A DNA stretch of 64,000 bases, from NCBI RefSeq assembly GCF_014197265.1, contig NZ_JACIFH010000001.1:1798001-1862000 (forward strand), given 5' to 3'. Position 1 is the stretch's first letter, and every line of letters starts with the position of its first letter. Positions 1 through 64,000 of this stretch are shown piece by piece. The notes beneath the pieces are model-generated. The model did not search any database. It had not been told where the DNA came from and was given only the letters and a program-made list of their open reading frames with translations. The position numbers were made by a program, and so were the translations under genes. This DNA is from Microbacterium invictum. Its GTDB lineage: Bacteria > Actinomycetota > Actinomycetes > Actinomycetales > Microbacteriaceae.

Positions 1-2078
1 CCGACGATCGCACGCAGGTTGCCGGCCTTCTTGAGCCGCGGCAGGGTCGCACCCGACCGGTCGATGATGGTGTTGTTCTCGCGCCAGCGGTCGATCGCGA
101 AGCTCGGCTCGGCGACCATCTCGGGGCCGATGAGCGAGAGGAACATCACGGAGTTGGGGATGTCGGAGGAGTCCTCGATCACGGTGCTGGAGTCGGCGAC
201 CGGAGCCAGGCGCTTGGCGAGCATGGTCATCAGCTCGTTCGAGACGCCCTCGACCGCGGTGTCGGCGTACTCGACGCCGCTGAGCACGGTGCCGACCTGG
301 GCGTGCTCGAGGCCGCCGGTCACGTCGAGGAAGCTGCGGCACACTGCCGGCAGCGCGTCGACGACCGGGGCGACGAACAGTCCGTAGACGCCGACGTCGG
401 CGCCGCGTTCGAGCACCTGGGTCAGGCGGGCGCGGTCGACGGGCGCGTCGCCGGTGACGATGACGACCACGGCCGTCTGGCCGGGGAAGGTGGCTTCCTC
501 CGCCGCGCGGCGCACGTCGGTGCCGTACCGCATAGGGTCCCAGTCCTCGTCGTAGGGGATGCGGGGCGAGGCGGCGGCCTTCGAACGCCGCATGACGAGT
601 TCCTCCAGGCCCGACAGCAGTGCGGATCCGGTGGATGCCGAGTCCGACAGCGGCATGTCGCGGAACGGGCTGCGCTCGCTCGAGGTGTGCGGCAGCCACT
701 TGAGCCACTCGAGCTCTTTGGCCCACTCCGGTTCGGTGAGGGCGACGGCGACCAGTTCGTTCGGCGAGTGCAGCCCGAACAGCTGCACCGACAGGCCGCG
801 CAGGGCATCGGCGGCTTCGCGCATCGGGCCGGCGACGCCGATGACGCCGACGCTCTGCAACGACTCCAGCACCGGCACGCCGTCGATCCGGCGATACCGC
901 TCGCGCAGCCGCTCGACCCGGTCGACATACTCCTGCAGAGCGTCGGGGTTCTCGCCGCTCTTGATCGTCGTGCGCGAGGGCGCCTCGCACGTGCCCAGCC
1001 GCACGGACAGGAAGTTCCAGTGCTCCGGGCGCCGCGTCCACAGCATCGGCCCCAGGCGCATGGCCTCGTCGAACACGACCGCGACCGGCGGCACCTCGGC
1101 GTTGCGGATCTCGCGCTCGCGCGGCCGTTCGCGGTAGAGCTTCTCCTCGGTCTCCTCGAAGGTCCGCTCGAACGTCTCGGCTTCCTTCCGCACGCGCTGC
1201 CCCACCTGGGTGCGCTGCGAGATGAAGTTCCCGAGCAGCATGAGCGGCGTCATGAAGATGATCACGAGCGAGCGCGGGTTGCCGTTGATGGCGAAGATCG
1301 TCGCGCCCAGGATGATCGGCGCGACGAGCATCGGCCATGGGAAGAGCCGCGTGGTCGGCTCCTTCGGCATCTTCGGCTCCGGCAGCTCTTCGCCCACGTA
1401 GCGCGGTTCGACGCGCGGGCTGCGGTTGAACAGCAGACTGCCGCCGCGCTCGAGTACGGGGTCGGGCTCATGCTGCGGCGCGAAGTCGTCGACCAGGCGC
1501 ACGACCAGCTCGGTGTCACCCAGGACGAACCGCTGCCCGGGGATGACCCGCAGCCGCGGCACGAGTCCGCCGTCGATCACGATGCCGTTCGCGGAGTTGA
1601 GATCGACGATCTCGACGGCGGCGCCCACTTCGATGCGGGCATGGCGCTTGGAGATGAGCGGATCGTCGAGCACGACGTCGTTGTCGGGCGCGCGACCGAT
1701 GGTGAAGTGGCCGCGCGGCAGCGGGAACTCGAGCCCGGCGACAGGGCCCGAAACCGCGGCGAGGACCGCGGTCGCCGGAGCGCCGGCAACCCGTGCGGGC
1801 TGGTAGTTCTCGCCGAGGTTGATGACCGAGGCGATGAATCCCGACCCGACCGGCGCATCGCTGATGAGCATGTTCGGGTCGAGCATGCTGAACTCGGTCG
1901 CCGTCGGCGGGGCGACGCTGAGGGTGAGGACGTCGTCGGCGGAGGCGACGATCTCGTGCTGCGGGTCGGCGTCGACGACCTGCCGGGCGACGTCGTGGAC
2001 GGTCGCGGTGGTGTCCGAGGTGATGACGATGTCGGTGCGCTGCGCGTTGGCGCGCTGCAGGGTCAGTTTGAGTCTCAT
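1..2078 (-). CDS. FHA-FtsK/SpoIIIE (EssC/EccC-like) type VII secretion protein, 3' part outside window
   Basis: The frame is open from an ATG at 2078 to the left edge, giving 692 N-terminal residues without a stop. Residues 1-90 look like the ubiquitin/FHA-like N-terminal domain of EssC. Residues about 105-195 form a second, clear FHA domain with the GR, SKRH and NSANG signature residues (about 128, 143 and 161). Two membrane segments follow at about 247-265 and 270-286, then a cytoplasmic region. EssC proteins are membrane ATPases that power export of WXG100 proteins. The Walker motifs that would prove this lie beyond the window, so the family call rests on N-terminal architecture and on the RDD/FHA neighbour, whose stop is 21 bp upstream. 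An FHA-only membrane protein is the alternative. Confidence 0.75.
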   Translation of the reverse strand, partial: MRLKLTLQRANAQRTDIVITSDTTATVHDVARQVVDADPQHEIVASADDVLTLSVAPPTATEFSMLDPNMLISDAPVGSGFIASVINLGENYQPARVAGAPATAVLAAVSGPVAGLEFPLPRGHFTIGRAPDNDVVLDDPLISKRHARIEVGAAVEIVDLNSANGIVIDGGLVPRLRVIPGQRFVLGDTELVVRLVDDFAPQHEPDPVLERGGSLLFNRSPRVEPRYVGEELPEPKMPKEPTTRLFPWPMLVAPIILGATIFAINGNPRSLVIIFMTPLMLLGNFISQRTQVGQRVRKEAETFERTFEETEEKLYRERPREREIRNAEVPPVAVVFDEAMRLGPMLWTRRPEHWNFLSVRLGTCEAPSRTTIKSGENPDALQEYVDRVERLRERYRRIDGVPVLESLQSVGVIGVAGPMREAADALRGLSVQLFGLHSPNELVAVALTEPEWAKELEWLKWLPHTSSERSPFRDMPLSDSASTGSALLSGLEELVMRRSKAAASPRIPYDEDWDPMRYGTDVRRAAEEATFPGQTAVVVIVTGDAPVDRARLTQVLERGADVGVYGLFVAPVVDALPAVCRSFLDVTGGLEHAQVGTVLSGVEYADTAVEGVSNELMTMLAKRLAPVADSSTVIEDSSDIPNSVMFLSLIGPEMVAEPSFAIDRWRENNTIIDRSGATLPRLKKAGNLRAIV

Positions 2079-2099
2079 CTGGGTGTCCTCATCGGGGTG

Positions 2100-3542
2100 T
2101 CAGCCTCGGGAGATGCGGACCTGGGCGAACCGGTCCCCGAATCGGATGGTATCCCCGTCCGCCAGGGGAGTCTTCTCCCCCGCCGTCAGCGGCTGTTCGG
2201 TGCCGCCGCGGCTCAGGGCGCTGCCGTTGGTCGAGCCGCAGTCGACGACCACGACGATCCCGTCGCTGCGCAAGACGGCGAGATGGGTCTTCGAGACCGA
2301 CATCGACGGGTCGTGGACGGGCACGAGCGCGAGCCCGGCGTCGGCGGGCCCTGCGGCGGGCGCCCGGCCGATGAGGGCGCCGCCCGCGTCGATGTCGATC
2401 GTCTCACCCGAGTCGAGCATGAGCGAGACCCGTACCGTCACGGGCACCGGTGCCGCGTCGGGTGCGTGTGCCGCGAGGGATGCCGGTGGCGCGACGGCCG
2501 GCGCCGGTGCGGCCGGTGCCGGTACGGCCGCGGCTGCAGGTCTCGCCGCGGCAGGCGCGGGGTCGCTCGGCAGCAGCTGCGGGGGCGCCCAGGCCGTAGG
2601 TGACGGAGTGGATGCCGCGGGCCGCACCACCGGCGGCACCGCGACCCCGGGTGCGGCGTCGGGCGACGACATCGCCGGGGGCTGCGGTGTGAAGGCTGAC
2701 GGCACGACCACCGTCGGGATCGCGGGCGGCTCCTCACCGGGCCCAGCGGTGGGCTCGGGCCGCGCCGCGCCGAGCACTCCCCCGCTGCTGCGGGTGACGG
2801 GGATGTACACGTCGGGACCGCGGTGCCCGGCGGACGTCGCGAGCGAGGGCAGCACGCTGCGCTCGTCGACGAGGTCGGTGGCGGCGGCCTTGCGGGCGAT
2901 CCGCATGCGCTTGGCGTCGTACGGGTTCAGGCCCCGCCGGGCGTCGACGAACCAGGTCTGCGCGACGCGATCGGGCCAGCCCCGCCCGCGCTTCTCCGGA
3001 TCGAACAGGGGCGAGAGGGCGACCACCAGCAGCGGTCCGATCAGCACGACGATGAAGCTCCCCCACATGATGAGGTAGCGCACCACGGCCCCCCGCCAGA
3101 ACTTGGGCCGCTCGAGCGTGCGCACATTCACGACGCGGATGCCGGTCAGCATCTTCCCGAAGGTCACGCCCCTCCGGCCGTTGAGCACGAGCTGGACGAT
3201 GATGAACGCCGTCGTCAGCACGGAGGAGACGAGTCCGGCAAGTCCCACCCACAGCAGGTCGTTCCGGCCGAACAGCGCCGCCGGGTCGCCCTCGGCGACC
3301 ACCTGGAGCAATGCCGGCAGCGTCACGATCAGCATCGGCAGCTGCAGCAGCGCGACCAGCAGGATCTCGAAGACCGTCGAGAGCACGCGACGGCCGAACG
3401 GCGCGGGGATCAGGCCGAGCGACGCGGCATACTCCGGCCGTGCCCGCCCGTACGCGTCGAGCCCTTCGATGGGACGCTCATCGTCGTCGATCTCCCAGAT
3501 CGACCCGCCGGGCCTGGCGCGTCGCGCCTCGCTGTCGCTCAC
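2100..3542 (-). CDS. RDD family membrane protein with C-terminal FHA domain
   Basis: This 480-residue protein starts at a GTG. The N-terminal half is an RDD membrane domain with spans at about 53-80, 97-120 and 156-179 and charged loops containing RRGVTFGK and DPEKRGRGWPD. A long Pro/Ala-rich linker (about 240-365) leads to an FHA domain (about 376-478) with GRAP, SVSKTH and GSTNGS motifs. FHA domains bind phosphothreonine, so the protein may link Ser/Thr kinase signalling to the membrane. RDD/FHA proteins are common beside actinobacterial type VII secretion ATPases, and the next gene (21 bp on) fits this. It begins 13 bp after purH, so it is probably transcribed with purN-purH. Confidence 0.8.
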   Translation of the reverse strand: MSDSEARRARPGGSIWEIDDDERPIEGLDAYGRARPEYAASLGLIPAPFGRRVLSTVFEILLVALLQLPMLIVTLPALLQVVAEGDPAALFGRNDLLWVGLAGLVSSVLTTAFIIVQLVLNGRRGVTFGKMLTGIRVVNVRTLERPKFWRGAVVRYLIMWGSFIVVLIGPLLVVALSPLFDPEKRGRGWPDRVAQTWFVDARRGLNPYDAKRMRIARKAAATDLVDERSVLPSLATSAGHRGPDVYIPVTRSSGGVLGAARPEPTAGPGEEPPAIPTVVVPSAFTPQPPAMSSPDAAPGVAVPPVVRPAASTPSPTAWAPPQLLPSDPAPAAARPAAAAVPAPAAPAPAVAPPASLAAHAPDAAPVPVTVRVSLMLDSGETIDIDAGGALIGRAPAAGPADAGLALVPVHDPSMSVSKTHLAVLRSDGIVVVVDCGSTNGSALSRGGTEQPLTAGEKTPLADGDTIRFGDRFAQVRISRG

Positions 3543-3555
3543 AGATGCCGCGCGA

Positions 3556-5163
3556 TCAGTGGAAGAAGTGCCGCTCGCCGGTGAAGAACATCGTCACGTT
3601 CGCCGCGCGCGCGGCGTCGATGACCTCCTGGTCGCGCACCGAACCGCCGGGCTGGATGATCGTCTTGATCCCCGCGTCGATGAGCACCTGGGGGCCGTCT
3701 GCGAACGGGAAGAACGCGTCCGAGGCCGCCACCGAGCCGGCCGCACGCGCACCGGCTCGCTCGACGGCCAGGCGGCACGAGTCGACGCGGTTGACCTGTC
3801 CCATGCCGACGCCGACCGTGGCCGAGCCCTGCGCGAGCACGATGGCGTTGGACTTGACCGCCCGGCACGCCTTCCAGGCGAAGATCATGCCCTCGAGCTC
3901 TTCCGGGGCAGGGCGCTCTCCGGCCACGAGCTCCCAGTCGTTGGCCACCGAGACGATGTCGTCGGGGAACCGGTCGGCGTCCTGCAGCAGCAGGCCGCCC
4001 GAGACGAGGCGCACGTCCATCGTCTCCTGCTGCCAGTCGGTGGGCAGTTGCAGCACCCGCAGGTTCTTCTTGAGCCGGAACACCTCGAGCGCCTCGGGCT
4101 CGAAGTCGGGGGCGATGATGACCTCGGTGAAGATGTCGCGCAGGTTCTCGGCCATCTTCAGCGTCACGGTGCGGTTCGCGGCGATCACGCCGCCGAACGC
4201 CGAGACCGGGTCGCACTCGTGGGCGCGCAGGTGCGCCGAGGCGATCGGGTCGAGCGCGTTGGGCGCGGTCACGGCGATGCCGCACGGGTTCGCGTGCTTG
4301 ATGATGGCCACCGCGGGCTTGACCATGTCGAACGCGGCGCGCAGCGCGGCATCCGCATCGACATAGTTGTTGTACGACATCCCCTTGCCCTGCAGCTGGG
4401 TCGCCTGAGCGATGCCGTGGCCGCCGACGCGGGTGTAGATCGCGGCGCGCTGGTGCGAATTCTCGCCGTAGCGCAGCGTCTCGAGGCGCTCGGCCTTTAT
4501 CGTCAGGTGCTGGGGCAGGTCGCCCTCTTCGCCGATGGTCTCCTCGGCGAACCAGGTCGCCACGGCGCGGTCGTAGGTCGCGGTGTGGGTGAACGCGCGT
4601 GCGGCCAGCTCACGACGCTGGGCGAGGCTCGTGCCGCCCTTGCCGAGCGACTCGATGATCGCCGGGTACGACTCGGGTGAGACGACCACGGCCACGTTGG
4701 CGAAGTTCTTCGCCGAGGCGCGCACCATGGCGGGTCCCCCGATGTCGATCTGCTCGACGACGGCATCGCCGGTGGCTCCGGATGCCACGGTCTCGGCGAA
4801 CGGGTACAGGTTCACCACGACCAGCTCGAAGGGGAGGATGCCGAGGTCGGCCAGCTGTTGCTCGTGGTCTTCGAGGCGCAGGTCGGCGAGGAGGCCGGCG
4901 TGGACGGCCGGGTGCAGCGTCTTCACGCGGCCGCCGAGCGACTCGGGGAACCCGGTGACGGTCGACACGTCGGTCACCTCGTGGCCGGCGTCGCGGATGG
5001 TCTGGGCCGTCGAGCCGGTCGACACGATGTCGACGCCGGCGTCGGCGAGTGCCTGCGCAAGGGACAGCAGGTCGGACTTGTCGCTGACCGAGACGAGTGC
5101 GCGGCGCACGGGGACGACGTCGCGGTGACGGTAGCGCGCGGGATCGATGGTCGGACCGGCCAT
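3556..5163 (-). CDS. purH: Bifunctional AICAR formyltransferase / IMP cyclohydrolase
   Basis: PurH catalyses the last two steps of purine synthesis: formyl transfer from 10-formyl-tetrahydrofolate to AICAR, then ring closure to IMP. The 535-residue length is typical. The N-terminal IMP cyclohydrolase domain has the SVSDKS start and the TVTGFPE and GGRVKTLHP motifs. The transformylase domain has IKHANPCG, which carries the catalytic Lys-His pair, and ends with a C-terminal HFFH. The ATG start is 27 bp after the purN stop, and the gene continues the perM-purN-purH order known from Mycobacterium. Identification is secure. Confidence 0.97.
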
Positions 5164-5190
5164 GGGGGTCTCCAGAGTGTCGGGGTCGGG

Positions 5191-5781
5191 TCAGGGGGTG
5201 AGTGCGGCGAGGTCGAGCGTGCCGGTGGCGATGCGCCGGACGACGTCGATCAGGAGCCTGCGCTCGACGGGCTTGATGCGCTCGTGCAGGGTGTGCTCGG
5301 TGTCACCGGGCAGGACCGGCACGCGTTCCTGCGCGATGATCGGACCGGCATCCACCCCGTTGTCGACGACGATGACGCTCGCGCCGGTCTCGGTCACGCC
5401 GGCGGCGAGCGCGTCGCGGACGCCGTGCGCTCCGGGGAACTCAGGCAGGTAGGCGGGGTGCGTGTTGATGAGCTGCGGCGCCCAGGCGTCGACGACCGTC
5501 GCGGGCAGCAGCCGCATGAGGCCGCTGAGGACGACGAGGTCGGGCTTCCAGACTTCGAGCTGTGCCTGCAGCTCCTCGCCCCACTCCTCCCGGGTCTCGA
5601 ACTGGCCGAACGGCACCATGAAGGTCGGGATGCCGAACTCCTCGGCGTGCTCGAACCCGTCGGCCTGCCGGTCGGCCCCCACGACGACCACGCGAGCGGG
5701 GAAATCGGGGTCGCTGGCGGCGTCCAGGAGCGCTCGCAGATTCGAGCCGGCTCCGGAGATCAGGACGGCGACCGTGAGCAC
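5191..5781 (-). CDS. purN: Phosphoribosylglycinamide formyltransferase (GART)
   Basis: PurN transfers a formyl group from 10-formyl-tetrahydrofolate to glycinamide ribonucleotide. The 196-residue protein begins [15 protein letters not shown], the usual GART N terminus with its phosphate-binding loop. The catalytic triad falls at N106, H108 and D144 ([13 protein letters not shown] and [11 protein letters not shown]). The GTG start lies 4 bp after the stop of the PerM-like gene, which suggests translational coupling. The next gene, 27 bp on, is purH. Confidence 0.96.
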
Positions 5782-5785
5782 CCGG

Positions 5786-7450
5786 TCAGTCTACCGGCGG
5801 TCGCGGGTGATCCTCGGCGTCGCCCCGAGGCGGCAGATGCTCGTCGAGCGGAATGGTCTCGGTCGCGTCGAACGGAGCCGGTTCGAGCTTCCCCGTGCGG
5901 GTGGCCGCGTCCGACGACCCCGGCTCGGTGGAGTAGCCGGAGCCCAAGGGGTCAATCGGCTCAGTCGGATCGCCGGGGCCGAGGGGCCCGACCGGTGCGG
6001 CGGCGTCACGTGGCGTCATCGGCGCGGTGGGCCGGCCGGAGTCGTACGGCGCGATCGGCTGGGTGGTGTCACCGTACCCGGCCGGCGACATCGGCTCTGC
6101 AGGATCGTGCGACTCGGCAGGATCGGGCACACCTGCCGGTGCAACGGGCTCGGTGTCGAGGTGGTCCGCGTGATCCCGCCATTGCTGGCCGGCCGGCCAG
6201 CGCTCCGAAGGCTGGGTCCATACGGCTCCGGATGCCGACTCCGGCGCCGGCTCGAGACGCGGTGCGAGCAGCAGGATGCCGGCGCCGATCGCCATCTCCA
6301 CCGCGACGACCAGCGCGAACGGGCCCGGCGCGGGGCCGGTCGTGGCGAGCCGTCCGGGCCCGAGTGATCCTGAGGCCAGTGCGGCGAGGCCCGCCGCGGC
6401 CGCACCGCTGCCGATGACGATGACGGCCAGCACGACCAGACGCTCGGCGATCGGGTCGTGCGAGGCCGGCGCGACCGCGAGCCGAGTCCGGGCGGTCCAG
6501 CCGGCGAGCGCCCCGACGCCGATCACGCCGAGGGCGAGCAGCAGCATCCACGACGACGACTGCTCGGGGATCGCGCCGAAGATCGGGATGCCGGGGACGA
6601 CGCCCAGGCTGGTGCCGGCGGGCGACACGGTGGTGCCGGCGCCGAGCGCGAACCCCGGACCGGCGACGTACGACGCGCCCCATACGACGAGGGTGGGCAG
6701 GTAGGCGAGCTGGCCGAGCGAGAGGACGATGACGCCGATCAGATCGACGTGCGCGGCCTGGTAGAGCCCGACGATGGCGCCGCCGCGGGCGAAGACGGCC
6801 ACCGCGAGGGCCAGCGCGCCGAAACCGATGAGGCCGACCACTGCTGCGGCGAGGCCGCGGGCGGCCGCGGGCGGAACCTGGGTCCACTGCGGATGGCGCC
6901 GGAGGGCCGCGCGCGCGGCATCCATCACCGAATCGTCGCCATGACGCCAGGCGCCCACCAGTGCTCCGCCGAACGCCGGCAGCGCGTATACGAGAACCGG
7001 GAACAGCACGGCGGGAAGCACGTCGACGGCGGCCAGGTCGATCCGCGCGGTGAGGGCGATCGCGGTCGCGACCGCGGCGACGACGATCGTCCCGGCGACG
7101 ACGCCGAACGGCCACGCCCCGGCGCGGGCGGCGCGACCACCCGAGCGGGCGGCGAAGATCGCGGTGAAGGCGGCCAGGGCGGTGGGCGCGAGCGAGAGGA
7201 CGAACGAAGCAGCCTCGTCGGGGATGCCGGTCGCGGTCAGATACTCCTCGGTGAGCGTCACCTCGATCGGCACGAAGTGCCCGAACTGCCACAGGCGCAC
7301 CGACGTCGGCCACAGCGCGGCCCAGTCCTCGGCCCCCGGAAACCCGAACACCCACAGCAGGGTCAGCGGCGCGGCGACCACGACGAGACCGACGGCGACG
7401 GCGATCGCAGCGTCGAGGGCGGCCAGCAGGGCGACGAGAAGGCGGTTCAT
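5786..7450 (-). CDS. perM: PerM-like (DUF6350) polytopic cell-division membrane protein
   Basis: The 554-residue protein is hydrophobic over about residues 1-400, with roughly ten predicted spans, and ends in an acidic, proline-rich cytoplasmic tail with repeated PxxP-type blocks (about 415-554). Size, topology, the [13 protein letters not shown] start and its place directly ahead of purN match the DUF6350/PerM family. In Mycobacterium tuberculosis PerM (Rv0955) also precedes purN-purH and helps stabilise the divisome. The role is taken from that family, not from a catalytic motif. The gene is divergent from the purine permease gene, with 99 bp between the starts. Confidence 0.8.
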
Positions 7451-7481
7451 GCCGTTTCGACCCTACCTACGGTGGCGGCCG

Positions 7482-7496
7482 GCGCCCGACGGGCGC
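7482..7496. promoter_or_regulatory. Palindrome between perM and the purine permease
   Basis: GCGCCCG-A-CGGGCGC is a perfect 7-bp inverted repeat with one central base, in the 99-bp gap between two divergent starts. Since both sides concern purines (purNH operon and a purine permease) it could be a shared operator. It is also the kind of GC palindrome that arises by chance in such DNA. On the minus strand a TAGGGT -10-like hexamer at 7465-7460 lies just ahead of the perM ATG. Confidence 0.3.
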
Positions 7497-7549
7497 GCCC
7501 GGGTCACGAGCATGCCCGCAGGTTCGCTACGTTCTTTCCAGGAGGATTC

Positions 7550-9004
7550 ATGAGCACATCCACGTCAGCGGCCCCGACGTCCGACACCCGACCCACCGGC
7601 GGACTCGACCGCTTCTTCGAGATCTCCCGCCGCGGGTCGACTCTCGGCACCGAGGTGCGGGGTGGTGTGGTCACGTTCGTGACGATGGCGTACATCGTCA
7701 TCCTGAACCCGATCATCCTGTCGGGTGCCGCGGACATCGACGGCGAAACCCTGTCGTTCGGCGCCGTCGGTGCGGCCACGGCACTGACCGCCGGTGTCAT
7801 GACCATCCTGTTCGGCCTGGTCACCCGCCTGCCGTTCGCGTTCGCCGCCGGACTCGGCATCAACGCGTTCGTCGCGTTCAGCGTCGTCGGCGACGTCACC
7901 TGGGCCGAGGCCATGGCCCTGGTGATGATCAACGGCGCCATCATCGTGCTGCTGGCCGCGACCGGCCTGCGGAAGATGATCTTCGACGCCGTCCCGGTGC
8001 AGCTGAAGATCGCGATCACGGTCGCGATCGGCTTCTTCATCGCGTTCATCGGCTTCGTGAACTCCGGGTTCGTCACCGCCACCGGCGCGAACTCGCCGCC
8101 CGTGGGCCTCGGCCAGGGCGGGTCGGTGGCCACAGTCCCGACGCTCATGTTCGTCATCACGCTGCTGCTGACCGGAGTGCTCATCGCGCTGCGCGTGAAG
8201 GGCGCGATGCTGATCGGCCTGGTCATCGGCACGGTGCTCTCCGTCATCGTCGAGGCGATCTGGCCGCTCGGCTCGGCCGTCGACAACCCGGGCGGATGGG
8301 GACTCACCGTCCCCACGCTCAGCGGCTCGCCGGTGAGCGTGCCCGACCTGAGCCTCATCGGCGCCGTCGACTTCGGCTTCGACCTCACCCGGGTCAGCAT
8401 CGTCACGCTCGTGATGCTCGTGTTCACCCTGGTGTTCTCGAACTTCTTCGACGCCATGGGCACCATGACGGGCCTGGCCAAGGAGGCCGGCCTCGCCGAT
8501 GAGAAGGGCGACTTCCCGCGCATCAAGTCGGCGCTGATCGTCGAGGGCGTCGGCGCGATCGCCGGTGGCGCGACCTCGTCGTCGTCGTCCACGGTGTTCG
8601 TCGAGTCGGGCTCGGGCATCGGCGAGGGCGCCCGCACGGGCCTGGCCAACGTCGTGACCGGTGTGCTGTTCCTGCTGGCGATGTTCTTCACGCCGCTGAC
8701 CTCGATCGTCCCGACCGAGGTGGCCGGTGCCGCCCTGGTGATCGTCGGCGCGATGATGATGGCCCAGGTCAAGAGCATCGACCTGACCGACTTCCGCGTG
8801 CTGCTGCCGGTGTTCCTCACCGTCAGCGTCATGCCGCTGACCTACTCGATCGCCAACGGCATCGGCGCGGGCTTCATCAGCTGGGTCGTCGTGCACGCCC
8901 TGTCGGGCCGGGCCAAGACCATCAGCCCGCTGCTGTGGGTCGTGGCCATCGGCTTCGTGATCTTCTTCGCGCGCGGCCCGATCGAGCTGCTCATCGCCAG
9001 CTGA
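7550..9004 (+). CDS. NCS2/AzgA-type purine (hypoxanthine/guanine/adenine) permease
   Basis: This 484-residue permease is hydrophobic throughout, with about 12-14 predicted spans. It has the AzgA-branch motifs TFVTMAYIVILNP near the N terminus and SSSTVFVESGSGIGEG in the second half, where substrate contacts lie in this family. Such proteins import purine bases with protons. The start is set by an AGGAGG Shine-Dalgarno at 7539-7544, six bases before the ATG, and longer upstream reading frames lack such a site. The gene is divergent from perM-purN-purH, a sensible setting for salvage next to de novo synthesis. A strong terminator follows at 9021-9050. Confidence 0.92.
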   Translation: MSTSTSAAPTSDTRPTGGLDRFFEISRRGSTLGTEVRGGVVTFVTMAYIVILNPIILSGAADIDGETLSFGAVGAATALTAGVMTILFGLVTRLPFAFAAGLGINAFVAFSVVGDVTWAEAMALVMINGAIIVLLAATGLRKMIFDAVPVQLKIAITVAIGFFIAFIGFVNSGFVTATGANSPPVGLGQGGSVATVPTLMFVITLLLTGVLIALRVKGAMLIGLVIGTVLSVIVEAIWPLGSAVDNPGGWGLTVPTLSGSPVSVPDLSLIGAVDFGFDLTRVSIVTLVMLVFTLVFSNFFDAMGTMTGLAKEAGLADEKGDFPRIKSALIVEGVGAIAGGATSSSSSTVFVESGSGIGEGARTGLANVVTGVLFLLAMFFTPLTSIVPTEVAGAALVIVGAMMMAQVKSIDLTDFRVLLPVFLTVSVMPLTYSIANGIGAGFISWVVVHALSGRAKTISPLLWVVAIGFVIFFARGPIELLIAS

Positions 9005-9020
9005 AGCTCGCTCTCGTGTC

Positions 9021-9050
9021 AGGGGGTGGATGCCACGGCATCCGCCCCCT
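9021..9050 (+). terminator. Intrinsic terminator of the purine permease gene
   Basis: Fourteen-base arms (9021-9034 and 9037-9050) pair with one G-U and a two-base loop, followed by TTCTCTGT. The hairpin starts 16 bp after the stop codon. Its inner arms are the words GGATGCC and GGCATCC, which are over-used throughout the window. Confidence 0.8.
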
Positions 9051-9088
9051 TCTCTGTGCACCCCTCGGCCCGAGCCGGTGCCCTCCCC

Positions 9089-9468
9089 GCAAAGTTGGCG
9101 CCGGCGCTGCAGCGCGTACGCACGGGCCTGACGCGGACGCCCTCCCTGCAAAGTTGGCGCCAGCGCCGGAAACCACGCGGGAGTTACCACCCCAAGAGCC
9201 AACCGAGCGGGCACCCTCCTGGCAAAGTTGGCGCCGGCGCCGGAAACCACGCGGCAGTTACCACCCCAAGAGCCAACCGAGCGGGCACCCTCCTGGCAAA
9301 GTTGGCGCCGGCGCCGGAAACCACGCGGCAGTTACCACCCCAAGAGCCAACCGAGCGGGCGCCCTCCTCGCAAAGTTGGCGCCGGCGACGGAAACCACGC
9401 GGGAGTTACCACCCCAAGAGCCAACTTCGCCCGGGGTTGCGGCGCGTACGCACGGGCCTGACGCGGAC
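9089..9468. repeat. Tandem array of 74-bp units with bracketing 27-bp direct repeats
   Basis: Near-identical units begin at 9148, 9222, 9296 and 9370, spaced exactly 74 bp. A fifth, truncated unit begins at 9089. Each opens with GCAAAGTTGGCGCC and contains ACCACCCCAAGAGCCAAC, so GTTGGC and GCCAAC form an inverted pair within the unit. The array is bracketed by two identical 27-bp sequences (9112-9138 and 9442-9468, beginning GCGCGTACGCACGGG). Stops occur in several frames, and a 74-bp unit is not a multiple of three, so it is not coding. There are no spacers, so it is not a CRISPR. It fills the gap of about 500 bp between the permease terminator and the next gene. Confidence 0.9.
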
Positions 9469-9519
9469 AGCCGCGCGGGGCTAGCATGACGGCCAGGAAG
9501 CCTCAGCGGGGAGGGTGCC

Positions 9520-12114
9520 ATGGAGTCGTCGAGGGGGGAACCGGCCGCCGATGTGCTCGAGCTGCGGGTGCATGGCGTGAACAACACGACCGCGCCGTCG
9601 CTGCTCGACCTGCGGCCGCAGGATGTGGAGCTGGTCGCCGGCGACAAGCTCGGCAGCTTCTGGCGGCCGACCGCCGCGGCGGTGTCGGCGCTCGAGCAGG
9701 GACAGCGAGGGTATGTGCCCCCGGGGATCGTCCGCGAGGCGTACTCGTGGGGCGGCATGGTCCGCACCACCCCCGATCTGGGCAGCGCGGGCGCGGCCGG
9801 GATGCTCGCCGGTGCGCTCGCCCGCGTGTTCTACGCGCTGATCCTGCCGTTCAGCATCGCCAACGCCGCACAGTGGTCGTGGAAGCTGCCGGCGGCCACC
9901 GACACCGAGCGCGGGGTGCGCAGGTTCGCCGCCGCGACACGGCTGTTCGGCCTGCTGCTGACCCTCCTGTTCACGTGCACGGCGGCGAGTCTCGCGCTCG
10001 ACATCGGCGCGCTGCAGTGCGCGGCCGCGCCGCCGCTGTGCGCGCCGCTGGCCGAGATGCTGGAACCGCTGTCCGGATGGAGCCGGGGCCAGCGGATGGC
10101 GCTGTTCGCCCTCGCACCGGTCGCCGCTGTGGCCGGGCTGTGGCTGCTGTCGGTCATCTCGCAGCTGCGGTACGACGTGCTGCCCGGCATGGCGACGAAC
10201 ACGGCGCCCGGTCTTCCGGTGGCCCCGCGTGCCGGCGCGGCGCCGGACGCCCGCGTCGGTGAGCCGGCGCCGACGGCCCTGCTGGCGCAGCCGGGCTTCT
10301 GGTCGAACCGCCGCACCTACGAGCTCGCCCGGCTCCACTTGGCCGCGGGCATCCTGCTGACCGGGCTGCTCGCGGCGGGGCATGCCGCGATGGCCTGGCA
10401 CACGACGTGCGCCGGGCTCGGGATCGACGCCGGCTGCCTCGGCGACGCGCCGTCGTCGGCGTCGTTCTGGGTGTTCGCCTCCCTGGCTCTGCTCGCGGCT
10501 GCCGGACTCGTGGTGGCGCTGGTGGTGACGATAGTGGTGCCCACGACCGATACCGCCACGAGCGAGGAGAGCCGGGCGCGCTGGTCGGAGCTGTGGACCC
10601 GCGCGCTGCTGTTCGCCTCGATCGGCGTATATCTGGTGCTGCTGGTCGTTCTCGTGTTCGACGACACCGGAGCCGGCGCGGGCCCCGCCCGGCTGTACGG
10701 CGCGGGGGCGACACCGCTGATCATCGTCAGCGCCGCGGCGCTCATCGCGATCAGCGGCATCGCATGGCGCCCGCGGGCAGGTCGCCGGTACACCGCGTGG
10801 CGCGGGTGCGGGCCGGCCGTGTTCTTGTCACTCGCGCTCGCGCTGGCGACCGCGACGAGTGCGATCACCGTGGTCACGGTCGGCAACTGGCTGAACGGGT
10901 CGCAGGGGGCGGTCGCTCTGGTCCGCGACGCCGAGTCTCCGGCCGCGCAGGCCGCGGGGCTGGTCGTCTCGAGTTGCTGGGTCGCACTCGGCGCCGCGGT
11001 GCTCGCCGGACTCGTGGTCGCGGTCGTCTGGATCGCAGCCGCCATGGCCCGTCGGCGCGACGTGACCGAGCGGGCGCAGGACTGGGGTGCGCCGGGCAGA
11101 CCCGACGCCGTCGACGTGCCGACCGGCGGGGTGCTGCCACCCTCCCCCGCGACCCTGTTCGCCCGGATCTCGTCCGGCCGCGGCATCGCGGCGCGCGCAC
11201 ACCTGGTCGAGCCGCTCGGCGGTGCACTCATCGCATGGCTGGGAATCGCCGTGCTCGTCGGGGTCGTATGGTCGTGGGCTGCGTACGCGCAGCGAGTGTC
11301 GCTGTGGGCTGTGCTGCCGGCGCTGTCCGACGACGTCGTGCGCACGTTCCTCAGCGTCTCGCTGCCGGCGCTGGCGTGGATCGGCGTCGGCCTGGTCGCC
11401 GTCCTCGCCGTCGGTGCGGCCACCGCCAAGAACCGCCCGCTGGGGCTCGTGTGGGACATCGTCTGCTACCTGCCGCGCACCGGGCACCCGTTCGGCCCGC
11501 CGTCCTACGCCGAACGAGCCGTGCCCGAGATCGCCGGGCGGATCCTCGCGTGGCTCGAAGGCGGGCGCGACCGCCGCGCCGTGCTGGCCGCGCACAGCAT
11601 GGGCGGGGTGCTCGCGGTGTCGGCCCTCGGGGTGCTGGCCAGCGCCCCGTCCACGCGGCCTGCGCTGGCCCGCATCTCGCTGCTCACGTTCGGAGTGCAG
11701 CTGCGGGCATTCTTCGGGCGCATGCTCCCCGAACTGCTGGGGCCCGGCATCCTGGGCACCGAACCGGCACTTGCCCCCCGCGTGCGAGACGCAGACCCCT
11801 GGCGTGCCGACTACGAGGCGCAGGGCGGGGCGGCCCCGCCCGGTGAGGCCACGCCCCGCGGGCCGGGACGCCTGGCCGGCGCCCTCCTGCCACACGGCGT
11901 GCCGTGGCTGAGCCTGTGGCGCCCGACCGACTTCCTGGGCTTCCCCGCCGTCAGCACCGCGCGGGCAGACCCGTCACGGGGGTTCCGCAACGACGTCGAC
12001 CGCGTCGCCGAGGAGCTCGATCTGTCGGGCTACATGGTCGAGGTCGGCACCCACGGCGAGTACTACCGGGTGCCGGCGTACACGCAAGCGGTCGAGGACC
12101 TGCTGGCGACGTAG
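9520..12114 (+). CDS. Polytopic membrane protein with split alpha/beta-hydrolase domain
   Basis: The 864-residue product has an unusual layout. Residues 12-30 contain a strand followed by VHGVNN, which looks like the HG oxyanion loop of alpha/beta hydrolases. Residues about 110-650 hold roughly ten membrane spans. The C-terminal part carries a nucleophile elbow AHSMGG (Ser693) and a late THGEYY that can supply the catalytic His. I infer a serine hydrolase fold interrupted by a membrane domain. Similar uncharacterised proteins, with an N-terminal VHGV and an EAYSWGG motif (here at about residue 73), are known to me from Actinobacteria. Substrate unknown; a lipid is plausible. A GGGGAGGG Shine-Dalgarno precedes the ATG. 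Confidence 0.7.
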   Translation: MESSRGEPAADVLELRVHGVNNTTAPSLLDLRPQDVELVAGDKLGSFWRPTAAAVSALEQGQRGYVPPGIVREAYSWGGMVRTTPDLGSAGAAGMLAGALARVFYALILPFSIANAAQWSWKLPAATDTERGVRRFAAATRLFGLLLTLLFTCTAASLALDIGALQCAAAPPLCAPLAEMLEPLSGWSRGQRMALFALAPVAAVAGLWLLSVISQLRYDVLPGMATNTAPGLPVAPRAGAAPDARVGEPAPTALLAQPGFWSNRRTYELARLHLAAGILLTGLLAAGHAAMAWHTTCAGLGIDAGCLGDAPSSASFWVFASLALLAAAGLVVALVVTIVVPTTDTATSEESRARWSELWTRALLFASIGVYLVLLVVLVFDDTGAGAGPARLYGAGATPLIIVSAAALIAISGIAWRPRAGRRYTAWRGCGPAVFLSLALALATATSAITVVTVGNWLNGSQGAVALVRDAESPAAQAAGLVVSSCWVALGAAVLAGLVVAVVWIAAAMARRRDVTERAQDWGAPGRPDAVDVPTGGVLPPSPATLFARISSGRGIAARAHLVEPLGGALIAWLGIAVLVGVVWSWAAYAQRVSLWAVLPALSDDVVRTFLSVSLPALAWIGVGLVAVLAVGAATAKNRPLGLVWDIVCYLPRTGHPFGPPSYAERAVPEIAGRILAWLEGGRDRRAVLAAHSMGGVLAVSALGVLASAPSTRPALARISLLTFGVQLRAFFGRMLPELLGPGILGTEPALAPRVRDADPWRADYEAQGGAAPPGEATPRGPGRLAGALLPHGVPWLSLWRPTDFLGFPAVSTARADPSRGFRNDVDRVAEELDLSGYMVEVGTHGEYYRVPAYTQAVEDLLAT

Positions 12115-12203
12115 GCTCCGGCATCCACGACGCACGTCGCCGCAGACATGCGAGGTCAGCCACCTCGGCCGCACTCGCGTGCGCCAATCGGCCGTCGCGG
12201 AAG

Positions 12204-12815
12204 TCAGTAGTCGGGGCCGCGTGTGGTCACTGTGGTGACCGCCGTCACGTACCGGGAGCTTCCGTATCTGATCGTGATGTGACCCTCGGGGAGGTCGGCG
12301 CCGATTGCCTCGGTGTGGAAGAAGTGGCAGGTCGACATCTCGCGCCGCTCACCGGCCGTCCAGGGATCCTGCGGCGGATCGGCGGCGTGGCACCGCGGCA
12401 TATCGAGTGTCTTCCACGTGGGCGTGGGGAAGAACGGCGAGATCGTCTGCTCGGTCAGCGGCGATGGAGCGCTGACGTCGAGCGTCATCTGGAGGACGAC
12501 GCTCACGGGGTTGGAGGAGTCGCCTTCGTTCGGCTGCGTACTGACCTCGGCCTCGGTGACGATGCCTTGCCACCCCATGAACTCGAAGACGGTCCCCAGC
12601 GGCGCGGGGACGACGAGACCCGCGACCTGATCGGGGTCGACCCCTTCCTGAGTCAGGGCCGCTCCGGAAGCGGACCACTCGATTATGACCGGTGCGTCCG
12701 ACTGCGAGACGGGTGCATCACCGGCGTGTGGTTCCTCGATGGCTTCCCCACCGCAGCCGGTCAGCACAAGCACGGCGGCGAAGGTCGCAGCCCATCCCCC
12801 CTGTCGACGCATCAT
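12204..12815 (-). CDS. Putative lipoprotein, function unknown
   Basis: The 203-residue product has a short basic N terminus, a hydrophobic stretch and the lipobox LTGC (Cys about 21), so it should be a lipid-anchored surface protein. I recognise no family in the mature part, which contains several Cys residues (such as MPRCHAA and STCHFF) and many beta-prone segments. The first ATG (12815) overlaps the TGA of the upstream lipoprotein gene as ATGA, implying coupled translation. A second ATG follows at 12812. The two products may act together. Confidence 0.75.
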   Translation of the reverse strand: MMRRQGGWAATFAAVLVLTGCGGEAIEEPHAGDAPVSQSDAPVIIEWSASGAALTQEGVDPDQVAGLVVPAPLGTVFEFMGWQGIVTEAEVSTQPNEGDSSNPVSVVLQMTLDVSAPSPLTEQTISPFFPTPTWKTLDMPRCHAADPPQDPWTAGERREMSTCHFFHTEAIGADLPEGHITIRYGSSRYVTAVTTVTTRGPDY

Positions 12816-14125
12816 TGCTCCGGATCGTCATCGGCCGTGAGAACGCCGGGATCGAAGATCCACATGCCGCTGCCCTCGCCGAAGGCGATGAGTCCCGCGC
12901 GGTAGGGCAGCAGATCGCCGATGCGACCGGCCATCGATCCGCTGATCGGATCGATGTCACGGCCGTCACGGCCCAGGTAGCCCACCGACACCGCCGGAGC
13001 GTCGCTGGATGCCGGTGGCAAGACCCGCAGGATGCCACCCGTACCGAGCCCGAGCGCCCACAGCTCGCCGTCGAACTCGAAGAGGCTGCCGTCAATGGTG
13101 CGCGCCGGAGCGCCGTTGCCGAACTCATGCTCGTGATCCGAGACCACATCGAGGGTCACCGGGTCGAGGACGATGACCCTCTCGATCGTCGTCGATCCGT
13201 TCTCGCCGACCGTGAGGACGAGCGCATCGCCGCCGAACGCCCGCTCCGTGAGGAGGATGTTCACCAGACCACTGCCGTACTGGGGCGTGCGGCCCTGGGA
13301 CTGCTGGTACTGGTCGATGTCGAATGCCGCGGTGGTCTCGCCCGACGCCGTGTCGACACGGACGACCCCTTTGCGAAGCCCGGCCACGACTGCCCCGTCG
13401 CCGCCGACGATACCGACCGTGGCATCGTTGTCGTCGCGGTTGTGCCCTCCTTCCGCGGCTTCGCGGGACGGGAGGTCGATCGGGAGGTAACGCACGACGG
13501 AGGCGCCATCGGGAGCGAACTCGATCAGCTGCACCGATCGGCCACTGGCACGCTCGGCGTCGCGGGTGGCCTGGCTGCCCAGCCAGAGCGTGCCGTCTAT
13601 GACCGCCGCCGTGCGCACCAGGGTCGCTTCGTTGGGGTCGCGTTCATACGACGTCGTCGTGGGCGGCGACGCGAAGCCGCTCGACGGGTACGAGTAGACG
13701 GTGTCGAGGTCGACCGCGTGGAACGTGCCGCCGTTGGCCACCGCCGTACCATTGCGGCCCGGGTACACGGCAAGCTCCTCGACAGCAGCGGACTCGAAGC
13801 CGGCGGTGGTGCTGGGTGTGCGAGTGTCCGTGTCGATCCGCACGATCGTCGTACCGTTCACGAAGACGATCGTCGACTCCACACTTACGGGAGCGAACGC
13901 GTAGTTGTCGAGGTGCTCGAGCGAACCGGCTGGGCCGGACTCGGCCGTTTCCGCGCTCTGCTCGGCGCCCGGCGAGCCGGTCGTGGGCTCCGACGGGGGC
14001 GGTTCGGACGGTTCGGGTGATGCGCAGGACGTCAGCGAGAAGACGACGACGCCCGCGACACCCAGCGCTGTAAGACGATGAAGAAGAAGTGCCATGACCG
14101 ATACCCCGTTACGGTGCGGCGGCAT
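12812..14125 (-). CDS. Putative lipoprotein with beta-propeller-like repeats
   Basis: The protein has 437 residues if it starts at 14125, where an AGGGGG site lies six bases upstream; an internal ATG at 14095 would give 427. Either way the N terminus holds a signal peptide with lipobox LTSC, then a Ser/Pro/Glu-rich spacer. The mature region has repeated four-strand-like blocks (for example TIVFVNGTTIVRID, GTFHAVDLDTVY, ALVLTVGENGS), suggesting a WD/PQQ-type beta-propeller. No catalytic motif is visible. It shares a four-base overlap with the next lipoprotein gene. Function unknown; a surface binding role is a guess. Confidence 0.75.
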   Translation of the reverse strand: MPPHRNGVSVMALLLHRLTALGVAGVVVFSLTSCASPEPSEPPPSEPTTGSPGAEQSAETAESGPAGSLEHLDNYAFAPVSVESTIVFVNGTTIVRIDTDTRTPSTTAGFESAAVEELAVYPGRNGTAVANGGTFHAVDLDTVYSYPSSGFASPPTTTSYERDPNEATLVRTAAVIDGTLWLGSQATRDAERASGRSVQLIEFAPDGASVVRYLPIDLPSREAAEGGHNRDDNDATVGIVGGDGAVVAGLRKGVVRVDTASGETTAAFDIDQYQQSQGRTPQYGSGLVNILLTERAFGGDALVLTVGENGSTTIERVIVLDPVTLDVVSDHEHEFGNGAPARTIDGSLFEFDGELWALGLGTGGILRVLPPASSDAPAVSVGYLGRDGRDIDPISGSMAGRIGDLLPYRAGLIAFGEGSGMWIFDPGVLTADDDPEQ

Positions 14126-14236
14126 CGAGTCCCCCTGCGACTCGCCGTTTGCGCGAGCCCAACACGTGCCGTCTAGCTGGCGTCAGGCTACAGGACACGG
14201 GCAGGGGCGCACAGGCCCCGCCGCGATACTTCCGAC

Positions 14237-14677
14237 TCAGCCGTCGAACGGCTCGAGCACGAAGATCGCGATGAGCCGGTCGGTCTTGGCCTGGTAGGCG
14301 TCGTAGTCGGGCCACACCGCCGTCGCGCGGCGCCACCACTGGTCGCGCTCGGGCCCGCTGAGCTCTCGCGCCGTGTAGTCGCGCTTGACGGCGCCGTCCT
14401 GCAACTCGACGTGCGGGTGGCGGCGCATGTTCTCGCCCCATTTGGGCTCGTCGGGGGCCCCGCCCTTCGACGCGACGACCGCGTAGCGGCCCTCGTACTC
14501 CACCCGCATGAGCGCGGTCTTGCGCAGTCCGCCCGACGCGGCGCCAACGGTGGTGAGCACGATGATCGGCACGCCGCGCAGCAGGTTGGCTTCGGTTCCG
14601 CCCGATGCTTCATAGTTCTCGGCCTGCGTGCGGGCCCATTCGGACGTGGAGGGGATGTAGGTTCCGGTCAGCGACAT
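14237..14677 (-). CDS. Deazaflavin (F420)-dependent nitroreductase family protein
   Basis: The 146-residue length and the order of motifs fit the DDN/F420H2-dependent reductase family: an [20 protein letters not shown] strand pair, then [24 protein letters not shown], then a C-terminal [19 protein letters not shown]. Members bind deazaflavin F420 (some bind FMN or heme) and reduce quinones or nitro compounds. Presence of two such genes in the window suggests that the host makes F420. The gene stands alone, between the sucD terminator and the lipoprotein pair. Confidence 0.85.
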
Positions 14678-14722
14678 GTCACCAGCGTACGGTCCGGTGA
14701 CCGCCCGAGGGTCGGCATGACA

Positions 14723-14754
14723 GAGGGGGTGGATGCCGCGGCATCCACCCCCTC
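14723..14754 (-). terminator. Terminator of the sucCD operon, perfect 16-bp palindrome
   Basis: Sixteen bases from 14723 are followed at once by their exact reverse complement to 14754, 14 bp past the sucD stop. The arms consist of GAGGGGGT plus GGATGCCG. No T-tract is evident, as is usual in such GC-rich DNA. In RNA the central bases would form the loop. Confidence 0.75.
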
Positions 14755-14767
14755 GTCGAGAACCTGC

Positions 14768-15670
<903 letters not shown>

Positions 15671-15689
15671 TTCTCTAAAGTCCTTCTGC

Positions 15690-16853
15690 TCAGGCGTTCG
15701 CGAGTTCGGCGGCCTTGTCGGCGCCCTCGTCCATGGTCTCGGCGAGCGTGACCAGCGGGTGGTTGGCGTCGCGGAGGATCGCACGACCCTCTTCGACCTT
15801 GTTGCCGTCGAGGCGGACGACGAGCGGCTTGGACGCGCTCGCGCCGAGCTCGGCGAGCGCGCCGACGATGCCCTTGGCGACTGCGTCGCACGCGGTGATG
15901 CCGCCGAAGACGTTGACGAACACGGACTTGACCTGCGGGTCGCCGAGGATGACGTCCAGTCCCGCGGCCATGACCTCTGCCGAGGCGCCGCCGCCGATGT
16001 CGAGGAAGTTGGCGGGCTTCACGCCGCCGTGGTTCTCACCGGCGTACGCGACGACGTCGAGCGTCGACATGACCAGGCCCGCACCGTTGCCGATGACACC
16101 GACCTCGCCGTCGAGCTTGACGTAGTTGAGGTCGTTCTCCTTGGCCTTGGCCTCGAGCGGGTCGGCCGCGGCCTTGTCCTCGAGCAGCGCGTGGTTCGGG
16201 TGGCGGAACTCGGCGTTCTCGTCGAGGGAGACCTTGCCGTCGAGGGCGATGATGTCGCCCTCTTCCGAGAGGATCAGCGGGTTGACCTCGACCAGGGTGG
16301 CGTCCTCGCCCTTGTAGACGTTGTAGAGCTTGACGAACACGTCGCTCACCTTGTCGACGAGGTCGGCGCTGAAGCCGGCGGCCTCGGCGATCTCGACGGC
16401 CTTGGCCTTGTCGATGCCCGTGCCGGGGTTGACCTCGATGCGTGCGAGTGCCTCGGGGCGCTCGACGGCGAGCTCTTCGATCTCCATGCCGCCCTCGACG
16501 CTGGCGAGGCTCAGGTAGGAGCGGTTCGCGCGGTCGAGCAGCACCGAGAAGTAGTACTCCTTGTCGATGCGGGCGCCGGCGGCGACCATCACGCGGCCCA
16601 CGACGTGGCCCTTGATGTCGAGGCCGAGAATGGCCTTCGCGGCCTCGTAGGCCTCGTCGGGGTTCTTCGCAACCTTGACGCCGCCGGCCTTGCCGCGACC
16701 TCCGGTCTTGACCTGCGCCTTGACGACGACGACACCGCCGAGCTTCTCCGCGGCCGCCTTCGCCTCCTCAGGGGTATCGGCGATGATGCCGGCGAGCACC
16801 GGCACCTCGTACTTCTCGAACAGGTCTCGTGCCTGGTACTCGTAGAGATCCAC
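15690..16853 (-). CDS. sucC: Succinyl-CoA synthetase beta subunit
   Basis: The beta subunit contributes the ATP-grasp nucleotide site and the succinate site. The 387-residue product begins [19 protein letters not shown] and ends with the ligase/CoA domain containing [12 protein letters not shown]. The GTG at 16853 is preferred: an AAGGA lies seven bases upstream, and this start matches the family N terminus. A TTG at 16859 in the same frame lies too close to that site. It forms an operon with sucD and is divergent from a TetR gene. Confidence 0.96.
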
Positions 16854-16898
16854 GTGCAATCCTTCGCTGGGCGACTGTGGGGTGGGGTGCCGAAAGTG

Positions 16899-16912
16899 TC
16901 TCGATGTCGAGA
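16899..16912. promoter_or_regulatory. Palindromic operator candidate in the sucC leader
   Basis: TCTCGATGTCGAGA is a 6-2-6 perfect palindrome lying 46-59 bp upstream of the sucC start, between its likely -10 and the gene. Such a site could let a dimeric regulator block sucCD transcription. The divergent TetR protein is one candidate. I cannot assign the regulator from sequence. Confidence 0.45.
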
Positions 16913-16928
16913 GATCGACCAGTCCCCC

Positions 16929-16991
16929 AGCTTAGTACGGCTCGCTGAAGGCCCCGGCCCGCCCAGTGCCATCCGACAGGACAACTAAGCT
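16929..16991. promoter_or_regulatory. Divergent promoter pair between sucC and the TetR gene
   Basis: ACTAAGCT occurs twice in opposite orientation (16936-16929 on the minus strand, 16984-16991 on the plus strand). TAAGCT is a fair -10 element in each case. For the TetR gene a start about seven bases downstream would leave an almost leaderless mRNA, which agrees with the lack of a clear Shine-Dalgarno. No good -35 boxes are visible. Confidence 0.35.
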
Positions 16992-17001
16992 TTCAGGCAC
17001 C

Positions 17002-17673
17002 ATGAGCGATACCCCGCCGCCGGCCACCGCCCGCAACGCCGTCGTCGCCGCTGCGCTCGACCTGTTCGCGACGCAGGGCTTCGAGGCGACCAGCGTCGAG
17101 CAGATCGCGCAGGCAGCCGGCGTCTCGCGCTCCACCTTCTTCCGCCAGTTCGGCGGCAAGGACGATGTCGTGTTCTCGGATCACGACCTGGTGATCGCGC
17201 AGCTGCGGGTGTTCCTCGCCCACGGCCATGAGAATCCCTGGGCTGCGGTGTGCGCGGCATCCATTCGCGTGTACAAGCACTTCGCCGCCGACCCCGAGCT
17301 CGCCCGTCGCCGCTATGTCGTGGTGCGGCAGGTGCCGGCGCTGCGCGAGCGCGAGATCGTCGAGGTGTTCCGGTACGAGCGCGTGTTCGACGAGTATCTG
17401 CGCGGCGCCGTGCCGGGCCTGGATCCGATCGATGCCGTCGCGTTCGCGGCCAACGTCACCGCGGTGCACAACCACGTGCTGCGGCGCTTGCTGCGCGGCA
17501 CCAAGCGCGTTCCCCCCGCGGTGCTGAAGGACGCATACGACACCCTCATGCACCGCTTCGGCGTGCACCCCGACGGCGAGAGGCCCGCCGCCGACGACGT
17601 GATCGTGGCGACGTTCCCCCGGCGGATGCCGACCGCGGAGATCGCCCGCCGCCTCGGCGCCGAACTGGGCTGA
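17002..17673 (+). CDS. TetR/AcrR family transcriptional regulator
   Basis: The 223-residue protein has a standard TetR N-terminal helix-turn-helix (about residues 8-55), with AALDLFATQGFEATSVEQIAQAAGVS followed by STFFRQFGGKDDV. The all-helical C-terminal domain should bind a ligand, but I cannot name it. The gene is divergent from sucCD with overlapping promoter sequences, so it may regulate them, itself, or distant genes. The start at 17002 was chosen because it begins the normal TetR N terminus (MSDTPPPATA). Confidence 0.9.
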   Translation: MSDTPPPATARNAVVAAALDLFATQGFEATSVEQIAQAAGVSRSTFFRQFGGKDDVVFSDHDLVIAQLRVFLAHGHENPWAAVCAASIRVYKHFAADPELARRRYVVVRQVPALREREIVEVFRYERVFDEYLRGAVPGLDPIDAVAFAANVTAVHNHVLRRLLRGTKRVPPAVLKDAYDTLMHRFGVHPDGERPAADDVIVATFPRRMPTAEIARRLGAELG

Positions 17674-17712
17674 CCCGCCGGCGCGCCCCCGGCATCCACC
17701 TGCGGTAGCGGC

Positions 17713-17760
17713 GTGCAATCCGGAGGCGTGATGCCGCGAGAATCGACCTCCGGATCGCAC
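17713..17760. repeat. Long imperfect hairpin after the TetR gene
   Basis: Fourteen-base arms (17713-17726 and 17747-17760, GTGCAATCCGGAGG against CCTCCGGATCGCAC) pair with a single mismatch around a 20-base loop. The hairpin lies 40 bp after the TetR stop and may terminate transcription ahead of the LuxR gene. Arm and loop sizes recall the 68-bp palindromes further right, but the sequence differs. Confidence 0.5.
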
Positions 17761-17833
17761 ATTCCCTCCGTTTCCCGCCATGACCGGCGCGGATATCGTC
17801 GCGCTCGGCGGTGCGGACTGCCACGATGGGTCC

Positions 17834-20809
17834 ATGCCTGCGCGCACGTCTCGGATGATCGGTCGCGACGCCGAGCTCGCGGTTCTGCGTGATGCCCTCG
17901 ACGCCGGACGCGCCGGCCATCCGCGGGTCGTCGTCGTGCGCGGCGAGGCCGGGATCGGCAAGACGCGGCTGCTGCAGGAGTTCCGCGCGGCGGCGAGCGC
18001 ACTCGGCGGCACTCCGCCGATCACCTTCGCGGTCGGCCAATGCGTCGACATGGGTGAGATCGGCAGTCCGTTCACCCCGATCCGCCGGCTGCTGCGCGAG
18101 CTGTACGCCACCGTCGGCGACGACGTGTTCCGCGCGGCCGCGCAGACCCCGACGGTCGTCGCGACCCTCGCGGCCCTGCTGCCCGAGCTGACCACCGACG
18201 CCACTCCAGCCGACACCGGCGCCGACTACATCACCGAGTCGATCGAGCGGGTCATCGAGAGTCTCAGCCAGGATCATCATCTGGTCGTCATCATCGAGGA
18301 CCTGCACTGGGCGGATGCCGCGACCCTGGCCCTGCTGAAGACCTTGGCCGTCACGCTGCGCGGCGCCCACGTCACGATCGTGATGACGTACCGGTCCGAC
18401 GACGTCGGGCGCGGGCACCCGCTGCGTCCGGTGCTCGCCGAGCTCGACCGCAACCGCACCGTCACGGGTCTGGATATCGGGCGCCTCAGCCCGGCCGAGA
18501 CGGTCGAGCTGGCCCGCGCGGTGGCCGGGGCCGCCGACACCGGGGCGATCGACACGATCGTGAAGCGCAGCGACGGCATCCCGTTCTTCGTCGAGGAGCT
18601 GGCCGAGCTCGACGCGAACGAGGCGCTCCCCGACACCCTGCGCGACCTGGTCCTGGCGCGGTTCGAACGTCTCAGCGACACCGGACGCGAAGCGACCGGA
18701 CTGGTCGCTGCCGGAGGCGTGCGCGTCGAGGGCAGTCTTCTCGAGACCGTGCACGACGGCGACCGCGAAGCGCTGCGCGCCGGGTTGCGCGAGGCGCTGG
18801 CCGCCCACGTGCTCGAAACCAGCGGCGAGGGGTACGCGTTCCGTCACGCGCTGATCCAGGAAGCCGTGCACGACGACCTGCTGCCCAGCGAGCGCGCCGA
18901 GCTGCACGCCCGCTACGCGGCGGCGCTGCAGCGGCAGGTCGATGCGGGGCACGCCGAGGTCGCGGCCGAGGCCGCCGAGCACTGGCTGGCCGCCCGCGAC
19001 CTGCCGCGCGCCTTCGACGCGATGGTGATCGCCCGCCGCCACGCCGATTCGACGTGGGCGCCGATCACCGCGGCCCGGCTGGGTGAGCGTCTGGTCGAGC
19101 TGTGGGATCGGGTTCCGGATGCCGCGGCCCGCACCGGCCTGTCACGTGCGCAGCTGTACGCCGACACCGCCGCCGCGTGGCGCCTTCAGGACTCCGCCCG
19201 GGCGATGCGACTAGCCCGCGCGGGACTGGCGGTCACCCCCGCCGACGACGTGCTCGGACGCGCTCAGCTGTACGCCGAGATCGCCAGCGCCCACGGCAAC
19301 GCCGGTCGCATCTCCGAGATGATCACGGCGGTCGACTCGGCGCTGGATCTGCTCGACGACACCGCGCCGGCCCATGCGCTGCTGCGCGCGCGGGCTCTGG
19401 GGCTCAAGGTGACCGGTGCGGCCTCGGCGGTCGGCGGTGAGGACGAACGACAGCGCATCGCGGCGGCGGCACTTCACGCGGCGGAACTCAGCGGTGATGC
19501 CGTCGCACTGGCGACCTGCCTCATGCATCTCACCTGGCCGCTGATCGACCGGGGGCACCTCGATGAGGCTCTGGCGTACATCGCCCGGATCGCCGCCCTC
19601 GACCTGCCGGCCGACCGGCGACTCCACGCGACCATCTCGGAGCTCGACACGCTCGTGCGTGCCGGACGGTTCGATGAGGCCGTCGAGCGGGCCACGGCCG
19701 CGATCGCCCTCGCGATGGAGGTGGGCCTCGACCGCAGCATGGGAGCGCTCCTCGCGTCGAATCGCGCCGAGGCGCTGCTGGCGCGCGGCGACGCTGTCGA
19801 AGGTGAAGCGGTCGCCCGCCGCTGCCTGGACATGCTCGCCGGGGTGCCGACTTTCCGTTCGTTCTCCCTGCGGCTGATCGCTCTGGCCGCCTCGTGGGAC
19901 GACCGGGCGGACGAGGCCGAAGAGATCCGGCGACGCGAGAGCGCGGACATCGCCGCGGTGCAGGCCGAGGACCCCGAGGAGAAGATCGGGTGGGCCGAGT
20001 TCGATACCGAGGTGGCGCTGAACCGTGCCGAGGGACACGCAGACGACGCCGTTCGCGCAGCTCTGGTCGACGCCGCGGTCACCGCCGCGCTCGTGCTCGA
20101 CGACGAGGACTTCCTGCAGGGACCGGGCACCTCGCGTCGGCTGCTGCCCGGCGCGGTCCGGGCGCTGGCCGAGGCCGACCTGCTCGGCCTCGACGTCGAC
20201 CGGCGGGAGCGGCTGCGCACCACCGTGACGGCTGCCGTCGCGAGTCAGCCCGACGATGCGCCCGGTCGTGCGTTCGCCGCGCTGTGGGCAGCCGAGTCCG
20301 CGCGCGGCGGCGCGGCGCCGATCGGGCCGTGGCGACAGGCGGTGACGATGGCCGACGAGCGCCTGATTCCGGTCCGGTTCCTGCATTACGCGCGGTACCG
20401 GCTCGCGGAGTCGCTCATCGCGTCCGGCGACCGGGATGAGGCCGGTGCGCTGTTGACCTGTATCGTCGCCGACGCGCCGAGCGACGGTGCCGCCGTCACC
20501 GCCCGCTGGGCTCGAGAGCTCTCCGTGCGCGCCGGACTCACGATCCTCGGCACGCAGGGAACCCACGGGTCGGATGCCGGGGGTGCCGGCGTCGCGGCCG
20601 GCATCGCCACGCTGACGCGCCGGGAGCGACAGGTGCTCGCGCTCGTGGCCGAGGGGCTCACCAACCCGCAGATCGGTCAGCGACTGTTCATCTCGCCGAA
20701 GACCGCATCGGTGCACGTGTCGGCGATTCTCACGAAGATCGGCGCGACCAATCGCGCCGAGGCCGCCGCGCTGTATGCGGCCGAAGACGATGCCGTACCG
20801 GCCGAGTGA
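17834..20809 (+). CDS. LuxR-family (LAL/MalT-like) ATPase transcriptional regulator
   Basis: The 991-residue regulator begins with an AAA-type ATPase module: Walker A GEAGIGKT at about 37-44 and Walker B LVVIIEDLHWAD at about 150-160. A long helical, TPR-like region follows. A C-terminal LuxR helix-turn-helix (about 930-985) contains LTRRERQVLALVAEGLTNPQIG and ISPKTASVHVS. Such proteins bind an inducer and ATP, then activate a nearby operon. The start at 17834 opens the conserved MIGRDAEL segment; an upstream ATG at 17780 is possible but adds unconserved residues. No target operon follows directly; the next coding sequence is a tiny one at 21073. Confidence 0.88.
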   Translation: MPARTSRMIGRDAELAVLRDALDAGRAGHPRVVVVRGEAGIGKTRLLQEFRAAASALGGTPPITFAVGQCVDMGEIGSPFTPIRRLLRELYATVGDDVFRAAAQTPTVVATLAALLPELTTDATPADTGADYITESIERVIESLSQDHHLVVIIEDLHWADAATLALLKTLAVTLRGAHVTIVMTYRSDDVGRGHPLRPVLAELDRNRTVTGLDIGRLSPAETVELARAVAGAADTGAIDTIVKRSDGIPFFVEELAELDANEALPDTLRDLVLARFERLSDTGREATGLVAAGGVRVEGSLLETVHDGDREALRAGLREALAAHVLETSGEGYAFRHALIQEAVHDDLLPSERAELHARYAAALQRQVDAGHAEVAAEAAEHWLAARDLPRAFDAMVIARRHADSTWAPITAARLGERLVELWDRVPDAAARTGLSRAQLYADTAAAWRLQDSARAMRLARAGLAVTPADDVLGRAQLYAEIASAHGNAGRISEMITAVDSALDLLDDTAPAHALLRARALGLKVTGAASAVGGEDERQRIAAAALHAAELSGDAVALATCLMHLTWPLIDRGHLDEALAYIARIAALDLPADRRLHATISELDTLVRAGRFDEAVERATAAIALAMEVGLDRSMGALLASNRAEALLARGDAVEGEAVARRCLDMLAGVPTFRSFSLRLIALAASWDDRADEAEEIRRRESADIAAVQAEDPEEKIGWAEFDTEVALNRAEGHADDAVRAALVDAAVTAALVLDDEDFLQGPGTSRRLLPGAVRALAEADLLGLDVDRRERLRTTVTAAVASQPDDAPGRAFAALWAAESARGGAAPIGPWRQAVTMADERLIPVRFLHYARYRLAESLIASGDRDEAGALLTCIVADAPSDGAAVTARWARELSVRAGLTILGTQGTHGSDAGGAGVAAGIATLTRRERQVLALVAEGLTNPQIGQRLFISPKTASVHVSAILTKIGATNRAEAAALYAAEDDAVPAE

Positions 20810-21072
20810 ATGACAGGTCAGCCGTGCCCGATCGGCACTGTGGCCTGGATTGCCGCCGCAGCGGCGGGCTGAGCCGCCGACGCGGCTCACTAGGGCGGTT
20901 CTGAGACGCCTTAGCCGCGTCGCAGCATGACCCACCGCGCAAACTAGGGCGCTCGCAGGCGCGAAGATGGGGCATCCGCCCGATGAGCGGCACACACCTT
21001 AGCGAGGAAAGTCGTACCTGTCAGCAGCACCGGATCCGGAAGCACCGGAACCGTCCCAGACAGGAGACCGAC

Positions 21073-21267
21073 ATGAACGCCACCGTCCACACCGCCTACG
21101 TCCTCGACCAGCACCGCGCCGCCGTGCTCGACCGCGAGAACGAGCTGCTCCGCCGCCAGGCGGAGCGTCCCGCCGCCGGACCGCACCGCCTGACCGGGTT
21201 TGCCGTCGTCACCGACTGGCTCACCGCCATCGTGCGACGGCCTCGCGCACCGCTGGCCGCCCACTGA
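21073..21267 (+). CDS. Small hypothetical protein (64 residues)
   Basis: A good AGGAGA Shine-Dalgarno lies six bases before an ATG that opens a 64-codon frame. The product starts MNATVHTAYVLDQHRAAVL and is basic and helical (ENELLRRQAERPAAG), with no signal peptide. I recognise no family. A perfect terminator hairpin follows at 21322-21347, which supports a real short transcript. It lies downstream of the LuxR regulator gene and upstream of the DNA ligase gene. Confidence 0.5.
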   Translation: MNATVHTAYVLDQHRAAVLDRENELLRRQAERPAAGPHRLTGFAVVTDWLTAIVRRPRAPLAAH

Positions 21268-21321
21268 CACCACATCTCTCCTGACTGGGGACGGTGTCGC
21301 GGTGGGGACCGGCGACACAAC

Positions 21322-21347
21322 GGGGCGGAGCCGCAAGGCTCCGCCCC
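21322..21347 (+). terminator. Intrinsic terminator, 11-bp perfect stem
   Basis: GGGGCGGAGCC pairs exactly with GGCTCCGCCCC around a GCAA tetraloop, followed by TTCACC. It closes the transcript of the 64-residue reading frame and insulates the ligase gene, which begins 91 bp on. Confidence 0.85.
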
Positions 21348-21438
21348 TTCACCGTGCCGGGGCGTGGACGGTGAGGCCTCGGGCGCGTCCACGGGCAACA
21401 CCTTTCGCGCAGCCGCCCCGGCGAGGCAGGATGGGGCG

Positions 21439-22482
21439 GTGGCCTACGAGATCCCCGCGCCCATGCTCGCCAAGTCGGTGCCCGACATCCCCGATCCGGC
21501 GACGACACCGGGCGGCCTGTCGTTCGAGCCCAAATGGGACGGGTTCCGTGCGCTGGTGTCGTGGGACGGTTCCGGGGTCGAACTGGGCTCGCGCGGCGCG
21601 AAGCCGCTGACCCGCTACTTCCCCGAGCTGGTCGACGCGTGCGCGAGGCTGCTTCCGGAGCCGTGCCTGCTCGACGGCGAGATCGTCGTCGCCGACGGCG
21701 AGCCGGGGTCGCAGCGGCTGCAGTGGGAGATCCTGTCGCAGCGCATCCACCCGGCCGCGTCGCGGGTGAAGATGCTGAGTGAGACCTACCCGGCGATGTT
21801 CGTCGCGTTCGATCTGCTCGCGCGCGGCGACCGCGACCTGCAGGAGGCGCCGTTCGCCGAGCGCCGGTCCGAGCTGGAGGCGCTGCTGGCCGGCATCCCG
21901 CATCCCATCCATCTCACGCGCACGACGGAGGATCCCGAACTCGCGCGACGGTGGCTGGCCGAGTTCGAGGGCGCGGGCCTCGACGGTGTCGTCGCCAAGC
22001 CGCTCGCCCAGCCGTATGCGCCGGGCAAGCGCACGATGTTCAAGATCAAGCACGCGCGCACGGCCGACGTGGTCGCGCTCGGCTACCGGATCCACAAGAG
22101 CGGCGAAGGCGTCGGGTCGCTGCTGGTCGGGCTGTACGACGCCGACGGCGTGCTGCGCAACGTCGGCGGCGTCGCCGCGTGGAGCAATGCGCGCCGGCTC
22201 GAGCTGGTCGACGAGCTCGCACCCCTGGTCGAGGTGGATGCCGCGGGGCAGACGGTCACAGGCGAGACCGACCGCTCGCGGTTCAGCGGGTCGAAGGACG
22301 TGTCGTTCGTGCGGCTGCGGCCCGAGCGCGTGCTCGAGGTGCGCTACGACCAGCTCGAGGGTCACCGGTTCCGGCACACCGTGCAGTTCGAGCGGTGGCG
22401 GCCCGACCGCGAGGCCCGCTCGTGCATGTTCTCGCAGCTCGAGCAGGTCTCGGCGTACGACCTCTCCGAGGTGCTGGGCTGA
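21439..22482 (+). CDS. Stand-alone ATP-dependent DNA ligase (LigC/LigD-ligase type)
   Basis: The 347-residue protein holds the adenylation domain, with the active-site lysine K32 in EPKWDGFR, then DGEIV, TMFKIKH and the other nucleotidyl-transferase motifs. A C-terminal OB-fold domain contains VRPERVLEVRYDQ-like motif VI. The size fits actinobacterial LigC or the detached ligase module of LigD, which seal breaks in non-homologous end joining and base excision repair. The GTG at 21439 is chosen because it begins the conserved YEIPAPMLAKSV. The gene converges on the AspT gene with one base between the stops. Confidence 0.88.
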   Translation: MAYEIPAPMLAKSVPDIPDPATTPGGLSFEPKWDGFRALVSWDGSGVELGSRGAKPLTRYFPELVDACARLLPEPCLLDGEIVVADGEPGSQRLQWEILSQRIHPAASRVKMLSETYPAMFVAFDLLARGDRDLQEAPFAERRSELEALLAGIPHPIHLTRTTEDPELARRWLAEFEGAGLDGVVAKPLAQPYAPGKRTMFKIKHARTADVVALGYRIHKSGEGVGSLLVGLYDADGVLRNVGGVAAWSNARRLELVDELAPLVEVDAAGQTVTGETDRSRFSGSKDVSFVRLRPERVLEVRYDQLEGHRFRHTVQFERWRPDREARSCMFSQLEQVSAYDLSEVLG

Positions 22483-22483
22483 A

Positions 22484-24064
22484 TCAGAGCAGGATGATCA
22501 CCTGCGCGACGACGATCTTGACGACCATCGCCGCGGGATAGATGAGGCTGTAGCCGAGCGCGACGCGGGGGTCGAAGTTCGTGCGCTCCTGGGCGAACGC
22601 GAGCAGCGCCGGGTTGGTCATCGCACCGCCGACGACTCCCGACAGGCGCGTGCCGCCGAGGCGGAACACATGGCGCATGACGAGGTAGGTGCCGCCGACG
22701 ACGATCGTCGTCATCACCGCGCCCAGTGCGAGGAGCGTCACCACCTCGCCCGACACGATCGCCGCCACGATCTGCGAGCCGGCTTTGATGCCCGCGAACG
22801 CGAGGAAGACGAGCAGCCCGAACTCGGCGAGCACGGTGGCCGCGGTGTTGGGGAGAGTGACCGGTACCGAGCCGATGCGCCGCACGCGCCCCAGCACGAG
22901 CCCGATGATCAGCGCCCCGGCGGCGAAGCCGAAGCTGAACGCACCGCCACCGGGCAGGGGGATCTGGACGACCCCGACCAGCAGTCCGATCGTGATGCCG
23001 ATGCCGAGGGCCGCCGGATTGGTGTCGGTGTTGCCGCGCTCGGAGTCGCCGAGGTAAGCCGAGACCTCCGGCATCCGCTTCTTCGGCCCGACCACCCGCA
23101 GCCGGTCGCCCTGCTGCACGACGGCGTCGGATGTCGCGAGGAGATCGACGTCGCCGCGACGGATCCGCACGATCGACGCCCCGAACTTCTCGCGCAGTCC
23201 GAGACTCGCGATGGTGCGGCCCGACAGGCCGGGCGTGGACAGGATGATGCGCCGGTAGTCGAGGCTGCTGCGTTCGCCGACGACGTCGATCGACGACGTG
23301 TGGCCGAGTTCGGTGGTCACCGCGTCCACCTCGTCCTTCGGCCCGACGACGTTGACGACTGCTCCTTCGGGGAGCTCGGTCTCGTCGTCGGCGACATCCA
23401 TCGATGTGCCGCCCTTGCCGCGCAGACGCGAGATCGTGATGCGTCCGCCGTGACGGTGCGCGAGGTCGCCGACCGTGGGGTGCGAGGCCGTGTCGACACG
23501 GACCGCCTTGTCGACGATGGGTACCGGGGTGTCGGTGTCGGAGCCGCGGTGACGCAATGCCAGCCACACGCCGATCATGGCGCCGATGACGCCGTAGACG
23601 TACGCGCTCGCGTAGCCGACCGTGGCTTCAGGGCTGCCGCCGGTCGCGGCCAGGGCGGGTGTGTTGGTCATCGCGCCGGCGAAGGTTCCGGCGATCGTCT
23701 CGGGGGTGACGCCCAGCATCCGCCCGAGGAGGAACCCCGCGGCTGCGGCGGCCAGCAGGAAGGCGATGTCGGCGAGGATCGTGGCGTACGACGACCGCAG
23801 TGCGTTGAAGAACCCCGGGCCGGCGATGACGCCGGTGCAGAACGCGAAGACGATCACGCCGAGGTCCCCCACGGCGGCGGGAATCTCGAGAGTCACGCCC
23901 TGCGAGACGGCCCACGCGTTGAGGCCGATCGCGGCGAACAGCACGCCGACCGCGCCCAGCGAAATGCCGCCCACGCGCACGCGGCCGAGCGCGGCCCCGA
24001 GCCCGACCAGCAGGAAGAGGGTGATCGACGGCTGCTGCTGCAGGAATTCGAAGATGGTGGTCAC
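22484..24064 (-). CDS. AspT/YidE-type transporter (aspartate:alanine exchanger family)
   Basis: The 526-residue protein has the duplicated AspT layout: five or so spans (about 14-175), two TrkA-C domains in the middle (about 200-345), and a second membrane half (about 355-526). The halves share GTFAGAMTNTPALAA and GVVGGAMTNPALLAF, the family signature. AspT itself exchanges aspartate for alanine, but most homologues have unknown substrates, and RCK/TrkA-C domains suggest control by a ligand. It starts at a GTG 4 bp after the deazaflavin reductase gene and is probably in the same operon. Confidence 0.85.
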   Translation of the reverse strand: MTTIFEFLQQQPSITLFLLVGLGAALGRVRVGGISLGAVGVLFAAIGLNAWAVSQGVTLEIPAAVGDLGVIVFAFCTGVIAGPGFFNALRSSYATILADIAFLLAAAAAGFLLGRMLGVTPETIAGTFAGAMTNTPALAATGGSPEATVGYASAYVYGVIGAMIGVWLALRHRGSDTDTPVPIVDKAVRVDTASHPTVGDLAHRHGGRITISRLRGKGGTSMDVADDETELPEGAVVNVVGPKDEVDAVTTELGHTSSIDVVGERSSLDYRRIILSTPGLSGRTIASLGLREKFGASIVRIRRGDVDLLATSDAVVQQGDRLRVVGPKKRMPEVSAYLGDSERGNTDTNPAALGIGITIGLLVGVVQIPLPGGGAFSFGFAAGALIIGLVLGRVRRIGSVPVTLPNTAATVLAEFGLLVFLAFAGIKAGSQIVAAIVSGEVVTLLALGAVMTTIVVGGTYLVMRHVFRLGGTRLSGVVGGAMTNPALLAFAQERTNFDPRVALGYSLIYPAAMVVKIVVAQVIILL

Positions 24065-24068
24065 GGTC

Positions 24069-24536
24069 TCAGCGCAGCCCGGGCGGCGTGAACTCGACCA
24101 TCGGCGCGGGTGCGGTGCTGCCGGTGGCCGCTTCCATCGCGGCGGACAGCTGCTCCCAGGCCTGCGGGTGGGCTGCGGCGTAGCGGGCGAAGGATGCCGC
24201 TGCCTCGTCCTCGCTCAGAAAGCGCACGTTCGCGCGGATCCGTCGCGCCCGGCCGATGCTGAGGTAGGCCACGCCGTTGGCCCGCAGATTGCGGTACCAC
24301 TGCGAACCAGAGCCGAGTCCGGAGGCCACGCGGATGACGTTGTGCGAACGCTCCACCACCTCGACCACGACGTATCGCGGTGTGTGCGAGACGCGGCCCA
24401 GGTGCTCGATCATGAGCAGCCGGTCGCCCAGCAGCCACCCGAGACCGACTCGGTAGAGCCCGATGGGCATGCGCATGAGCCACGGGGTCTTCAGCAGCCG
24501 TGCGGTGATGCGGGCGGTTCTGTTCGGGGCGGTCAT
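24069..24536 (-). CDS. Deazaflavin-dependent oxidoreductase, nitroreductase-like
   Basis: The 155-residue product has a split-barrel reductase pattern: LLMIEHLGRVSHTPRYVVVEVVE, then IRVASGLGSGSQWYRNLRAN, then a helical C terminus. This fits the F420-dependent nitroreductase family and is distinct from the copy at 14237. The ATG at 24536 overlaps the TGA of the LigD-polymerase gene (ATGA), so the two are translationally coupled. What a deazaflavin enzyme does between a repair polymerase and a transporter is not obvious. Confidence 0.82.
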   Translation of the reverse strand: MTAPNRTARITARLLKTPWLMRMPIGLYRVGLGWLLGDRLLMIEHLGRVSHTPRYVVVEVVERSHNVIRVASGLGSGSQWYRNLRANGVAYLSIGRARRIRANVRFLSEDEAAASFARYAAAHPQAWEQLSAAMEAATGSTAPAPMVEFTPPGLR

Positions 24537-25561
24537 GCGTCGTCGTCCCAATTCGCGGCGTTCATCCGGCTGGGCTGCACGCGCGGCGGCTCGCCCGGCA
24601 TCTTCGGGAACTCGGGCGGGAACGGCAGCTCTCCGAGCCCCTCGTCGACGTCGCGCCGCCACCACTCGAGCAGGGTGTCGATCCGCCCCGGCGATGACTG
24701 CAGCTTCTCCCATGGGTCGCCCACCTCGGCGAGGCGTTCGGGCACGGTGCGGACGGTGAATGCGGCCGGGTCGACACCGGCATCCAGTTCCTCCCACGTG
24801 ATCGGCGTCGCCACCGTCGCGGTCGGCAGGGCCCGCGGGCTGTATGCACCGGCCATCGTGCGGTCGCGGTTGGCCTGGTTGAAATCGATGAAGATGCGCT
24901 CGCCGCGCTCCTCTTTCCACCAGTTCATGGTCACCTTGTCGGGCATGCGCCGCTCCAGTTCGCGCCCGGCTGCGATGACGGCGTGCCGCACATCGAGAAA
25001 CTCATGGGTGGGTTCGATGGGGCAGAAGACGTGGATGCCGCGGTTCCCACTCGTCTTCAGCCAGGCCTCCAGGCCGGCTTCGCGGAGGACTTCGCGCAGT
25101 GCGGGGGCGACTGCTGCGGCATCCGCGAAATCAGTTCCCGGCTGCGGATCGAGGTCGATGCGCAGCTCGACGGGGTTGTCGGTGTCGGCGGCGAGCGAGG
25201 CCCACGGGTGGAAGACAATGGTGTTCATCTGGATCGCCCACACGATCGCGGCGGCTTCGTTCAGGACGACCTGTGGATGTCGGCGGCCGCTGTTGTAGGT
25301 GCACATGACCTGGTCGACGAAAGCGGGCGCGCCCTTGGGTGGGTTCTTCGAGAAGAAGCTCTCGCCGTCGACACCGTCGGGAAACCGCTCGAGCGACACG
25401 GGGCGGTGTCCGTTGGCGCGCAGGAACGGCTCGGCGACCGCGATCGCGTACTCGGCGAGCTCGCGCTTGGTGATGCCCAGTTCGGGCCAGATGAGGCGAT
25501 TGGGGCTCGATAGCCCGACGTCCCGCTCGCCGACGGTCAGGGTGATGCGCTCGGAGGCCAT
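24533..25561 (-). CDS. LigD-type primase-polymerase domain protein (NHEJ)
   Basis: This 342-residue protein is an archaeo-eukaryotic primase-type polymerase of the LigD PolDom family. The metal-binding motif DLDP is at 136-139, SGNRGIHV at 171-178 and the third carboxylate at D226 in IDFNQAN. The C-terminal WEEL and WEKL segments are usual. PolDom adds ribo- or deoxynucleotides at broken ends in Ku-dependent end joining. Here it lacks fused ligase and nuclease domains, and a separate ligase lies 2 kb away. No ku gene is in the window. Confidence 0.9.
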   Translation of the reverse strand: MASERITLTVGERDVGLSSPNRLIWPELGITKRELAEYAIAVAEPFLRANGHRPVSLERFPDGVDGESFFSKNPPKGAPAFVDQVMCTYNSGRRHPQVVLNEAAAIVWAIQMNTIVFHPWASLAADTDNPVELRIDLDPQPGTDFADAAAVAPALREVLREAGLEAWLKTSGNRGIHVFCPIEPTHEFLDVRHAVIAAGRELERRMPDKVTMNWWKEERGERIFIDFNQANRDRTMAGAYSPRALPTATVATPITWEELDAGVDPAAFTVRTVPERLAEVGDPWEKLQSSPGRIDTLLEWWRRDVDEGLGELPFPPEFPKMPGEPPRVQPSRMNAANWDDDA

Positions 25562-25949
25562 GCTCCGAACCTACGGGTTTCGGCGTGTGTCGAGAAGTGC
25601 CGTGCGCGGTGGACACGAGCGCGTGGTCCCGCTGGGTTCAGGCTGACGGGTGCACCCGACGGGCACGCGCCGACGGGCGTTCCGCCGGGCTCCGCACGAC
25701 GGCGGCCCTGCACAGTCCCGCTCGGGCGGGCGCCCCGGGACGCCCCTGCACACAGGACGGACCCGCAGCGGCGCGGATATACCTGCGGCCGTCGTGCGGG
25801 TCCGAAATCTGTGGATACTGCGGTTTCACCGCGGCTTCTTGGGTATGACGATACCCGGTTCGGCGCCGCATTACGAGGGGTCGAGCCGGGATTAATCACA
25901 TTCGGCGAGAACACGGGCGCGAGCCGGAGCACGGGCCGCGCGAGGGGAT
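25562..25949. other. 388-bp intergenic region, no gene identified
   Basis: This is the upstream region of the LigD-polymerase operon. About 230 bp are very GC-rich and can be read through on both strands, but the translations look like spurious Arg/Pro/Gly-rich products. The stretch 25790-25900 is less GC-rich and holds a GGGTAT-GACG-ATACCC hairpin (25849-25864), which could be an operator. I see no tRNA or clear terminator. Confidence 0.5.
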
Positions 25950-27140
25950 TCACCCCGCGAGCGCGATGACCGGGGCGAGGTCGTCACGGGTGAGCGTGAT
26001 CCACGGGCCTGCCGGGTCGAGCAGGATGCCGGTGATGTCGGGGTCGGCGGCAAGCGCCTTGCCGAGCTGCTCCGCCGTCAGCGGCAGGGGCCGTTCGTCG
26101 CGACCCTGGACGAGCACTTCGAGCGGGTGACTGAAGATCTGCAGCAGGCGCGCGCCCGCTTCGGTGCGCACCTCGGCGAGGCCCACCCGCGCGGAGTCGT
26201 CGGCCTTCCCGGCTGCAACCCAGAACTTGGCGCGGGTGAGCGCGTCGGCGATGTCGGCCGCCGTCGCATCGGTGCGCGGCCTCGCGAGCAGGTTCTTCAG
26301 CGGGAACCCCTCGTCGGCCTCTTCGACCGACTTCTGGATCAGCTGGGACGGCAGGATGATCCGCGCCTGCGGCGTCGCGTGGTCGATGATGAGTCCGGCG
26401 TACGGTCCCTCGATGACGTTGCGCAGCACGACCTGCGCCGGCTGGCCGACGGCAGAGGTCTTCGTGTCGCCGTCCGATGCGATGCTCCGCTGCAGCGCCT
26501 CGCCTCCGGTGAACGCCAGCAGGAACCGCTTGTCGTCGATCGCCGACACAGCGAGGGTGAGCTGCTTGCCTTCGGCGAGGAGGGACTTCGCGTCGCCGCG
26601 CACGCGCACGTACAGGTTGCCCTGCAGCGACTGCCGCATCGCGTTCATGATGTCGAGGTTGCCGGGCTTCTCGGGCAGCGCCGCGAGCGCACTGCGCAGC
26701 ACCACGTTGTCGGGGAGTCCGGGAACCTTCTCGGTCTGCGCGGGCGCTTCGGCGGGCGGCTGCTTTCGAGTGGATGCCGGTGGCGTGGATGCCGCGGGCT
26801 TGCCGTACGTCGACACCGAGATGTTCACGTGCGGCACCGGCTCGGCGGGAGTCTCCGGTTCCGTCGCGCCGACGACCGCCGCGTCGCCGGTATCGGAAGC
26901 GGTGTCCGCGGCGACGGCCTCGGGCGTGCCGGAGTCGCTGTTCGCGGAGACGGCTCCGGACATGCCGCGGTCGGCGGCTCCGGGCGTTCCGTCGGCGACG
27001 GCTCCGGCTGCTCCGTCGGCGACGGCTCCGGCATCCGTCACCACGGCATTGTCCGTCGAGGTGACGGCATCGTCCGGTCCCGGCGCGTCGGCGGAAGGGG
27101 TCTCGGACTGGGCTTTGGAGCGGCGGGAGAACAGTGCCAT
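25950..27140 (-). CDS. SseB-family protein with disordered N-terminal extension
   Basis: The 396-residue product has two parts. Residues 1-110 are low-complexity Ala/Asp/Gly/Thr-rich sequence with repeats such as AVADGAAGAVADGTPGA. The remainder looks like an SseB domain, including VLRSALAALPEKPGNLDIMNAM and a C-terminal region with PLEVLVQGRDERPLPLTAEQL and DPAGPWITLTRDD. SseB domains are widespread, poorly understood modules in Actinobacteria. Transcription runs toward the LigD-polymerase operon, 388 bp on. Confidence 0.7.
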   Translation of the reverse strand: MALFSRRSKAQSETPSADAPGPDDAVTSTDNAVVTDAGAVADGAAGAVADGTPGAADRGMSGAVSANSDSGTPEAVAADTASDTGDAAVVGATEPETPAEPVPHVNISVSTYGKPAASTPPASTRKQPPAEAPAQTEKVPGLPDNVVLRSALAALPEKPGNLDIMNAMRQSLQGNLYVRVRGDAKSLLAEGKQLTLAVSAIDDKRFLLAFTGGEALQRSIASDGDTKTSAVGQPAQVVLRNVIEGPYAGLIIDHATPQARIILPSQLIQKSVEEADEGFPLKNLLARPRTDATAADIADALTRAKFWVAAGKADDSARVGLAEVRTEAGARLLQIFSHPLEVLVQGRDERPLPLTAEQLGKALAADPDITGILLDPAGPWITLTRDDLAPVIALAG

Positions 27141-27250
27141 CGTGCCAGCCTAACCGCGAGCCCGCCCGGTTCTGTCTCCGCCGACTGGGCCGTGGTGACC
27201 ACTTCGCCGCGCGCGGTCGCGGTCGTCTCGGTCACGATGACGACTCCGCC

Positions 27251-27371
27251 CTGGGACACCGCGTACCGGGACACCGCGTACCGGGACACTGCGGCCCAGC
27301 GACACTGCGGCCCGGCGATCCTGCCACACTGCGACACTGCGACACTGCGACACTGCGACACTGCGACACTG
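27251..27371. repeat. Two adjacent short tandem repeats (15-16 bp and 8 bp)
   Basis: From 27251, CGGGACACCGCGTAC-type units recur about four times with drift. From 27327 to 27366 five perfect copies of the octamer CACTGCGA follow, with a partial sixth to 27371. The array ends six bases before the ATG of the next gene. Octamer tracts like this are prone to slippage. Confidence 0.9.
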
Positions 27372-27376
27372 AGGGC

Positions 27377-27754
27377 ATGGATGACCTCGACCTCCAGTTC
27401 TTCGTCGGTCTCGAGTTGCGCGTCTGGGATGCGCTGGCCGACGGCGACGCAGCCGCCGACCACGAACTGCTGTCGTCCGACTTCGTCGGGGTGTACCCGA
27501 CGGGCTTCGCCGGCAAAGCTGACCATGCTGCCCAGCTGGCTGATGGGCCCACGGTCGCGTCGTACGCGATCACCGAAGCGCGGTTCATGAAGGTCTCGCC
27601 CGATGCGATCATGCTGAGCTACTGCGCCGAGTACCGGCGCCCCGACCGCAGCGAGCCAGAGGCGATGTACGTGAGCTCACTGTGGCAGCAGCGCGACGGC
27701 CGCTGGTGGAACACCTTCAGCCAGGACTCGCCGGTCGGCGCCGCCACGGTCTAG
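27377..27754 (+). CDS. NTF2-like (SnoaL/DUF4440) protein
   Basis: The 125-residue product fits the cone-shaped NTF2 fold: a helical start ending WDALADGDAAADHELL, then alternating strands, ending SSLWQQRDGRWWNTFSQDSP. DUF4440 proteins of this size include small enzymes and binding proteins; the substrate is unknown. The ATG follows directly on the octamer array, and only a weak GAGGG is present for ribosome binding. The frame stays open upstream through the repeats, but that part has no protein-like character. Confidence 0.78.
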   Translation: MDDLDLQFFVGLELRVWDALADGDAAADHELLSSDFVGVYPTGFAGKADHAAQLADGPTVASYAITEARFMKVSPDAIMLSYCAEYRRPDRSEPEAMYVSSLWQQRDGRWWNTFSQDSPVGAATV

Positions 27755-27791
27755 ACGTGTGGGCGCACCGCCCGCGGTACCCGCCTGCCGG

Positions 27792-29366
27792 TCAGGCGGC
27801 GCGCCAGTTCGGTTTGGAGGGTGGGGGTGGTGGATCCCACGCCCATTTCCAGGGTGCTTTGGAGACCAGGGTGACGGGTGGGCCGCCGACGTCGGGTGGC
27901 GGGTGCAGGATGAACGCACGTTTCCCGTCGCGGGTGATCCGCCAGCCCCGGTTGTGGAGCAGCAGGTGATGGTATTTGCACAGCAGGATGCCCCGGTCGA
28001 TGTCGGTGCGTCCGCCTTCGGCCACCGGGTCGATGTGATGGGCCTCGCAGTACGAGCCCGGCATGTCGCACCCCGGCCACATGCACCCGCCGTCGCGGGC
28101 AGCCAGCGCGAGACGCTGTTTAGGTTGGAACAGGCGGTGCTCACGCCCGGCGTCCAGCGGGTTGCCGCACCCGTCAACGGTGACCTCGGTGGTCCCGTGC
28201 ATGCACAGGTTGCGGTCGATGACCGACCCGGGCAACGGATGCCCACGGTCTTCGGTGAACCCGGCAGTCAACAGCCGCCCATACGCGTCACGCGGACCGG
28301 GATCCCCGCCGCCGCTGTCGGGGTTGTTCACGATGAGCATGCGGACGCCGGGTTGCCGGACCCCGAAGACGTCCTTCGCGTCGGCCACAGCCCCGGCACG
28401 CAGCACCGACATCACCAGGTCGTAGGCGAGCTGGTCGTTGCTGCGCGGATCATGAGCAAGCTCAGCCGCCCGGGCGCGTTCCTCATCGGTCATGAACCGG
28501 GGGCCACCGCGGCGAGGCCGCAGCCCGGCAGCGGTGATCGCGTTGATCCACGCGCCGTCTTCGTCGTCGAACACGATACTGCCCCGGTGCTGCCCCTCCC
28601 GATCCAGCCAGGTCCGAAACGACCGGTTCTCAAAACGTCTGGCGTACCGCTGCTCCGCCCCGACCGGGTCGATCGCGTCACGCACCGCGCGGGCGTGAAC
28701 CGCCAGATCCTCCACCGTCAAGTTCACGGCGTCATCCACAAGCGAGGCCGCCGCCACCACCCACACCTGTGCGGTGTCCTCGGAATCGTCGAACGGCTCC
28801 CCCAGACCCCGGCGGATCACATCATGCTGCTCCGCGGTGAGCCGGCGACCCAGATGCGCATCACGCAGCACCGTCTTCCACGTCGCCCGCGGTGCCGCCG
28901 CGGGGACAGCCGCCTCGCCGGAAGCGCCCTCACCACCGGCACCCGACCCACCAGCGCCGGACCCCGGCCCTCCCTGTCCCGACTCGGGCCCGGCACCCGG
29001 GCGCCCCTCCCGCAACTCGATGACCTCTTCGAGCAGCGCCTTCCCGACACGCACCTGCCGCAGCACGTCAGCCTTCGACCCGCCCGTGATGTCCTGGATC
29101 AACGACGCCGGGCTCGCATGACCCTCCGTGGCCGACAGCCCGTTCTGCCCGTCCTTGCGCTGCGACCGATGCGCCGCCACCCCGGCCATCAGCGCCTGCA
29201 ACCGGGCCACATCATTCGCGATCGCCGCGAGATCCCGCGCGATCTCCACCACCGACCGGTCACTGAGATCCAACACCGCCCCCGGCAACTCTGCCGCCGG
29301 CACCCCCAGCTCAGCGAAACACGACAACCGGTCCAACCGGTGCGCCACATCCGCCAAAATGTTCAT
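27792..29366 (-). CDS. DUF222 / HNH endonuclease domain protein (13E12-type)
   Basis: The 524-residue protein has a helical DUF222 region (about 1-400) with a Gly/Ser-rich insert near 125-155. A C-terminal HNH nuclease domain follows: CMWPGCDMP, then YCEAHHIDP, then LCKYHHLLLHNRGW. The Cys pairs bind structural zinc and the His residues bind the catalytic metal. This family is amplified in Actinobacteria, including the mycobacterial 13E12 repeats, and behaves like a dispersed mobile or phage-related gene. No target or partner is visible. Confidence 0.88.
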   Translation of the reverse strand: MNILADVAHRLDRLSCFAELGVPAAELPGAVLDLSDRSVVEIARDLAAIANDVARLQALMAGVAAHRSQRKDGQNGLSATEGHASPASLIQDITGGSKADVLRQVRVGKALLEEVIELREGRPGAGPESGQGGPGSGAGGSGAGGEGASGEAAVPAAAPRATWKTVLRDAHLGRRLTAEQHDVIRRGLGEPFDDSEDTAQVWVVAAASLVDDAVNLTVEDLAVHARAVRDAIDPVGAEQRYARRFENRSFRTWLDREGQHRGSIVFDDEDGAWINAITAAGLRPRRGGPRFMTDEERARAAELAHDPRSNDQLAYDLVMSVLRAGAVADAKDVFGVRQPGVRMLIVNNPDSGGGDPGPRDAYGRLLTAGFTEDRGHPLPGSVIDRNLCMHGTTEVTVDGCGNPLDAGREHRLFQPKQRLALAARDGGCMWPGCDMPGSYCEAHHIDPVAEGGRTDIDRGILLCKYHHLLLHNRGWRITRDGKRAFILHPPPDVGGPPVTLVSKAPWKWAWDPPPPPSKPNWRAA

Positions 29367-29436
29367 ACGGACAGTGTGGCAAAGACCTCCGACATTCGAA
29401 GTCGTATTCTAAATATCTGTGGACAACTCATCCTCC

Positions 29437-29518
29437 GGATCGAAGGACTCCCCGGATCGAAGGATTCCCCGGGCCCGAGGACTGCCGGATCGGAGATTCC
29501 CCGGATCGGACGATTGCC
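29437..29518. repeat. Five tandem 16-17 bp repeats upstream of the DUF222 gene
   Basis: Units start at 29437, 29454, 29471, 29487 and 29503, with consensus GGATCGAAGGATTCCCC. The first two are 17 bp and the rest 16 bp. They lie between the pcrA stop and the DUF222 start (both genes on the minus strand), beside a less GC-rich patch (29395-29425). Confidence 0.85.
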
Positions 29519-29548
29519 CGGCTCGGCTCGCATCCCCCGCGCCGAGGT

Positions 29549-32014
29549 CTACAGCTTGCTGATGGGCGCGATCTTGATGAGCAGCTTCTTCGCTCCCGCG
29601 CTGTCGAACCGCACGTGCGCGACGCGCTTGGCGCCCTCGCCGGTGACCATGTCGACGCGACCGTCACCGAAGTCGTCGTGCCTGATCCGATCCCCTGGAG
29701 CCAGCTCGAGGTCGCTGTTGTCGCGAACCTTCGCGGGGATCCGGTTCGCGAACTTCTCGATCGACCCGACCGGCTTCTCGCGCCGCGGCAGCGGCACCAG
29801 GTCGTCACCGTACCGGCCACCACCAGAGCCGCCGGCACCACCGCCGCCCGAACCGCCGAACCCACCGCCGGGCCGGCGCGCGTTCAGCGCGCGGGACCGC
29901 GACCCGCCACGCGAGTTCACGTCGCCGGGCGACTGCCGCCAGTCGATGAGCTCGTGCGGGATCTCCTGCAGGAACCGGCTGGGCATCGCGACCGACACCT
30001 CGCCGAACTGCGCACGAGTCATCGCGAGCGAGAGGTAGAGCCGCTTGCGCGCGCGCGTGAGCGCCACATAGAAGAGGCGTCGCTCTTCCTGCGGGCCGCC
30101 GGGCTCGCCCGCCGAGATGCGGTGCGGGATGAGGTCTTCCTCGACACCGGTGACGAACACGGCGTCGTACTCGAGGCCCTTGGCGGTGTGCATCGTCATC
30201 AGCGAGACCGAGCCGGAGGCATCGTCGAGATCATCGGCATCCGACACCAGTGCGACCTCGGTGAGGAAGTCGAGGATCGTACCCTCGGGATTGTTGCGCG
30301 CGAACTCGCGCGTGACGGCGACCAGTTCGTCGAGGTTCTCCACGCGCGCCTCGTCCTGCGGATCCTTCGAGATGCGCAGCGCGTCGAGATAGCCCGACTT
30401 GTTCAGCAGCAGCGTCAGCCCCTCGGTGACCGCCGCCGGGGGCGCGACCTCGCCCGACGAGGGCAGCATGATCTCGGTGGCTTCGGCCAGCACCGCGTCG
30501 AGGTGCGAGATGGCGTGCTGGATCTTCGGCCCCACCCCGAGCGCCGATGCGTTGGCGAGAGCGTCGCGGAAGGTGATGCCCTCGTCGGCCGCGTAGCGCG
30601 CGATCGTCGTCTCGGTGACGTCGCCGATGCCGCGGCGCGGCTTGTTCAGGATGCGGCGGACGGCCAGTTCGTCGGCAGGGTTCGTCACTGCGACGAGGTA
30701 GGCGAGGGCGTCCTTGATCTCGGCGCGGTCGTAGAACTTCGTGCCGCCCATGATCTTGTACGGCACCGCCGAGCGGATCAAGATCTCCTCCAGTGCACGC
30801 GACTGCGAGTTGGTCCGGTAGAACACGGCCATCTGCGCGTAGTCGACGCCCTTGCGGCGCAGCGCCTCGACCTCGTCGGCGACGAACTGCGCCTCGTCGT
30901 GCTGCGAGTAGCCGGTGAACCCGATGATGGGGTCGCCGTCGCCGACGTCTGTCCACAGCTTCTTGTCCTTGCGGTCGAAGTTGTGGCCGATGACCGCGTT
31001 CGCCGCCGACAGGATGTTCTGGGTGGACCGGTAGTTCTGCTCGAGCAGCACGACCTTCGCCCCTGGGAAGTCCCGCTCGAACTCGGTGATGTTGCGGATG
31101 TCGGCGCCGCGGAACGCGTAGATCGACTGGTCGGAGTCGCCGACCACCGTGAGCGAAGCGCCCTCGAGCTCTGGCGCTTCGGACGCCTCGAAGATCATCA
31201 TTCCGCCCGCGGCATACGGCTCCGCGTCGCCCACCACCGGTCGGGTCAGCTCGTGGATCAGGGCGTACTGCGCATGGTTGGTGTCCTGATACTCGTCGAC
31301 CAGCACATGCCGGAACCGGCGGCGGTAGACGTCGGCCACATGCGGGAACGCGCGGAACAGGTAGACGGTCTGCGCGATCAGGTCGTCGAAGTCGAACGCG
31401 TTCGCCTTCTGCAGCGCCCGCTGGTAGTCGGCGAAGATCTCGGCGAACAGCCGCTCGGCGGGATCGGACATGTTCGCCTGGCGGGCGAACGACTCCGCAT
31501 CGGCGAGTTCGTTCTTGAGCTTCGAGATGCGCCCCTGAACGGATGCCGGAGTGAGGCCGAACGCATCGGCTTCGTGCTCTTTGACGAGGCGTTTGATCAG
31601 CGCACGTGAGTCGCCCGAGTCGTAGATCGTGAAGCTCTTGGTGAACCCGAACTGCTGCGCCTCACGGCGCAGGATCCGCACGCACGCGGAGTGGAACGTC
31701 GAAATCCACATGCTCTGCGCACTGTCGCCGACCAGCTGCTGCACGCGCTCGCGCATTTCACCGGCCGCCTTGTTCGTGAACGTGATCGCGAGGATCTGGC
31801 TCGGCCACGCCTCACGGTTGCGCAGCAGCGACGCGATGCGGCGAGTGAGCACGCTGGTCTTGCCCGACCCGGCGCCGGCGACGATCAGCAGCGCCTGCCC
31901 GCGGTAGGTGACGGCGTCGCGTTGCGGCGGATTGAGCCCGCGGAGCAGGTCGTCGTCGGCGCGCGCGCCGCTGGATGGTTCGCCCACGATCATGGGCCCT
32001 TGGGGTTCAGGCAT
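29549..32014 (-). CDS. pcrA: ATP-dependent DNA helicase PcrA/UvrD1
   Basis: The 821-residue superfamily 1 helicase has Walker A AGAGSGKT at 46-53, the TFTNKAA motif Ia, VDEYQDT as motif II, GDSDQSIYAFRGA as motif III and, in the 2B/2A half, VSLMTMHTAKGLEYDAVF. The C-terminal tail ends in the small Tudor-like domain typical of PcrA (DRIRHDDFGDGRV). It unwinds DNA in nucleotide excision repair and clears stalled replication, and in mycobacteria UvrD1 works with Ku. The ATG at 32014 gives a full N terminus; a second ATG seven codons on is possible. Confidence 0.96.
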   Translation of the reverse strand: MPEPQGPMIVGEPSSGARADDDLLRGLNPPQRDAVTYRGQALLIVAGAGSGKTSVLTRRIASLLRNREAWPSQILAITFTNKAAGEMRERVQQLVGDSAQSMWISTFHSACVRILRREAQQFGFTKSFTIYDSGDSRALIKRLVKEHEADAFGLTPASVQGRISKLKNELADAESFARQANMSDPAERLFAEIFADYQRALQKANAFDFDDLIAQTVYLFRAFPHVADVYRRRFRHVLVDEYQDTNHAQYALIHELTRPVVGDAEPYAAGGMMIFEASEAPELEGASLTVVGDSDQSIYAFRGADIRNITEFERDFPGAKVVLLEQNYRSTQNILSAANAVIGHNFDRKDKKLWTDVGDGDPIIGFTGYSQHDEAQFVADEVEALRRKGVDYAQMAVFYRTNSQSRALEEILIRSAVPYKIMGGTKFYDRAEIKDALAYLVAVTNPADELAVRRILNKPRRGIGDVTETTIARYAADEGITFRDALANASALGVGPKIQHAISHLDAVLAEATEIMLPSSGEVAPPAAVTEGLTLLLNKSGYLDALRISKDPQDEARVENLDELVAVTREFARNNPEGTILDFLTEVALVSDADDLDDASGSVSLMTMHTAKGLEYDAVFVTGVEEDLIPHRISAGEPGGPQEERRLFYVALTRARKRLYLSLAMTRAQFGEVSVAMPSRFLQEIPHELIDWRQSPGDVNSRGGSRSRALNARRPGGGFGGSGGGGAGGSGGGRYGDDLVPLPRREKPVGSIEKFANRIPAKVRDNSDLELAPGDRIRHDDFGDGRVDMVTGEGAKRVAHVRFDSAGAKKLLIKIAPISKL

Positions 32015-32104
32015 GGCCCGTCAAGTCTAGGTCGGCGCGCCGACACGGTAGTGCGCCGGAGCGTCCCGCTCCCCGGTCCGGCACCTCGACCGAGAATCGA
32101 GGTC

Positions 32105-32230
32105 TCACTCGCTCGGAACCTCCCACCGCAGCGCCGGGAACCGTGCAAAATCGCGGTCGAAGCTCACGACGGTCGCCCCGTGTTCGATCGCGATCGCGGC
32201 AATCACGGCGTCGCTCACGAGGTTCATATG
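32105..32230 (-). pseudogene. 3' remnant of a vapC (PIN-domain toxin) gene
   Basis: About 40 codons before the stop at 32105 read NLVSDAVIAAIAIEHG then VVSFDRDFARFPALRW. This is the C-terminal end of VapC toxins, with the last acidic residues of the PIN site. The upstream two thirds of a vapC gene and any vapB antitoxin are missing: the frame continues only as sequence antisense to the neighbouring small membrane protein gene. It is best read as a decayed toxin-antitoxin locus. Confidence 0.7.
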
Positions 32231-32237
32231 GCCGCGG

Positions 32238-32567
32238 GTGGAGACAACTGACCTCGTGCCGTTCACGCCCGACGAGCCCCCGCTTGCTGCGTCGGGCGAC
32301 GAGGCCGACACAGGAACGAGCGCGACGCGCCCACGCACCCGCTGGGCGGCCATCCTGTGGGGCCTCGTGTTCGCCGCCCTCGCCGTCGCCGGCATCCAGC
32401 TGGTGTCGTCACCGGAGCGATTCGACCAGATGCTGGACTGGCTCGCGGCCCTCACCGCCCCGGCGGTCATCGCGTACGCGCTGCTGACCGTCGGCGTGCT
32501 CGTGCTCGTCGCGGGACTGGTCGGGCTGCTGCGTCGCGCGCACGTGCTGCTGGCCGCGCGCCGCTGA
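32238..32567 (+). CDS. Small membrane protein, two spans, unknown function
   Basis: The 109-residue product has an acidic, disordered N terminus (about 1-32) and two hydrophobic segments (about 37-55 and 74-98), with a basic end. I know no family for it. It starts at a GTG with no clear Shine-Dalgarno, eight bases beyond the end of the vapC remnant on the other strand. The next gene, 58 bp on, also encodes a small membrane protein (YccF). Confidence 0.6.
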   Translation: METTDLVPFTPDEPPLAASGDEADTGTSATRPRTRWAAILWGLVFAALAVAGIQLVSSPERFDQMLDWLAALTAPAVIAYALLTVGVLVLVAGLVGLLRRAHVLLAARR

Positions 32568-32625
32568 GCGAGGCCGGTCGCGTGCCGCGGGAGGTTTCCC
32601 AGCGGCATCCATCGACAATAGGTTC

Positions 32626-33000
32626 ATGCGCACCCTTCTCAACATCATCTGGCTCGTGCTGTCGGGCTTCTGGATGTTCCTGGGCTACATGCTCGCCGGG
32701 GTGCTGCTGTGCATCCCGATCATCACGATCCCGTGGGCGATCGCGTCGTTCCGCATCGGGGTCTACGCGCTGTGGCCGTTCGGGCAGACGATCATCGCGA
32801 AGCCGACGGCCGGTGTCGGGTCGTTCCTCGGCAACGTGATCTGGGTGATCCTCGCGGGCATCTGGCTCGCGATCGGGCACATCACCACCGGCATCGCGCT
32901 GTGCATCACGATCATCGGCATTCCGCTGGGCATCGCCAGCTTCAAGATGGTGCCGATCTCGCTCATGCCGCTGGGCAAGGAGATCGTCCCGAGCCCGTGA
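32626..33000 (+). CDS. YccF domain (DUF307) membrane protein
   Basis: The 124-residue protein consists of two similar halves, each with a hydrophobic segment followed by CIPIITIPWAIASFR or CITIIGIPLGIASFK, which is the YccF duplication. These are inner-membrane proteins of unknown function. A 9-bp perfect hairpin follows the stop. Identification is firm, the role is not. Confidence 0.92.
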   Translation: MRTLLNIIWLVLSGFWMFLGYMLAGVLLCIPIITIPWAIASFRIGVYALWPFGQTIIAKPTAGVGSFLGNVIWVILAGIWLAIGHITTGIALCITIIGIPLGIASFKMVPISLMPLGKEIVPSP

Positions 33001-33006
33001 AACACG

Positions 33007-33036
33007 TTCGGCCAGACTCCGAAGAGCCTGGCCGAA
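33007..33036. terminator. Bidirectional terminator between yccF-like gene and lipoprotein gene
   Basis: TTCGGCCAG and CTGGCCGAA form a perfect 9-bp stem with a 12-base loop, between two convergent genes whose stops are about 50 bp apart. No T-tract follows. Confidence 0.65.
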
Positions 33037-33051
33037 TCGGGTGTCAGAGAC

Positions 33052-33570
33052 TTACTCTGCGATGTCGCTGCAGGCAGCGTCTTCTTCAGCGGTCGTGCAC
33101 ACGATGAGCTCTGCCGGGTCGACGAGCTCTTCGGGAACCTGGTAGCTCCACGCGTAGGTGTAGAGCCGGTCTGCGGTCATCGGCACCTCGACGGCGCGCG
33201 GCGAGACCGCCTCGCCCTCGAAAGCGGTGTCGGCGGTCGAACGCAGCACCGGCGCCACGTCGGTGTCGTTCAGGCCCTCTTCCGAGACCCACTGGGCGAC
33301 GTTGAGGGTGACCCACTGCGTGCCCTCGGCGGGGTCGCCGAGCGTGGCGACAGCGCCCTCGTCGGGGGTGGTGTTGCTCCAGACCTGCAGGTCGATGCCG
33401 TCGGCGCCGACGCGGTCGCCCGCCGCGGCAGGTGCCTCCCACGACGACTCGGTGACCGCGCTCGATGCCGGCGCGTCGGTCGGCTCGTCGTTCGAGTCGG
33501 AAGCGCAGCCGGCGAGCGCGAGGCCCGCGATGGCGGTGACGGACAGGACGGTGGCAATGCGCGCGCGCAT
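33052..33570 (-). CDS. Putative lipoprotein, function unknown
   Basis: The 172-residue product has a signal peptide ending in lipobox LAGC and an Asp/Pro/Ser spacer. The mature domain of about 120 residues looks beta-rich and contains one late Cys pair (IVCTTAEEDAAC). The layout resembles small immunoglobulin-like lipoproteins of Actinobacteria, but I cannot name a family. The ATG at 33570 is preferred because an AGAGGTG site lies six bases upstream; a GTG at 33579 is in frame. Confidence 0.75.
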   Translation of the reverse strand: MRARIATVLSVTAIAGLALAGCASDSNDEPTDAPASSAVTESSWEAPAAAGDRVGADGIDLQVWSNTTPDEGAVATLGDPAEGTQWVTLNVAQWVSEEGLNDTDVAPVLRSTADTAFEGEAVSPRAVEVPMTADRLYTYAWSYQVPEELVDPAELIVCTTAEEDAACSDIAE

Positions 33571-33802
33571 GACGAACACCTCTTCAGATCGGGGGTAGGG
33601 GGATGCCGTCCACGCTACTCCGGTGCTGCTGTGAGCGCTCCCGGAATTCGGGCCGCTCGATCTGATACACCCGGTGTTCCGGCCGGCGTCATGAACCGAC
33701 TCATGCCGGAATCATGGGTCATACACAGGGCCGACGTCGGGGACTCGGGCTAGCGTGGAGGCGTTCCTCGGACCGGCGGGCTGGCGGCCGGCCGAGGCAC
33801 AT

Positions 33803-33874
33803 CGCGGCGATCCGGTTGGTCCGGGCTCCGGTTCATACCCGGGAGTGCTGTGGGTTCGACTCCCACCGTCGCGT
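33803..33874 (+). tRNA. tRNA-like sequence with CAU anticodon, possibly degenerate
   Basis: A cloverleaf can be drawn over 72 bases. The acceptor stem CGCGGCG/CGTCGCG has seven pairs, one of them G-U. The D stem is CCGG/CCGG with a short TTGGT loop. The anticodon stem TCCGG/CCGGG has one U-G, and its loop TTCATAC places CAU at 34-36. The T arm is perfect, GTGGG-TTCGACT-CCCAC. Against a working tRNA are A instead of U at position 8, the five-base D loop, a six-base variable loop and no encoded CCA. It may be a methionine tRNA relic, perhaps left by an integrated element. The 443-bp gap around it has no protein gene. Confidence 0.45.
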
Positions 33875-33996
33875 CAACTTCGTGCACTAGTAGAAGTGGG
33901 CTCGCCCGTGCAGCCCCATCGCAACGAGAGATGTCGTTATTACGGTTTCCAATATCGAAACAGAACTAACTGTGCGACTCCGCGGTATGGCGAAGA

Positions 33997-34013
33997 CCAC
34001 GCCATAGGCGTGG
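33997..34013 (-). terminator. Short hairpin after the dihydrofolate-reductase-like gene
   Basis: CCACGCC-ATA-GGCGTGG is a perfect 7-bp stem with a three-base loop, 10 bp past the stop of the minus-strand gene. It is a plausible terminator. Confidence 0.5.
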
Positions 34014-34022
34014 CGGGGGAGG

Positions 34023-34568
34023 TCACGTGCGCGATCGTGGCACGTACGAGTTCACGACGAGGCCGGAGCGCAAGTCCGTCCGTCCCGTCGCAACGAGGTC
34101 GATGGCCGAACCGAGCCCGTCGAGCAGACGAGGACCGTGCCCTGCGATGCGCGGATGTACGACGAACTCGTATTCGTCGATGAGGTCCAGCGCCGCCAGA
34201 GCGGTCGGAAGTGTCACACCGCCGACGTAGAGGTCCATGGTGGCCGTCAGCGCCCGAACTGCCTCGGCGAGGTCGCCCTCGACCAGTTCGGCATTCCAGT
34301 CGACGGTGTGCAATGTCGACGAGACCACGTACTTCTTCGCCGCATCGATCGTCCGGCCGAACGGCTTCGCCCAATCGGGCATGGCGTCCGACGCGGGAGG
34401 CCTCCAGGCGTCTTCCATCATCTGGTACGTCACGCGTCCGAGAAGCAGCGCATCCGCACGGGCGATGGTCTCCTCAGCGTGCTGATGCGACTCGGCGTCC
34501 ACATACCCTTCACGGTGGTCAACGCATCCGTCGATCGTGACGTTGATCGAATATCTCAACACGCCCAT
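34023..34568 (-). CDS. Dihydrofolate reductase / RibD C-terminal-like family protein
   Basis: The 181-residue protein follows the RibD_C/DHFR-like pattern: LRYSINVTIDGCVDH at the start, LLLGRVTYQMMEDAW, KKYVVSSTL, then DLYVGGVTLPTALAALDLIDEY and PRIAGHGPRLLDG. The family binds NADPH and reduces pterin-like or unknown substrates. Most of these single-domain proteins in Actinobacteria have no known role. The gene stands alone. Confidence 0.88.
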   Translation of the reverse strand: MGVLRYSINVTIDGCVDHREGYVDAESHQHAEETIARADALLLGRVTYQMMEDAWRPPASDAMPDWAKPFGRTIDAAKKYVVSSTLHTVDWNAELVEGDLAEAVRALTATMDLYVGGVTLPTALAALDLIDEYEFVVHPRIAGHGPRLLDGLGSAIDLVATGRTDLRSGLVVNSYVPRSRT

Positions 34569-34638
34569 GTCGTCACGATAACTCGCGCACGGTGTCCGTG
34601 AAACGCTACGCGCACATCGGCGCGCATTCCACCCCGGC

Positions 34639-34854
34639 TCAGCGCACCTGTCCGATGCGCAGCGTGCAGGAGCGCGCGCCGTCGCTCAGCATCTCGTCGA
34701 CCGATTCCGGCGACCCGGCGTACTTGCGCCGCAACTCGTCGTCGATCTTCGCCTGCACCGCATCGTCGACCGGCACGGACGTGGTCGACACCTGCTCACG
34801 CGGCAGCTCCAGCGCGGCCACGCGATCATGTGGCCGAAACCACCTCACCCGATG
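34639..34854 (-). pseudogene. C-terminal remnant resembling a DUF2255 protein
   Basis: About 70 codons before the stop at 34639 (…KIDDELRRKYAGSPESVDEML…CTLRIGQVR) resemble the C-terminal half of DUF2255 family proteins, where a K/R-Y helix is followed by a TLRL strand. Upstream, the frame continues only antisense to the lipoprotein gene at 34936 and shows no N-terminal half. I read it as a 5'-truncated gene. A small unknown gene starting at an internal GTG is the alternative. Confidence 0.4.
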
Positions 34855-34935
34855 GATGCCGGGGCCGCCGAGACCGAAGGCTTCAGAGCAACGAATACCG
34901 TGGCCTCCGAAGGCGGCGGATGCCAGACTGACCGC

Positions 34936-35703
34936 ATGGGTCGGGGGATCTCGCTGGGAGCGCTTCTGCTTGCGTGCGTCGTCGCGCTCACCGGCTGCAG
35001 CATCCCGCCGGTGACGACGCACGCGCGCGCCGACGGCTCGACCGTGTCGCTCGCGTGGGCCGATTACCCGGGCCACGCGTACGTCGACGCCGACGACATC
35101 CTGGCCACGCCTGGCATCGACGAGATCGAGGCGCATGGGCACGCGCTCATCGAGGCGATACAGGCCGAGGTCGCTGCCGAAACCGGCATCCATCTGACGA
35201 TGCATGGGGGCGAGGGTCAGTTTCACGGGTTCGATTCGAACGGTTACGGCAGCCCGACGCTGCTCACCTCGTACAGCTGCTGCTCGCTCGTGGCCGAGGC
35301 CGTGCCCGCAGAGTTCGCGGACTGGATGCGCGTCTACGGCATCGTCGCCCGGATCAGCGCCGAGTTCGGTGCCGGTCCGATGATCCGCGAACAGGACCAG
35401 GAGTGGGTGCGCGACGACCCCGAGCAGCTCGCCGAGTTCGAGACGACCTGGACGACGGGCGTGGAAGGCGAGTACTCGCTGCTGTCCGCGTGGACCACCG
35501 GCTCCGGGCAGTCTGTGATGCTCACGATGGAGGATCCGGCGCGCCGCCTGGCCGCATCCGACGCGGAGAAGGAGACCGGTCCTCGCTTCTCTGTCGATTA
35601 CTCCGCGACGGTCATCGAACGCGGCAAGCGGGCCGAGTTCGAGGAGCGGCTCGCCCCGTTCGCGGGGGCGGAGAAGCCTGACTCCACAGAGTGGGAGTGG
35701 TGA
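34936..35703 (+). CDS. Putative lipoprotein, function unknown
   Basis: The 255-residue product has a signal peptide with lipobox LTGC (Cys about 21). The mature region is acidic and mixed alpha/beta, with several Trp residues (SLAWADYP, FADWMRVYG, QEWVRDD) and a Cys pair in SYSCCSL. No catalytic motif or family is recognised. The ATG at 34936 starts the signal peptide; upstream in-frame codons make no sense as protein. It converges on the arfB gene with a 10-bp gap. Confidence 0.75.
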   Translation: MGRGISLGALLLACVVALTGCSIPPVTTHARADGSTVSLAWADYPGHAYVDADDILATPGIDEIEAHGHALIEAIQAEVAAETGIHLTMHGGEGQFHGFDSNGYGSPTLLTSYSCCSLVAEAVPAEFADWMRVYGIVARISAEFGAGPMIREQDQEWVRDDPEQLAEFETTWTTGVEGEYSLLSAWTTGSGQSVMLTMEDPARRLAASDAEKETGPRFSVDYSATVIERGKRAEFEERLAPFAGAEKPDSTEWEW

Positions 35704-35713
35704 GCCGGCGACG

Positions 35714-36151
35714 TCAGTCGTGAGGTGGCCGGCGCAGCTGCTTGATGTCGGTGCGGTGCTTCTTCGCTTTGAGTCGGCGCTCCTTGGAGCCCCGACTCGG
35801 CCCCGTCGGCCTCCGCGGCGGTGACGGCGGACGCAGCGCCTCGACGACGAGGGAGACGAGCCGGGCGCGCGCCGCGTCCCGGTTGCGCAGCTGTGCGCGA
35901 TGCTCGGACGCCGCGATCGTCAGCACGCCCTCGACGAGGCGTCCGCTGAGCCGCTCGAGGATCCGCTCTTTGTGGATCGGCGAGAGCACGGCCGAGCCGG
36001 CGACATCCCAGACGAGCTCGACGCGCGAATCGGCGGTGTTCACGCCTTGCCCGCCGGGACCGGACGACCGCGAGAACCGCCACGACAGTTCCGACTCGGG
36101 GATCGTGAGCCTCGAGTCGACCCGGAGACCGGGACGGTGGGCGGCAGGCAT
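35714..36151 (-). CDS. arfB: Alternative ribosome-rescue factor, peptidyl-tRNA hydrolase
   Basis: The 145-residue protein has the class-I release-factor catalytic loop GPGGQGVN (GGQ at 33-35) near its N terminus and lacks codon-recognition domains. Its basic C-terminal tail (PSRGSKERRLKAKKHRTDIKQ) inserts into the empty mRNA channel in ArfB/ICT1 structures. It frees ribosomes stalled on mRNAs without stop codons. The ATG at 36151 follows the exporter gene by 17 bp and they are probably co-transcribed. Confidence 0.92.
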   Translation of the reverse strand: MPAAHRPGLRVDSRLTIPESELSWRFSRSSGPGGQGVNTADSRVELVWDVAGSAVLSPIHKERILERLSGRLVEGVLTIAASEHRAQLRNRDAARARLVSLVVEALRPPSPPRRPTGPSRGSKERRLKAKKHRTDIKQLRRPPHD

Positions 36152-36168
36152 GCTTCCATCCTCGTCCG

Positions 36169-37233
36169 TCACGCGAACGGCCGCGACATCGCAGTGATGC
36201 GCCCGAGCGACGATGCCACCGCGGCCGACGGCCCGATACCGTCGCCCACCGTCGCGGCATAGCGATCCACGGCGTCGGCGGCGGCGGCCAGCTGCTCGTC
36301 GGCCTCGGGTGCGCCCAGCGGTGCTGCCACCGCGTCCGCCGCACGTCGCAGCGCCTCGGCCAGCAGCTCCGGCCGCCCGCGCGAGCCATCCCTCAGCTCG
36401 GGGTTCCGCGACACCAGATCCGCGACATCCCGGGCGAAGAACGCCGTCCGCTCCAACGCCCACCACCGCCGGGAGTTCCGTTCCGACGCGTCCCCCGCCC
36501 GCCGGGCTCGAGGATTGCCGCGACGGCTGCGATCGGCATCCTGCACATCCACGGAGACCGCGCCCACCAGCGTCGCGAGCGCATCGGCGTCGCGGTCGAG
36601 TTCAGCGGCGTCGATCTCACCGGCATCCATCATCTCGGCGATGCGCGTCAGCAGCGCGACCACTCCGCCGCGCAGGTCGGAGAGCCGATCGCCGGCCTCG
36701 CGCAGGTACAGCGGCGGAAGCACGAGGTAGTTCGCGGCGATGCCGACCACGACCCCGAAGGCCATCGTCGCGAGATACGAGAGCGAGAACTCGTCCGCGT
36801 TCTGGCCGCCCAACAGCAGCACGAACAGGCCGGCGATGGCGATCCAGTCGCGTCCCGCCTCGAGCTCGCGTACGCCGCCGAGCGCCACTCCGACACCGAC
36901 GACGAGCCCGAGCGCCACGATCCCCGGAGCGCCCGCACTGATGATCGCGAGCCCGCCGAGACCGAGCGCGACACCGCATGCGAGCCCGAGGAGCGCGAGC
37001 AGCCCGGACCGCACGGAGTCGACCACCGTGGGATACATCGCCACGAGCACGCCCAGCGGCGCATAGTACGAGTACTCCGCGTCGGCGAAGGGCACGAGCG
37101 GCGCCAGATACCACGCCACCGCGGCGGCGAGCGCCGTCTTCAGCGCCAGGATCAGCCGAGACGCCGCCAAGACCTCGCCCACCGCCGATCGCAGGGCTCC
37201 GGCGATGCCGCGGCGGGGTGGGGTGGATGCCAT
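36169..37233 (-). CDS. FUSC / aromatic acid exporter family membrane protein
   Basis: The 354-residue protein has six hydrophobic segments in its first half (about 25-190), beginning LILALKTALAAAVAWYLA and including YSYYAPLGVLVAMYPTV, a conserved FUSC/ArAE signature. A helical cytoplasmic domain follows (about 195-354). Relatives export aromatic acids or drug-like anions. It lies upstream of arfB. The 400 bp ahead of its start are filled by a 74-bp tandem repeat. Confidence 0.85.
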   Translation of the reverse strand: MASTPPRRGIAGALRSAVGEVLAASRLILALKTALAAAVAWYLAPLVPFADAEYSYYAPLGVLVAMYPTVVDSVRSGLLALLGLACGVALGLGGLAIISAGAPGIVALGLVVGVGVALGGVRELEAGRDWIAIAGLFVLLLGGQNADEFSLSYLATMAFGVVVGIAANYLVLPPLYLREAGDRLSDLRGGVVALLTRIAEMMDAGEIDAAELDRDADALATLVGAVSVDVQDADRSRRGNPRARRAGDASERNSRRWWALERTAFFARDVADLVSRNPELRDGSRGRPELLAEALRRAADAVAAPLGAPEADEQLAAAADAVDRYAATVGDGIGPSAAVASSLGRITAMSRPFA

Positions 37234-37298
37234 GGTCGCACGCTATGCGGGGCAGGCGAGGCGGCCGAGGGGGTTGACTCGCGCCGCAGCGTGCTTCC

Positions 37299-37500
37299 GT
37301 GGGCGCTGCGGTCGGGTATCCAGCATCCATACCCGTCCCAAGCGCCAACTGAACAATCGGCACCGTGACTCAGTGGGCGCTGCGGTCGGGTACCCGGCAT
37401 CCATACCCGTCCCAAGCGCCAACTGAACAATCGACGCCGTGACTCAGTGGGCGCCGCGGCCGGGTATCCAGCATCCATACCCGTCCCAAGCGCCAAACGA
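37299..37500. repeat. Second 74-bp tandem array, each unit with nested inverted repeats
   Basis: Units begin at 37299, 37373 and 37447, exactly 74 bp apart; the third is partial. Each contains an inner hairpin (CGGGTAT at 37313-37319 against ATACCCG at 37329-37335 in unit one) inside an outer pair (GGCGCT and AGCGCC). The units then run CCAACTGAACAATCG to GTGACTCA. The array lies between the divergent starts of the exporter and alpha/beta-hydrolase genes and is followed by 130 bp without other features. The sequence is unlike the 9-kb array although the period is the same. Confidence 0.9.
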
Positions 37501-37636
37501 GCGCGCGGGGCTGCCACCCCGACGCATGCGGGGCGCCGCTGAGATTGATGGATGCCGGTGCTGTCCCCGCCGGGGATTGGCGCGCCCCGCTCGCGGCTGG
37601 GAAACTAGACAGCGACCGCATACGCGAGAGGGACCC

Positions 37637-38305
37637 ATGACAGTCGCAGACCCCAGCATCTTCGAGCCGGACGGCCGCGCCATCCGCCACGTCGTCGACG
37701 GCGAGGGCGACGGCCCCGTGCTGGTGCTGCTGCCCGGGCGCGGTCTCGACATCACCTACCTCGGCACGCTCGCCATGGTGCTCGAGGAAGAGGGCTTCCG
37801 CGTCGTCCGCGTCGGCTCGCGTCGCACGGCTGCGGCCACGATGCACGACCTCGCCCAAGACGTGATCGACGTGCTCGACCACCTCGGCTTCGACGACGCC
37901 TGGATCGGCGGGCACGGGTTCGGCGGCACGATCGCCCGGACCGTCGCGCTCGACCATGACGACCGCGTCAACGGCGTGCTGCTGCTCACCGTCGACGGCG
38001 CGAGCGCCGAGAACGACGATGTCAGCGGCGCGCTCCCCCAGGACGCCGAGATCGCCGGCATGCAGGCCGCCGCGCTGGCGGCGACCCCCGAGGCCGAGTG
38101 GGCGACGGTGGCCCCGAACCACCCGATCCTGATCATCCAGGGGGCCGACGACCCGATCGCACCACCCGTGAACGGCGAGCAGCTGCGCGCCACCGCGCCG
38201 CACCTGGTCAGCCTCACCACCATCGAGGGCGCCGGTCACCTCTTCGTCTCGACGCACGCGGGCGAGACCGGCTTCCTCATCGAGGACTACCTCGGCATGG
38301 ACTGA
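37637..38305 (+). CDS. Alpha/beta-hydrolase fold protein lacking the nucleophile
   Basis: The 222-residue protein has a clear alpha/beta-hydrolase pattern: LLPGRG oxyanion loop at about 31-36, nucleophile elbow at 92-96, GADDPIAPP at 169-177 and the late GAGHLF with H201. But the elbow reads G-H-G-F-G, so the residue that should be Ser, Asp or Cys is Gly94, encoded by an unambiguous GGG. The fold is kept but usual hydrolysis should be impossible. It may be a binding or signalling relative, or use another mechanism. The start has a GAGAGGGA site just upstream. Confidence 0.82.
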   Translation: MTVADPSIFEPDGRAIRHVVDGEGDGPVLVLLPGRGLDITYLGTLAMVLEEEGFRVVRVGSRRTAAATMHDLAQDVIDVLDHLGFDDAWIGGHGFGGTIARTVALDHDDRVNGVLLLTVDGASAENDDVSGALPQDAEIAGMQAAALAATPEAEWATVAPNHPILIIQGADDPIAPPVNGEQLRATAPHLVSLTTIEGAGHLFVSTHAGETGFLIEDYLGMD

Positions 38306-38337
38306 CGGTGCCGCGCCCGCGCGGCACCGGCCCCTTC

Positions 38338-38491
38338 ATCCGGCCGATACTGCCGTCACCGCGCCGGTAGACAACGGTTCGGGCCGGATCAACGCCCCGC
38401 GAGCCACGTCATCCGGCGCTTGCGGCCGTTACGCCGCCGGTAGACGACGGTTCGGGCCGGATGAACGGCCCGCGAGCCGCGTCAACCGGCA
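38338..38491. repeat. Third tandem repeat, 73-bp period
   Basis: A unit at 38362-38434 is repeated from 38435 to about 38491 with few changes (CGCCGGTAGAC, ACGGTTCGGGCCGGAT, CGCGAGCC), and a diverged partial copy precedes it at 38338. In the full unit GCCGGAT and ATCCGGC form an inverted pair. The array lies between convergent genes and runs over the stop codon of the minus-strand gene (38482-38484), so it may also act as a terminator. Confidence 0.8.
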
Positions 38492-41400
38492 TCCGCCCGC
38501 CGCCACCGCAGCGAGAGCAGCACGCCGGCCACCAGCAGCACCGCCCCGAGCCCGGCGGCGTACCAGGCCGTGTCCGCCGGAATCTCGAGGTACGTGGTGA
38601 TCCCGAGGATGCGCGCCATGCCCCACGGCAGCAGGCCCATCTGGTCGTTCCAGATCGTGAGCACCTGCTCGAGGCCGATCAGAGCGATCGCCGTCGCCGG
38701 CACGGCCAGCCCGGCCCCGACAGCGGTGAGGACGAACCCGGTCGCGCGGCGCCGGCCGACCTGCTCCGACATCGCCCAGCCGGCGGCGATGAACACCCAC
38801 ACGAACAGCGCGAACGCGATCGTGATGTACACGGTGCGCAGCACGGGGTCGGTCCAGAAGACGAACCAATAGCCGCCCGGGCCGGTGAACGACAGCGCGA
38901 AGAGCGTCACGATGCAGCGCAGCACCACGACTCCGCCGACGGCGGCGATGACCGGCCACGGCGAGCGGCGCCTGACGCACAGCCGCACGACGATCGCGAA
39001 CATGACCCAGGCGCCCACGATCACCACGAGCTCGACCCACGACAGCAGCGACGTCTGCACCGCCCGGGTGGCCACCAGCAGGCCCGCCGGAATGATCAGG
39101 GTCAGCCACCGGTCGAGGTCGTACATCCCGAGCGTCGACTCGCGCGCCCGCCAGGGCCGGGTCGACGCGAGCCAGGTCAGCCGCGCCGCCGCCGCGCCCG
39201 GACGCCGGATCAGCCGCGTCCGCGCGGCCAGCATGCCGATCACCACCCACGCGAGCGCGAGCACGAGCAGCGCGCGCGCCAGCCATGACATGGCCACGTC
39301 GCGATCGCCGCGCTCGACGCCCAGCTGTGCGGCGGTGAGGTTGTAGGCCGGGTGGTCGAGGTCGCCCTCGTACTTCTCCAGATGGGATGCCGCGAGCGCG
39401 ACGTACGCGTCCCGCGCGGCGTCGCGCCGCTCCAGCGCCTCCGGCGCGAACGTGTCGTGCCACTGACCCTGGGCGAGGATCATCTCGCGGTAAGCGGCCA
39501 GCAGCTGCAGCACGTCGACCTGATAGTCGAGGGTGTCGAGGAACGATGCACGCAGCGTCTGGTCGCGCCACGTTCCGGCATCCGTCGCCTGCACGATCTC
39601 GCGCATCTGCTCGGCGGCGGCGACCGCCTCGGCTCCCCCGGCGATGGCCGCGTCGATGTCGCCGCCGGTGGCGTCTCGCACGACCTGGTACATGACGTCG
39701 AGGACGGCCGAGTCGCCGGTGAGGATGTCCCACTCGAAGATCCACATCATCGGCGGCGGCTCGAGCCCGAGCGCGAAGACGCGCTGGTCGGCGAACGGCT
39801 CAATGTACAGCCCCTGCGCGATGGCCTCGCGCGAGTGCGTCATCGCCGCCACGATCGCCTGGACGGTCGCCGGGTCGTCCGAGAACCATTCGCGCGCCCA
39901 GGCTGCGGTCACCTGCGCCACGTCGACCTCGGGGTCGAGCGCCAGCGCGCCGGCGAGCTGCGTGTTGAGCTCGTACAGCTGCCAGAACCCGGCCTTCAGG
40001 TACAGCGTCATCGGGCCGGCGCGCCACGGCCCGCCGTCTTGCGTCCAGGTCCACACGCCCTCGATGTGCTCGTTCGCGGCGAGCAGCGTCTGCAGCGCCC
40101 ACTGGTACTCCGCGCCGAGGTCGTTGGGGAACGCGCCGAAGTTCTCGAACTCGCGGCGGCTCTGGAACTCGACGATCCGCCGCTGGTCCCCCTGCTCGAG
40201 GGTGTCGTTGAGCGGCAGCCAGGTGTAGAAGTCGCCGAGCGTGTACTTGGTCGACACGATGAGCGCCGGTGAGTGGATGCCGGAGAGCACGGCCTCGTAC
40301 GACTCCACGTTCGTGTGCATGTCGCCGACAGCCCCGACACCGACGCTCCAGGTGCGGAAGATGACTTCACGCTCGGCCGCCTCGGCCTGCGCGGTGAAGG
40401 CGTCGAGCATCGCGCGCACGGCGTCCGCGGTCGTGACCTCGAGCGCCGAGTACACGTCCCAGCCCTCCACGTCATAGACGGCACCGGCCTCGCCGATGCG
40501 CAGCAGCACGCCGTCGAGCGAGGGCACCGCCTCGTACAGCTCGTCGAGTCCGGCGGTGTAGGTCTGCCAGAACTCGGGATTCTCGGTGTCGAGCGACCCG
40601 AACCGGTCGGTGAGGTGGTCCGCCAGCGGCGTGGTCAGCGCGAGCATGTCGGTGCGCAGGAACACCTTCATGCCCAGCTCGTCGGCCCGCTGCCACAGCG
40701 GTGTGAACGCGTCGCGCAGCGCGAGCGCGCGGTCGACGTGGTCGTCGCCGTCGGCATAGACCGGTCCGCCCGGTGCGCCGGCGAACGTCACGAACTCGAC
40801 GAACCCGGGGAACGCCACCGCGTTGTACCCGTTCGCCAGCGAGTGGCGCACGAAGTCGTCGAACTCGCGGTAGGCGGCCTCGAGGGCGACCTGGTCGACA
40901 TAGGGCGACTCGGGCAGGATCACATCGGCGAACGCCTTCGACGCGTGCGAATAGTCCGTGCCATCGGCCCACTCGCTGGGGTCGGCGTCCACCCCGACCG
41001 CGCCCAGATCGACCATGCGCAGCGACAGGCGCGCGGTGACGTCCTCACCGAGGTGCTCGGCGATCGACCGCCCGGCACGAATCGTGGATGCCATGTCGTA
41101 CAGCGCCCGGGCAGCCGAGGCCTCGTCGGCGGCTTCGACCGTGAGATCATCGGCGGTGCCGGTGAGGCGGTACGACTCCACTTCAGGCTCGCCGGCCTGC
41201 GCGAGCCCGTTGTCGGAGATCTCGAGGGTGATCGTCGCGGTCCCCTCGGTACCCCCGGCGGACTCGGCCGCATCGGCCAGTTCCATGCGGGCGGCGTTGA
41301 GTCGCGCCGTCTTCAGTGCGCCGGCAACGGTGATCTCGGGCGGCAGCACCGCCTCGGTGACCTCGGGCACGACCGCGTCGGCCGGCGTCATGGCCGCGGC

Positions 41401-41520
41401 GGGTTCGGTGCGGATGCCGAGCGCATCGCCGACGATCACGCCGACTCCGGCGCCGAGCGCCAGCAGCACGATGGCGGTGACGAGGGCGATGAGTCCTCGT
41501 CGCTGCTTCGCCATCGTCAC
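38482..41520 (-). CDS. Membrane-anchored putative glycoside hydrolase (distantly GH67-like)
   Basis: The 1012-residue protein has an N-terminal anchor (about 8-33), a large extracytoplasmic region (about 40-760) and seven C-terminal spans (about 765-1005). The extracytoplasmic part starts like the non-catalytic beta domain of alpha-glucuronidases. It continues with barrel-like blocks such as GYNAVAFPGFVEFV, VFLRTDM, VIFRTWSVGV and IVEFQSRREFENFGAFPND, then GVWTWTQDGGPW. The EFQ and WTW segments recall GH67, but I cannot confirm catalytic acids. Activity on a surface glycan is inference. The GTG at 41520 and an ATG at 41514 are both possible; neither has a good Shine-Dalgarno. Confidence 0.6.
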   Translation of the reverse strand: MTMAKQRRGLIALVTAIVLLALGAGVGVIVGDALGIRTEPAAAMTPADAVVPEVTEAVLPPEITVAGALKTARLNAARMELADAAESAGGTEGTATITLEISDNGLAQAGEPEVESYRLTGTADDLTVEAADEASAARALYDMASTIRAGRSIAEHLGEDVTARLSLRMVDLGAVGVDADPSEWADGTDYSHASKAFADVILPESPYVDQVALEAAYREFDDFVRHSLANGYNAVAFPGFVEFVTFAGAPGGPVYADGDDHVDRALALRDAFTPLWQRADELGMKVFLRTDMLALTTPLADHLTDRFGSLDTENPEFWQTYTAGLDELYEAVPSLDGVLLRIGEAGAVYDVEGWDVYSALEVTTADAVRAMLDAFTAQAEAAEREVIFRTWSVGVGAVGDMHTNVESYEAVLSGIHSPALIVSTKYTLGDFYTWLPLNDTLEQGDQRRIVEFQSRREFENFGAFPNDLGAEYQWALQTLLAANEHIEGVWTWTQDGGPWRAGPMTLYLKAGFWQLYELNTQLAGALALDPEVDVAQVTAAWAREWFSDDPATVQAIVAAMTHSREAIAQGLYIEPFADQRVFALGLEPPPMMWIFEWDILTGDSAVLDVMYQVVRDATGGDIDAAIAGGAEAVAAAEQMREIVQATDAGTWRDQTLRASFLDTLDYQVDVLQLLAAYREMILAQGQWHDTFAPEALERRDAARDAYVALAASHLEKYEGDLDHPAYNLTAAQLGVERGDRDVAMSWLARALLVLALAWVVIGMLAARTRLIRRPGAAAARLTWLASTRPWRARESTLGMYDLDRWLTLIIPAGLLVATRAVQTSLLSWVELVVIVGAWVMFAIVVRLCVRRRSPWPVIAAVGGVVVLRCIVTLFALSFTGPGGYWFVFWTDPVLRTVYITIAFALFVWVFIAAGWAMSEQVGRRRATGFVLTAVGAGLAVPATAIALIGLEQVLTIWNDQMGLLPWGMARILGITTYLEIPADTAWYAAGLGAVLLVAGVLLSLRWRRADAG

Positions 41521-41711
41521 TCGAGAAGGCTAACCGGGCTCGCCGGGCGCCGAAGAACTGGGCGATAACGGCTGGATCACAACATGCGATCGATCAGATC
41601 ACGACGCCGCGGCGGGGGTGCGCCGGACGATGGCGCCCGTCCGATGCCACGGCGCGCAGATCAACCGCGCCCCGACCGCGAACCGGCGCCATCGCGCTCA
41701 GCGGGCTGCGC

Positions 41712-42503
41712 TCAGCTGCTGGTGCGCATTGCGCGGATGCCCACCAGCAGCCCGACCACCGCGACCGCGAGCGCGGCGATCCAGCCCCACAACACGGTGA
41801 CGTCGCCGAGCTCGCCGGCCAGCAGCGCGCGCTCGGCCTGCACGACCCAGTTGATCGGGTTGACGACCGAGACCGCGCGCATCCAGCCCGGCGCCTGGTC
41901 GAGGGGCAGCAGCATGCCCGACAGGATCAACAGGGGGAAGATCAGCGTCTGCTGCACACCCCAGAAGAGCCACTCGCGGTCCTTCGTCTTCAGCGCGAGG
42001 GTGTACGAGAGCGATCCGAGCCCGACCCCGAACACGGCCAGCAGCGCGAGGCCGATCACGAGGCCCGGCACGTTGATCGTGAAGCCGAACGGCCACGCGA
42101 TCAGCACGATGACGATCGCCTGCACCACGATCGGGGCGATCTCCTTCAGTGCGCGCCCCACCAGCAGCGACGATCGTGAAAGCGGCGCGACGAGGGTCCG
42201 CTCGTGCGAACCGGTCATCATCTCGTACTGCAGGTTCGAGCCGGTCGCGCCGGTGCCGAACAGCACGATCATGACCAGCACACCGGGCACGAACCACTGC
42301 AGCGTCTCGCCGACCGGAGCGCCGGACGTGCCGACCAGCAGCGGAGCGAAGAGCCCCAGGAACACCAGCGGCTGCACGAGGCTGAAGATCAGCGAGAACG
42401 GGTCGCGGACCACCGGCTTGAGCTCACGGGTGAGCACGTGCCAGGTATCGCGCGCGGGGTTCACCCGCACGGCCGTGTCGGGTCGGATGTCGGTGGCGGT
42501 CAT
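41712..42503 (-). CDS. ABC-2 type efflux permease (DrrB-like)
   Basis: The 263-residue permease has six spans and the DrrB-type pattern, with the conserved LVPGVLVMIVLF-like and LLILSGMLLPLDQAPGWMRAVSVVNPINW segments. It would form the membrane channel for the ATPase encoded just upstream, whose TGA it overlaps as ATGA (42503-42500). Such pairs export drugs or lipids. The divergent WYL regulator probably controls the pair. Confidence 0.9.
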   Translation of the reverse strand: MTATDIRPDTAVRVNPARDTWHVLTRELKPVVRDPFSLIFSLVQPLVFLGLFAPLLVGTSGAPVGETLQWFVPGVLVMIVLFGTGATGSNLQYEMMTGSHERTLVAPLSRSSLLVGRALKEIAPIVVQAIVIVLIAWPFGFTINVPGLVIGLALLAVFGVGLGSLSYTLALKTKDREWLFWGVQQTLIFPLLILSGMLLPLDQAPGWMRAVSVVNPINWVVQAERALLAGELGDVTVLWGWIAALAVAVVGLLVGIRAMRTSS

Positions 42504-43600
42504 CGTCCTGCTCCTTCGGTGACGGCTGCGTCGGTGGATGCTGCTTCGGTGAGGGATGCCGGCGACTCGGCGCCCGCGGCGGGCGCAGCGCCGTCGGCCG
42601 CTTCCGCGGCCTGCGTGTCGTCGACGGCCTCGCCTTCGCCCGCTTCGCGCAGGGTGCGGCCGGTGAGCGCGAGGAACACGTCGTCGAGCGTCGGCGGGAC
42701 GCCCGTGGCGCGTGCGACGGTGATGCCCGCGGCATCCAGCGCCCGCACCGCCGCCGGCAGCAGGGCATCGCCGTCCGGCGCCGTGAGCGTCACGGCGTCG
42801 CCCTCGCCGACCACTTCCCGGTCTGTGAGCCCCTGGACGACGGCGACCGCGGCAGCGGCATCGGCCTCCGACGCGAACCCGAGGGTCAGCAGGTCGCCGG
42901 CGAGGTTGGCCTTCAGCCGCGCGGCGGTGTCGTCTGCGATGACACGGCCCTTGTCCATCACCATCACCCGCTCGGCGTAGCGGTCGGCCTCTTCGAGGTA
43001 ATGGGTCGTGAGGAACACCGTCGTGCCGTACTCCTGCCGCAGGTCGAGGATGTGCTGCCACAGGTTCGCCCGGCTCTGCGGGTCGAGGCCCGTCGACGGC
43101 TCGTCGAGGAACAGCAGCGGCGGCGCGTGCATGAGCCCGAGCGCGATGTCGAGCCGGCGCTTCTGCCCGCCCGACATCTGCTGCACCGACCGGTTCGCGA
43201 AGCCGGCCAGATCGAGCGACTCGATGAGCTCGTCCGCCCGGGCGCGCGAGGCCGGCTTGCTCATGCCGTAGAACGCGCCCTGGCTGAGCAGCTCGTCGCG
43301 GGCGCGCTGTGCGAAGCTGCCGCTGGTGAGCTGGCCGACGTACCCGATGCGCGCCCGCACGTCAGCCGGCTGCCGGAGGATGTCGAACCCGACGACGCGT
43401 GCCGTGCCGGCGCTGGGTGGGATGAGGGTGGTGAGCATGCGCAGGCTGGTCGACTTGCCCGCGCCGTTGGGTCCCAGGAACGCGACGAGTTCGCCGCGTG
43501 CGACCTGGAACGTCAGATCGGTGACCGCCTCGACGGTCTTCTTCTTTACCGTGAAGCGCTTGGTGAGTCCGTGCGCTTCGAGGATCGTTTCGTTCGCCAT
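42500..43600 (-). CDS. ABC transporter ATPase (DrrA-like)
   Basis: The 366-residue ATPase has Walker A GPNGAGKST, the signature MSGGQKRRLDIALGL, Walker B LLFLDEPSTGLDP and a switch His in TTHYLEEADR. The DrrA-type C-terminal domain ends at about residue 315 and is followed by an Ala/Glu-rich tail of some 45 residues without predicted structure. Together with the overlapping permease it forms an exporter. It starts 61 bp from a divergent WYL regulator gene. Confidence 0.93.
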   Translation of the reverse strand: MANETILEAHGLTKRFTVKKKTVEAVTDLTFQVARGELVAFLGPNGAGKSTSLRMLTTLIPPSAGTARVVGFDILRQPADVRARIGYVGQLTSGSFAQRARDELLSQGAFYGMSKPASRARADELIESLDLAGFANRSVQQMSGGQKRRLDIALGLMHAPPLLFLDEPSTGLDPQSRANLWQHILDLRQEYGTTVFLTTHYLEEADRYAERVMVMDKGRVIADDTAARLKANLAGDLLTLGFASEADAAAAVAVVQGLTDREVVGEGDAVTLTAPDGDALLPAAVRALDAAGITVARATGVPPTLDDVFLALTGRTLREAGEGEAVDDTQAAEAADGAAPAAGAESPASLTEAASTDAAVTEGAGR

Positions 43601-43621
43601 GACCTCAGGCTAGAAAGGGAT

Positions 43622-43640
43622 GCGGACAGATTCTGTCCGC
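43622..43640. promoter_or_regulatory. 19-bp palindromic operator between efflux pair and WYL regulator
   Basis: GCGGACAG-ATT-CTGTCCGC is a perfect 8-3-8 palindrome in the middle of the 61-bp gap between divergent starts. Position and symmetry are those of an operator that controls both directions, most likely bound by the WYL protein encoded 22 bp away. Confidence 0.75.
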
Positions 43641-43661
43641 GATATCTGCCAATCTTGAACC

Positions 43662-44651
43662 ATGTCCGACACCACCACCCGCGCCCTGTCGCTGCTGAAC
43701 CTGCTGCAGACGCATCGGCACTGGCCGGGTTCCGAACTGGCCGGGCGGCTCGGCGTCACCGAGCGCACGGTGCGCCGCGACGTCGAGCGGCTGCGCGAAC
43801 TGGGCTACCGCATCGAATCCTCCCCCGGCGCCACCGGCGGCTACCGGCTCGAGGCCGGCAGTGCCGTGCCGCCCCTGCTGCTCACCGACGAAGAAGCCGT
43901 CGCGATGGCCATCGGGCTGCGGGTCGCCGCATCGCAGCGCCTCGTGAGCGGGCCCGAGACCACGCTGACCGCACTGGCGAAGCTCGAGCAGGTGCTGCCC
44001 GCGCCGCTGCGGCGCCGGGTCAACGCCCTCGCCGAGACGGTGCAGCCGGTGGGCCTGGGCGCCGGCGCGGCGGTGTCGAGCGAGGTTCTGGGCGAGCTGG
44101 CCCTGGCCTGCCGCGACCACGAGCGGGTGCGGTTCACGTACGAGGCGGCATCCGGCGCGGTCACGCGCCGCCGGGTCGAACCGCACGCACTCGCGCCCGC
44201 GGATCGCCACTGGTATCTGTTGTGCTGGGACCTCGGGCGCGACGACTGGCGAACCTTCCGCGTCGACCGGCTGAGCGGCGTCGAGCACACCCGCGTGCTG
44301 TTCGAGCCGCGCCCGCTGACGGCCGAGGAGATCGAGGAGTTCATCCTCGTCGCCCGTTCGTGGGTGCGTCAGGCTGTCGAGGCGGATGCCGTGATGGCCA
44401 TGCCCCTGGACCAGATGCGCGACTACTTCGGGCAGTGGGGCCAGGGGTCCAGCGCCGAGGACGAGACCCACACGCGGTGGCAGGTCGGCGGCAGCGATTT
44501 CCGCGAGACGATGTACGGGCTCTCGTGGATCCCGGCCGGCGTCGAGTACACGACCGACCTTGCGGAGCCGGCTCGGGGCGAGCTGCGCGAGACGCTCGCG
44601 CGGATGCTCCGAGCGCTCGATGCCGCCCCGCCGCCGCACCGGCGCGACTGA
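43662..44651 (+). CDS. HTH-WYL domain transcriptional regulator (YafY-like)
   Basis: The 329-residue protein has a winged helix (about 1-60, with LAGRLGVTERTVRRDVERLRELGY). The WYL domain (about 145-220) contains FTYEAASGAVTRRRVEPHAL and RHWYLLCWDLGRDDWRTFRVDRL, and a C-terminal WCX extension follows. WYL domains bind nucleic acid or nucleotide ligands in several regulators. The divergent DrrAB-type genes and the palindrome between them point to local control of efflux. Confidence 0.92.
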   Translation: MSDTTTRALSLLNLLQTHRHWPGSELAGRLGVTERTVRRDVERLRELGYRIESSPGATGGYRLEAGSAVPPLLLTDEEAVAMAIGLRVAASQRLVSGPETTLTALAKLEQVLPAPLRRRVNALAETVQPVGLGAGAAVSSEVLGELALACRDHERVRFTYEAASGAVTRRRVEPHALAPADRHWYLLCWDLGRDDWRTFRVDRLSGVEHTRVLFEPRPLTAEEIEEFILVARSWVRQAVEADAVMAMPLDQMRDYFGQWGQGSSAEDETHTRWQVGGSDFRETMYGLSWIPAGVEYTTDLAEPARGELRETLARMLRALDAAPPPHRRD

Positions 44652-44715
44652 CACCCGGATTCGCCGGAATCTTGCAGGCGTGCGGCGTACCCTCGAGGCC
44701 ACCGAGGAGGTTCGC

Positions 44716-45132
44716 ATGCGTCGCGTCGGCACACTGGCATCCACTTTCGCCCTTGCAGCAATCCTGACCGCCTGCGCATCGGGAGGTGCCATGCCCGACT
44801 CGCCCAGCCCGAGCCCGACCGACCGGTTCCAGACGACGACGCCGGGGCCGATCTCACCCTCGCTCGCTCCGACCGGGGCGCCCGCCGACGTGCCGGAGGC
44901 GCGCTGGGACGCGATCGTCGACGACCTCGCGGCACGCGGCATCACCGGCACCCCCGACGTGGTGTCGGCCGAGAACGTCACGTTCAGCGATGGATCGCTC
45001 GGCTGCCCGCAGCCGGGTGTGTCGTACACGCAGGCCCTCGTCGACGGCATGCGGGTGATCGTCGCGGTCGACGACGTGCAGTACGACTACCGGTTCGGCC
45101 GGGGCGACGCCCCCAAGCTCTGCGAGAACTGA
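44716..45132 (+). CDS. Small putative lipoprotein with conserved YTQ/YDYR motifs
   Basis: The 138-residue product has a signal peptide ending in lipobox LTAC, a Ser/Pro/Thr spacer (about 24-55) and a domain of about 80 residues with TFSDGSLGCPQPGVSYTQ and VQYDYRFGRGD. I know similar sequences from actinobacterial lipoproteins with no assigned role. The two Cys in the domain (GC and LCEN) may form a disulfide. A GAGGAGG Shine-Dalgarno lies nine bases before the ATG, and a terminator lies at 45219. Confidence 0.8.
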   Translation: MRRVGTLASTFALAAILTACASGGAMPDSPSPSPTDRFQTTTPGPISPSLAPTGAPADVPEARWDAIVDDLAARGITGTPDVVSAENVTFSDGSLGCPQPGVSYTQALVDGMRVIVAVDDVQYDYRFGRGDAPKLCEN

Positions 45133-45218
45133 AGCCGCCGCGCCGATCCGCTGCGCAACGCTGACTGCCGGCGGGCCCGAGTCGTGCCAGGGCCGCCCGA
45201 ACGCGCCGTCCGAGAACG

Positions 45219-45256
45219 CCGAGGGGGCGACACCCTCGCGGATGCCGCCCCCTCGG
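45219..45256. terminator. Bidirectional terminator between lipoprotein and subtilase genes
   Basis: CCGAGGGGGC and GCCCCCTCGG form a perfect 10-bp stem around 18 bases, between convergent genes. The loop again contains GGATGCC. Confidence 0.75.
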
Positions 45257-45264
45257 ACCCGGTG

Positions 45265-48200
45265 CTACCTGAGGTTCACCAGCAGCGCCTCATCGGCACC
45301 CGACTCGTTGTCGGGGACGACGATCATGCTGCCCAGCGGCTGCTGCGCCGCGGCGGCGTCGACGTCGACGACGACCGACACCTTCGCACTGCCGCGGACC
45401 GGAACGGTCGCGAACTGGCCGTTGCTGACCGCCGGCGCAGTCGGGTCGTACGATGCCCAGCCGTCCATCGCATCCTCACCGTCCGTGGTGAGGCTGACCG
45501 ACTCCACGGTGTAGTCGAACGCCCCCGTCACGCCGATGTCGCCGGCCCACACCGGCAGCAGGATCGTGCTGCTGTCGGTGGGCGCCTGCGCCAGGAACCC
45601 GCTCGCGTACGTGGCCCCCGTGGCGATGTTCTGGAGGAACACCTCCGCGGTGCCGTCGACCGATCCCGTGCGCACCACACCGGAGTCGTATGAGAACACG
45701 ATCCAGTCCGGGGTGCCATCGCCGTTGTTGTCGATGACGACGTCGAACTCGTTGCTCGCCGCGTTCGACCACCGGTCGTGCGTGTTCACCGCGAACACCA
45801 TGAGGTGGTCGCCGCCGGCCGGGAACGACTGCACACCGGCGGCGCGCAGGTCGTAGCCGGTCTTGGCGAACGCGCGCGGGGTGTCCTTCTTGTCGCTCAG
45901 ACCCCACGTGTACACGTCGGCACTCGCGTCGAGCGCGCCCTTCGTGTTGCGCAGCGCGATCTCCGCCGTGACCTCGCCCTTGTCCCGCTTGGAGACGAGC
46001 CGCTTGGTCTGGGTGGTGACGTCGCTGTTCGAGCGCGGCACGAGCAGGTACGGCACCCGCAGCGTGGACTGCTCGGACGTGAGCACGACGTTGCCCGAGA
46101 TATCGGAGAACGAGAACTGATCATCGCCCGACAGCGAGCCCGGCACGTCCTTCGCCGAGGCGGCGAGGGTCACGATGACCTTGGCCGTCTTGCCCGGACG
46201 CACTGTGACCGACTTCGGCGCAACCCGCACCGATGCCTGCACCGACTCTTCGGTCGCCGTGGTCGAGACGCCGAACTTGACCGTCTCGTCGCCGTCGTTG
46301 CGGATGGTGACCGTCTTGATGCCCCCGAAACCGAGCCACGACTCCTCGAAGCCGAAGCTCAGCCCCGCCTCGCGCGCCCAGCCGCTCTCGGTGCGGAACG
46401 CGTCACCGGTCGCGGTGACCTGCGTCGCCACCGCCTGCGCGGTGTCGACCAGGCCCACGCCGCCGCGGGTGTTGCTCTGGCCCGCGACCTTCTCGGGGTC
46501 GGCGGTCGAGACGATCGCCGCGCCCACCTGCGGAGCGGTCCAGTCGGGGTGCGACTCGACGACGAGCGCGGCGACACCTGCTACATGCGGTGCGGCCATC
46601 GACGTGCCCGACATGATCGCCGCGCCGTTGCCGGTGCCGACGCCCGCCGAAGCGATCGCGACGCCGGGAGCAGCCACGTTCGGGCTGATCGCACTGTCAC
46701 CGCTGCGCGGACCCGACGAGCTGAAGCTCGCGTAGCCGCGGAAGCCGGGGTTGGAGATCTCGGCTCCGACGACCGTCGCGGTCGCCCCCGTCGTGAACGC
46801 GGCACCGTCCGAGGCGCGCACGCCCAGGAACGGGATCGTCACGGTGTACGGCGTGCCGTCGTCGGGGTTCGAGGTGATCTCGCCCTCGTACGGCGGCAGC
46901 GTGTTGTCGGAGTTGACCATGAGCACCGCGGCTGCCCCGGCCTGCTGGCCGAAGATCGCCTTTGCCACCCGCGCGCACGTGCCGCGCTGAACGACGGCGA
47001 GCTGTCCGCCGCCTTCGGTGACCCCCGCCTGGGTGTAGTCGGATGCCGCGCATCCGAGTGCTTCGTTGGCCGGCGTCGCCGGGTCGTCGGTCACGACGAC
47101 GACCTCGAGGTCGCCGACGGCCGACAGGTCGGCGCCGTTGGCGTTGATCGCCTCGACAGCCGTGCCGTCGACGGTGACGATCGCACCGGGGAACGACTCG
47201 GTGCTGTCCACGGCCGACACCGCGATGACGCCTTCACCGGCACCGGGCGCGCCGGTGAGGTACGGGTTGGGACCCGAGTTGCCGGCCGAGGCCACCACGA
47301 CCACGCCCGCGCCGACGGCGTTCGATGCCGCCACGGCACTGGGGTCGTCGGCACGGCCGAAGGACGAGCCGAGCGACATGTTGATGACGTCCATGCCGTT
47401 GTCGACGGCCCAGTCGATCGCCTGCACCGTCAGGTCCGTCGAGCCGTCGCAGCCGAACACGCGGACCGCGTACAGGTCCACCTGCGGCGCGACGCCCGGG
47501 CCGACCATGAAGTCGTTGTCCGAGGTCGTCTGGTCGTACGGTCCCGCGTAGGTCGAGCCGTCGGCGAGCACGCCGCTGCCGCCGGTGGTTCCGGCCACGT
47601 GCGAGCCGTGTCCATGGCAGTCCAGCGGGTTGGCGTCGGGCTGCGGGATCAGCGCGTCGCCCGAGCCGCTGGCGTCGTAGTCGTCGCCGGCCAGGTCGAT
47701 GCCGCCCTTGACGCGCGGCGCGCCGGGTCCGAACAGCGCCGGGTCCGCGGGCTGGTCAGAGGTGGCCGCGGCTGCCTCGAATGCGTCGACCGTGCCCGGG
47801 CCGCCGAAGGTGGCGTGGGTGTAGTCGATGCCGGTGTCGATGATGGCGACCTTGATGTTCTGACCGGTGTAGCCGGTGCTCTCCCACACCTCTGGCACAC
47901 CCAGGAACGGCACCGAGACCGCGTTGTCGAGCTCCTGCACGGTGACCGGGTGCACGGCCACGACGCCGGGCAGCGCCTCGATCGCGTCGACGTTGTCGAC
48001 GGGCACCGACGCTTGGATGCCGTTGTAGGCCGACTGCATCTGGGCGTGGATCTTGCCGCCCTTGCCGTTGATCGACCCGCGGATCGAGTCCTGCGCCTTC
48101 TTCAGCTTGCTCTTGACGGCCGAGCGCTCGCTCTTCGAGAGGTCGCTGCCCTTCTCCGCCTCGACGACGGCGACGGGGTCGCCCTCCATCTCGATCACGA

Positions 48201-48375
48201 CCGTGACGCGACCATCGGCGCCGACGGACGGCGTGAAGCTGCTGTCGATCTGCCCGGCCGAGCCGGACTCGAGGAATCTCGATGACGGATCGTCACCGGG
48301 TGCCGCGGCAAAAGCCGCGGATGTGGGCAGGGTGAGCGCGAGGGCTCCGACCACTGCCAAGATGCGTCGTTGCAT
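45265..48375 (-). CDS. Secreted subtilisin-like serine protease (S8) with PA domain
   Basis: The 1036-residue protein has a cleavable signal peptide (about 1-24, ending AFAAAPG) and an inhibitor I9-type propeptide (about 50-150). The S8 domain has catalytic D180 (IIDTGID), H256 (CHGHGSHVAG) and S592 (GTSMAAPHVAG), with oxyanion N366 in ASAGNSGP. A PA domain (about 435-535) is inserted before the Ser. About 400 residues of beta-sandwich-like Fn3/Ig sequence follow. It resembles lactocepin/C5a-peptidase-type extracellular proteases, which degrade host or environmental proteins. No sortase motif is visible. The ATG at 48375 has a GGAAGG site seven bases upstream. Confidence 0.93.
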   Translation of the reverse strand: MQRRILAVVGALALTLPTSAAFAAAPGDDPSSRFLESGSAGQIDSSFTPSVGADGRVTVVIEMEGDPVAVVEAEKGSDLSKSERSAVKSKLKKAQDSIRGSINGKGGKIHAQMQSAYNGIQASVPVDNVDAIEALPGVVAVHPVTVQELDNAVSVPFLGVPEVWESTGYTGQNIKVAIIDTGIDYTHATFGGPGTVDAFEAAAATSDQPADPALFGPGAPRVKGGIDLAGDDYDASGSGDALIPQPDANPLDCHGHGSHVAGTTGGSGVLADGSTYAGPYDQTTSDNDFMVGPGVAPQVDLYAVRVFGCDGSTDLTVQAIDWAVDNGMDVINMSLGSSFGRADDPSAVAASNAVGAGVVVVASAGNSGPNPYLTGAPGAGEGVIAVSAVDSTESFPGAIVTVDGTAVEAINANGADLSAVGDLEVVVVTDDPATPANEALGCAASDYTQAGVTEGGGQLAVVQRGTCARVAKAIFGQQAGAAAVLMVNSDNTLPPYEGEITSNPDDGTPYTVTIPFLGVRASDGAAFTTGATATVVGAEISNPGFRGYASFSSSGPRSGDSAISPNVAAPGVAIASAGVGTGNGAAIMSGTSMAAPHVAGVAALVVESHPDWTAPQVGAAIVSTADPEKVAGQSNTRGGVGLVDTAQAVATQVTATGDAFRTESGWAREAGLSFGFEESWLGFGGIKTVTIRNDGDETVKFGVSTTATEESVQASVRVAPKSVTVRPGKTAKVIVTLAASAKDVPGSLSGDDQFSFSDISGNVVLTSEQSTLRVPYLLVPRSNSDVTTQTKRLVSKRDKGEVTAEIALRNTKGALDASADVYTWGLSDKKDTPRAFAKTGYDLRAAGVQSFPAGGDHLMVFAVNTHDRWSNAASNEFDVVIDNNGDGTPDWIVFSYDSGVVRTGSVDGTAEVFLQNIATGATYASGFLAQAPTDSSTILLPVWAGDIGVTGAFDYTVESVSLTTDGEDAMDGWASYDPTAPAVSNGQFATVPVRGSAKVSVVVDVDAAAAQQPLGSMIVVPDNESGADEALLVNLR

Positions 48376-48509
48376 GGGACCGCCTTCCGGATGTGGGGGC
48401 ACGCCTTCACGAAAAGGTGAGTGAAGGCTGATAGGAGGCTATGCAGACACTGACAGCCACCGGAAGGAGCACCTTGTCAGAATGAGAGGAATCTCATCTT
48501 GCACATGTG

Positions 48510-49598
48510 TCAAGCGATGCGCGTTCCGGGCGGCAACGTGCGCGCCGGGGTGCGCGTGCGCAACCACGCCCACCACAGCAGCACGACCGCGAGCAGCACC
48601 TGCACACCGAGTCCGACGAACCAGCTGGGCACCGAGTTCGCGACGATCTCCTCGCCCGTCGGCACCTCGTCCTGCTGGTCCTCCCACGGCGCGCACTCGT
48701 CCCACGAGGTCTCCAGCTGAGGCGGCTGCTGGGCGCCGCGCACGCCGACCTTGATCCAGCCGAACACGTCGACGGGGTCACCGTGCTCGTCGAACTGGGT
48801 CGGGGTGGCGTCGGCGAGGATCACGAACGGGTTCGTGGCCAGCAGCCACCACACCCGATCGAAGCGCGGCACGTTGTAGGTGTCGACCTGCCACTCGCCG
48901 CAGACCATCTGCTCGGGGTTGCTGCCGCACGACTCGACGCCCTCGACGCACTGGGGCTCGCCGGTGACGGGGTCGTACACGGCCGAGCGGTACGAGTTCG
49001 TCGCCTCGGAGGAGACGCTGGCGCCCACCAGCCCGAAGCCGATGAGACTGCCGATCGCGAAGGCGGCCACGATCAGGTAGGTGGTCGCGACGGAGAAGAG
49101 AGGACGGGCCAGGATGCCGCTGATCGCCACACCGATGGCCGCGATGATCCCCGTCTCGACGACGAGCACCACCGAGGACACCAGCACGACGATCGGGTCC
49201 ACGCCGCCGGCGAAGGTGGCGATGATCAGGAACGGCACCGTGACGGCGGCGAAGGCCAGCCCGGTGAGCCACGCGGCCACGAACTTGCCGAGCAGGATCT
49301 CGCCGGTCGTCGCGAGGGTGACCTGGACGGGGGCGAGAGTGGCGGCATCCCGATCGCCGTTGATGCTGTTGCCGCTGAGGGTCGGAGCGACCAGCAGGAC
49401 GAGCAGCAGGGTGATGTTGACGACGACCGAGTACACGCCGGCCCCGGCCCGGTCGACGAAGCCGTAGGCGAGGAATGCGAGCAGCGTGATCCCGACCAGC
49501 AGCAGGGCGAACACGCCGAGCAGGACATACCAGGAGACCGTCCGCACGCGCTGCAGCAGCTCGAGCCGGGCGATGGTCCACAGCCGCGAGAAGCTCAT
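48510..49598 (-). CDS. ABC-2 type permease with large extracellular insert
   Basis: The 362-residue permease has six spans: the first at about 22-46, a cluster at 60-200 and the last near 325-348. A loop of about 110 residues with four Cys (QCVEGVESCGSNPEQMVC and DECAPW) sits before the last span and should lie outside the cell. Its ATG overlaps the TGA of the ATPase gene. The substrate is unknown; bacitracin-type or gliding-type exporters are similar in layout. Confidence 0.85.
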   Translation of the reverse strand: MSFSRLWTIARLELLQRVRTVSWYVLLGVFALLLVGITLLAFLAYGFVDRAGAGVYSVVVNITLLLVLLVAPTLSGNSINGDRDAATLAPVQVTLATTGEILLGKFVAAWLTGLAFAAVTVPFLIIATFAGGVDPIVVLVSSVVLVVETGIIAAIGVAISGILARPLFSVATTYLIVAAFAIGSLIGFGLVGASVSSEATNSYRSAVYDPVTGEPQCVEGVESCGSNPEQMVCGEWQVDTYNVPRFDRVWWLLATNPFVILADATPTQFDEHGDPVDVFGWIKVGVRGAQQPPQLETSWDECAPWEDQQDEVPTGEEIVANSVPSWFVGLGVQVLLAVVLLWWAWLRTRTPARTLPPGTRIA

Positions 49599-50527
49599 CG
49601 CTGTCCTCCTTCGAGGTCGAGGAAGGTCTGTTCGAGTGCGCCGGTCGCGGCCGCGAACTCGGCGATCGGCAGCCCCGCGCCCACGAGGGCGGTCAGTCCC
49701 GCGGCGGCTTCGCCATCCGAGGCGAAGCTCACCAGCAGATCACGCCGGTCGATCCGGATGCCGGTGACGTCGCGCCCGAGGGCCTGCGCGACCGGCAGCG
49801 CGCCCGCCTGCGGATCGCGGTCCGCCAGGCGCACGCGCCACATCCGCTCGCGGGTCGCCGCGGCGGCGATGCGCTCGGAACTCACGGTCTCGCCGGCGAT
49901 GAGGAACACGGCGTCGTCGACGACCTCCTCGAGCTCGGACAGGATGTGGCTCGAGATGAGGATCGTGCGGCCGTCGGCGGCGAGGCGACGCAGCAGCACG
50001 CGCAGGTCGACGCGGGCCTGCGGGTCCAGGCCCGAGGCAGGCTCGTCGAGCAGCAGTATCTGCGGGTCGTGCACGAGCGCGCGGGCGAGGCCGAGCCGCT
50101 GCTTCTGGCCGCGCGAGAGGACGCGGGCCGGGGCGTCGGCCAGATCGGCGAGCCCGACGGTGTCGAGCAGCTCGGCGGCGCGGCGTGCGGCGACGTCGCG
50201 GTCGAGGTCGTACAGACGCCCGGTGGTGACGATCGTCTCGCGGGCAGTGAGAGAGGGCCAGGCGCCCAGCGCGTCCGGCATCCATCCCAGGATGGCGCGG
50301 GCCGACGCCGGGTCCGCGATCGGGTCGATGCCGCCGAGTCGCACCGCTCCGGCATCCGGGGCCAGCAGCGACCCGAGGATCAGCAGGAGGGTCGTCTTGC
50401 CCGAGCCGTTCGGCCCGACGAGGCCCGTGACGGCGCCGGCGCGCGCGTCGAGCGAGACGTCGCGGACGGCATGGACATTTCCGAAGGAGCGGCGCACCCC
50501 GCGCGCGCTGATACCGGCGTCTGTCAT
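49595..50527 (-). CDS. ABC transporter ATP-binding protein
   Basis: The 310-residue ATPase has Walker A GPNGSGKTT, signature LSRGQKQRLGLARAL (Arg replacing the usual second Gly), Walker B ILLLDEPASGLDP and SSHILSELEEVVDD with the switch His. The C-terminal quarter is the regulatory extension of CcmA-type exporters. It is coupled by ATGA overlap to the permease gene and lies 53 bp downstream of the phosphodiesterase gene, so all three may form one operon. Confidence 0.92.
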   Translation of the reverse strand: MTDAGISARGVRRSFGNVHAVRDVSLDARAGAVTGLVGPNGSGKTTLLLILGSLLAPDAGAVRLGGIDPIADPASARAILGWMPDALGAWPSLTARETIVTTGRLYDLDRDVAARRAAELLDTVGLADLADAPARVLSRGQKQRLGLARALVHDPQILLLDEPASGLDPQARVDLRVLLRRLAADGRTILISSHILSELEEVVDDAVFLIAGETVSSERIAAAATRERMWRVRLADRDPQAGALPVAQALGRDVTGIRIDRRDLLVSFASDGEAAAGLTALVGAGLPIAEFAAATGALEQTFLDLEGGQR

Positions 50528-50558
50528 GCGCTCACCCTAGGGCCTTTCTATGACTTGG

Positions 50559-50584
50559 CTGAGAACGATTCGGCAACTTCTCAG
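50559..50584 (-). terminator. Weak hairpin between phosphodiesterase and ABC ATPase genes
   Basis: CTGAGAA and TTCTCAG pair over seven bases around a 12-base loop; the right arm includes the stop codon of the phosphodiesterase gene. It may attenuate rather than end transcription into the ABC genes. Confidence 0.35.
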
Positions 50585-51588
50585 CGGAAGATGCCGACGC
50601 CCAAGTCGGGGTGATCGACGAAGACGCCGTCGACCCCGGCATCCACGATCAGCTGCCATTCGGACTCGTAGCACCCGAACGCCGCCTTGTCGCGTCCACG
50701 CCGGAACTGGCCGATGAGGAAGGCATTCTCGGGGCGGCACGTCCAGGTGAACACCCGCATTCCGCGTGCGTGCGCGTCGGCGACGACCGGGGCGGGGCCG
50801 GTGGCGCGTCCGCGCCGGTCGGGGGCGAGGATGATGCGCTTGTCGAGGCTGATGCCGTCGACCCGGCCGGCCAGCGCGTCGAGCCCCTCCGGCTGCAGCA
50901 GCGAGCGGTACGTGGGCGCGTGCCGGCCGTGCGCGGCGACGAGGTCGAAGGGACGGCCCGACGACTCGCAGAGGAAGATGTACGTTCCCCGGATGCCGTG
51001 GTCGCGCACCTCGTCGAGGATCGTGCCCTCGAAGGACTCGACGATCAGCGGCAGCCGTCCGTCGGCCCATCCCGCCGCGTGCAGCTCGGCGGCGATGAGT
51101 CCGGCGAGGTCGAACCCGAGGCCGGCCATGTAGGTGGCGTGCTTGATCTCGAGGACCACGCCGATCTCGCGGCCCTGATCCAGCGATGCCCGGGAGACGA
51201 GGTCGAGCACGTCGCGCAGCCGCAGCACCGGCTGGGTGTCGTCGAAGCTCGCGCTGCCGGCCCGCAGCTGGGGCAGCCGCTCCCGGCAGCGAAGGGTGGC
51301 CAGCTCGTCCCAGGTGAAGTCCTCGGCGAACCAGCCGGTCAGCGCGGTGCCGTCGATGGTCTTCGTGGTGCGGCGTCCGGCGAACTCGGCGCGGGTGGCC
51401 ACGTCGGTGGTCGAGCCGATCTCGTTCTCGTGACGGACGACGAGCACGCCGTCTCTGCTGACCACGATGTCGGGCTCCACGGCATCCACCCCCAGCTCGA
51501 GGGCGAGGTCGTACGACGACCGGGTGTGCTCGGGGCGGTAGCCGGGGGCGCCGCGGTGTCCGATGACGAGCGGTGTGCGGCGCGGCAT
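50581..51588 (-). CDS. Glycerophosphodiester phosphodiesterase family protein
   Basis: The 335-residue protein has the GDPD TIM-barrel motifs: IGHRGAPGYRPEHT with the catalytic His at the start, VDAVEPDIVVSRDGVLVVRHE with metal ligands and second His, and GVVLEIKH in mid-barrel. It ends VDGVFVDHPDLG. It has no signal peptide, so it should be cytoplasmic, unlike GlpQ. Such enzymes hydrolyse glycerophosphodiesters to glycerol-3-phosphate and an alcohol. It may share an operon with the ABC exporter downstream. Confidence 0.9.
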   Translation of the reverse strand: MPRRTPLVIGHRGAPGYRPEHTRSSYDLALELGVDAVEPDIVVSRDGVLVVRHENEIGSTTDVATRAEFAGRRTTKTIDGTALTGWFAEDFTWDELATLRCRERLPQLRAGSASFDDTQPVLRLRDVLDLVSRASLDQGREIGVVLEIKHATYMAGLGFDLAGLIAAELHAAGWADGRLPLIVESFEGTILDEVRDHGIRGTYIFLCESSGRPFDLVAAHGRHAPTYRSLLQPEGLDALAGRVDGISLDKRIILAPDRRGRATGPAPVVADAHARGMRVFTWTCRPENAFLIGQFRRGRDKAAFGCYESEWQLIVDAGVDGVFVDHPDLGVGIFR

Positions 51589-51726
51589 CCGTCCAGGCTA
51601 CCCGGCCCGGCGACGCGGAGTTCCGGGCGGTTTTTCAGCCGCCCAGTGCCCTGCGCAGGCATGCGTCGGATAGCCTGGAGGCCCGCAGCAACTCGCTGCG
51701 AGCCGACTTTGGAGTAAGTAGAGACC

Positions 51727-52638
51727 ATGGCCTCCAGCAACTTCGCATTCAACAACCCCGCGTTCCAAGAGCAGCGCCCGGGCCTGACCCCGCCCGCAGC
51801 GACGCAGGCCGGCGCCACGCAGACCTCCGCAGCCTCGCACGCGACGGTCGACGCCGCCGCCAACGCGCAGCTGGAGGGCATGTACGCCGCCCCGCCGGCC
51901 GGCTCCATCGACACCGGTCGCATGACCGTCGAGGACACCGTCGTCAAGACGCTCGGCCTGTTCGCGATCCTCCTGGTGACCGCCGTCGTCGGCTGGATGT
52001 GGACGATGTCGCCGGTGACCGCCGCGAACCCCGAGCCCACGATCATGCCGTGGATCATCGGCGCGCTCGGCGGGTTCGTGATGGCGATGGTCGTCATCTT
52101 CAGCTCACGCAAGAAGATCCGCCCCGCGTTGATCTTCGCCTACGCGGCCTTCGAGGGACTGTTCGTCGGCGGCATCTCGGCCTACTTCGAGATGATCTGG
52201 CCCGGCATCGTGCTGCAGGCCACGCTCGCCACCCTGTCGGTCGTGGGTGTCACGCTGGCGTTGTTCGCGAGCGGCAAGATCCGCGCGTCGAAGAAGGCCA
52301 CCAAGATCTTCCTGATCGCGATGGTCGGCTACCTCGTGTTCTCGCTGATCAACGTCGTCATGATGATGTTCGGCGCCTTCCCGGCCGGCAGTGCGGGCCC
52401 CTTCGGCATGCTGAGCCAGCCGGTCTTCGGCATCCCGCTCGGCCTCATCATCGGCGTCCTGGTGGTCATCATGGCCGCGTACTCGCTCGTGCTCGACTTC
52501 GACTCGATCCAGCAGGGCGTCCGCAACGGTGCGCCCCGCCAGTTCGGCTGGTTGGGCGGATTCGGCATCATGGTCACCGTCGTGTGGCTGTACGTCGAGA
52601 TCCTCCGCATGATCGCGATCCTGCGCGGCAGCAACTGA
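51727..52638 (+). CDS. Bax inhibitor-1 / YccA family membrane protein
   Basis: The 303-residue protein has a soluble N-terminal segment of about 70 residues, rich in Ala/Thr, then seven spans. The family-typical YAAFEGLFVGGISAYF occurs in the middle, and acidic residues (SLVLDFDSIQQG) lie near the last span. Bacterial relatives form pH-sensitive calcium leak channels or interact with the FtsH protease. It is a single-gene unit with a good terminator at 52656. Confidence 0.93.
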   Translation: MASSNFAFNNPAFQEQRPGLTPPAATQAGATQTSAASHATVDAAANAQLEGMYAAPPAGSIDTGRMTVEDTVVKTLGLFAILLVTAVVGWMWTMSPVTAANPEPTIMPWIIGALGGFVMAMVVIFSSRKKIRPALIFAYAAFEGLFVGGISAYFEMIWPGIVLQATLATLSVVGVTLALFASGKIRASKKATKIFLIAMVGYLVFSLINVVMMMFGAFPAGSAGPFGMLSQPVFGIPLGLIIGVLVVIMAAYSLVLDFDSIQQGVRNGAPRQFGWLGGFGIMVTVVWLYVEILRMIAILRGSN

Positions 52639-52655
52639 GTCTGCTGTTTCTCGAG

Positions 52656-52680
52656 GGCCGTCCGGTGAACCCGGGCGGCC
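52656..52680 (+). terminator. Terminator of the Bax-inhibitor-1 gene
   Basis: GGCCGTCCGG and CCGGGCGGCC form a 10-bp stem with one G-U around TGAAC, followed by TTCGCC, 17 bp after the stop. Confidence 0.75.
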
Positions 52681-52718
52681 TTCGCCGTGTGTGGGGTTGA
52701 CCACGCGGCATCCCCAGG

Positions 52719-52786
52719 TCCGCAGAATGCGACCAAGTTCGCACCCGGATCCCGGTATCGATGCGAACTTGGCGCGAGTCTGCGCA
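52719..52786. repeat. 68-bp palindromic element, copy 1
   Basis: Two 25-base arms (52719-52743 and 52762-52786) flank an 18-base centre. The arms share the core CCAAGTTCGCA / TGCGAACTTGG and differ at six positions. Size, arm sequence and centre (both begin CCGGAT or CCCGGAT) match a second, perfect copy at 60947-61014. It sits between convergent genes, 33 bp after the terminator of the left one. Confidence 0.8.
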
Positions 52787-52798
52787 CGTGCGCGCGTT

Positions 52799-54457
52799 CT
52801 ACGCGGCCGCGTCCTCCTCCGCGACGGCCACGCGGCCCGGGATCGCGTCGATCAGGCGCCGCGTGTAGGCCTCGCGCGGGCGGGCGAACAGCTCGCGGGT
52901 CGGGGCGTGCTCCACGAGGCGGCCGTGCTCGAGCACCGAGACCTCCTCGGCGATCTGGCGCACCAAACTCAGGTCGTGCGAGATGAACAGGTAGGTCAAC
53001 CCGTCCCGGTCGCGCAGCTCCATGAGCAGGTCGATGATCTGCGCCTGCACGGTGACGTCGAGGGCCGAGGTCGGCTCGTCGAGCACGAAGATCTCGGGGC
53101 TCAGCGCGAGCGCCCGGGCGATCGCGACCCGCTGCCGCTGTCCGCCCGAGAGCTCCGCGGGGCGCCGGTCGAGCAGCTCGTGCGACAGGGCGACGCGGTC
53201 CAGCGCCTCGTCGACCTTGCGCTTGCGGTCGGCCGCGCCGGCGCCGGTGGCCAGGCCGATCGGCTCTTCGATCAGTCGCCGCACCGGCAGCCGCGGGTCC
53301 AGCGCCGACAGCGGGTTCTGGTACACGAGCTGCAGCTGTCGCGCGTGCGGGTTCGATGAAGGCGGGTCGGGCGCGAGCGCGCGCTCGCCCACCTTCACCG
53401 CTCCGGCGTCGAACGACTCCAGCCCGGCCACGATGCGCGCGATGGTCGACTTGCCCGAGCCGGACTCGCCCACCAGCGCGTGGATGCTCCCCCGCCGCAC
53501 GGCCAGATCCACGCCGGCGACGGCAGGTGCCGGCGTCCCCGCGAACCGCTTGACGAGTCCCGAGACGGACACGGCAAGGGGGTGGGATGCCGCGACCGCG
53601 CGCAGCCGGTCCGCGTAGCGGTCGGGACTGAGCGCGGGGGCGTTGGTGAACAGCACGCGCGTGTAGTCGTCGGCGGGGTCGTCCAGCACCAGCGCGGTCG
53701 GGCCGTGGTCGACGAGGCGCCCGTTGTGCAGCACGGCGATCCGTTCGGCGCGGTCGCGGGCCAGCGCGAGGTCGTGCGTGATGAACAGGACGGAGAGCCC
53801 GAGGTCGACGCGCAGGTCGTCGATCAGGTCGAGGATCGTGCGCTGCACGGTGACGTCGAGCGCCGAGGTGGGCTCGTCGGCGATCAGCAACCGCGGCGTG
53901 CCGGCGATCGCGATGGCGATGAGCACGCGCTGCAGCTGACCGCCCGACAGCTCGTGCGGGTACCGGCCCAGCTTGTGCACGGCATCGGCGATGCCCACTC
54001 GCTGCAGCAGGTCGACGGCACCGGCGGTGCGCTCGGCGCGCGGCACGCCGCGGCGCCGCAGCTCGCCGCGCAGGCGCGAGCCGATCGTCTGGAGCGGGTC
54101 GAGCGAGCTGAGTGGATCCTGCGGGATGAACCCGATGTCGCGCCCGCGCAGACGGCGCCACTCGCGGTCGCCGAAGCCGGTGACATCCCTGCCCTCGAAC
54201 TCGATCGACCCGCCGGCCACCGCGCCGTTCACCGGCAGCAGTCCGGCGGCGGCGAGCGCGATGCTCGACTTGCCCGAGCCCGACTGACCGACCAGAGCGA
54301 CGGTCTCGCCGCGCGGCACGGTGAAGGTCACGTCGTCCACCACGGTCCGCGTGTCGTGGTCGCGGCGGTACGAGACCGACAGGCCGCGGACGGCCAGGGT
54401 CGGGGCGGGGTCGTCGATGCGCGCGAGGTCGTGCGCGGCAGGTGCGGTGAGTGTCAT
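52799..54457 (-). CDS. Fused double ATPase of a peptide-type ABC importer (DppD-DppF)
   Basis: The 552-residue protein contains two complete ABC domains, as in GsiA-type transporters. Domain 1 (about 15-265) has GQSGSGKSS and LSGGQLQRVLIAIA; domain 2 (about 290-540) has GESGSGKST and LSGGQRQRVAIARAL. Both have DEPTSALDVTVQ. Its ATG overlaps the TGA of the second permease gene. It supplies energy for the importer encoded by the next three genes. Longer upstream codons overlap the permease gene and are not conserved. Confidence 0.93.
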   Translation of the reverse strand: MTLTAPAAHDLARIDDPAPTLAVRGLSVSYRRDHDTRTVVDDVTFTVPRGETVALVGQSGSGKSSIALAAAGLLPVNGAVAGGSIEFEGRDVTGFGDREWRRLRGRDIGFIPQDPLSSLDPLQTIGSRLRGELRRRGVPRAERTAGAVDLLQRVGIADAVHKLGRYPHELSGGQLQRVLIAIAIAGTPRLLIADEPTSALDVTVQRTILDLIDDLRVDLGLSVLFITHDLALARDRAERIAVLHNGRLVDHGPTALVLDDPADDYTRVLFTNAPALSPDRYADRLRAVAASHPLAVSVSGLVKRFAGTPAPAVAGVDLAVRRGSIHALVGESGSGKSTIARIVAGLESFDAGAVKVGERALAPDPPSSNPHARQLQLVYQNPLSALDPRLPVRRLIEEPIGLATGAGAADRKRKVDEALDRVALSHELLDRRPAELSGGQRQRVAIARALALSPEIFVLDEPTSALDVTVQAQIIDLLMELRDRDGLTYLFISHDLSLVRQIAEEVSVLEHGRLVEHAPTRELFARPREAYTRRLIDAIPGRVAVAEEDAAA

Positions 54458-55323
54458 GCGTCGGCTCCGTTCGGTACGTGCGAGAGGAGGCGGCTCACGC
54501 GGCTGATCGACAGCACGGTGAGGATGATCACGAGACCCGGCAGCAGGGTCAGCGTGGGGTTGGACGAGATGTACTCGCGACCCTCGGCCACCAGCAGACC
54601 CCACTCGGGCTGGGGCGGCGGGGCGCCGTAGCCGAGGAAGCTCAGCGCGGCGATCCACAGGATCGAGGCGCCGAACTGCAGCGTGGTCATCGACAGCACC
54701 GGCCCGTATGAGTTCGGCAGCACGTGGTGCCACAGCACTCCGACCGGCCGCACGCCGAGGTGACGTGCGGACTCCACGAATGTGAGCGCGCGTACGCGCA
54801 GCACCTCCGAGCGCATGAGCCGGGCGAACATCGCCACCGACGCGATGCCGACCGCGATCGCCGCATTGACCGAGCCGAACCCGAGCGCGACGACGATGAC
54901 CATCGACAGCAGCAGGCCGGGAATCGACAGCAGCACGTCGACGATGCGGCTGATGACGGTGTCGGCGGTCCGCCCGAAGTAGGCCGCGATGAGCCCGAGG
55001 AGCGATCCGACGCCCAGCCCGATGACGACCGCGATGAAGGATGCCAGGAGCGTGCGCCCCGTGCCGTGGACGACCCGGGTGTAGAGGTCGCGCCCCAGGT
55101 AGTCGGTGCCGAACAGGTGGGTGAGGCTCGGCGACTGCAGGGTCTGGCCGGGAGCGACCTCGAGCGGGTCGTACGGCGACAGCAGCCCCGGCGCCGCCAC
55201 GGCCACGGCGAGCACCAGCAGGAAGGCGAGCGCGGCGATGTCGAAGGCGGCCAGGCGCCGTGTGTTCCGGGGTCGGCGCGCGGCGACAGCGGCGACCGGC
55301 GCATCGGCGGTGAGCTGACTCAT
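54454..55323 (-). CDS. Peptide-type ABC importer permease (DppC/OppC-like)
   Basis: The 289-residue permease has the OppC N-terminal domain with LLSPYDPLEVAPGQ and LFGTDYLGRDLYTR, five or six spans, and the EAA-type loop ESARHLGVRPVGVLWHHVLPN that docks on the ATPase. It overlaps both neighbours by four bases (ATGA). It pairs with the DppB-like subunit encoded just upstream. Confidence 0.94.
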   Translation of the reverse strand: MSQLTADAPVAAVAARRPRNTRRLAAFDIAALAFLLVLAVAVAAPGLLSPYDPLEVAPGQTLQSPSLTHLFGTDYLGRDLYTRVVHGTGRTLLASFIAVVIGLGVGSLLGLIAAYFGRTADTVISRIVDVLLSIPGLLLSMVIVVALGFGSVNAAIAVGIASVAMFARLMRSEVLRVRALTFVESARHLGVRPVGVLWHHVLPNSYGPVLSMTTLQFGASILWIAALSFLGYGAPPPQPEWGLLVAEGREYISSNPTLTLLPGLVIILTVLSISRVSRLLSHVPNGADA

Positions 55324-56375
55324 GAATGGGCTCCTTCGCGGGTGGATGCCGGCGGCTCGGCGGTCACGCCGGCGCCCACAGCCACGCGGATCGCGGTGCT
55401 GTCGTCCTCGCCCGCGCCCGCCGGCCCGGTGGCGCGTGCGGCGCGCCGCGCGGCCAGTCGCGGGTCGATGAGCGGGTAGACGAGGTCGGTGATCAGGTTC
55501 ACCGTGGTGAACACGATCGAGACGAACATGACGACGGCGAGGACGACCGGGCCGTCCTGCGCCCGCACGGACTGCTCGGTGAGGAACCCGAGGCCGGTGC
55601 GCGAGAAGATCGTCTCGGCGATCACCGACCCGGCCAGCAGTTCGCCGACCGTCAGGCCCAGCAGCGTGATGGCGGGGATCGCACCGTTCTTCAGGACGTG
55701 CCGCCCGATGATCCATCCCGGTGCGGTGCCCGACGCGCGCAGCACCGTGACGAACGGCTCCTTCGAGGCCCGGGTGAGGCCCTGGATCAGCACCTGCGCG
55801 ATCGGCGCGCTCACCCCGATCGCCAGCGTCGCCGCCGGCAGCAGGAGCGACTTAAAGCCCTCGTCGCGGATCGACGAGAACCACCCGAGCTGGTAGGCGA
55901 ACACCTGCAGCAGGATCAGGCCGATCAGGAAGCCCGGGGTCGCCAGCGCCAGCACCGGCAGGGCGCGGACCGCGCCGCGCAGCCGCGGCCACGGCGCGAA
56001 CACCGCCACGAGCGCGATGAGCAGAGCCAGCGCGACCGAGAACACGAGCGCGAGCGTGGCCAGTGCGAGCGTCTCGCCGATGCCCTGCGCCATGAGATCG
56101 TTGACGCTGCGCCCGTCCTTCAGCGAGTAGCCGAGGTCGCCGGTCAGCACGCGCTGCACCGAGATCCAGAACTGCTCCAGCGGCGGCTTGTCGAGGTTGT
56201 AGTAGTTGATGATCACCCGCGCCTGGTCTTCGGGGATCGGGTTCTGCGGGTTGTTGATGCGGCTCTCGATCGGGTCGCCCGGCAGGAGGAACAGCACCGC
56301 GTAGACGAACACGTAGGTGAGGGCGACGACCAGCAGCGACTGGCCCAGGCGCCGCACGATCACGGACGGCGACAC
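55320..56375 (-). CDS. Peptide-type ABC importer permease (DppB/OppB-like)
   Basis: The 351-residue permease starts VSPSVIVRRLGQSLLVVAL, the usual DppB first span, followed by a periplasmic loop (LPGDPIESRINNPQ) and five further spans. The docking loop reads VTVLRASGTAPGWIIGRHVLKN. The GTG at 56375 is chosen because it follows the SBP stop by two bases and opens the conserved N terminus. A Pro/Gly/Ala-rich C-terminal tail of about 35 residues is an addition to the family length. Confidence 0.93.
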   Translation of the reverse strand: MSPSVIVRRLGQSLLVVALTYVFVYAVLFLLPGDPIESRINNPQNPIPEDQARVIINYYNLDKPPLEQFWISVQRVLTGDLGYSLKDGRSVNDLMAQGIGETLALATLALVFSVALALLIALVAVFAPWPRLRGAVRALPVLALATPGFLIGLILLQVFAYQLGWFSSIRDEGFKSLLLPAATLAIGVSAPIAQVLIQGLTRASKEPFVTVLRASGTAPGWIIGRHVLKNGAIPAITLLGLTVGELLAGSVIAETIFSRTGLGFLTEQSVRAQDGPVVLAVVMFVSIVFTTVNLITDLVYPLIDPRLAARRAARATGPAGAGEDDSTAIRVAVGAGVTAEPPASTREGAHS

Positions 56376-56377
56376 GG

Positions 56378-58009
56378 CTACTTCTTCTCGGTCCAGGTGT
56401 CGTAGAACCACGGCCGCGCCTCGTAGGTGGTGCCGAAGTCGTGGATGTGCGGCTGGATGCCGAACACCTGCGTGTCGTCGATGATCGGCAGTCCGTAGGC
56501 CTGGTCGATCACGTGGCGCTGGATCTCGCCGACGATCTCGGCGCGCTCCTGGTCGCTGGTCGCGACCGCCTGCGCCGCGTACAGTCCGTCGAGCGTCTCG
56601 TCGGCCTGCGCGAAGCCGTACAGGTTCGACTGCGTCGAGTTGTAGTTGACGTTCTGGCGCACCCAGGCGTCGGCCTCCGGCCAGCCGTTGCGGCGCACCG
56701 CGACGTCAGGGTTCGCGAGGATCGTGGAGTAGTTCGCGTAGTCGGTCTCTTTGATCTCGAGCTCGATGCCGAGCTTCTTCAACTGCCACTGCACGAGCTG
56801 GAACAGGGGCTTCGCGGTGCTGTCGAACACGTCGACGTAGGTCAGCAGGTGCAGGCGCTCGCCGTCCTTGGTGCGGTAGCCATCGGCATCCACCTCGGTC
56901 CATCCGGCTTCGTCGAGAAGGCGGTTCGACTCGTCGGGGTCGTAGACCAGCTCGGCGGAGAGGTCGACGTAGCCGAAGGTCGTCGGGGTGACCGTGCTCG
57001 TGGCGACCTGCCAGTTCTCGGTGTAGAGGTCGTCGATGATCTGCTGCCGGTCGATGCCGTGCTGCAGCGCGCGTCGCACGTTGATGTCGTCGACGAACGG
57101 CGCCGACTGGCGCACATCCCAGATGTTCACGTTGCCCGCGCCCTGGATACCGACGACGGTGATGCCGGCCGCTTCGAGCCCCGCCTCTTCACTGGGCTGG
57201 ATGTAGCGGATGAGGTCGGACTCGCCCGACTTGAGCGACCCGAGCCGGACGCTGTCCTCGGTGACGGGGATGACGACGATCTCGTCGAGGTACGCCTCGC
57301 CCTGGTGCTCGAGGCTCGGCGGCGCCCAGTCGTAGCCGGAGCGCTTGGCGAACACGATCTCCTCGCCGTACTTCTCGGATTCGACGACGAACGGCCCCGA
57401 GCCGATGATGCCGGTGATCTGCGACTGGGCTTCGAGGGTCGCGTCGATCGTGGCGTCGGCGACCAGCGACGTGCGCCAGAACGACAGCACGTTGAGGAAC
57501 GGCGCGTACGGGGCGGTGAGGGTCACGGTGACCGTCTGAGCGGCCTCGTCCGAGGTGACCGAGGCGACCTCGGGGAACCAGTTGTCGGCCGGGATGCCCT
57601 TCTCCTCATCGCCGTATGCCTGCCACTCGAGGTTGCGCTGCACGCTCGCGGCGTCGAGCGGGGTGCCGTCGCTGTAGGTGACGCCGTCGACGATCTCGAA
57701 TGTGTAGACCAGGCCGTCGTCCGAGACGGTCCAGTCCGAGGCGATGTAGGGCAGCAGTTCGCCGGTGGCCGGATCGCGGTAGATCAGCCGGTCGGTGATG
57801 TTGGTGATGTACCCGCTGTCCTGCCAGGTGCCGCTCGACTGCAGCTGGGTGTTGCTCGACAACTCGGCGTCGAGGTACACAAGGCTGCCGCCGGCCTTGT
57901 CGGTGCTCTGCGTGCCGGTGGCGGTGGGCGCGGCGCAGCCGACCATGAGGGCTCCGGATGCCAGTGCGCCGACGGCGGCGATGATGAGGCGACGGGGGCG
58001 AATGCTCAT
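56378..58009 (-). CDS. ABC importer substrate-binding lipoprotein (SBP_bac_5)
   Basis: The 543-residue protein has a lipoprotein signal peptide (lipobox MVGC) and the family-5 fold, with DRLIYRDPATGELLPYIASDWTVSDDGLVYTFEI and later NVRRALQHGIDRQQIID. Relatives bind peptides, nickel chelates, opines or glutathione. The Dsz-like monooxygenases encoded divergently suggest a small organic sulfur or amine compound here, which is inference. An AGGAG site lies six bases before the ATG. It is the first gene of a four-gene importer operon. Confidence 0.93.
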   Translation of the reverse strand: MSIRPRRLIIAAVGALASGALMVGCAAPTATGTQSTDKAGGSLVYLDAELSSNTQLQSSGTWQDSGYITNITDRLIYRDPATGELLPYIASDWTVSDDGLVYTFEIVDGVTYSDGTPLDAASVQRNLEWQAYGDEEKGIPADNWFPEVASVTSDEAAQTVTVTLTAPYAPFLNVLSFWRTSLVADATIDATLEAQSQITGIIGSGPFVVESEKYGEEIVFAKRSGYDWAPPSLEHQGEAYLDEIVVIPVTEDSVRLGSLKSGESDLIRYIQPSEEAGLEAAGITVVGIQGAGNVNIWDVRQSAPFVDDINVRRALQHGIDRQQIIDDLYTENWQVATSTVTPTTFGYVDLSAELVYDPDESNRLLDEAGWTEVDADGYRTKDGERLHLLTYVDVFDSTAKPLFQLVQWQLKKLGIELEIKETDYANYSTILANPDVAVRRNGWPEADAWVRQNVNYNSTQSNLYGFAQADETLDGLYAAQAVATSDQERAEIVGEIQRHVIDQAYGLPIIDDTQVFGIQPHIHDFGTTYEARPWFYDTWTEKK

Positions 58010-58145
58010 GCGGTGCTCCTGCGAGGGTTCGGGTGGATCTTGTGGGGCGGCGAGAGTGCCGCCGGATGAGGGATGCCGCCGTGGACCAGCCCCGGCGACG
58101 TGCTCATGCAAGCAGTCGCGTGCGTTCGTGTTTCGCGGCGTCGTC

Positions 58146-58164
58146 ACATCGGGCAACCCGATGT
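58146..58164. promoter_or_regulatory. 19-bp palindrome in the divergent importer/monooxygenase control region
   Basis: ACATCGGG-CAA-CCCGATGT is a perfect 8-3-8 palindrome within the 231 bp between the SBP and monooxygenase starts. It is a likely operator for coordinated control of both operons. No regulator gene is adjacent. Confidence 0.6.
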
Positions 58165-58225
58165 CACATGGCGACATGCGAGGTTGCCGGGCGTAACGCT
58201 GCACGCGAGTGAGCAATGCGCGGCC

Positions 58226-58231
58226 GTACAG
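58226..58231 (+). promoter_or_regulatory. -10-like hexamer suggesting leaderless mRNA of the monooxygenase gene
   Basis: TACAGT lies 9 bases before the ATG at 58241, so transcription would begin at or next to the start codon. The absence of any Shine-Dalgarno ahead of that ATG supports leaderless translation. No convincing -35 is seen. Confidence 0.4.
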
Positions 58232-58240
58232 TCGCTCGAT

Positions 58241-59545
58241 ATGACCTCCCCCTCACTCGTCGCGCCTCGCATCGCGACCCTCGAAGAGTTCGACCGCGAG
58301 CTCGACACCCTGCTGATCGGAGTCACCGCGCGCGCCGCCGATCAGGAGCGCTCGGGCACGCTGCTGCGTGACGATGTCGCCGCGCTGCAGGCACTCGGGT
58401 TCGGCGCGCTCCGGCTGCCGGTCGAGTCGGGCGGGCTCGGTCTGAGCTTCGAGCAGTACGTGGAGCGGCTCATCCGGGTCGCGGCCGCAGACTCGAGCCT
58501 GGCTCACATCTACCGCGGGCACATCGCCTTCGTCGAGGGGCTGCTGGCCGAATACGACCCCGATCCGGTGAACAACCGCACGTGGACCCGTCGCATCGCC
58601 CGCGGCGACCTCATCGGCAACGCCCAGTCCGAGCGCAACGCGACCGCGGACCTCACGACCGTGCTCGAGCGCGACGGGGACCGGCTCACGCTCACCGGCC
58701 GCAAGTACTACACGACCGGCAGCATCTACGCGGACTGGATTCAACTGAGCGCCCTGGACGGCGAGCAGTGGGTGGGCGTCACGGTCTCGACCTCCGAGCC
58801 GGGGGTCGTCTCGTACGACGACTGGGACGGGTTCGGCCAGTTGCTCACCGGCACCGGCACGACGACGTTCGACCGGGTGCCCGTCGACCCCTCGGACGTC
58901 GTGGCAGCACGCGAGAACCCGGAGCGCGGCGATCACATCGCCGCCGTGTTCCAACTCGTGCTGCTGGCCGTCGTAGCCGGCATCGGCCGCGCCGCGCTGC
59001 GCGACACGATCGAGTTCGTGCGGCCGCGGCGCCGCATCTTCGGCTTCGCCGGTGAGACGCTGCCGCGCGAGGACACCCTGGTGCAGGAGACCGTCGGGAG
59101 TGTCTCGAGCGCCGCCGACGCCGCGGTGCGTCTGGTGTTGTCGGGCGCGCGCGACATCGAGGGTGCCGTGCGGCGCCGGAGCGGCGGCGGGGCGGATGCG
59201 CTCGGCGACGTCCTGCTCGATGTCTTCCGGCTGCAGCAGGTCGTGGCCCCGATCGTGCTCGACGCGATCACCGAGCTGTTCGAGGTCGGCGGCGCCTCGG
59301 CCGTCAGCCGCACCATCGCCCTCGACCGCCATTGGCGCAACGCCCGCACCGTGCACTCCCACAACCCCGCGGCGCAGCGGCGTCGCGCGATCGGCGACTT
59401 CGAGCTCAACGGTCAACGGCCCGTGTGGCGCGGTGCCGCGGCGTCGGCTGCCCAGGCGACCGACGCCGCCGGCACTCCGGCATCCATCACCGACGACGCC
59501 GGCACTCCGGCATCCACCCTCACCCAGCCCGAGGAGAACCGCTGA
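58241..59545 (+). CDS. Acyl-CoA dehydrogenase-fold flavin monooxygenase (DszC/SfnC-like)
   Basis: The 434-residue protein has the acyl-CoA dehydrogenase fold but with the DszC/SfnC signatures. These are ALGFGALRLPVESGGLGLSFEQ early, TGRKYYTTGSIYADW in the beta domain, and DRHWRNARTVHSHNPAAQRRRAIGDFELNG at the end. Such enzymes use reduced flavin and oxygen to oxidise sulfur or nitrogen centres, so a monooxygenase role is more likely than fatty-acid oxidation. The last 35 residues are a Thr/Pro/Ala tail containing a duplicated 10-residue block. The stop overlaps the next start by one base (TGATG). Confidence 0.85.
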   Translation: MTSPSLVAPRIATLEEFDRELDTLLIGVTARAADQERSGTLLRDDVAALQALGFGALRLPVESGGLGLSFEQYVERLIRVAAADSSLAHIYRGHIAFVEGLLAEYDPDPVNNRTWTRRIARGDLIGNAQSERNATADLTTVLERDGDRLTLTGRKYYTTGSIYADWIQLSALDGEQWVGVTVSTSEPGVVSYDDWDGFGQLLTGTGTTTFDRVPVDPSDVVAARENPERGDHIAAVFQLVLLAVVAGIGRAALRDTIEFVRPRRRIFGFAGETLPREDTLVQETVGSVSSAADAAVRLVLSGARDIEGAVRRRSGGGADALGDVLLDVFRLQQVVAPIVLDAITELFEVGGASAVSRTIALDRHWRNARTVHSHNPAAQRRRAIGDFELNGQRPVWRGAAASAAQATDAAGTPASITDDAGTPASTLTQPEENR

Positions 59546-60921
59546 TGGCCGAGAAGAAGCGTCTCATCCTGAACCTGTTCGAGATGAACACGGTCAGCCA
59601 CATCACGCACGGGCTGTGGCGACTGCCCGACAACAACCGCGAGCGGTTCAACGACATCGACTACTGGATCGAGCTCGCACAGATCCTCGAGGGCGGCGGT
59701 TTCGACGGGATCTTCCTGGCCGACGTGGTCGGCGCGTACGACGTGTTCCGCGGCGGGCCCGAGACCGCACTGCGGGAGGGGATGCAGATTCCGAGCAACG
59801 ACCCGCTGCTGGTCGTGCCGGCGATGGCCGCGGTCACCAAGCGGCTCGGCTTCGGCGTCACGTTCTCGACGACGTACGAGCCGCCGTTCGCGTTCGCGCG
59901 GCGGATGTCGACGCTCGACCACCTCACCAAGGGCCGGATCGGCTGGAACATCGTCACGTCGTACCTGCCGAACGCGGCGCAGAACTTCGGCCTCGACCAG
60001 GAGGTTCCGCACGACCAGCGCTACGAGATCGCCGACGAGTACCTGCACGTGCTGTACAAGCTGTGGGAGGGCTCATGGGATGACGACGCGGTCCTGCGCG
60101 ATCGCGACGGCGGCCTGTACACCGACCCGTCGAAGGTGCGGTACATCGACCACGTCGGCGAGCACTTCCGGGTGAAGGGCCCCCACCTGGCGGAGCCCTC
60201 GCTGCAGCGGACGCCGGTGCTGTTCCAGGCGACCGGGTCGCCGGCGGGCATCGCCTTCGCCGGCCGGCATGCCGAGATCGTGTTCACGGGTGGCCGGTCC
60301 GTCGAAGACTTCCAGCGCAACGCGCAGGCGATGCGGTCGGCGGCTGTGGGTCAGGATCGGGATGCCGGTGACATCAAGTTCATCGTGCAGGCCGGGGTCG
60401 TCGTCGGTCGCACCGAAGCGGAGGCCGCCGACAAGCTGCGGACCTATCGGGCGCATCAGAGCCTCGACGGCATCTTGGCGCATTCGAGCCTGCCGGTGGA
60501 TCTGACCGCGTATCCGCGTGAGACGCCGCTGTCGGAGATACCGGCTGCTTCGGGCCGTTTCCCCCTGCCCGGTGCGACGGTGGGCGAGGCGCTGGACAAG
60601 ATCATCGAGGGGCGCGAGGATCGCTTCTTCGTCGCCGGAACGCCGAAGGTCGTCGCGGACGAGATCGAGCTGTGGCTCGACGAGGCGGGCATCGACGGCA
60701 TCAACCTGCGGCAGTACCACTCGTTCGACACCGCCCGCGACTTCGCCGAGCTGGTCGTGCCCGAACTGCGTCGCCGCGGCCGGCTGCGCGAGGACGAGGC
60801 TCCGACGACGCTGCGCGAGAGGCTGTTCGGCCGCGGCGACCGGCTGCCCGCGTCGCACACCGGCGCCCGCTACCGCGGCGGCGCGAACCTGGGCGTGCCG
60901 GAGCTCGCGCTCACGGTCTGA
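59545..60921 (+). CDS. LLM-class FMN-dependent monooxygenase (NtaA/SoxA/DszA-like)
   Basis: The 458-residue protein has the bacterial-luciferase fold of the NtaA family: LILNLFEMNTVSHITHGLWR, FDGIFLADVVGAYDV, RIGWNIVTSYLPNAAQNFG and the family loop TPVLFQATGSPAGIAFAGRHAEIVF. NtaA-type enzymes use FMNH2 and oxygen to split C-N or C-S bonds (nitrilotriacetate, sulfones). With the DszC-like enzyme just upstream it suggests two-step oxidation and cleavage of an imported compound. No flavin reductase gene is in the locus. A GAGGAG site lies inside the preceding gene. Confidence 0.9.
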   Translation: MAEKKRLILNLFEMNTVSHITHGLWRLPDNNRERFNDIDYWIELAQILEGGGFDGIFLADVVGAYDVFRGGPETALREGMQIPSNDPLLVVPAMAAVTKRLGFGVTFSTTYEPPFAFARRMSTLDHLTKGRIGWNIVTSYLPNAAQNFGLDQEVPHDQRYEIADEYLHVLYKLWEGSWDDDAVLRDRDGGLYTDPSKVRYIDHVGEHFRVKGPHLAEPSLQRTPVLFQATGSPAGIAFAGRHAEIVFTGGRSVEDFQRNAQAMRSAAVGQDRDAGDIKFIVQAGVVVGRTEAEAADKLRTYRAHQSLDGILAHSSLPVDLTAYPRETPLSEIPAASGRFPLPGATVGEALDKIIEGREDRFFVAGTPKVVADEIELWLDEAGIDGINLRQYHSFDTARDFAELVVPELRRRGRLREDEAPTTLRERLFGRGDRLPASHTGARYRGGANLGVPELALTV

Positions 60922-60946
60922 GGTCGACCGCGCGACGGTCCCCACG

Positions 60947-61014
60947 TGCGCAGAATCGCGCCAAGTTCGCACCGGATCGGCCGTTCGCGTGCGAACTTGG
61001 CGCGATTCTGCGCA
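60947..61014. repeat. 68-bp palindromic element, copy 2 (perfect arms)
   Basis: Arms of 25 bases (60947-60971 and 60990-61014) are exact reverse complements around an 18-base centre. The outer ends read TGCGCAGAATC and the inner ends AAGTTCGCA. The element lies between the convergent monooxygenase and cyclodeaminase genes and could act as a terminator for both. It is the sister of the copy at 52719. Confidence 0.9.
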
Positions 61015-61031
61015 GTTGGGGCAGGGCCGGG

Positions 61032-61994
61032 TCAGTCGGCGAGCAGGCGGGCGAGGACCAGGTCTTCCCACGCCATGCCGACCGCGCTGTACAGGGCAGG
61101 GTGGCCGGCGCGGCGGATCACCCGGCCGGCGACGAGGTCGACGAGGTTCGCGGGAGGGTGCGACTCCCAGTACTCGCGCGGCTGCGCGCTGAGCAGGTTG
61201 CCCGACTCGCGCAGCGCCGACGCGCGCGCTTCGACCACGATGTCGGCACGGTCCACGAGCGCGGCATCCACTTCGCGCGCGTCGAGGCCGTGCGACCCGA
61301 TGGCAGCGACGACGGCATCCCGGCGCACGAGCGTCCCGTCGAGCACCGGCGCCGCGGACGACGTCGCGCAGATGATCACGTCCGCCGCCGCCACGGCCGC
61401 AGCGGTCGAGATGACCTCGGTCGCGGGCGCGACAGCGGCGGCGGCGTCGATGACGACACCCGCGTTCAGCCCTGCAGCCGCGAGCCGCGCGACCAGCGGC
61501 GCGGCGCGTTCGGGCGAACGCCCGGCGATGAGCACGCGGCCGATCTCGCGATGCGCGGCGATCCAGTGGACGTGCGCCTCGGCCTGCGGACCCGAGCCGA
61601 GCACCAGCAGCGTCGGGATGGGCCGATCGCCCCACAGGCGCGTGACCGCGAGGGTCGTGACGGCCGGCGTCCGCGCGAGCGTGAGGGCGGTGCCGTCGAT
61701 GATGGCGGTCGGCGCGAGCGTCTGCGCGTCGAACAGCAGGTAGTGCCCCTGGATCTTGGGGTGCCCCGCGGCGGGGTTGTCGGGGGCGATGGTCAGTACC
61801 TTGATGCCCACCGCGCCAGGCACTTCGGCGGGCATCAGCAGGAACTCGCCGCGCGCCAGCCCGCTGAACAGACGCGGGGAGTCGGCTTCGACGTCGAGCC
61901 CGCCGGCCAGTGCCGCGGCGAGCGCGTCGACCGTGGCTGTGGGAGTGAGCCGCTCGCTGACGGTGGCGGCATCCAGATACGGAATGGAACTCAT
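61032..61994 (-). CDS. Ornithine cyclodeaminase / mu-crystallin family protein
   Basis: The 320-residue protein has an N-terminal substrate domain (SPRLFSGLARGEFLLMPAEV, then GIKVLTIAPDNPAAG). A Rossmann domain binds NAD(P), with VLGSGPQAEAHVHWI near residue 130. Relatives include ornithine cyclodeaminase, alanine dehydrogenase and ketimine reductases, so the exact reaction is open. The ATG overlaps the TGA of the GH127-type gene, so the two are translationally linked, an odd pairing for an amino-acid enzyme. Confidence 0.88.
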   Translation of the reverse strand: MSSIPYLDAATVSERLTPTATVDALAAALAGGLDVEADSPRLFSGLARGEFLLMPAEVPGAVGIKVLTIAPDNPAAGHPKIQGHYLLFDAQTLAPTAIIDGTALTLARTPAVTTLAVTRLWGDRPIPTLLVLGSGPQAEAHVHWIAAHREIGRVLIAGRSPERAAPLVARLAAAGLNAGVVIDAAAAVAPATEVISTAAAVAAADVIICATSSAAPVLDGTLVRRDAVVAAIGSHGLDAREVDAALVDRADIVVEARASALRESGNLLSAQPREYWESHPPANLVDLVAGRVIRRAGHPALYSAVGMAWEDLVLARLLAD

Positions 61995-64000
61995 GCGTGG
62001 GTCCTCCTCGGCAGCACGATCCGCTGACGCGCTTCTTCGTTGCCGGCGCGGTCGGTGGCGGCGAACTCGATGACCTGCTCGGTGTCGGTGAGCGCGCGGA
62101 CGAACGCCTCTTGGAAGGTGCCCCAGAACGTGCCCGGTCCCTCCCATTGGATCCGCTCGACGCCCGACACGTCGTCGGAGGCGTCGAGCGTGATCTCGAC
62201 GCTTGCGCCGAGCGATTTCACGCGCGCGCGAGAGACCGGCGGTGCGGTGTCGACGCTGAATTCGCGGCTCGTCGATCCGACGGCACCGTGGGCGTCGATG
62301 ACGCGGGCATCGATGGTGTGGATGCCGTCGTCCAGCACGACCGGGCCCGCTCCGTCGTTCCACGCGCCGCCGTCGAGCCGCCAGCTGCACTGCAGCTCGG
62401 CGCCGTCACCGAGGTCGACGGGCTGGACATGGACGCGCGGCGACGACAGGTACCAGCCGGAGGGCGCGGCCGTGATGTCGGCGACGATCTCGACGGCGGG
62501 TGCCACGGGCGTCTCGTCGTCGGGCACGGTCCACGTGAGGGTGCCGTCCGCGGCGGTGGACCACGCGGCCCGCTCGCCCGTGGTGACCGTGACGGTTCGC
62601 GCATTCGCGGTGTCAGGCGATGCCCCGGGGACGATGCGGGCGAGGGACTCCCCCGCCGCGACCAGGACGTTCTCGAGCTCGTCGCGCGACAGCAGGCCTT
62701 CGGCACGGACGGCGAGTGCGACCTCGAGCACGCGGTCGAGCAAGGCGTCGCCATCGCGGAAAGCGCCGTCGGCCCACAGAGCACTGAGGAAGGTCGAGCC
62801 ATCCGGCCGGCGGCGGTTCGGCACACCGGTCAGAACGCCGGCGAACGCGATGACCTCATCATCGGCGCGGAGGTACATGTGGTAGCGGGAGTCGGCGCCC
62901 GACCAGCACGGTTCGAACTCGAGACCGCCGAGCGAGATCACGCCCGCTCCGAGATCTGCGGCGCGGGCTTCGCGGGCCGGAGCGTCGCCGGTCAGCGGCC
63001 CCGCGGCCGGAGCGTCGCCTCTCAGCGGCCCCGCGGCCAGCGCCTCGCCGGTCAACGAGCCGTCGATGCGACGCGCCCCCCACAGCGGCGCACCGATCGC
63101 GGTCGTCGCCTCGGAGCGGGCCAGCAGCAGCGTCGGGCCGAGGAACAGCGCCTGCAGACCGGGGTCGTCGATCGTCCGCTCGGCGCGCAGCGGGAGGGGC
63201 AGGGTGAAGCGCACCTCGTCACCGTCGGCCCACACGCGGTCCAGCGTCACGAACGAAGCGGGGATGCCCGTCGCTGCCTTTTCGCCGTTCACGAAGACGT
63301 CCACGGTTCCGAGAACCCACCCGGGAATCCGCACGTGGATCGCGCGCGCGAGGGTCGCCGCCGGTCCGTCCGGAGGAGCACCCGCCGCACCCCGCGCGAA
63401 CCGCACGCGGACGTCGCCGCCCACCGGGTAGGCCGAGTCGACCGTCACCTCGAGTCCCGCCCACACTGCCGAAGCTGCGAACAGCTGCGTGATCCACAGC
63501 TCGCCGTCGCCCTCGGCGAAGACGGCCTCCTGGTAGGACACGTGGTTCTCGAGGCCGGTCCCGCCGCAGCAGGTGCCGACGTTGTCGTACTCGCGCAGCG
63601 CGCCCGGGTGGACCGGGAACATGTAGGTGACCTCAGGGCTCACGTCCGAGCGCACCGCGCGCCGCGACCCGAGGATGTGGTTGACCAGCGCCCGCTCGAT
63701 GTAGTCCTGGTAACGCGCATCGCGCGTGTGCTGGAACAGCCGGCGTGCGATCTTCACCAGGTTGTAGGTGGCGCAGGTCTCGGCGTTGCGGTGGCCGATG
63801 TCGCCCGCGACCGTGGCGGGCGGCCCCCACAGCTCGCTCTCGCCGGTGCCGCCGTGCGCGTACATGCGGCCGGGCACGAGCTGGCCCCAGAGGCCCGTCA
63901 CGGCATCCAGGTACCGCGGCGTGCCGGTGATCTCGTACTGGCGCAGGTACCCGAGCAGCTGCGGCAGGTGCTGGTTCGCGTGCATGTCGGTCAGGATGTC
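61991..64000 (-). CDS. GH127-type beta-L-arabinofuranosidase-like protein, 5' end outside window
   Basis: The 670 codons seen (no start in the window) include LTDMHANQHLPQLLGYLRQYE, NAETCATYNLVKI with the catalytic acidic and Cys region, and TCCGGTGLENH, which replaces the usual CCPPN zinc-site motif. These fit family GH127 (formerly DUF1680), which removes beta-L-arabinofuranose from plant glycans. The C-terminal 150 residues look like Ig/OmpL47-type beta domains (VDTAPPVSRARV, DASDDVSGVERI). Residues encoded by 62975-63064 form a 10-residue repeat (GPLxGDAPAA). It is followed with overlap by the cyclodeaminase gene. Confidence 0.85.
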   Translation of the reverse strand, partial: DILTDMHANQHLPQLLGYLRQYEITGTPRYLDAVTGLWGQLVPGRMYAHGGTGESELWGPPATVAGDIGHRNAETCATYNLVKIARRLFQHTRDARYQDYIERALVNHILGSRRAVRSDVSPEVTYMFPVHPGALREYDNVGTCCGGTGLENHVSYQEAVFAEGDGELWITQLFAASAVWAGLEVTVDSAYPVGGDVRVRFARGAAGAPPDGPAATLARAIHVRIPGWVLGTVDVFVNGEKAATGIPASFVTLDRVWADGDEVRFTLPLPLRAERTIDDPGLQALFLGPTLLLARSEATTAIGAPLWGARRIDGSLTGEALAAGPLRGDAPAAGPLTGDAPAREARAADLGAGVISLGGLEFEPCWSGADSRYHMYLRADDEVIAFAGVLTGVPNRRRPDGSTFLSALWADGAFRDGDALLDRVLEVALAVRAEGLLSRDELENVLVAAGESLARIVPGASPDTANARTVTVTTGERAAWSTAADGTLTWTVPDDETPVAPAVEIVADITAAPSGWYLSSPRVHVQPVDLGDGAELQCSWRLDGGAWNDGAGPVVLDDGIHTIDARVIDAHGAVGSTSREFSVDTAPPVSRARVKSLGASVEITLDASDDVSGVERIQWEGPGTFWGTFQEAFVRALTDTEQVIEFAATDRAGNEEARQRIVLPRRTHA

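Follow-up and report, generated by a model that had tools for sequence, protein, structure and literature searches.

GGATGCC as a candidate DNA-uptake-type self-recognition word in a Microbacterium

Introduction

In the accounts given in PMC3630211 and PMC12616744, uptake words with dialects are described for Neisseriaceae and Pasteurellaceae only. Those of the Neisseriaceae (DUS; GCCGTCTGAA and its dialects, with ComP as receptor) run to thousands of copies, as do the words we describe here in Microbacterium, and the likeness extends to clade-specific dialects with a common core, CTG in the case of DUS, and to one dialect that differs by an insertion (PMC3630211). Those of the Pasteurellaceae (USS; AAGTGCGGT and ACAAGCGGT) are similar in having two dialects that track subclades, and their use in inverted repeats that serve as terminators (PMC12616744) is matched in Microbacterium by predicted terminator-like hairpins. 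In contrast to DUS, the Microbacterium word family is a distinct one with a YGGAW core in a Gram-positive, high-GC host, includes one palindromic dialect and shows no enrichment of single mismatches, and the widespread pilus, as judged here from genes, is Tad/Flp rather than type IVa. Word and host are unrelated to those of USS, which is discontinuous (PMC12616744) and has A/T-rich flanking segments (PMC1939737), whereas flank preference in Microbacterium is weak.

Two further kinds of word invite comparison. The cyanobacterial octamer HIP1 (GCGATCGC) is present in very many copies, and one Microbacterium word, CGGATCCG, is likewise an 8-bp palindrome; unlike HIP1, the other Microbacterium words are non-palindromic, and a single genus uses several different words in place of one another. 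Chi and KOPS are short, over-represented, asymmetric words, like GGATGCC, from which the Microbacterium word differs in lacking orientation to replication. No species-recognition system for DNA uptake is known to us from a Gram-positive phylum.

Results

The window, the whole stretch of 64,000 nucleotides (1..64000) from Microbacterium invictum, holds by direct count 100 copies of GGATGCC/GGCATCC scattered over both strands (56 forward and 44 reverse), 80 of them wholly within called genes. An earlier note on this DNA had described the word as over-used on both strands, estimating about 80 copies where chance would give roughly 15; the count exceeds that claim, and 100 dinucleotide shuffles of the window agree with the chance figure (mean 15.8, sd 3.9, maximum 25). 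The positions it cited are exact at 633, 2610, 4780 and 18313 and one base off at 9028 and 26772, while a copy at 59479 fits its '59471 region'. A third-order Markov model of the window predicts 22.6 copies, which does not explain those observed (z=16), and GGATGCC ranks first among 7-mers. The enrichment is not confined to the window, as counts stand far above expectation in an 864-kb sample that includes it (1277 against 311). In this sample the preferred extended form is [T>C]GGATGCC[G>A], the word being preceded by T or C and followed by G at 12x, which yields TGGATGCCG (387 copies against 32 expected), or by A at 7x. The extension to TGGATGCCGCGG that had been claimed for the flanks turned out not to be specific: TGGATGCCGCGG totals 168 in the genome, and extensions such as TGGATGCCGGTG are enriched more. 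Words that differ from GGATGCC by a single mismatch show no enrichment (net -264 of 4458 expected).

Such an excess might be a by-product, whether of codon usage, of the make-up of the proteins or of mutation that depends on context. Indeed, GGC ATC C is a favoured frame in which codon shuffling yields 213 of the 287 copies, and the same test puts a number of unrelated 7-mers at about 2x as well. However, synonymous-codon shuffling accounts for 357 (sd 17) of the 1031 genic copies overall, GGATGCC being the top 7-mer, and the frames that require rare codons stand 4-22x above expectation. The remark that GAT is chosen for Asp where GGATGCC results is borne out by 409 of 532 Asp codons (77%) in the context G GAY GCC, as against 3114 of 15767 (20%) overall. 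All six word/frame classes are found in genes of the sample, in keeping with the claim that the word occurs in several frames and in gaps, and its density is higher between called genes (17.7 per 10 kb) than within them (14.2), although some of these 'intergenic' bases may be missed genes because a simple in-house gene caller was used. Neighbour words are unaffected, and the word differs among relatives of similar GC. The codon-shuffle, codon-context and intergenic tests thus show that the bias acts on DNA and not on protein, as had been proposed. Codon or protein bias as the cause is rejected on the shuffles and the codon context, and we regard the by-product reading as a whole as next to negligible. 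For these conclusions we relied on Markov and codon null models and on comparing genomes, since the reversed-word control contains TAG and is too low in coding DNA.

Of 3867 synonymous opportunities for GGATGCC, 1028 are taken. Use is lowest in the lowest-GC stretch of the sample (6 of 46), and the comEC region of the M. invictum genome has the word at just 4 of 28 opportunities. Four Microbacterium phages carry GGATGCC at 1.0-2.3x, with phage Ariadne at 2.3x; for GGATGCCG, three of the four are at 1.0-1.3x and Ariadne at 2.8x.

Neither orientation nor regular placement could be detected. Genome-wide, GGATGCCG is divided between the strands without bias (1901 versus 1935); in the sample, even the best possible replichore contrast, at an absolute z of 2.32, falls short of what random data give on average (2.45), strand heterogeneity gives chi2 21.0 at 40 df, and a 14-base parS-type palindrome sought for origin placement had no match. 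Copies are not spaced more evenly than chance would place them (CV 1.09; simulated 1.04, sd 0.03). An oriented recombination or segregation word, whether Chi for a RecBCD, AddAB or AdnAB nuclease or KOPS for FtsK, would have in common with GGATGCC its asymmetry, over-use and length of 7-9 bp, but random spacing and the absence of replichore bias disfavour it; the strand tests led us to reject this reading, which we hold to be very improbable. Random spacing also disfavours a regularly spaced chromosome-organising word.

Inverted close pairs of the word (+- order, at most 30 bp) number 24 in the 864 kb, 12 of them not wholly in genes. Both pairs in the window have the form GGATGCC-NN-GGCATCC and are predicted to form strong terminator-like hairpins. 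The pair at 9021..9050 (+) has an uninterrupted 13-bp stem beginning 17 bases after called gene 7667-9004 (+) ends, with a predicted RNA fold of -27.9 kcal/mol (z -5.4). The pair at 14719..14757 (-) follows closely downstream of called gene 14768-15670 (-) and has a 17-bp stem that is broken by a single bulge and includes 14 continuous bp, with a predicted fold of -35.4 kcal/mol (z -7.3). Inverted pairs of DUS and USS are described as acting as terminators (PMC12616744). A same-strand pair with copies 15 bases apart is located by direct count and gene calls at 26772..26793 (+), within the called gene 25950-27140 (-).

In a set of 119 Microbacterium genomes, 13 are set well apart from all others by a different sharp word: CGGATCCG in six, GGATGCGG in four, CGGATGGC in two and TGGTTCCG in one. 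It is this separation that defines the dialect genomes; a cut-off of more than 1000 copies would not do so, because nine further genomes exceed 1000 for GGATGCGG, whose background is graded and reaches 1265. In the 13 genomes TGGATGCCG is low to middling (42-371 copies), and nine of the 12 genomes lowest in it belong to this group. The separation is imperfect, in that G286 carries 371 copies of TGGATGCCG along with 2123 of GGATGCGG. Three other genomes low in TGGATGCCG lack an assigned word: G290, in which no clear word was found, G232, with a weak CCGGATG-type signal, and G244 (44% complete). The alternative words are 2.4- to 17-fold above the codon-shuffle null, the smallest ratio being not far above background since unrelated 7-mers reach about 2x, and their own single-mismatch forms mostly stay close to 1x. 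On a LeuS and HolA tree that includes 11 of the 13 genomes, dialects track clades; they have a common 5' part, YGGAT or CGGAA, and a variable 3' part. Between genes the dialect word is rarer than in genes both for CGGATGGC in G238 and G243 (4.8 versus 8.2 per 10 kb) and in G240, G257 and G280 (1 copy in 4.8 kb versus 8.5 per 10 kb).

Two rival explanations were also weighed. The first is a chromosomal word of the HIP1 type, under selection as the site of a resident nucleoid, segregation or repair protein whose specificity shifts by lineage. The palindromic CGGATCCG (6 of 119 genomes) does resemble GCGATCGC, both being 8-bp palindromes with copies in excess of a thousand, and the word is kept at orthologous sites at 0.41 against a baseline of 0.17, even at 20-25% LeuS divergence, a retention for which favoured codon frames may account in part. 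However, four of the five dialects, GGATGCC included, are non-palindromic, spacing is no more regular than random and hairpin arrangements exist, so that this explanation seems to us possible but doubtful. The second links the word to a DNA methyltransferase or other modification with lineage-varying specificity. Switching of methyltransferase specificity would fit words that are sharp, 7-9 bp long and altered from lineage to lineage, and HIP1 itself has been linked to orphan methyltransferases (PMC4390886). Nevertheless, deamination at a methylated base would be expected to make one particular neighbour word scarce, and no neighbour shows strong depletion, the lowest being GGATGCA at 0.37x. 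Restriction sites, moreover, are usually avoided rather than enriched, and we consider a methylation-linked word unlikely.

The com genes, named in the earlier note as a check, are present: the genome encodes ComEA and ComEC, together with TadA, TadB/C, a Flp-like pilin and TadE minor pilins, and thus has predicted genes for a competence channel and a putative DNA-binding pilus. Across the genus, ComEC was found in 118 of 119 genomes and ComEA-like matches in 58 of 60 comEC regions. Being nearly universal, comEC failed as a discriminator of word-bearing genomes; with ComEC present even in G290, which has no clear word, the distribution of competence genes does not follow that of the word. A high word count neither requires nor is ensured by a type IVa PilB-like ATPase (E <= 1.3e-130), which is present in 31 of 119 genomes and absent from the high-word genomes G224, G268 and G216. 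Among the listed flp-tadE regions of 21 genomes, no word receptor was identified. Flp pili serve transformation in the actinobacterium M. luteus, as reported in PMC4322843 and PMC6370729, and in the literature consulted we found no uptake or competence experiment in Microbacteriaceae.

Discussion

Where the earlier note offered an uptake, a methylation-linked or a chromosome-organising word, it is the uptake reading that gains most, given that dialects follow clades, that inverted pairs form predicted hairpins, that competence genes are present and that the word is randomly spaced without replichore bias, while the organising word has become less favoured on account of the random spacing. We lean slightly towards GGATGCC being a DNA-uptake-type self-recognition word. 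In such a system, a DNA-binding protein, most plausibly a Tad/Flp minor pilin or a ComEA-like receptor, would prefer word-bearing DNA, and imported word-bearing fragments would recombine into the chromosome and spread the word until it occupied about one in four of the sites open to it through a synonymous codon. A change of receptor specificity in a lineage might then gradually rewrite the genome to CGGATCCG, CGGATGGC, GGATGCGG or TGGTTCCG.

Of the results on phages and on use within the sample, the three phages near 1x for GGATGCCG and the lowest-GC stretch speak for this proposal, while phage Ariadne and the sparse use in the comEC region speak against it. Other observations that count against it are that competence genes do not follow the word, that the dialects are imperfectly separated and that two dialect groups have their word rarer between genes. 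A gradual drive predicts some enrichment of single mismatches, which is reported for the uptake words of H. influenzae and N. gonorrhoeae (PMC1939737); its absence here argues against gradual drive, although we take the trait as typical of DUS and USS and not as defining them. In addition, the palindromic CGGATCCG is unlike known DUS and USS.

The new result is that relatives within Microbacterium have dialects, using different but related words. The wider proposal, which we find about evenly balanced between belief and doubt, is that Microbacteriaceae own a species-recognition DNA-uptake system in which an ancestral YGGAW word gave rise to at least five largely exclusive Microbacterium dialects, one of them palindromic, with a Tad/Flp minor pilin as the probable reader; the switches would have repeatedly rewritten thousands of sites and would bar gene exchange between species. 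If true, this would add to the two known families a third case of separate origin, from a Gram-positive phylum, and self-recognition in transformation would have evolved more than once. The five or more words in one genus would form a naturally occurring set of specificity switches with which to track down the reader protein, and the right word would be worth adding to DNA for transforming Microbacterium strains. In nature, the word would then mark which Microbacterium species can exchange genes.

GGATGCC is a sharp, over-used word

The window spans bases 1798001-1862000 of a genome that forms one contig of 3,580,260 bases. GGATGCC, counted with its complement GGCATCC, occurs 100 times in it, against a mean of 15.8 and a maximum of 25 in 100 shuffles; a third-order Markov model, in which it ranks as the top 7-mer, gives an expectation of 22.6. 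The strong over-use described in the earlier note thus stands, also under the Markov model. Counts stay far from expectation when forty 20-kb stretches are added to the window, a total of 864 kb out of 3.58 Mb, with 1277 copies observed versus 311 expected. In this sample TGGATGCCG reaches 387 copies versus 32 expected and TGGATGCCA is enriched 7x, while TGGATGCCC and TGGATGCCT are not enriched (both about 1x); the whole genome holds 1901 forward and 1935 reverse copies of GGATGCCG. The 21 single-mismatch 7-mers of GGATGCC have observed/expected ratios of 0.37-2.02 and show no net gain in the sample (a net change of -264 on an expected total of 4458). Therefore, GGATGCC is a sharp word, preferably preceded by T over C and followed by G over A, rather than a compositional trend.

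TCGCCGA/TCGGCGA is another over-used word of the same sample, less sharp than the first (1430 versus 818); many relatives, and at least one genome from outside the family, also have it among their top words. Separately, a unit of about 32 bp is repeated five times in tandem at L031:8838-8990, in one of the sampled stretches, with TGGATGCCGCGG in every unit.

The bias acts on DNA

Among 717 genes called by a simple method of our own in the 864-kb sample, 1031 genic copies were found, compared with 357 (sd 17) after synonymous codons were shuffled within genes. GGATGCC is the most enriched 7-mer of this test at 2.9x, with several others, unrelated to it, at about 2x. Enrichment is greatest in rare-codon frames, G-GCA-TCC being observed 243 times versus 11 expected, while the favoured frame GGC-ATC-C is near expectation (287 versus 213). 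As the earlier note had remarked for Asp, GAT makes up 409 of the 532 Asp codons at positions where it creates the word versus 3114 of 15767 overall; the same is seen for GCA among Ala codons (243/315 versus about 7% elsewhere) and CAT among His codons (35/51 versus about 15%). Called genes offer 3867 opportunities at which a synonymous codon could produce the word, and 1028 of these have it. The word lies in genes and gaps, as had been claimed, and is denser between called genes (212 copies over 120 kb, or 17.7 per 10 kb) than within them (14.2). The bias acts on DNA, not protein, as that note had proposed. Opportunity use is lowest (6/46) in the stretch with the lowest GC of the sample, L036, and second-lowest (18/95) in L023, where GC is high.

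Spacing, strand and hairpin pairs

Spacing of the word is random (CV 1.09 versus 1.04, sd 0.03, for simulated uniform scatter). Strand heterogeneity along the chromosome is absent (chi2 21.0, 40 df), as is a replichore contrast in the 864-kb sample, where the best two-breakpoint value is below the random mean. Pairs within 30 bp in the order GGATGCC...GGCATCC number 24 in this sample, versus 9 in the opposite inverted order, and same-strand pairs number 8 (++) and 18 (--). Half of the 24 (12) are not wholly within called genes, and 4 of the 9 belong to one repeat family. This small, dispersed, hairpin-like family is built on the word; its arms, CCGGCATCCGC and GCGGATGCCGG, flank a middle of 16 bases that varies, and it has four copies in the sample (L017:18395, L018:11388, L034:8232 and L037:3671). 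The two of the 24 that fall in the window, at 9028/9037 and 14731/14740, each lie just 3' of a called gene, with predicted folds of -27.9 and -35.4 kcal/mol, respectively; they look like terminators, a role that we infer.

Dialects within Microbacterium

Across 119 Microbacterium genomes, a draw from the larger genus, TGGATGCCG ranges from 42 to 1394 copies per genome, the source genome being the highest. In 80-kb samples of five low-count genomes we found three kinds of other word, and none in one genome; further alternatives were apparent when 60 genomes were sampled around comEC (20 kb each, 15 kb for one). Counted genome-wide, CGGATCCG marks G267 (3091 sites), G312 (2809), G316 (2531), G260 (2133), G128 (1695) and G304 (1171), versus 50-415 in the remaining 113; GGATGCGG marks G240 (4331), G257 (3749), G280 (2775) and G286 (2123), versus a graded background of at most 1265 in 115; TGGTTCCG marks G319 (2917), versus at most 201 in 118; and CGGATGGC marks G238 (1970) and G243 (1900), versus at most 652 in 117. 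These 13 genomes carry 42-371 copies of TGGATGCCG, G286 having both words (371 and 2123), and nine of them are among the 12 genomes poorest in it. Completing the 12 are G244 (44% complete) and two genomes that we assign to no dialect: G290, with no over-used word found in its comEC region, and G232, with a weak CCGGATG-type signal there.

The dialect words have YGGAT in common (for G319 CGGAA, when its word is taken as CGGAACCA) and diverge 3' of it. Single mismatches of the alternative words are mostly about 1x, a few sparse ones reaching 2-3x, and within genes the words themselves are 2.4- to 17-fold over codon-shuffle expectation. Per 10 kb, they are denser between genes than within in G319 (TGGTTCCG, 21.2 versus 10.4) and in G312, G267 and G316 (28.6 versus 22.2), about equal in G260 and G128 (13.2 versus 14.9), and rarer between genes in G238 and G243 (CGGATGGC, 4.8 versus 8.2) and in G240, G257 and G280 (1 copy in 4.8 kb). 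By its topology, a midpoint-rooted LeuS+HolA protein tree of those 60 genomes, which leaves out G304 and G286, groups G238 with G243, G240 with G280 and G257, G316 with G312 and G267, and G128 with G260; genomes with GGATGCC surround the nested GGATGCGG group. In the comEC region of G243 (L100), a HIP1-like palindrome, GCGATCGC, is found beside the CGGATGGC dialect (17 versus 3.3 in 20 kb).

Conservation and breadth

Conservation at orthologous sites, one of the checks that had been proposed, exceeds baseline. We used codon alignments of LeuS, HolA, ComEC and ComEA from genomes that have the word at no fewer than 10% of their opportunities in these four genes. A word-bearing site is also word-bearing in a second genome in 0.79 of cases at <5% LeuS divergence and 0.41 at 20-25%, versus 0.08-0.19 for sites at which the first genome is without the word (pooled over ordered pairs), although codon-favoured frames may contribute. 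Of its 28 opportunities in the four genes, the source genome uses 4.

Among 60 Microbacteriaceae genera, drawn with a single genome per genus, many have abundant GGATGCCG and at least one shows no enrichment of it (G051, 84 versus 118 for the control, a reversed word that contains TAG and is too low in coding DNA). In some of the genera GGATGCGG is more numerous than GGATGCCG (G026, 1937 versus 1172; G020, 1559 versus 474), and both words occur in G048. Nineteen of these genera were sampled at 20 kb (a twentieth sample, of 1.2 kb, was dropped): GGATGCC is at least 3-fold enriched in G001, G003, G006, G008 and G025, and GGATGCG-type words count among the top ones in G020, G026, G028 and G029, while samples of this size reveal no clear word in the remaining ten. 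Among the named records looked at (16 of 80 loci), a Herbiconiux record has CGGATGCC and a Cryobacterium suzukii record a GCGGATGC-type word; one Leucobacter and one Aurantimicrobium record have none, and the top words of nine records outside the family include none of such kind. An order survey of 149 genomes gave low TGGATGCCG counts in the 139 outside the family, mildly raised in families f4 and f6 (e.g. 169 in 2.1 Mb, control 22).

Observed/Markov-expected counts in Microbacterium phages are 16/10.7 (Min1), 32/14.2 (Ariadne), 16/9.9 (Casey) and 13/12.9 (Librie) for GGATGCC and 5/4.9, 18/6.5, 3/2.7 and 5/3.8 for GGATGCCG. Three of the four thus seem (nearly) unenriched and Ariadne is enriched, though the words tested may not be the hosts' dialects.

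Competence genes and interpretation

The com genes that the earlier note had pointed to are present. ComEC matches occur in 118 of 119 Microbacterium genomes (the exception, G236, is 77% complete) and ComEA-like matches in 58 of 60 comEC regions; in the source genome ComEA, with SLBB and helix-hairpin-helix domains, lies between LeuS and ComEC. This genome also has a compact Tad locus encoding a TadA ATPase, TadB/C, a Flp-like pilin, a TadE minor pilin and an Rv3654c-like TadE protein, and TadB/C relatives were found in all 30 genomes tried. M. luteus transformation is described as using Flp pili and comEA/comEC homologues (PMC4322843; PMC6370729). A high word count neither requires a type IVa PilB-like ATPase, found in 31 of 119 genomes, nor follows from having one.

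Two flp regions 3' of tadBC, L257 (G257) and L261 (G214), carry a resolvase/recombinase gene (Pfam Resolvase) within or against an interrupted flp pilin frame. The arrangement resembles an integrated element that targets flp, and may parallel the insertion of phages into competence genes. A tadBC match at G128:C6:10541-11335 has an internal TAG stop.

Among the literature matches listed, which cover few subscription papers, there is no published uptake word for Microbacteriaceae, Microbacterium or actinobacteria, no competence report for Microbacteriaceae or Microbacterium, and no account of GGATGCC in such a role among the 20 listed of the 5512 papers that contain it. Further points count against an uptake-type reading: GGATGCC has no mismatch halo, and gradual drive has been described for uptake words (PMC1939737); no receptor was found; and one dialect is palindromic, a likeness to the cyanobacterial octamer HIP1. 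Clade-specific dialects with a common core and whole-genome replacement have been described for the uptake words of Neisseriaceae (DUS; PMC3630211) and Pasteurellaceae (USS; PMC12616744), and the Microbacterium words are likewise clade-specific, share a core and replace each other genome-wide. Considering the dialects with their common core, the hairpin pairs, the random spacing, the lack of replichore bias and the competence genes, we rank first the reading, on balance somewhat probable by analogy with these systems, that GGATGCC would be an uptake-type recognition word.
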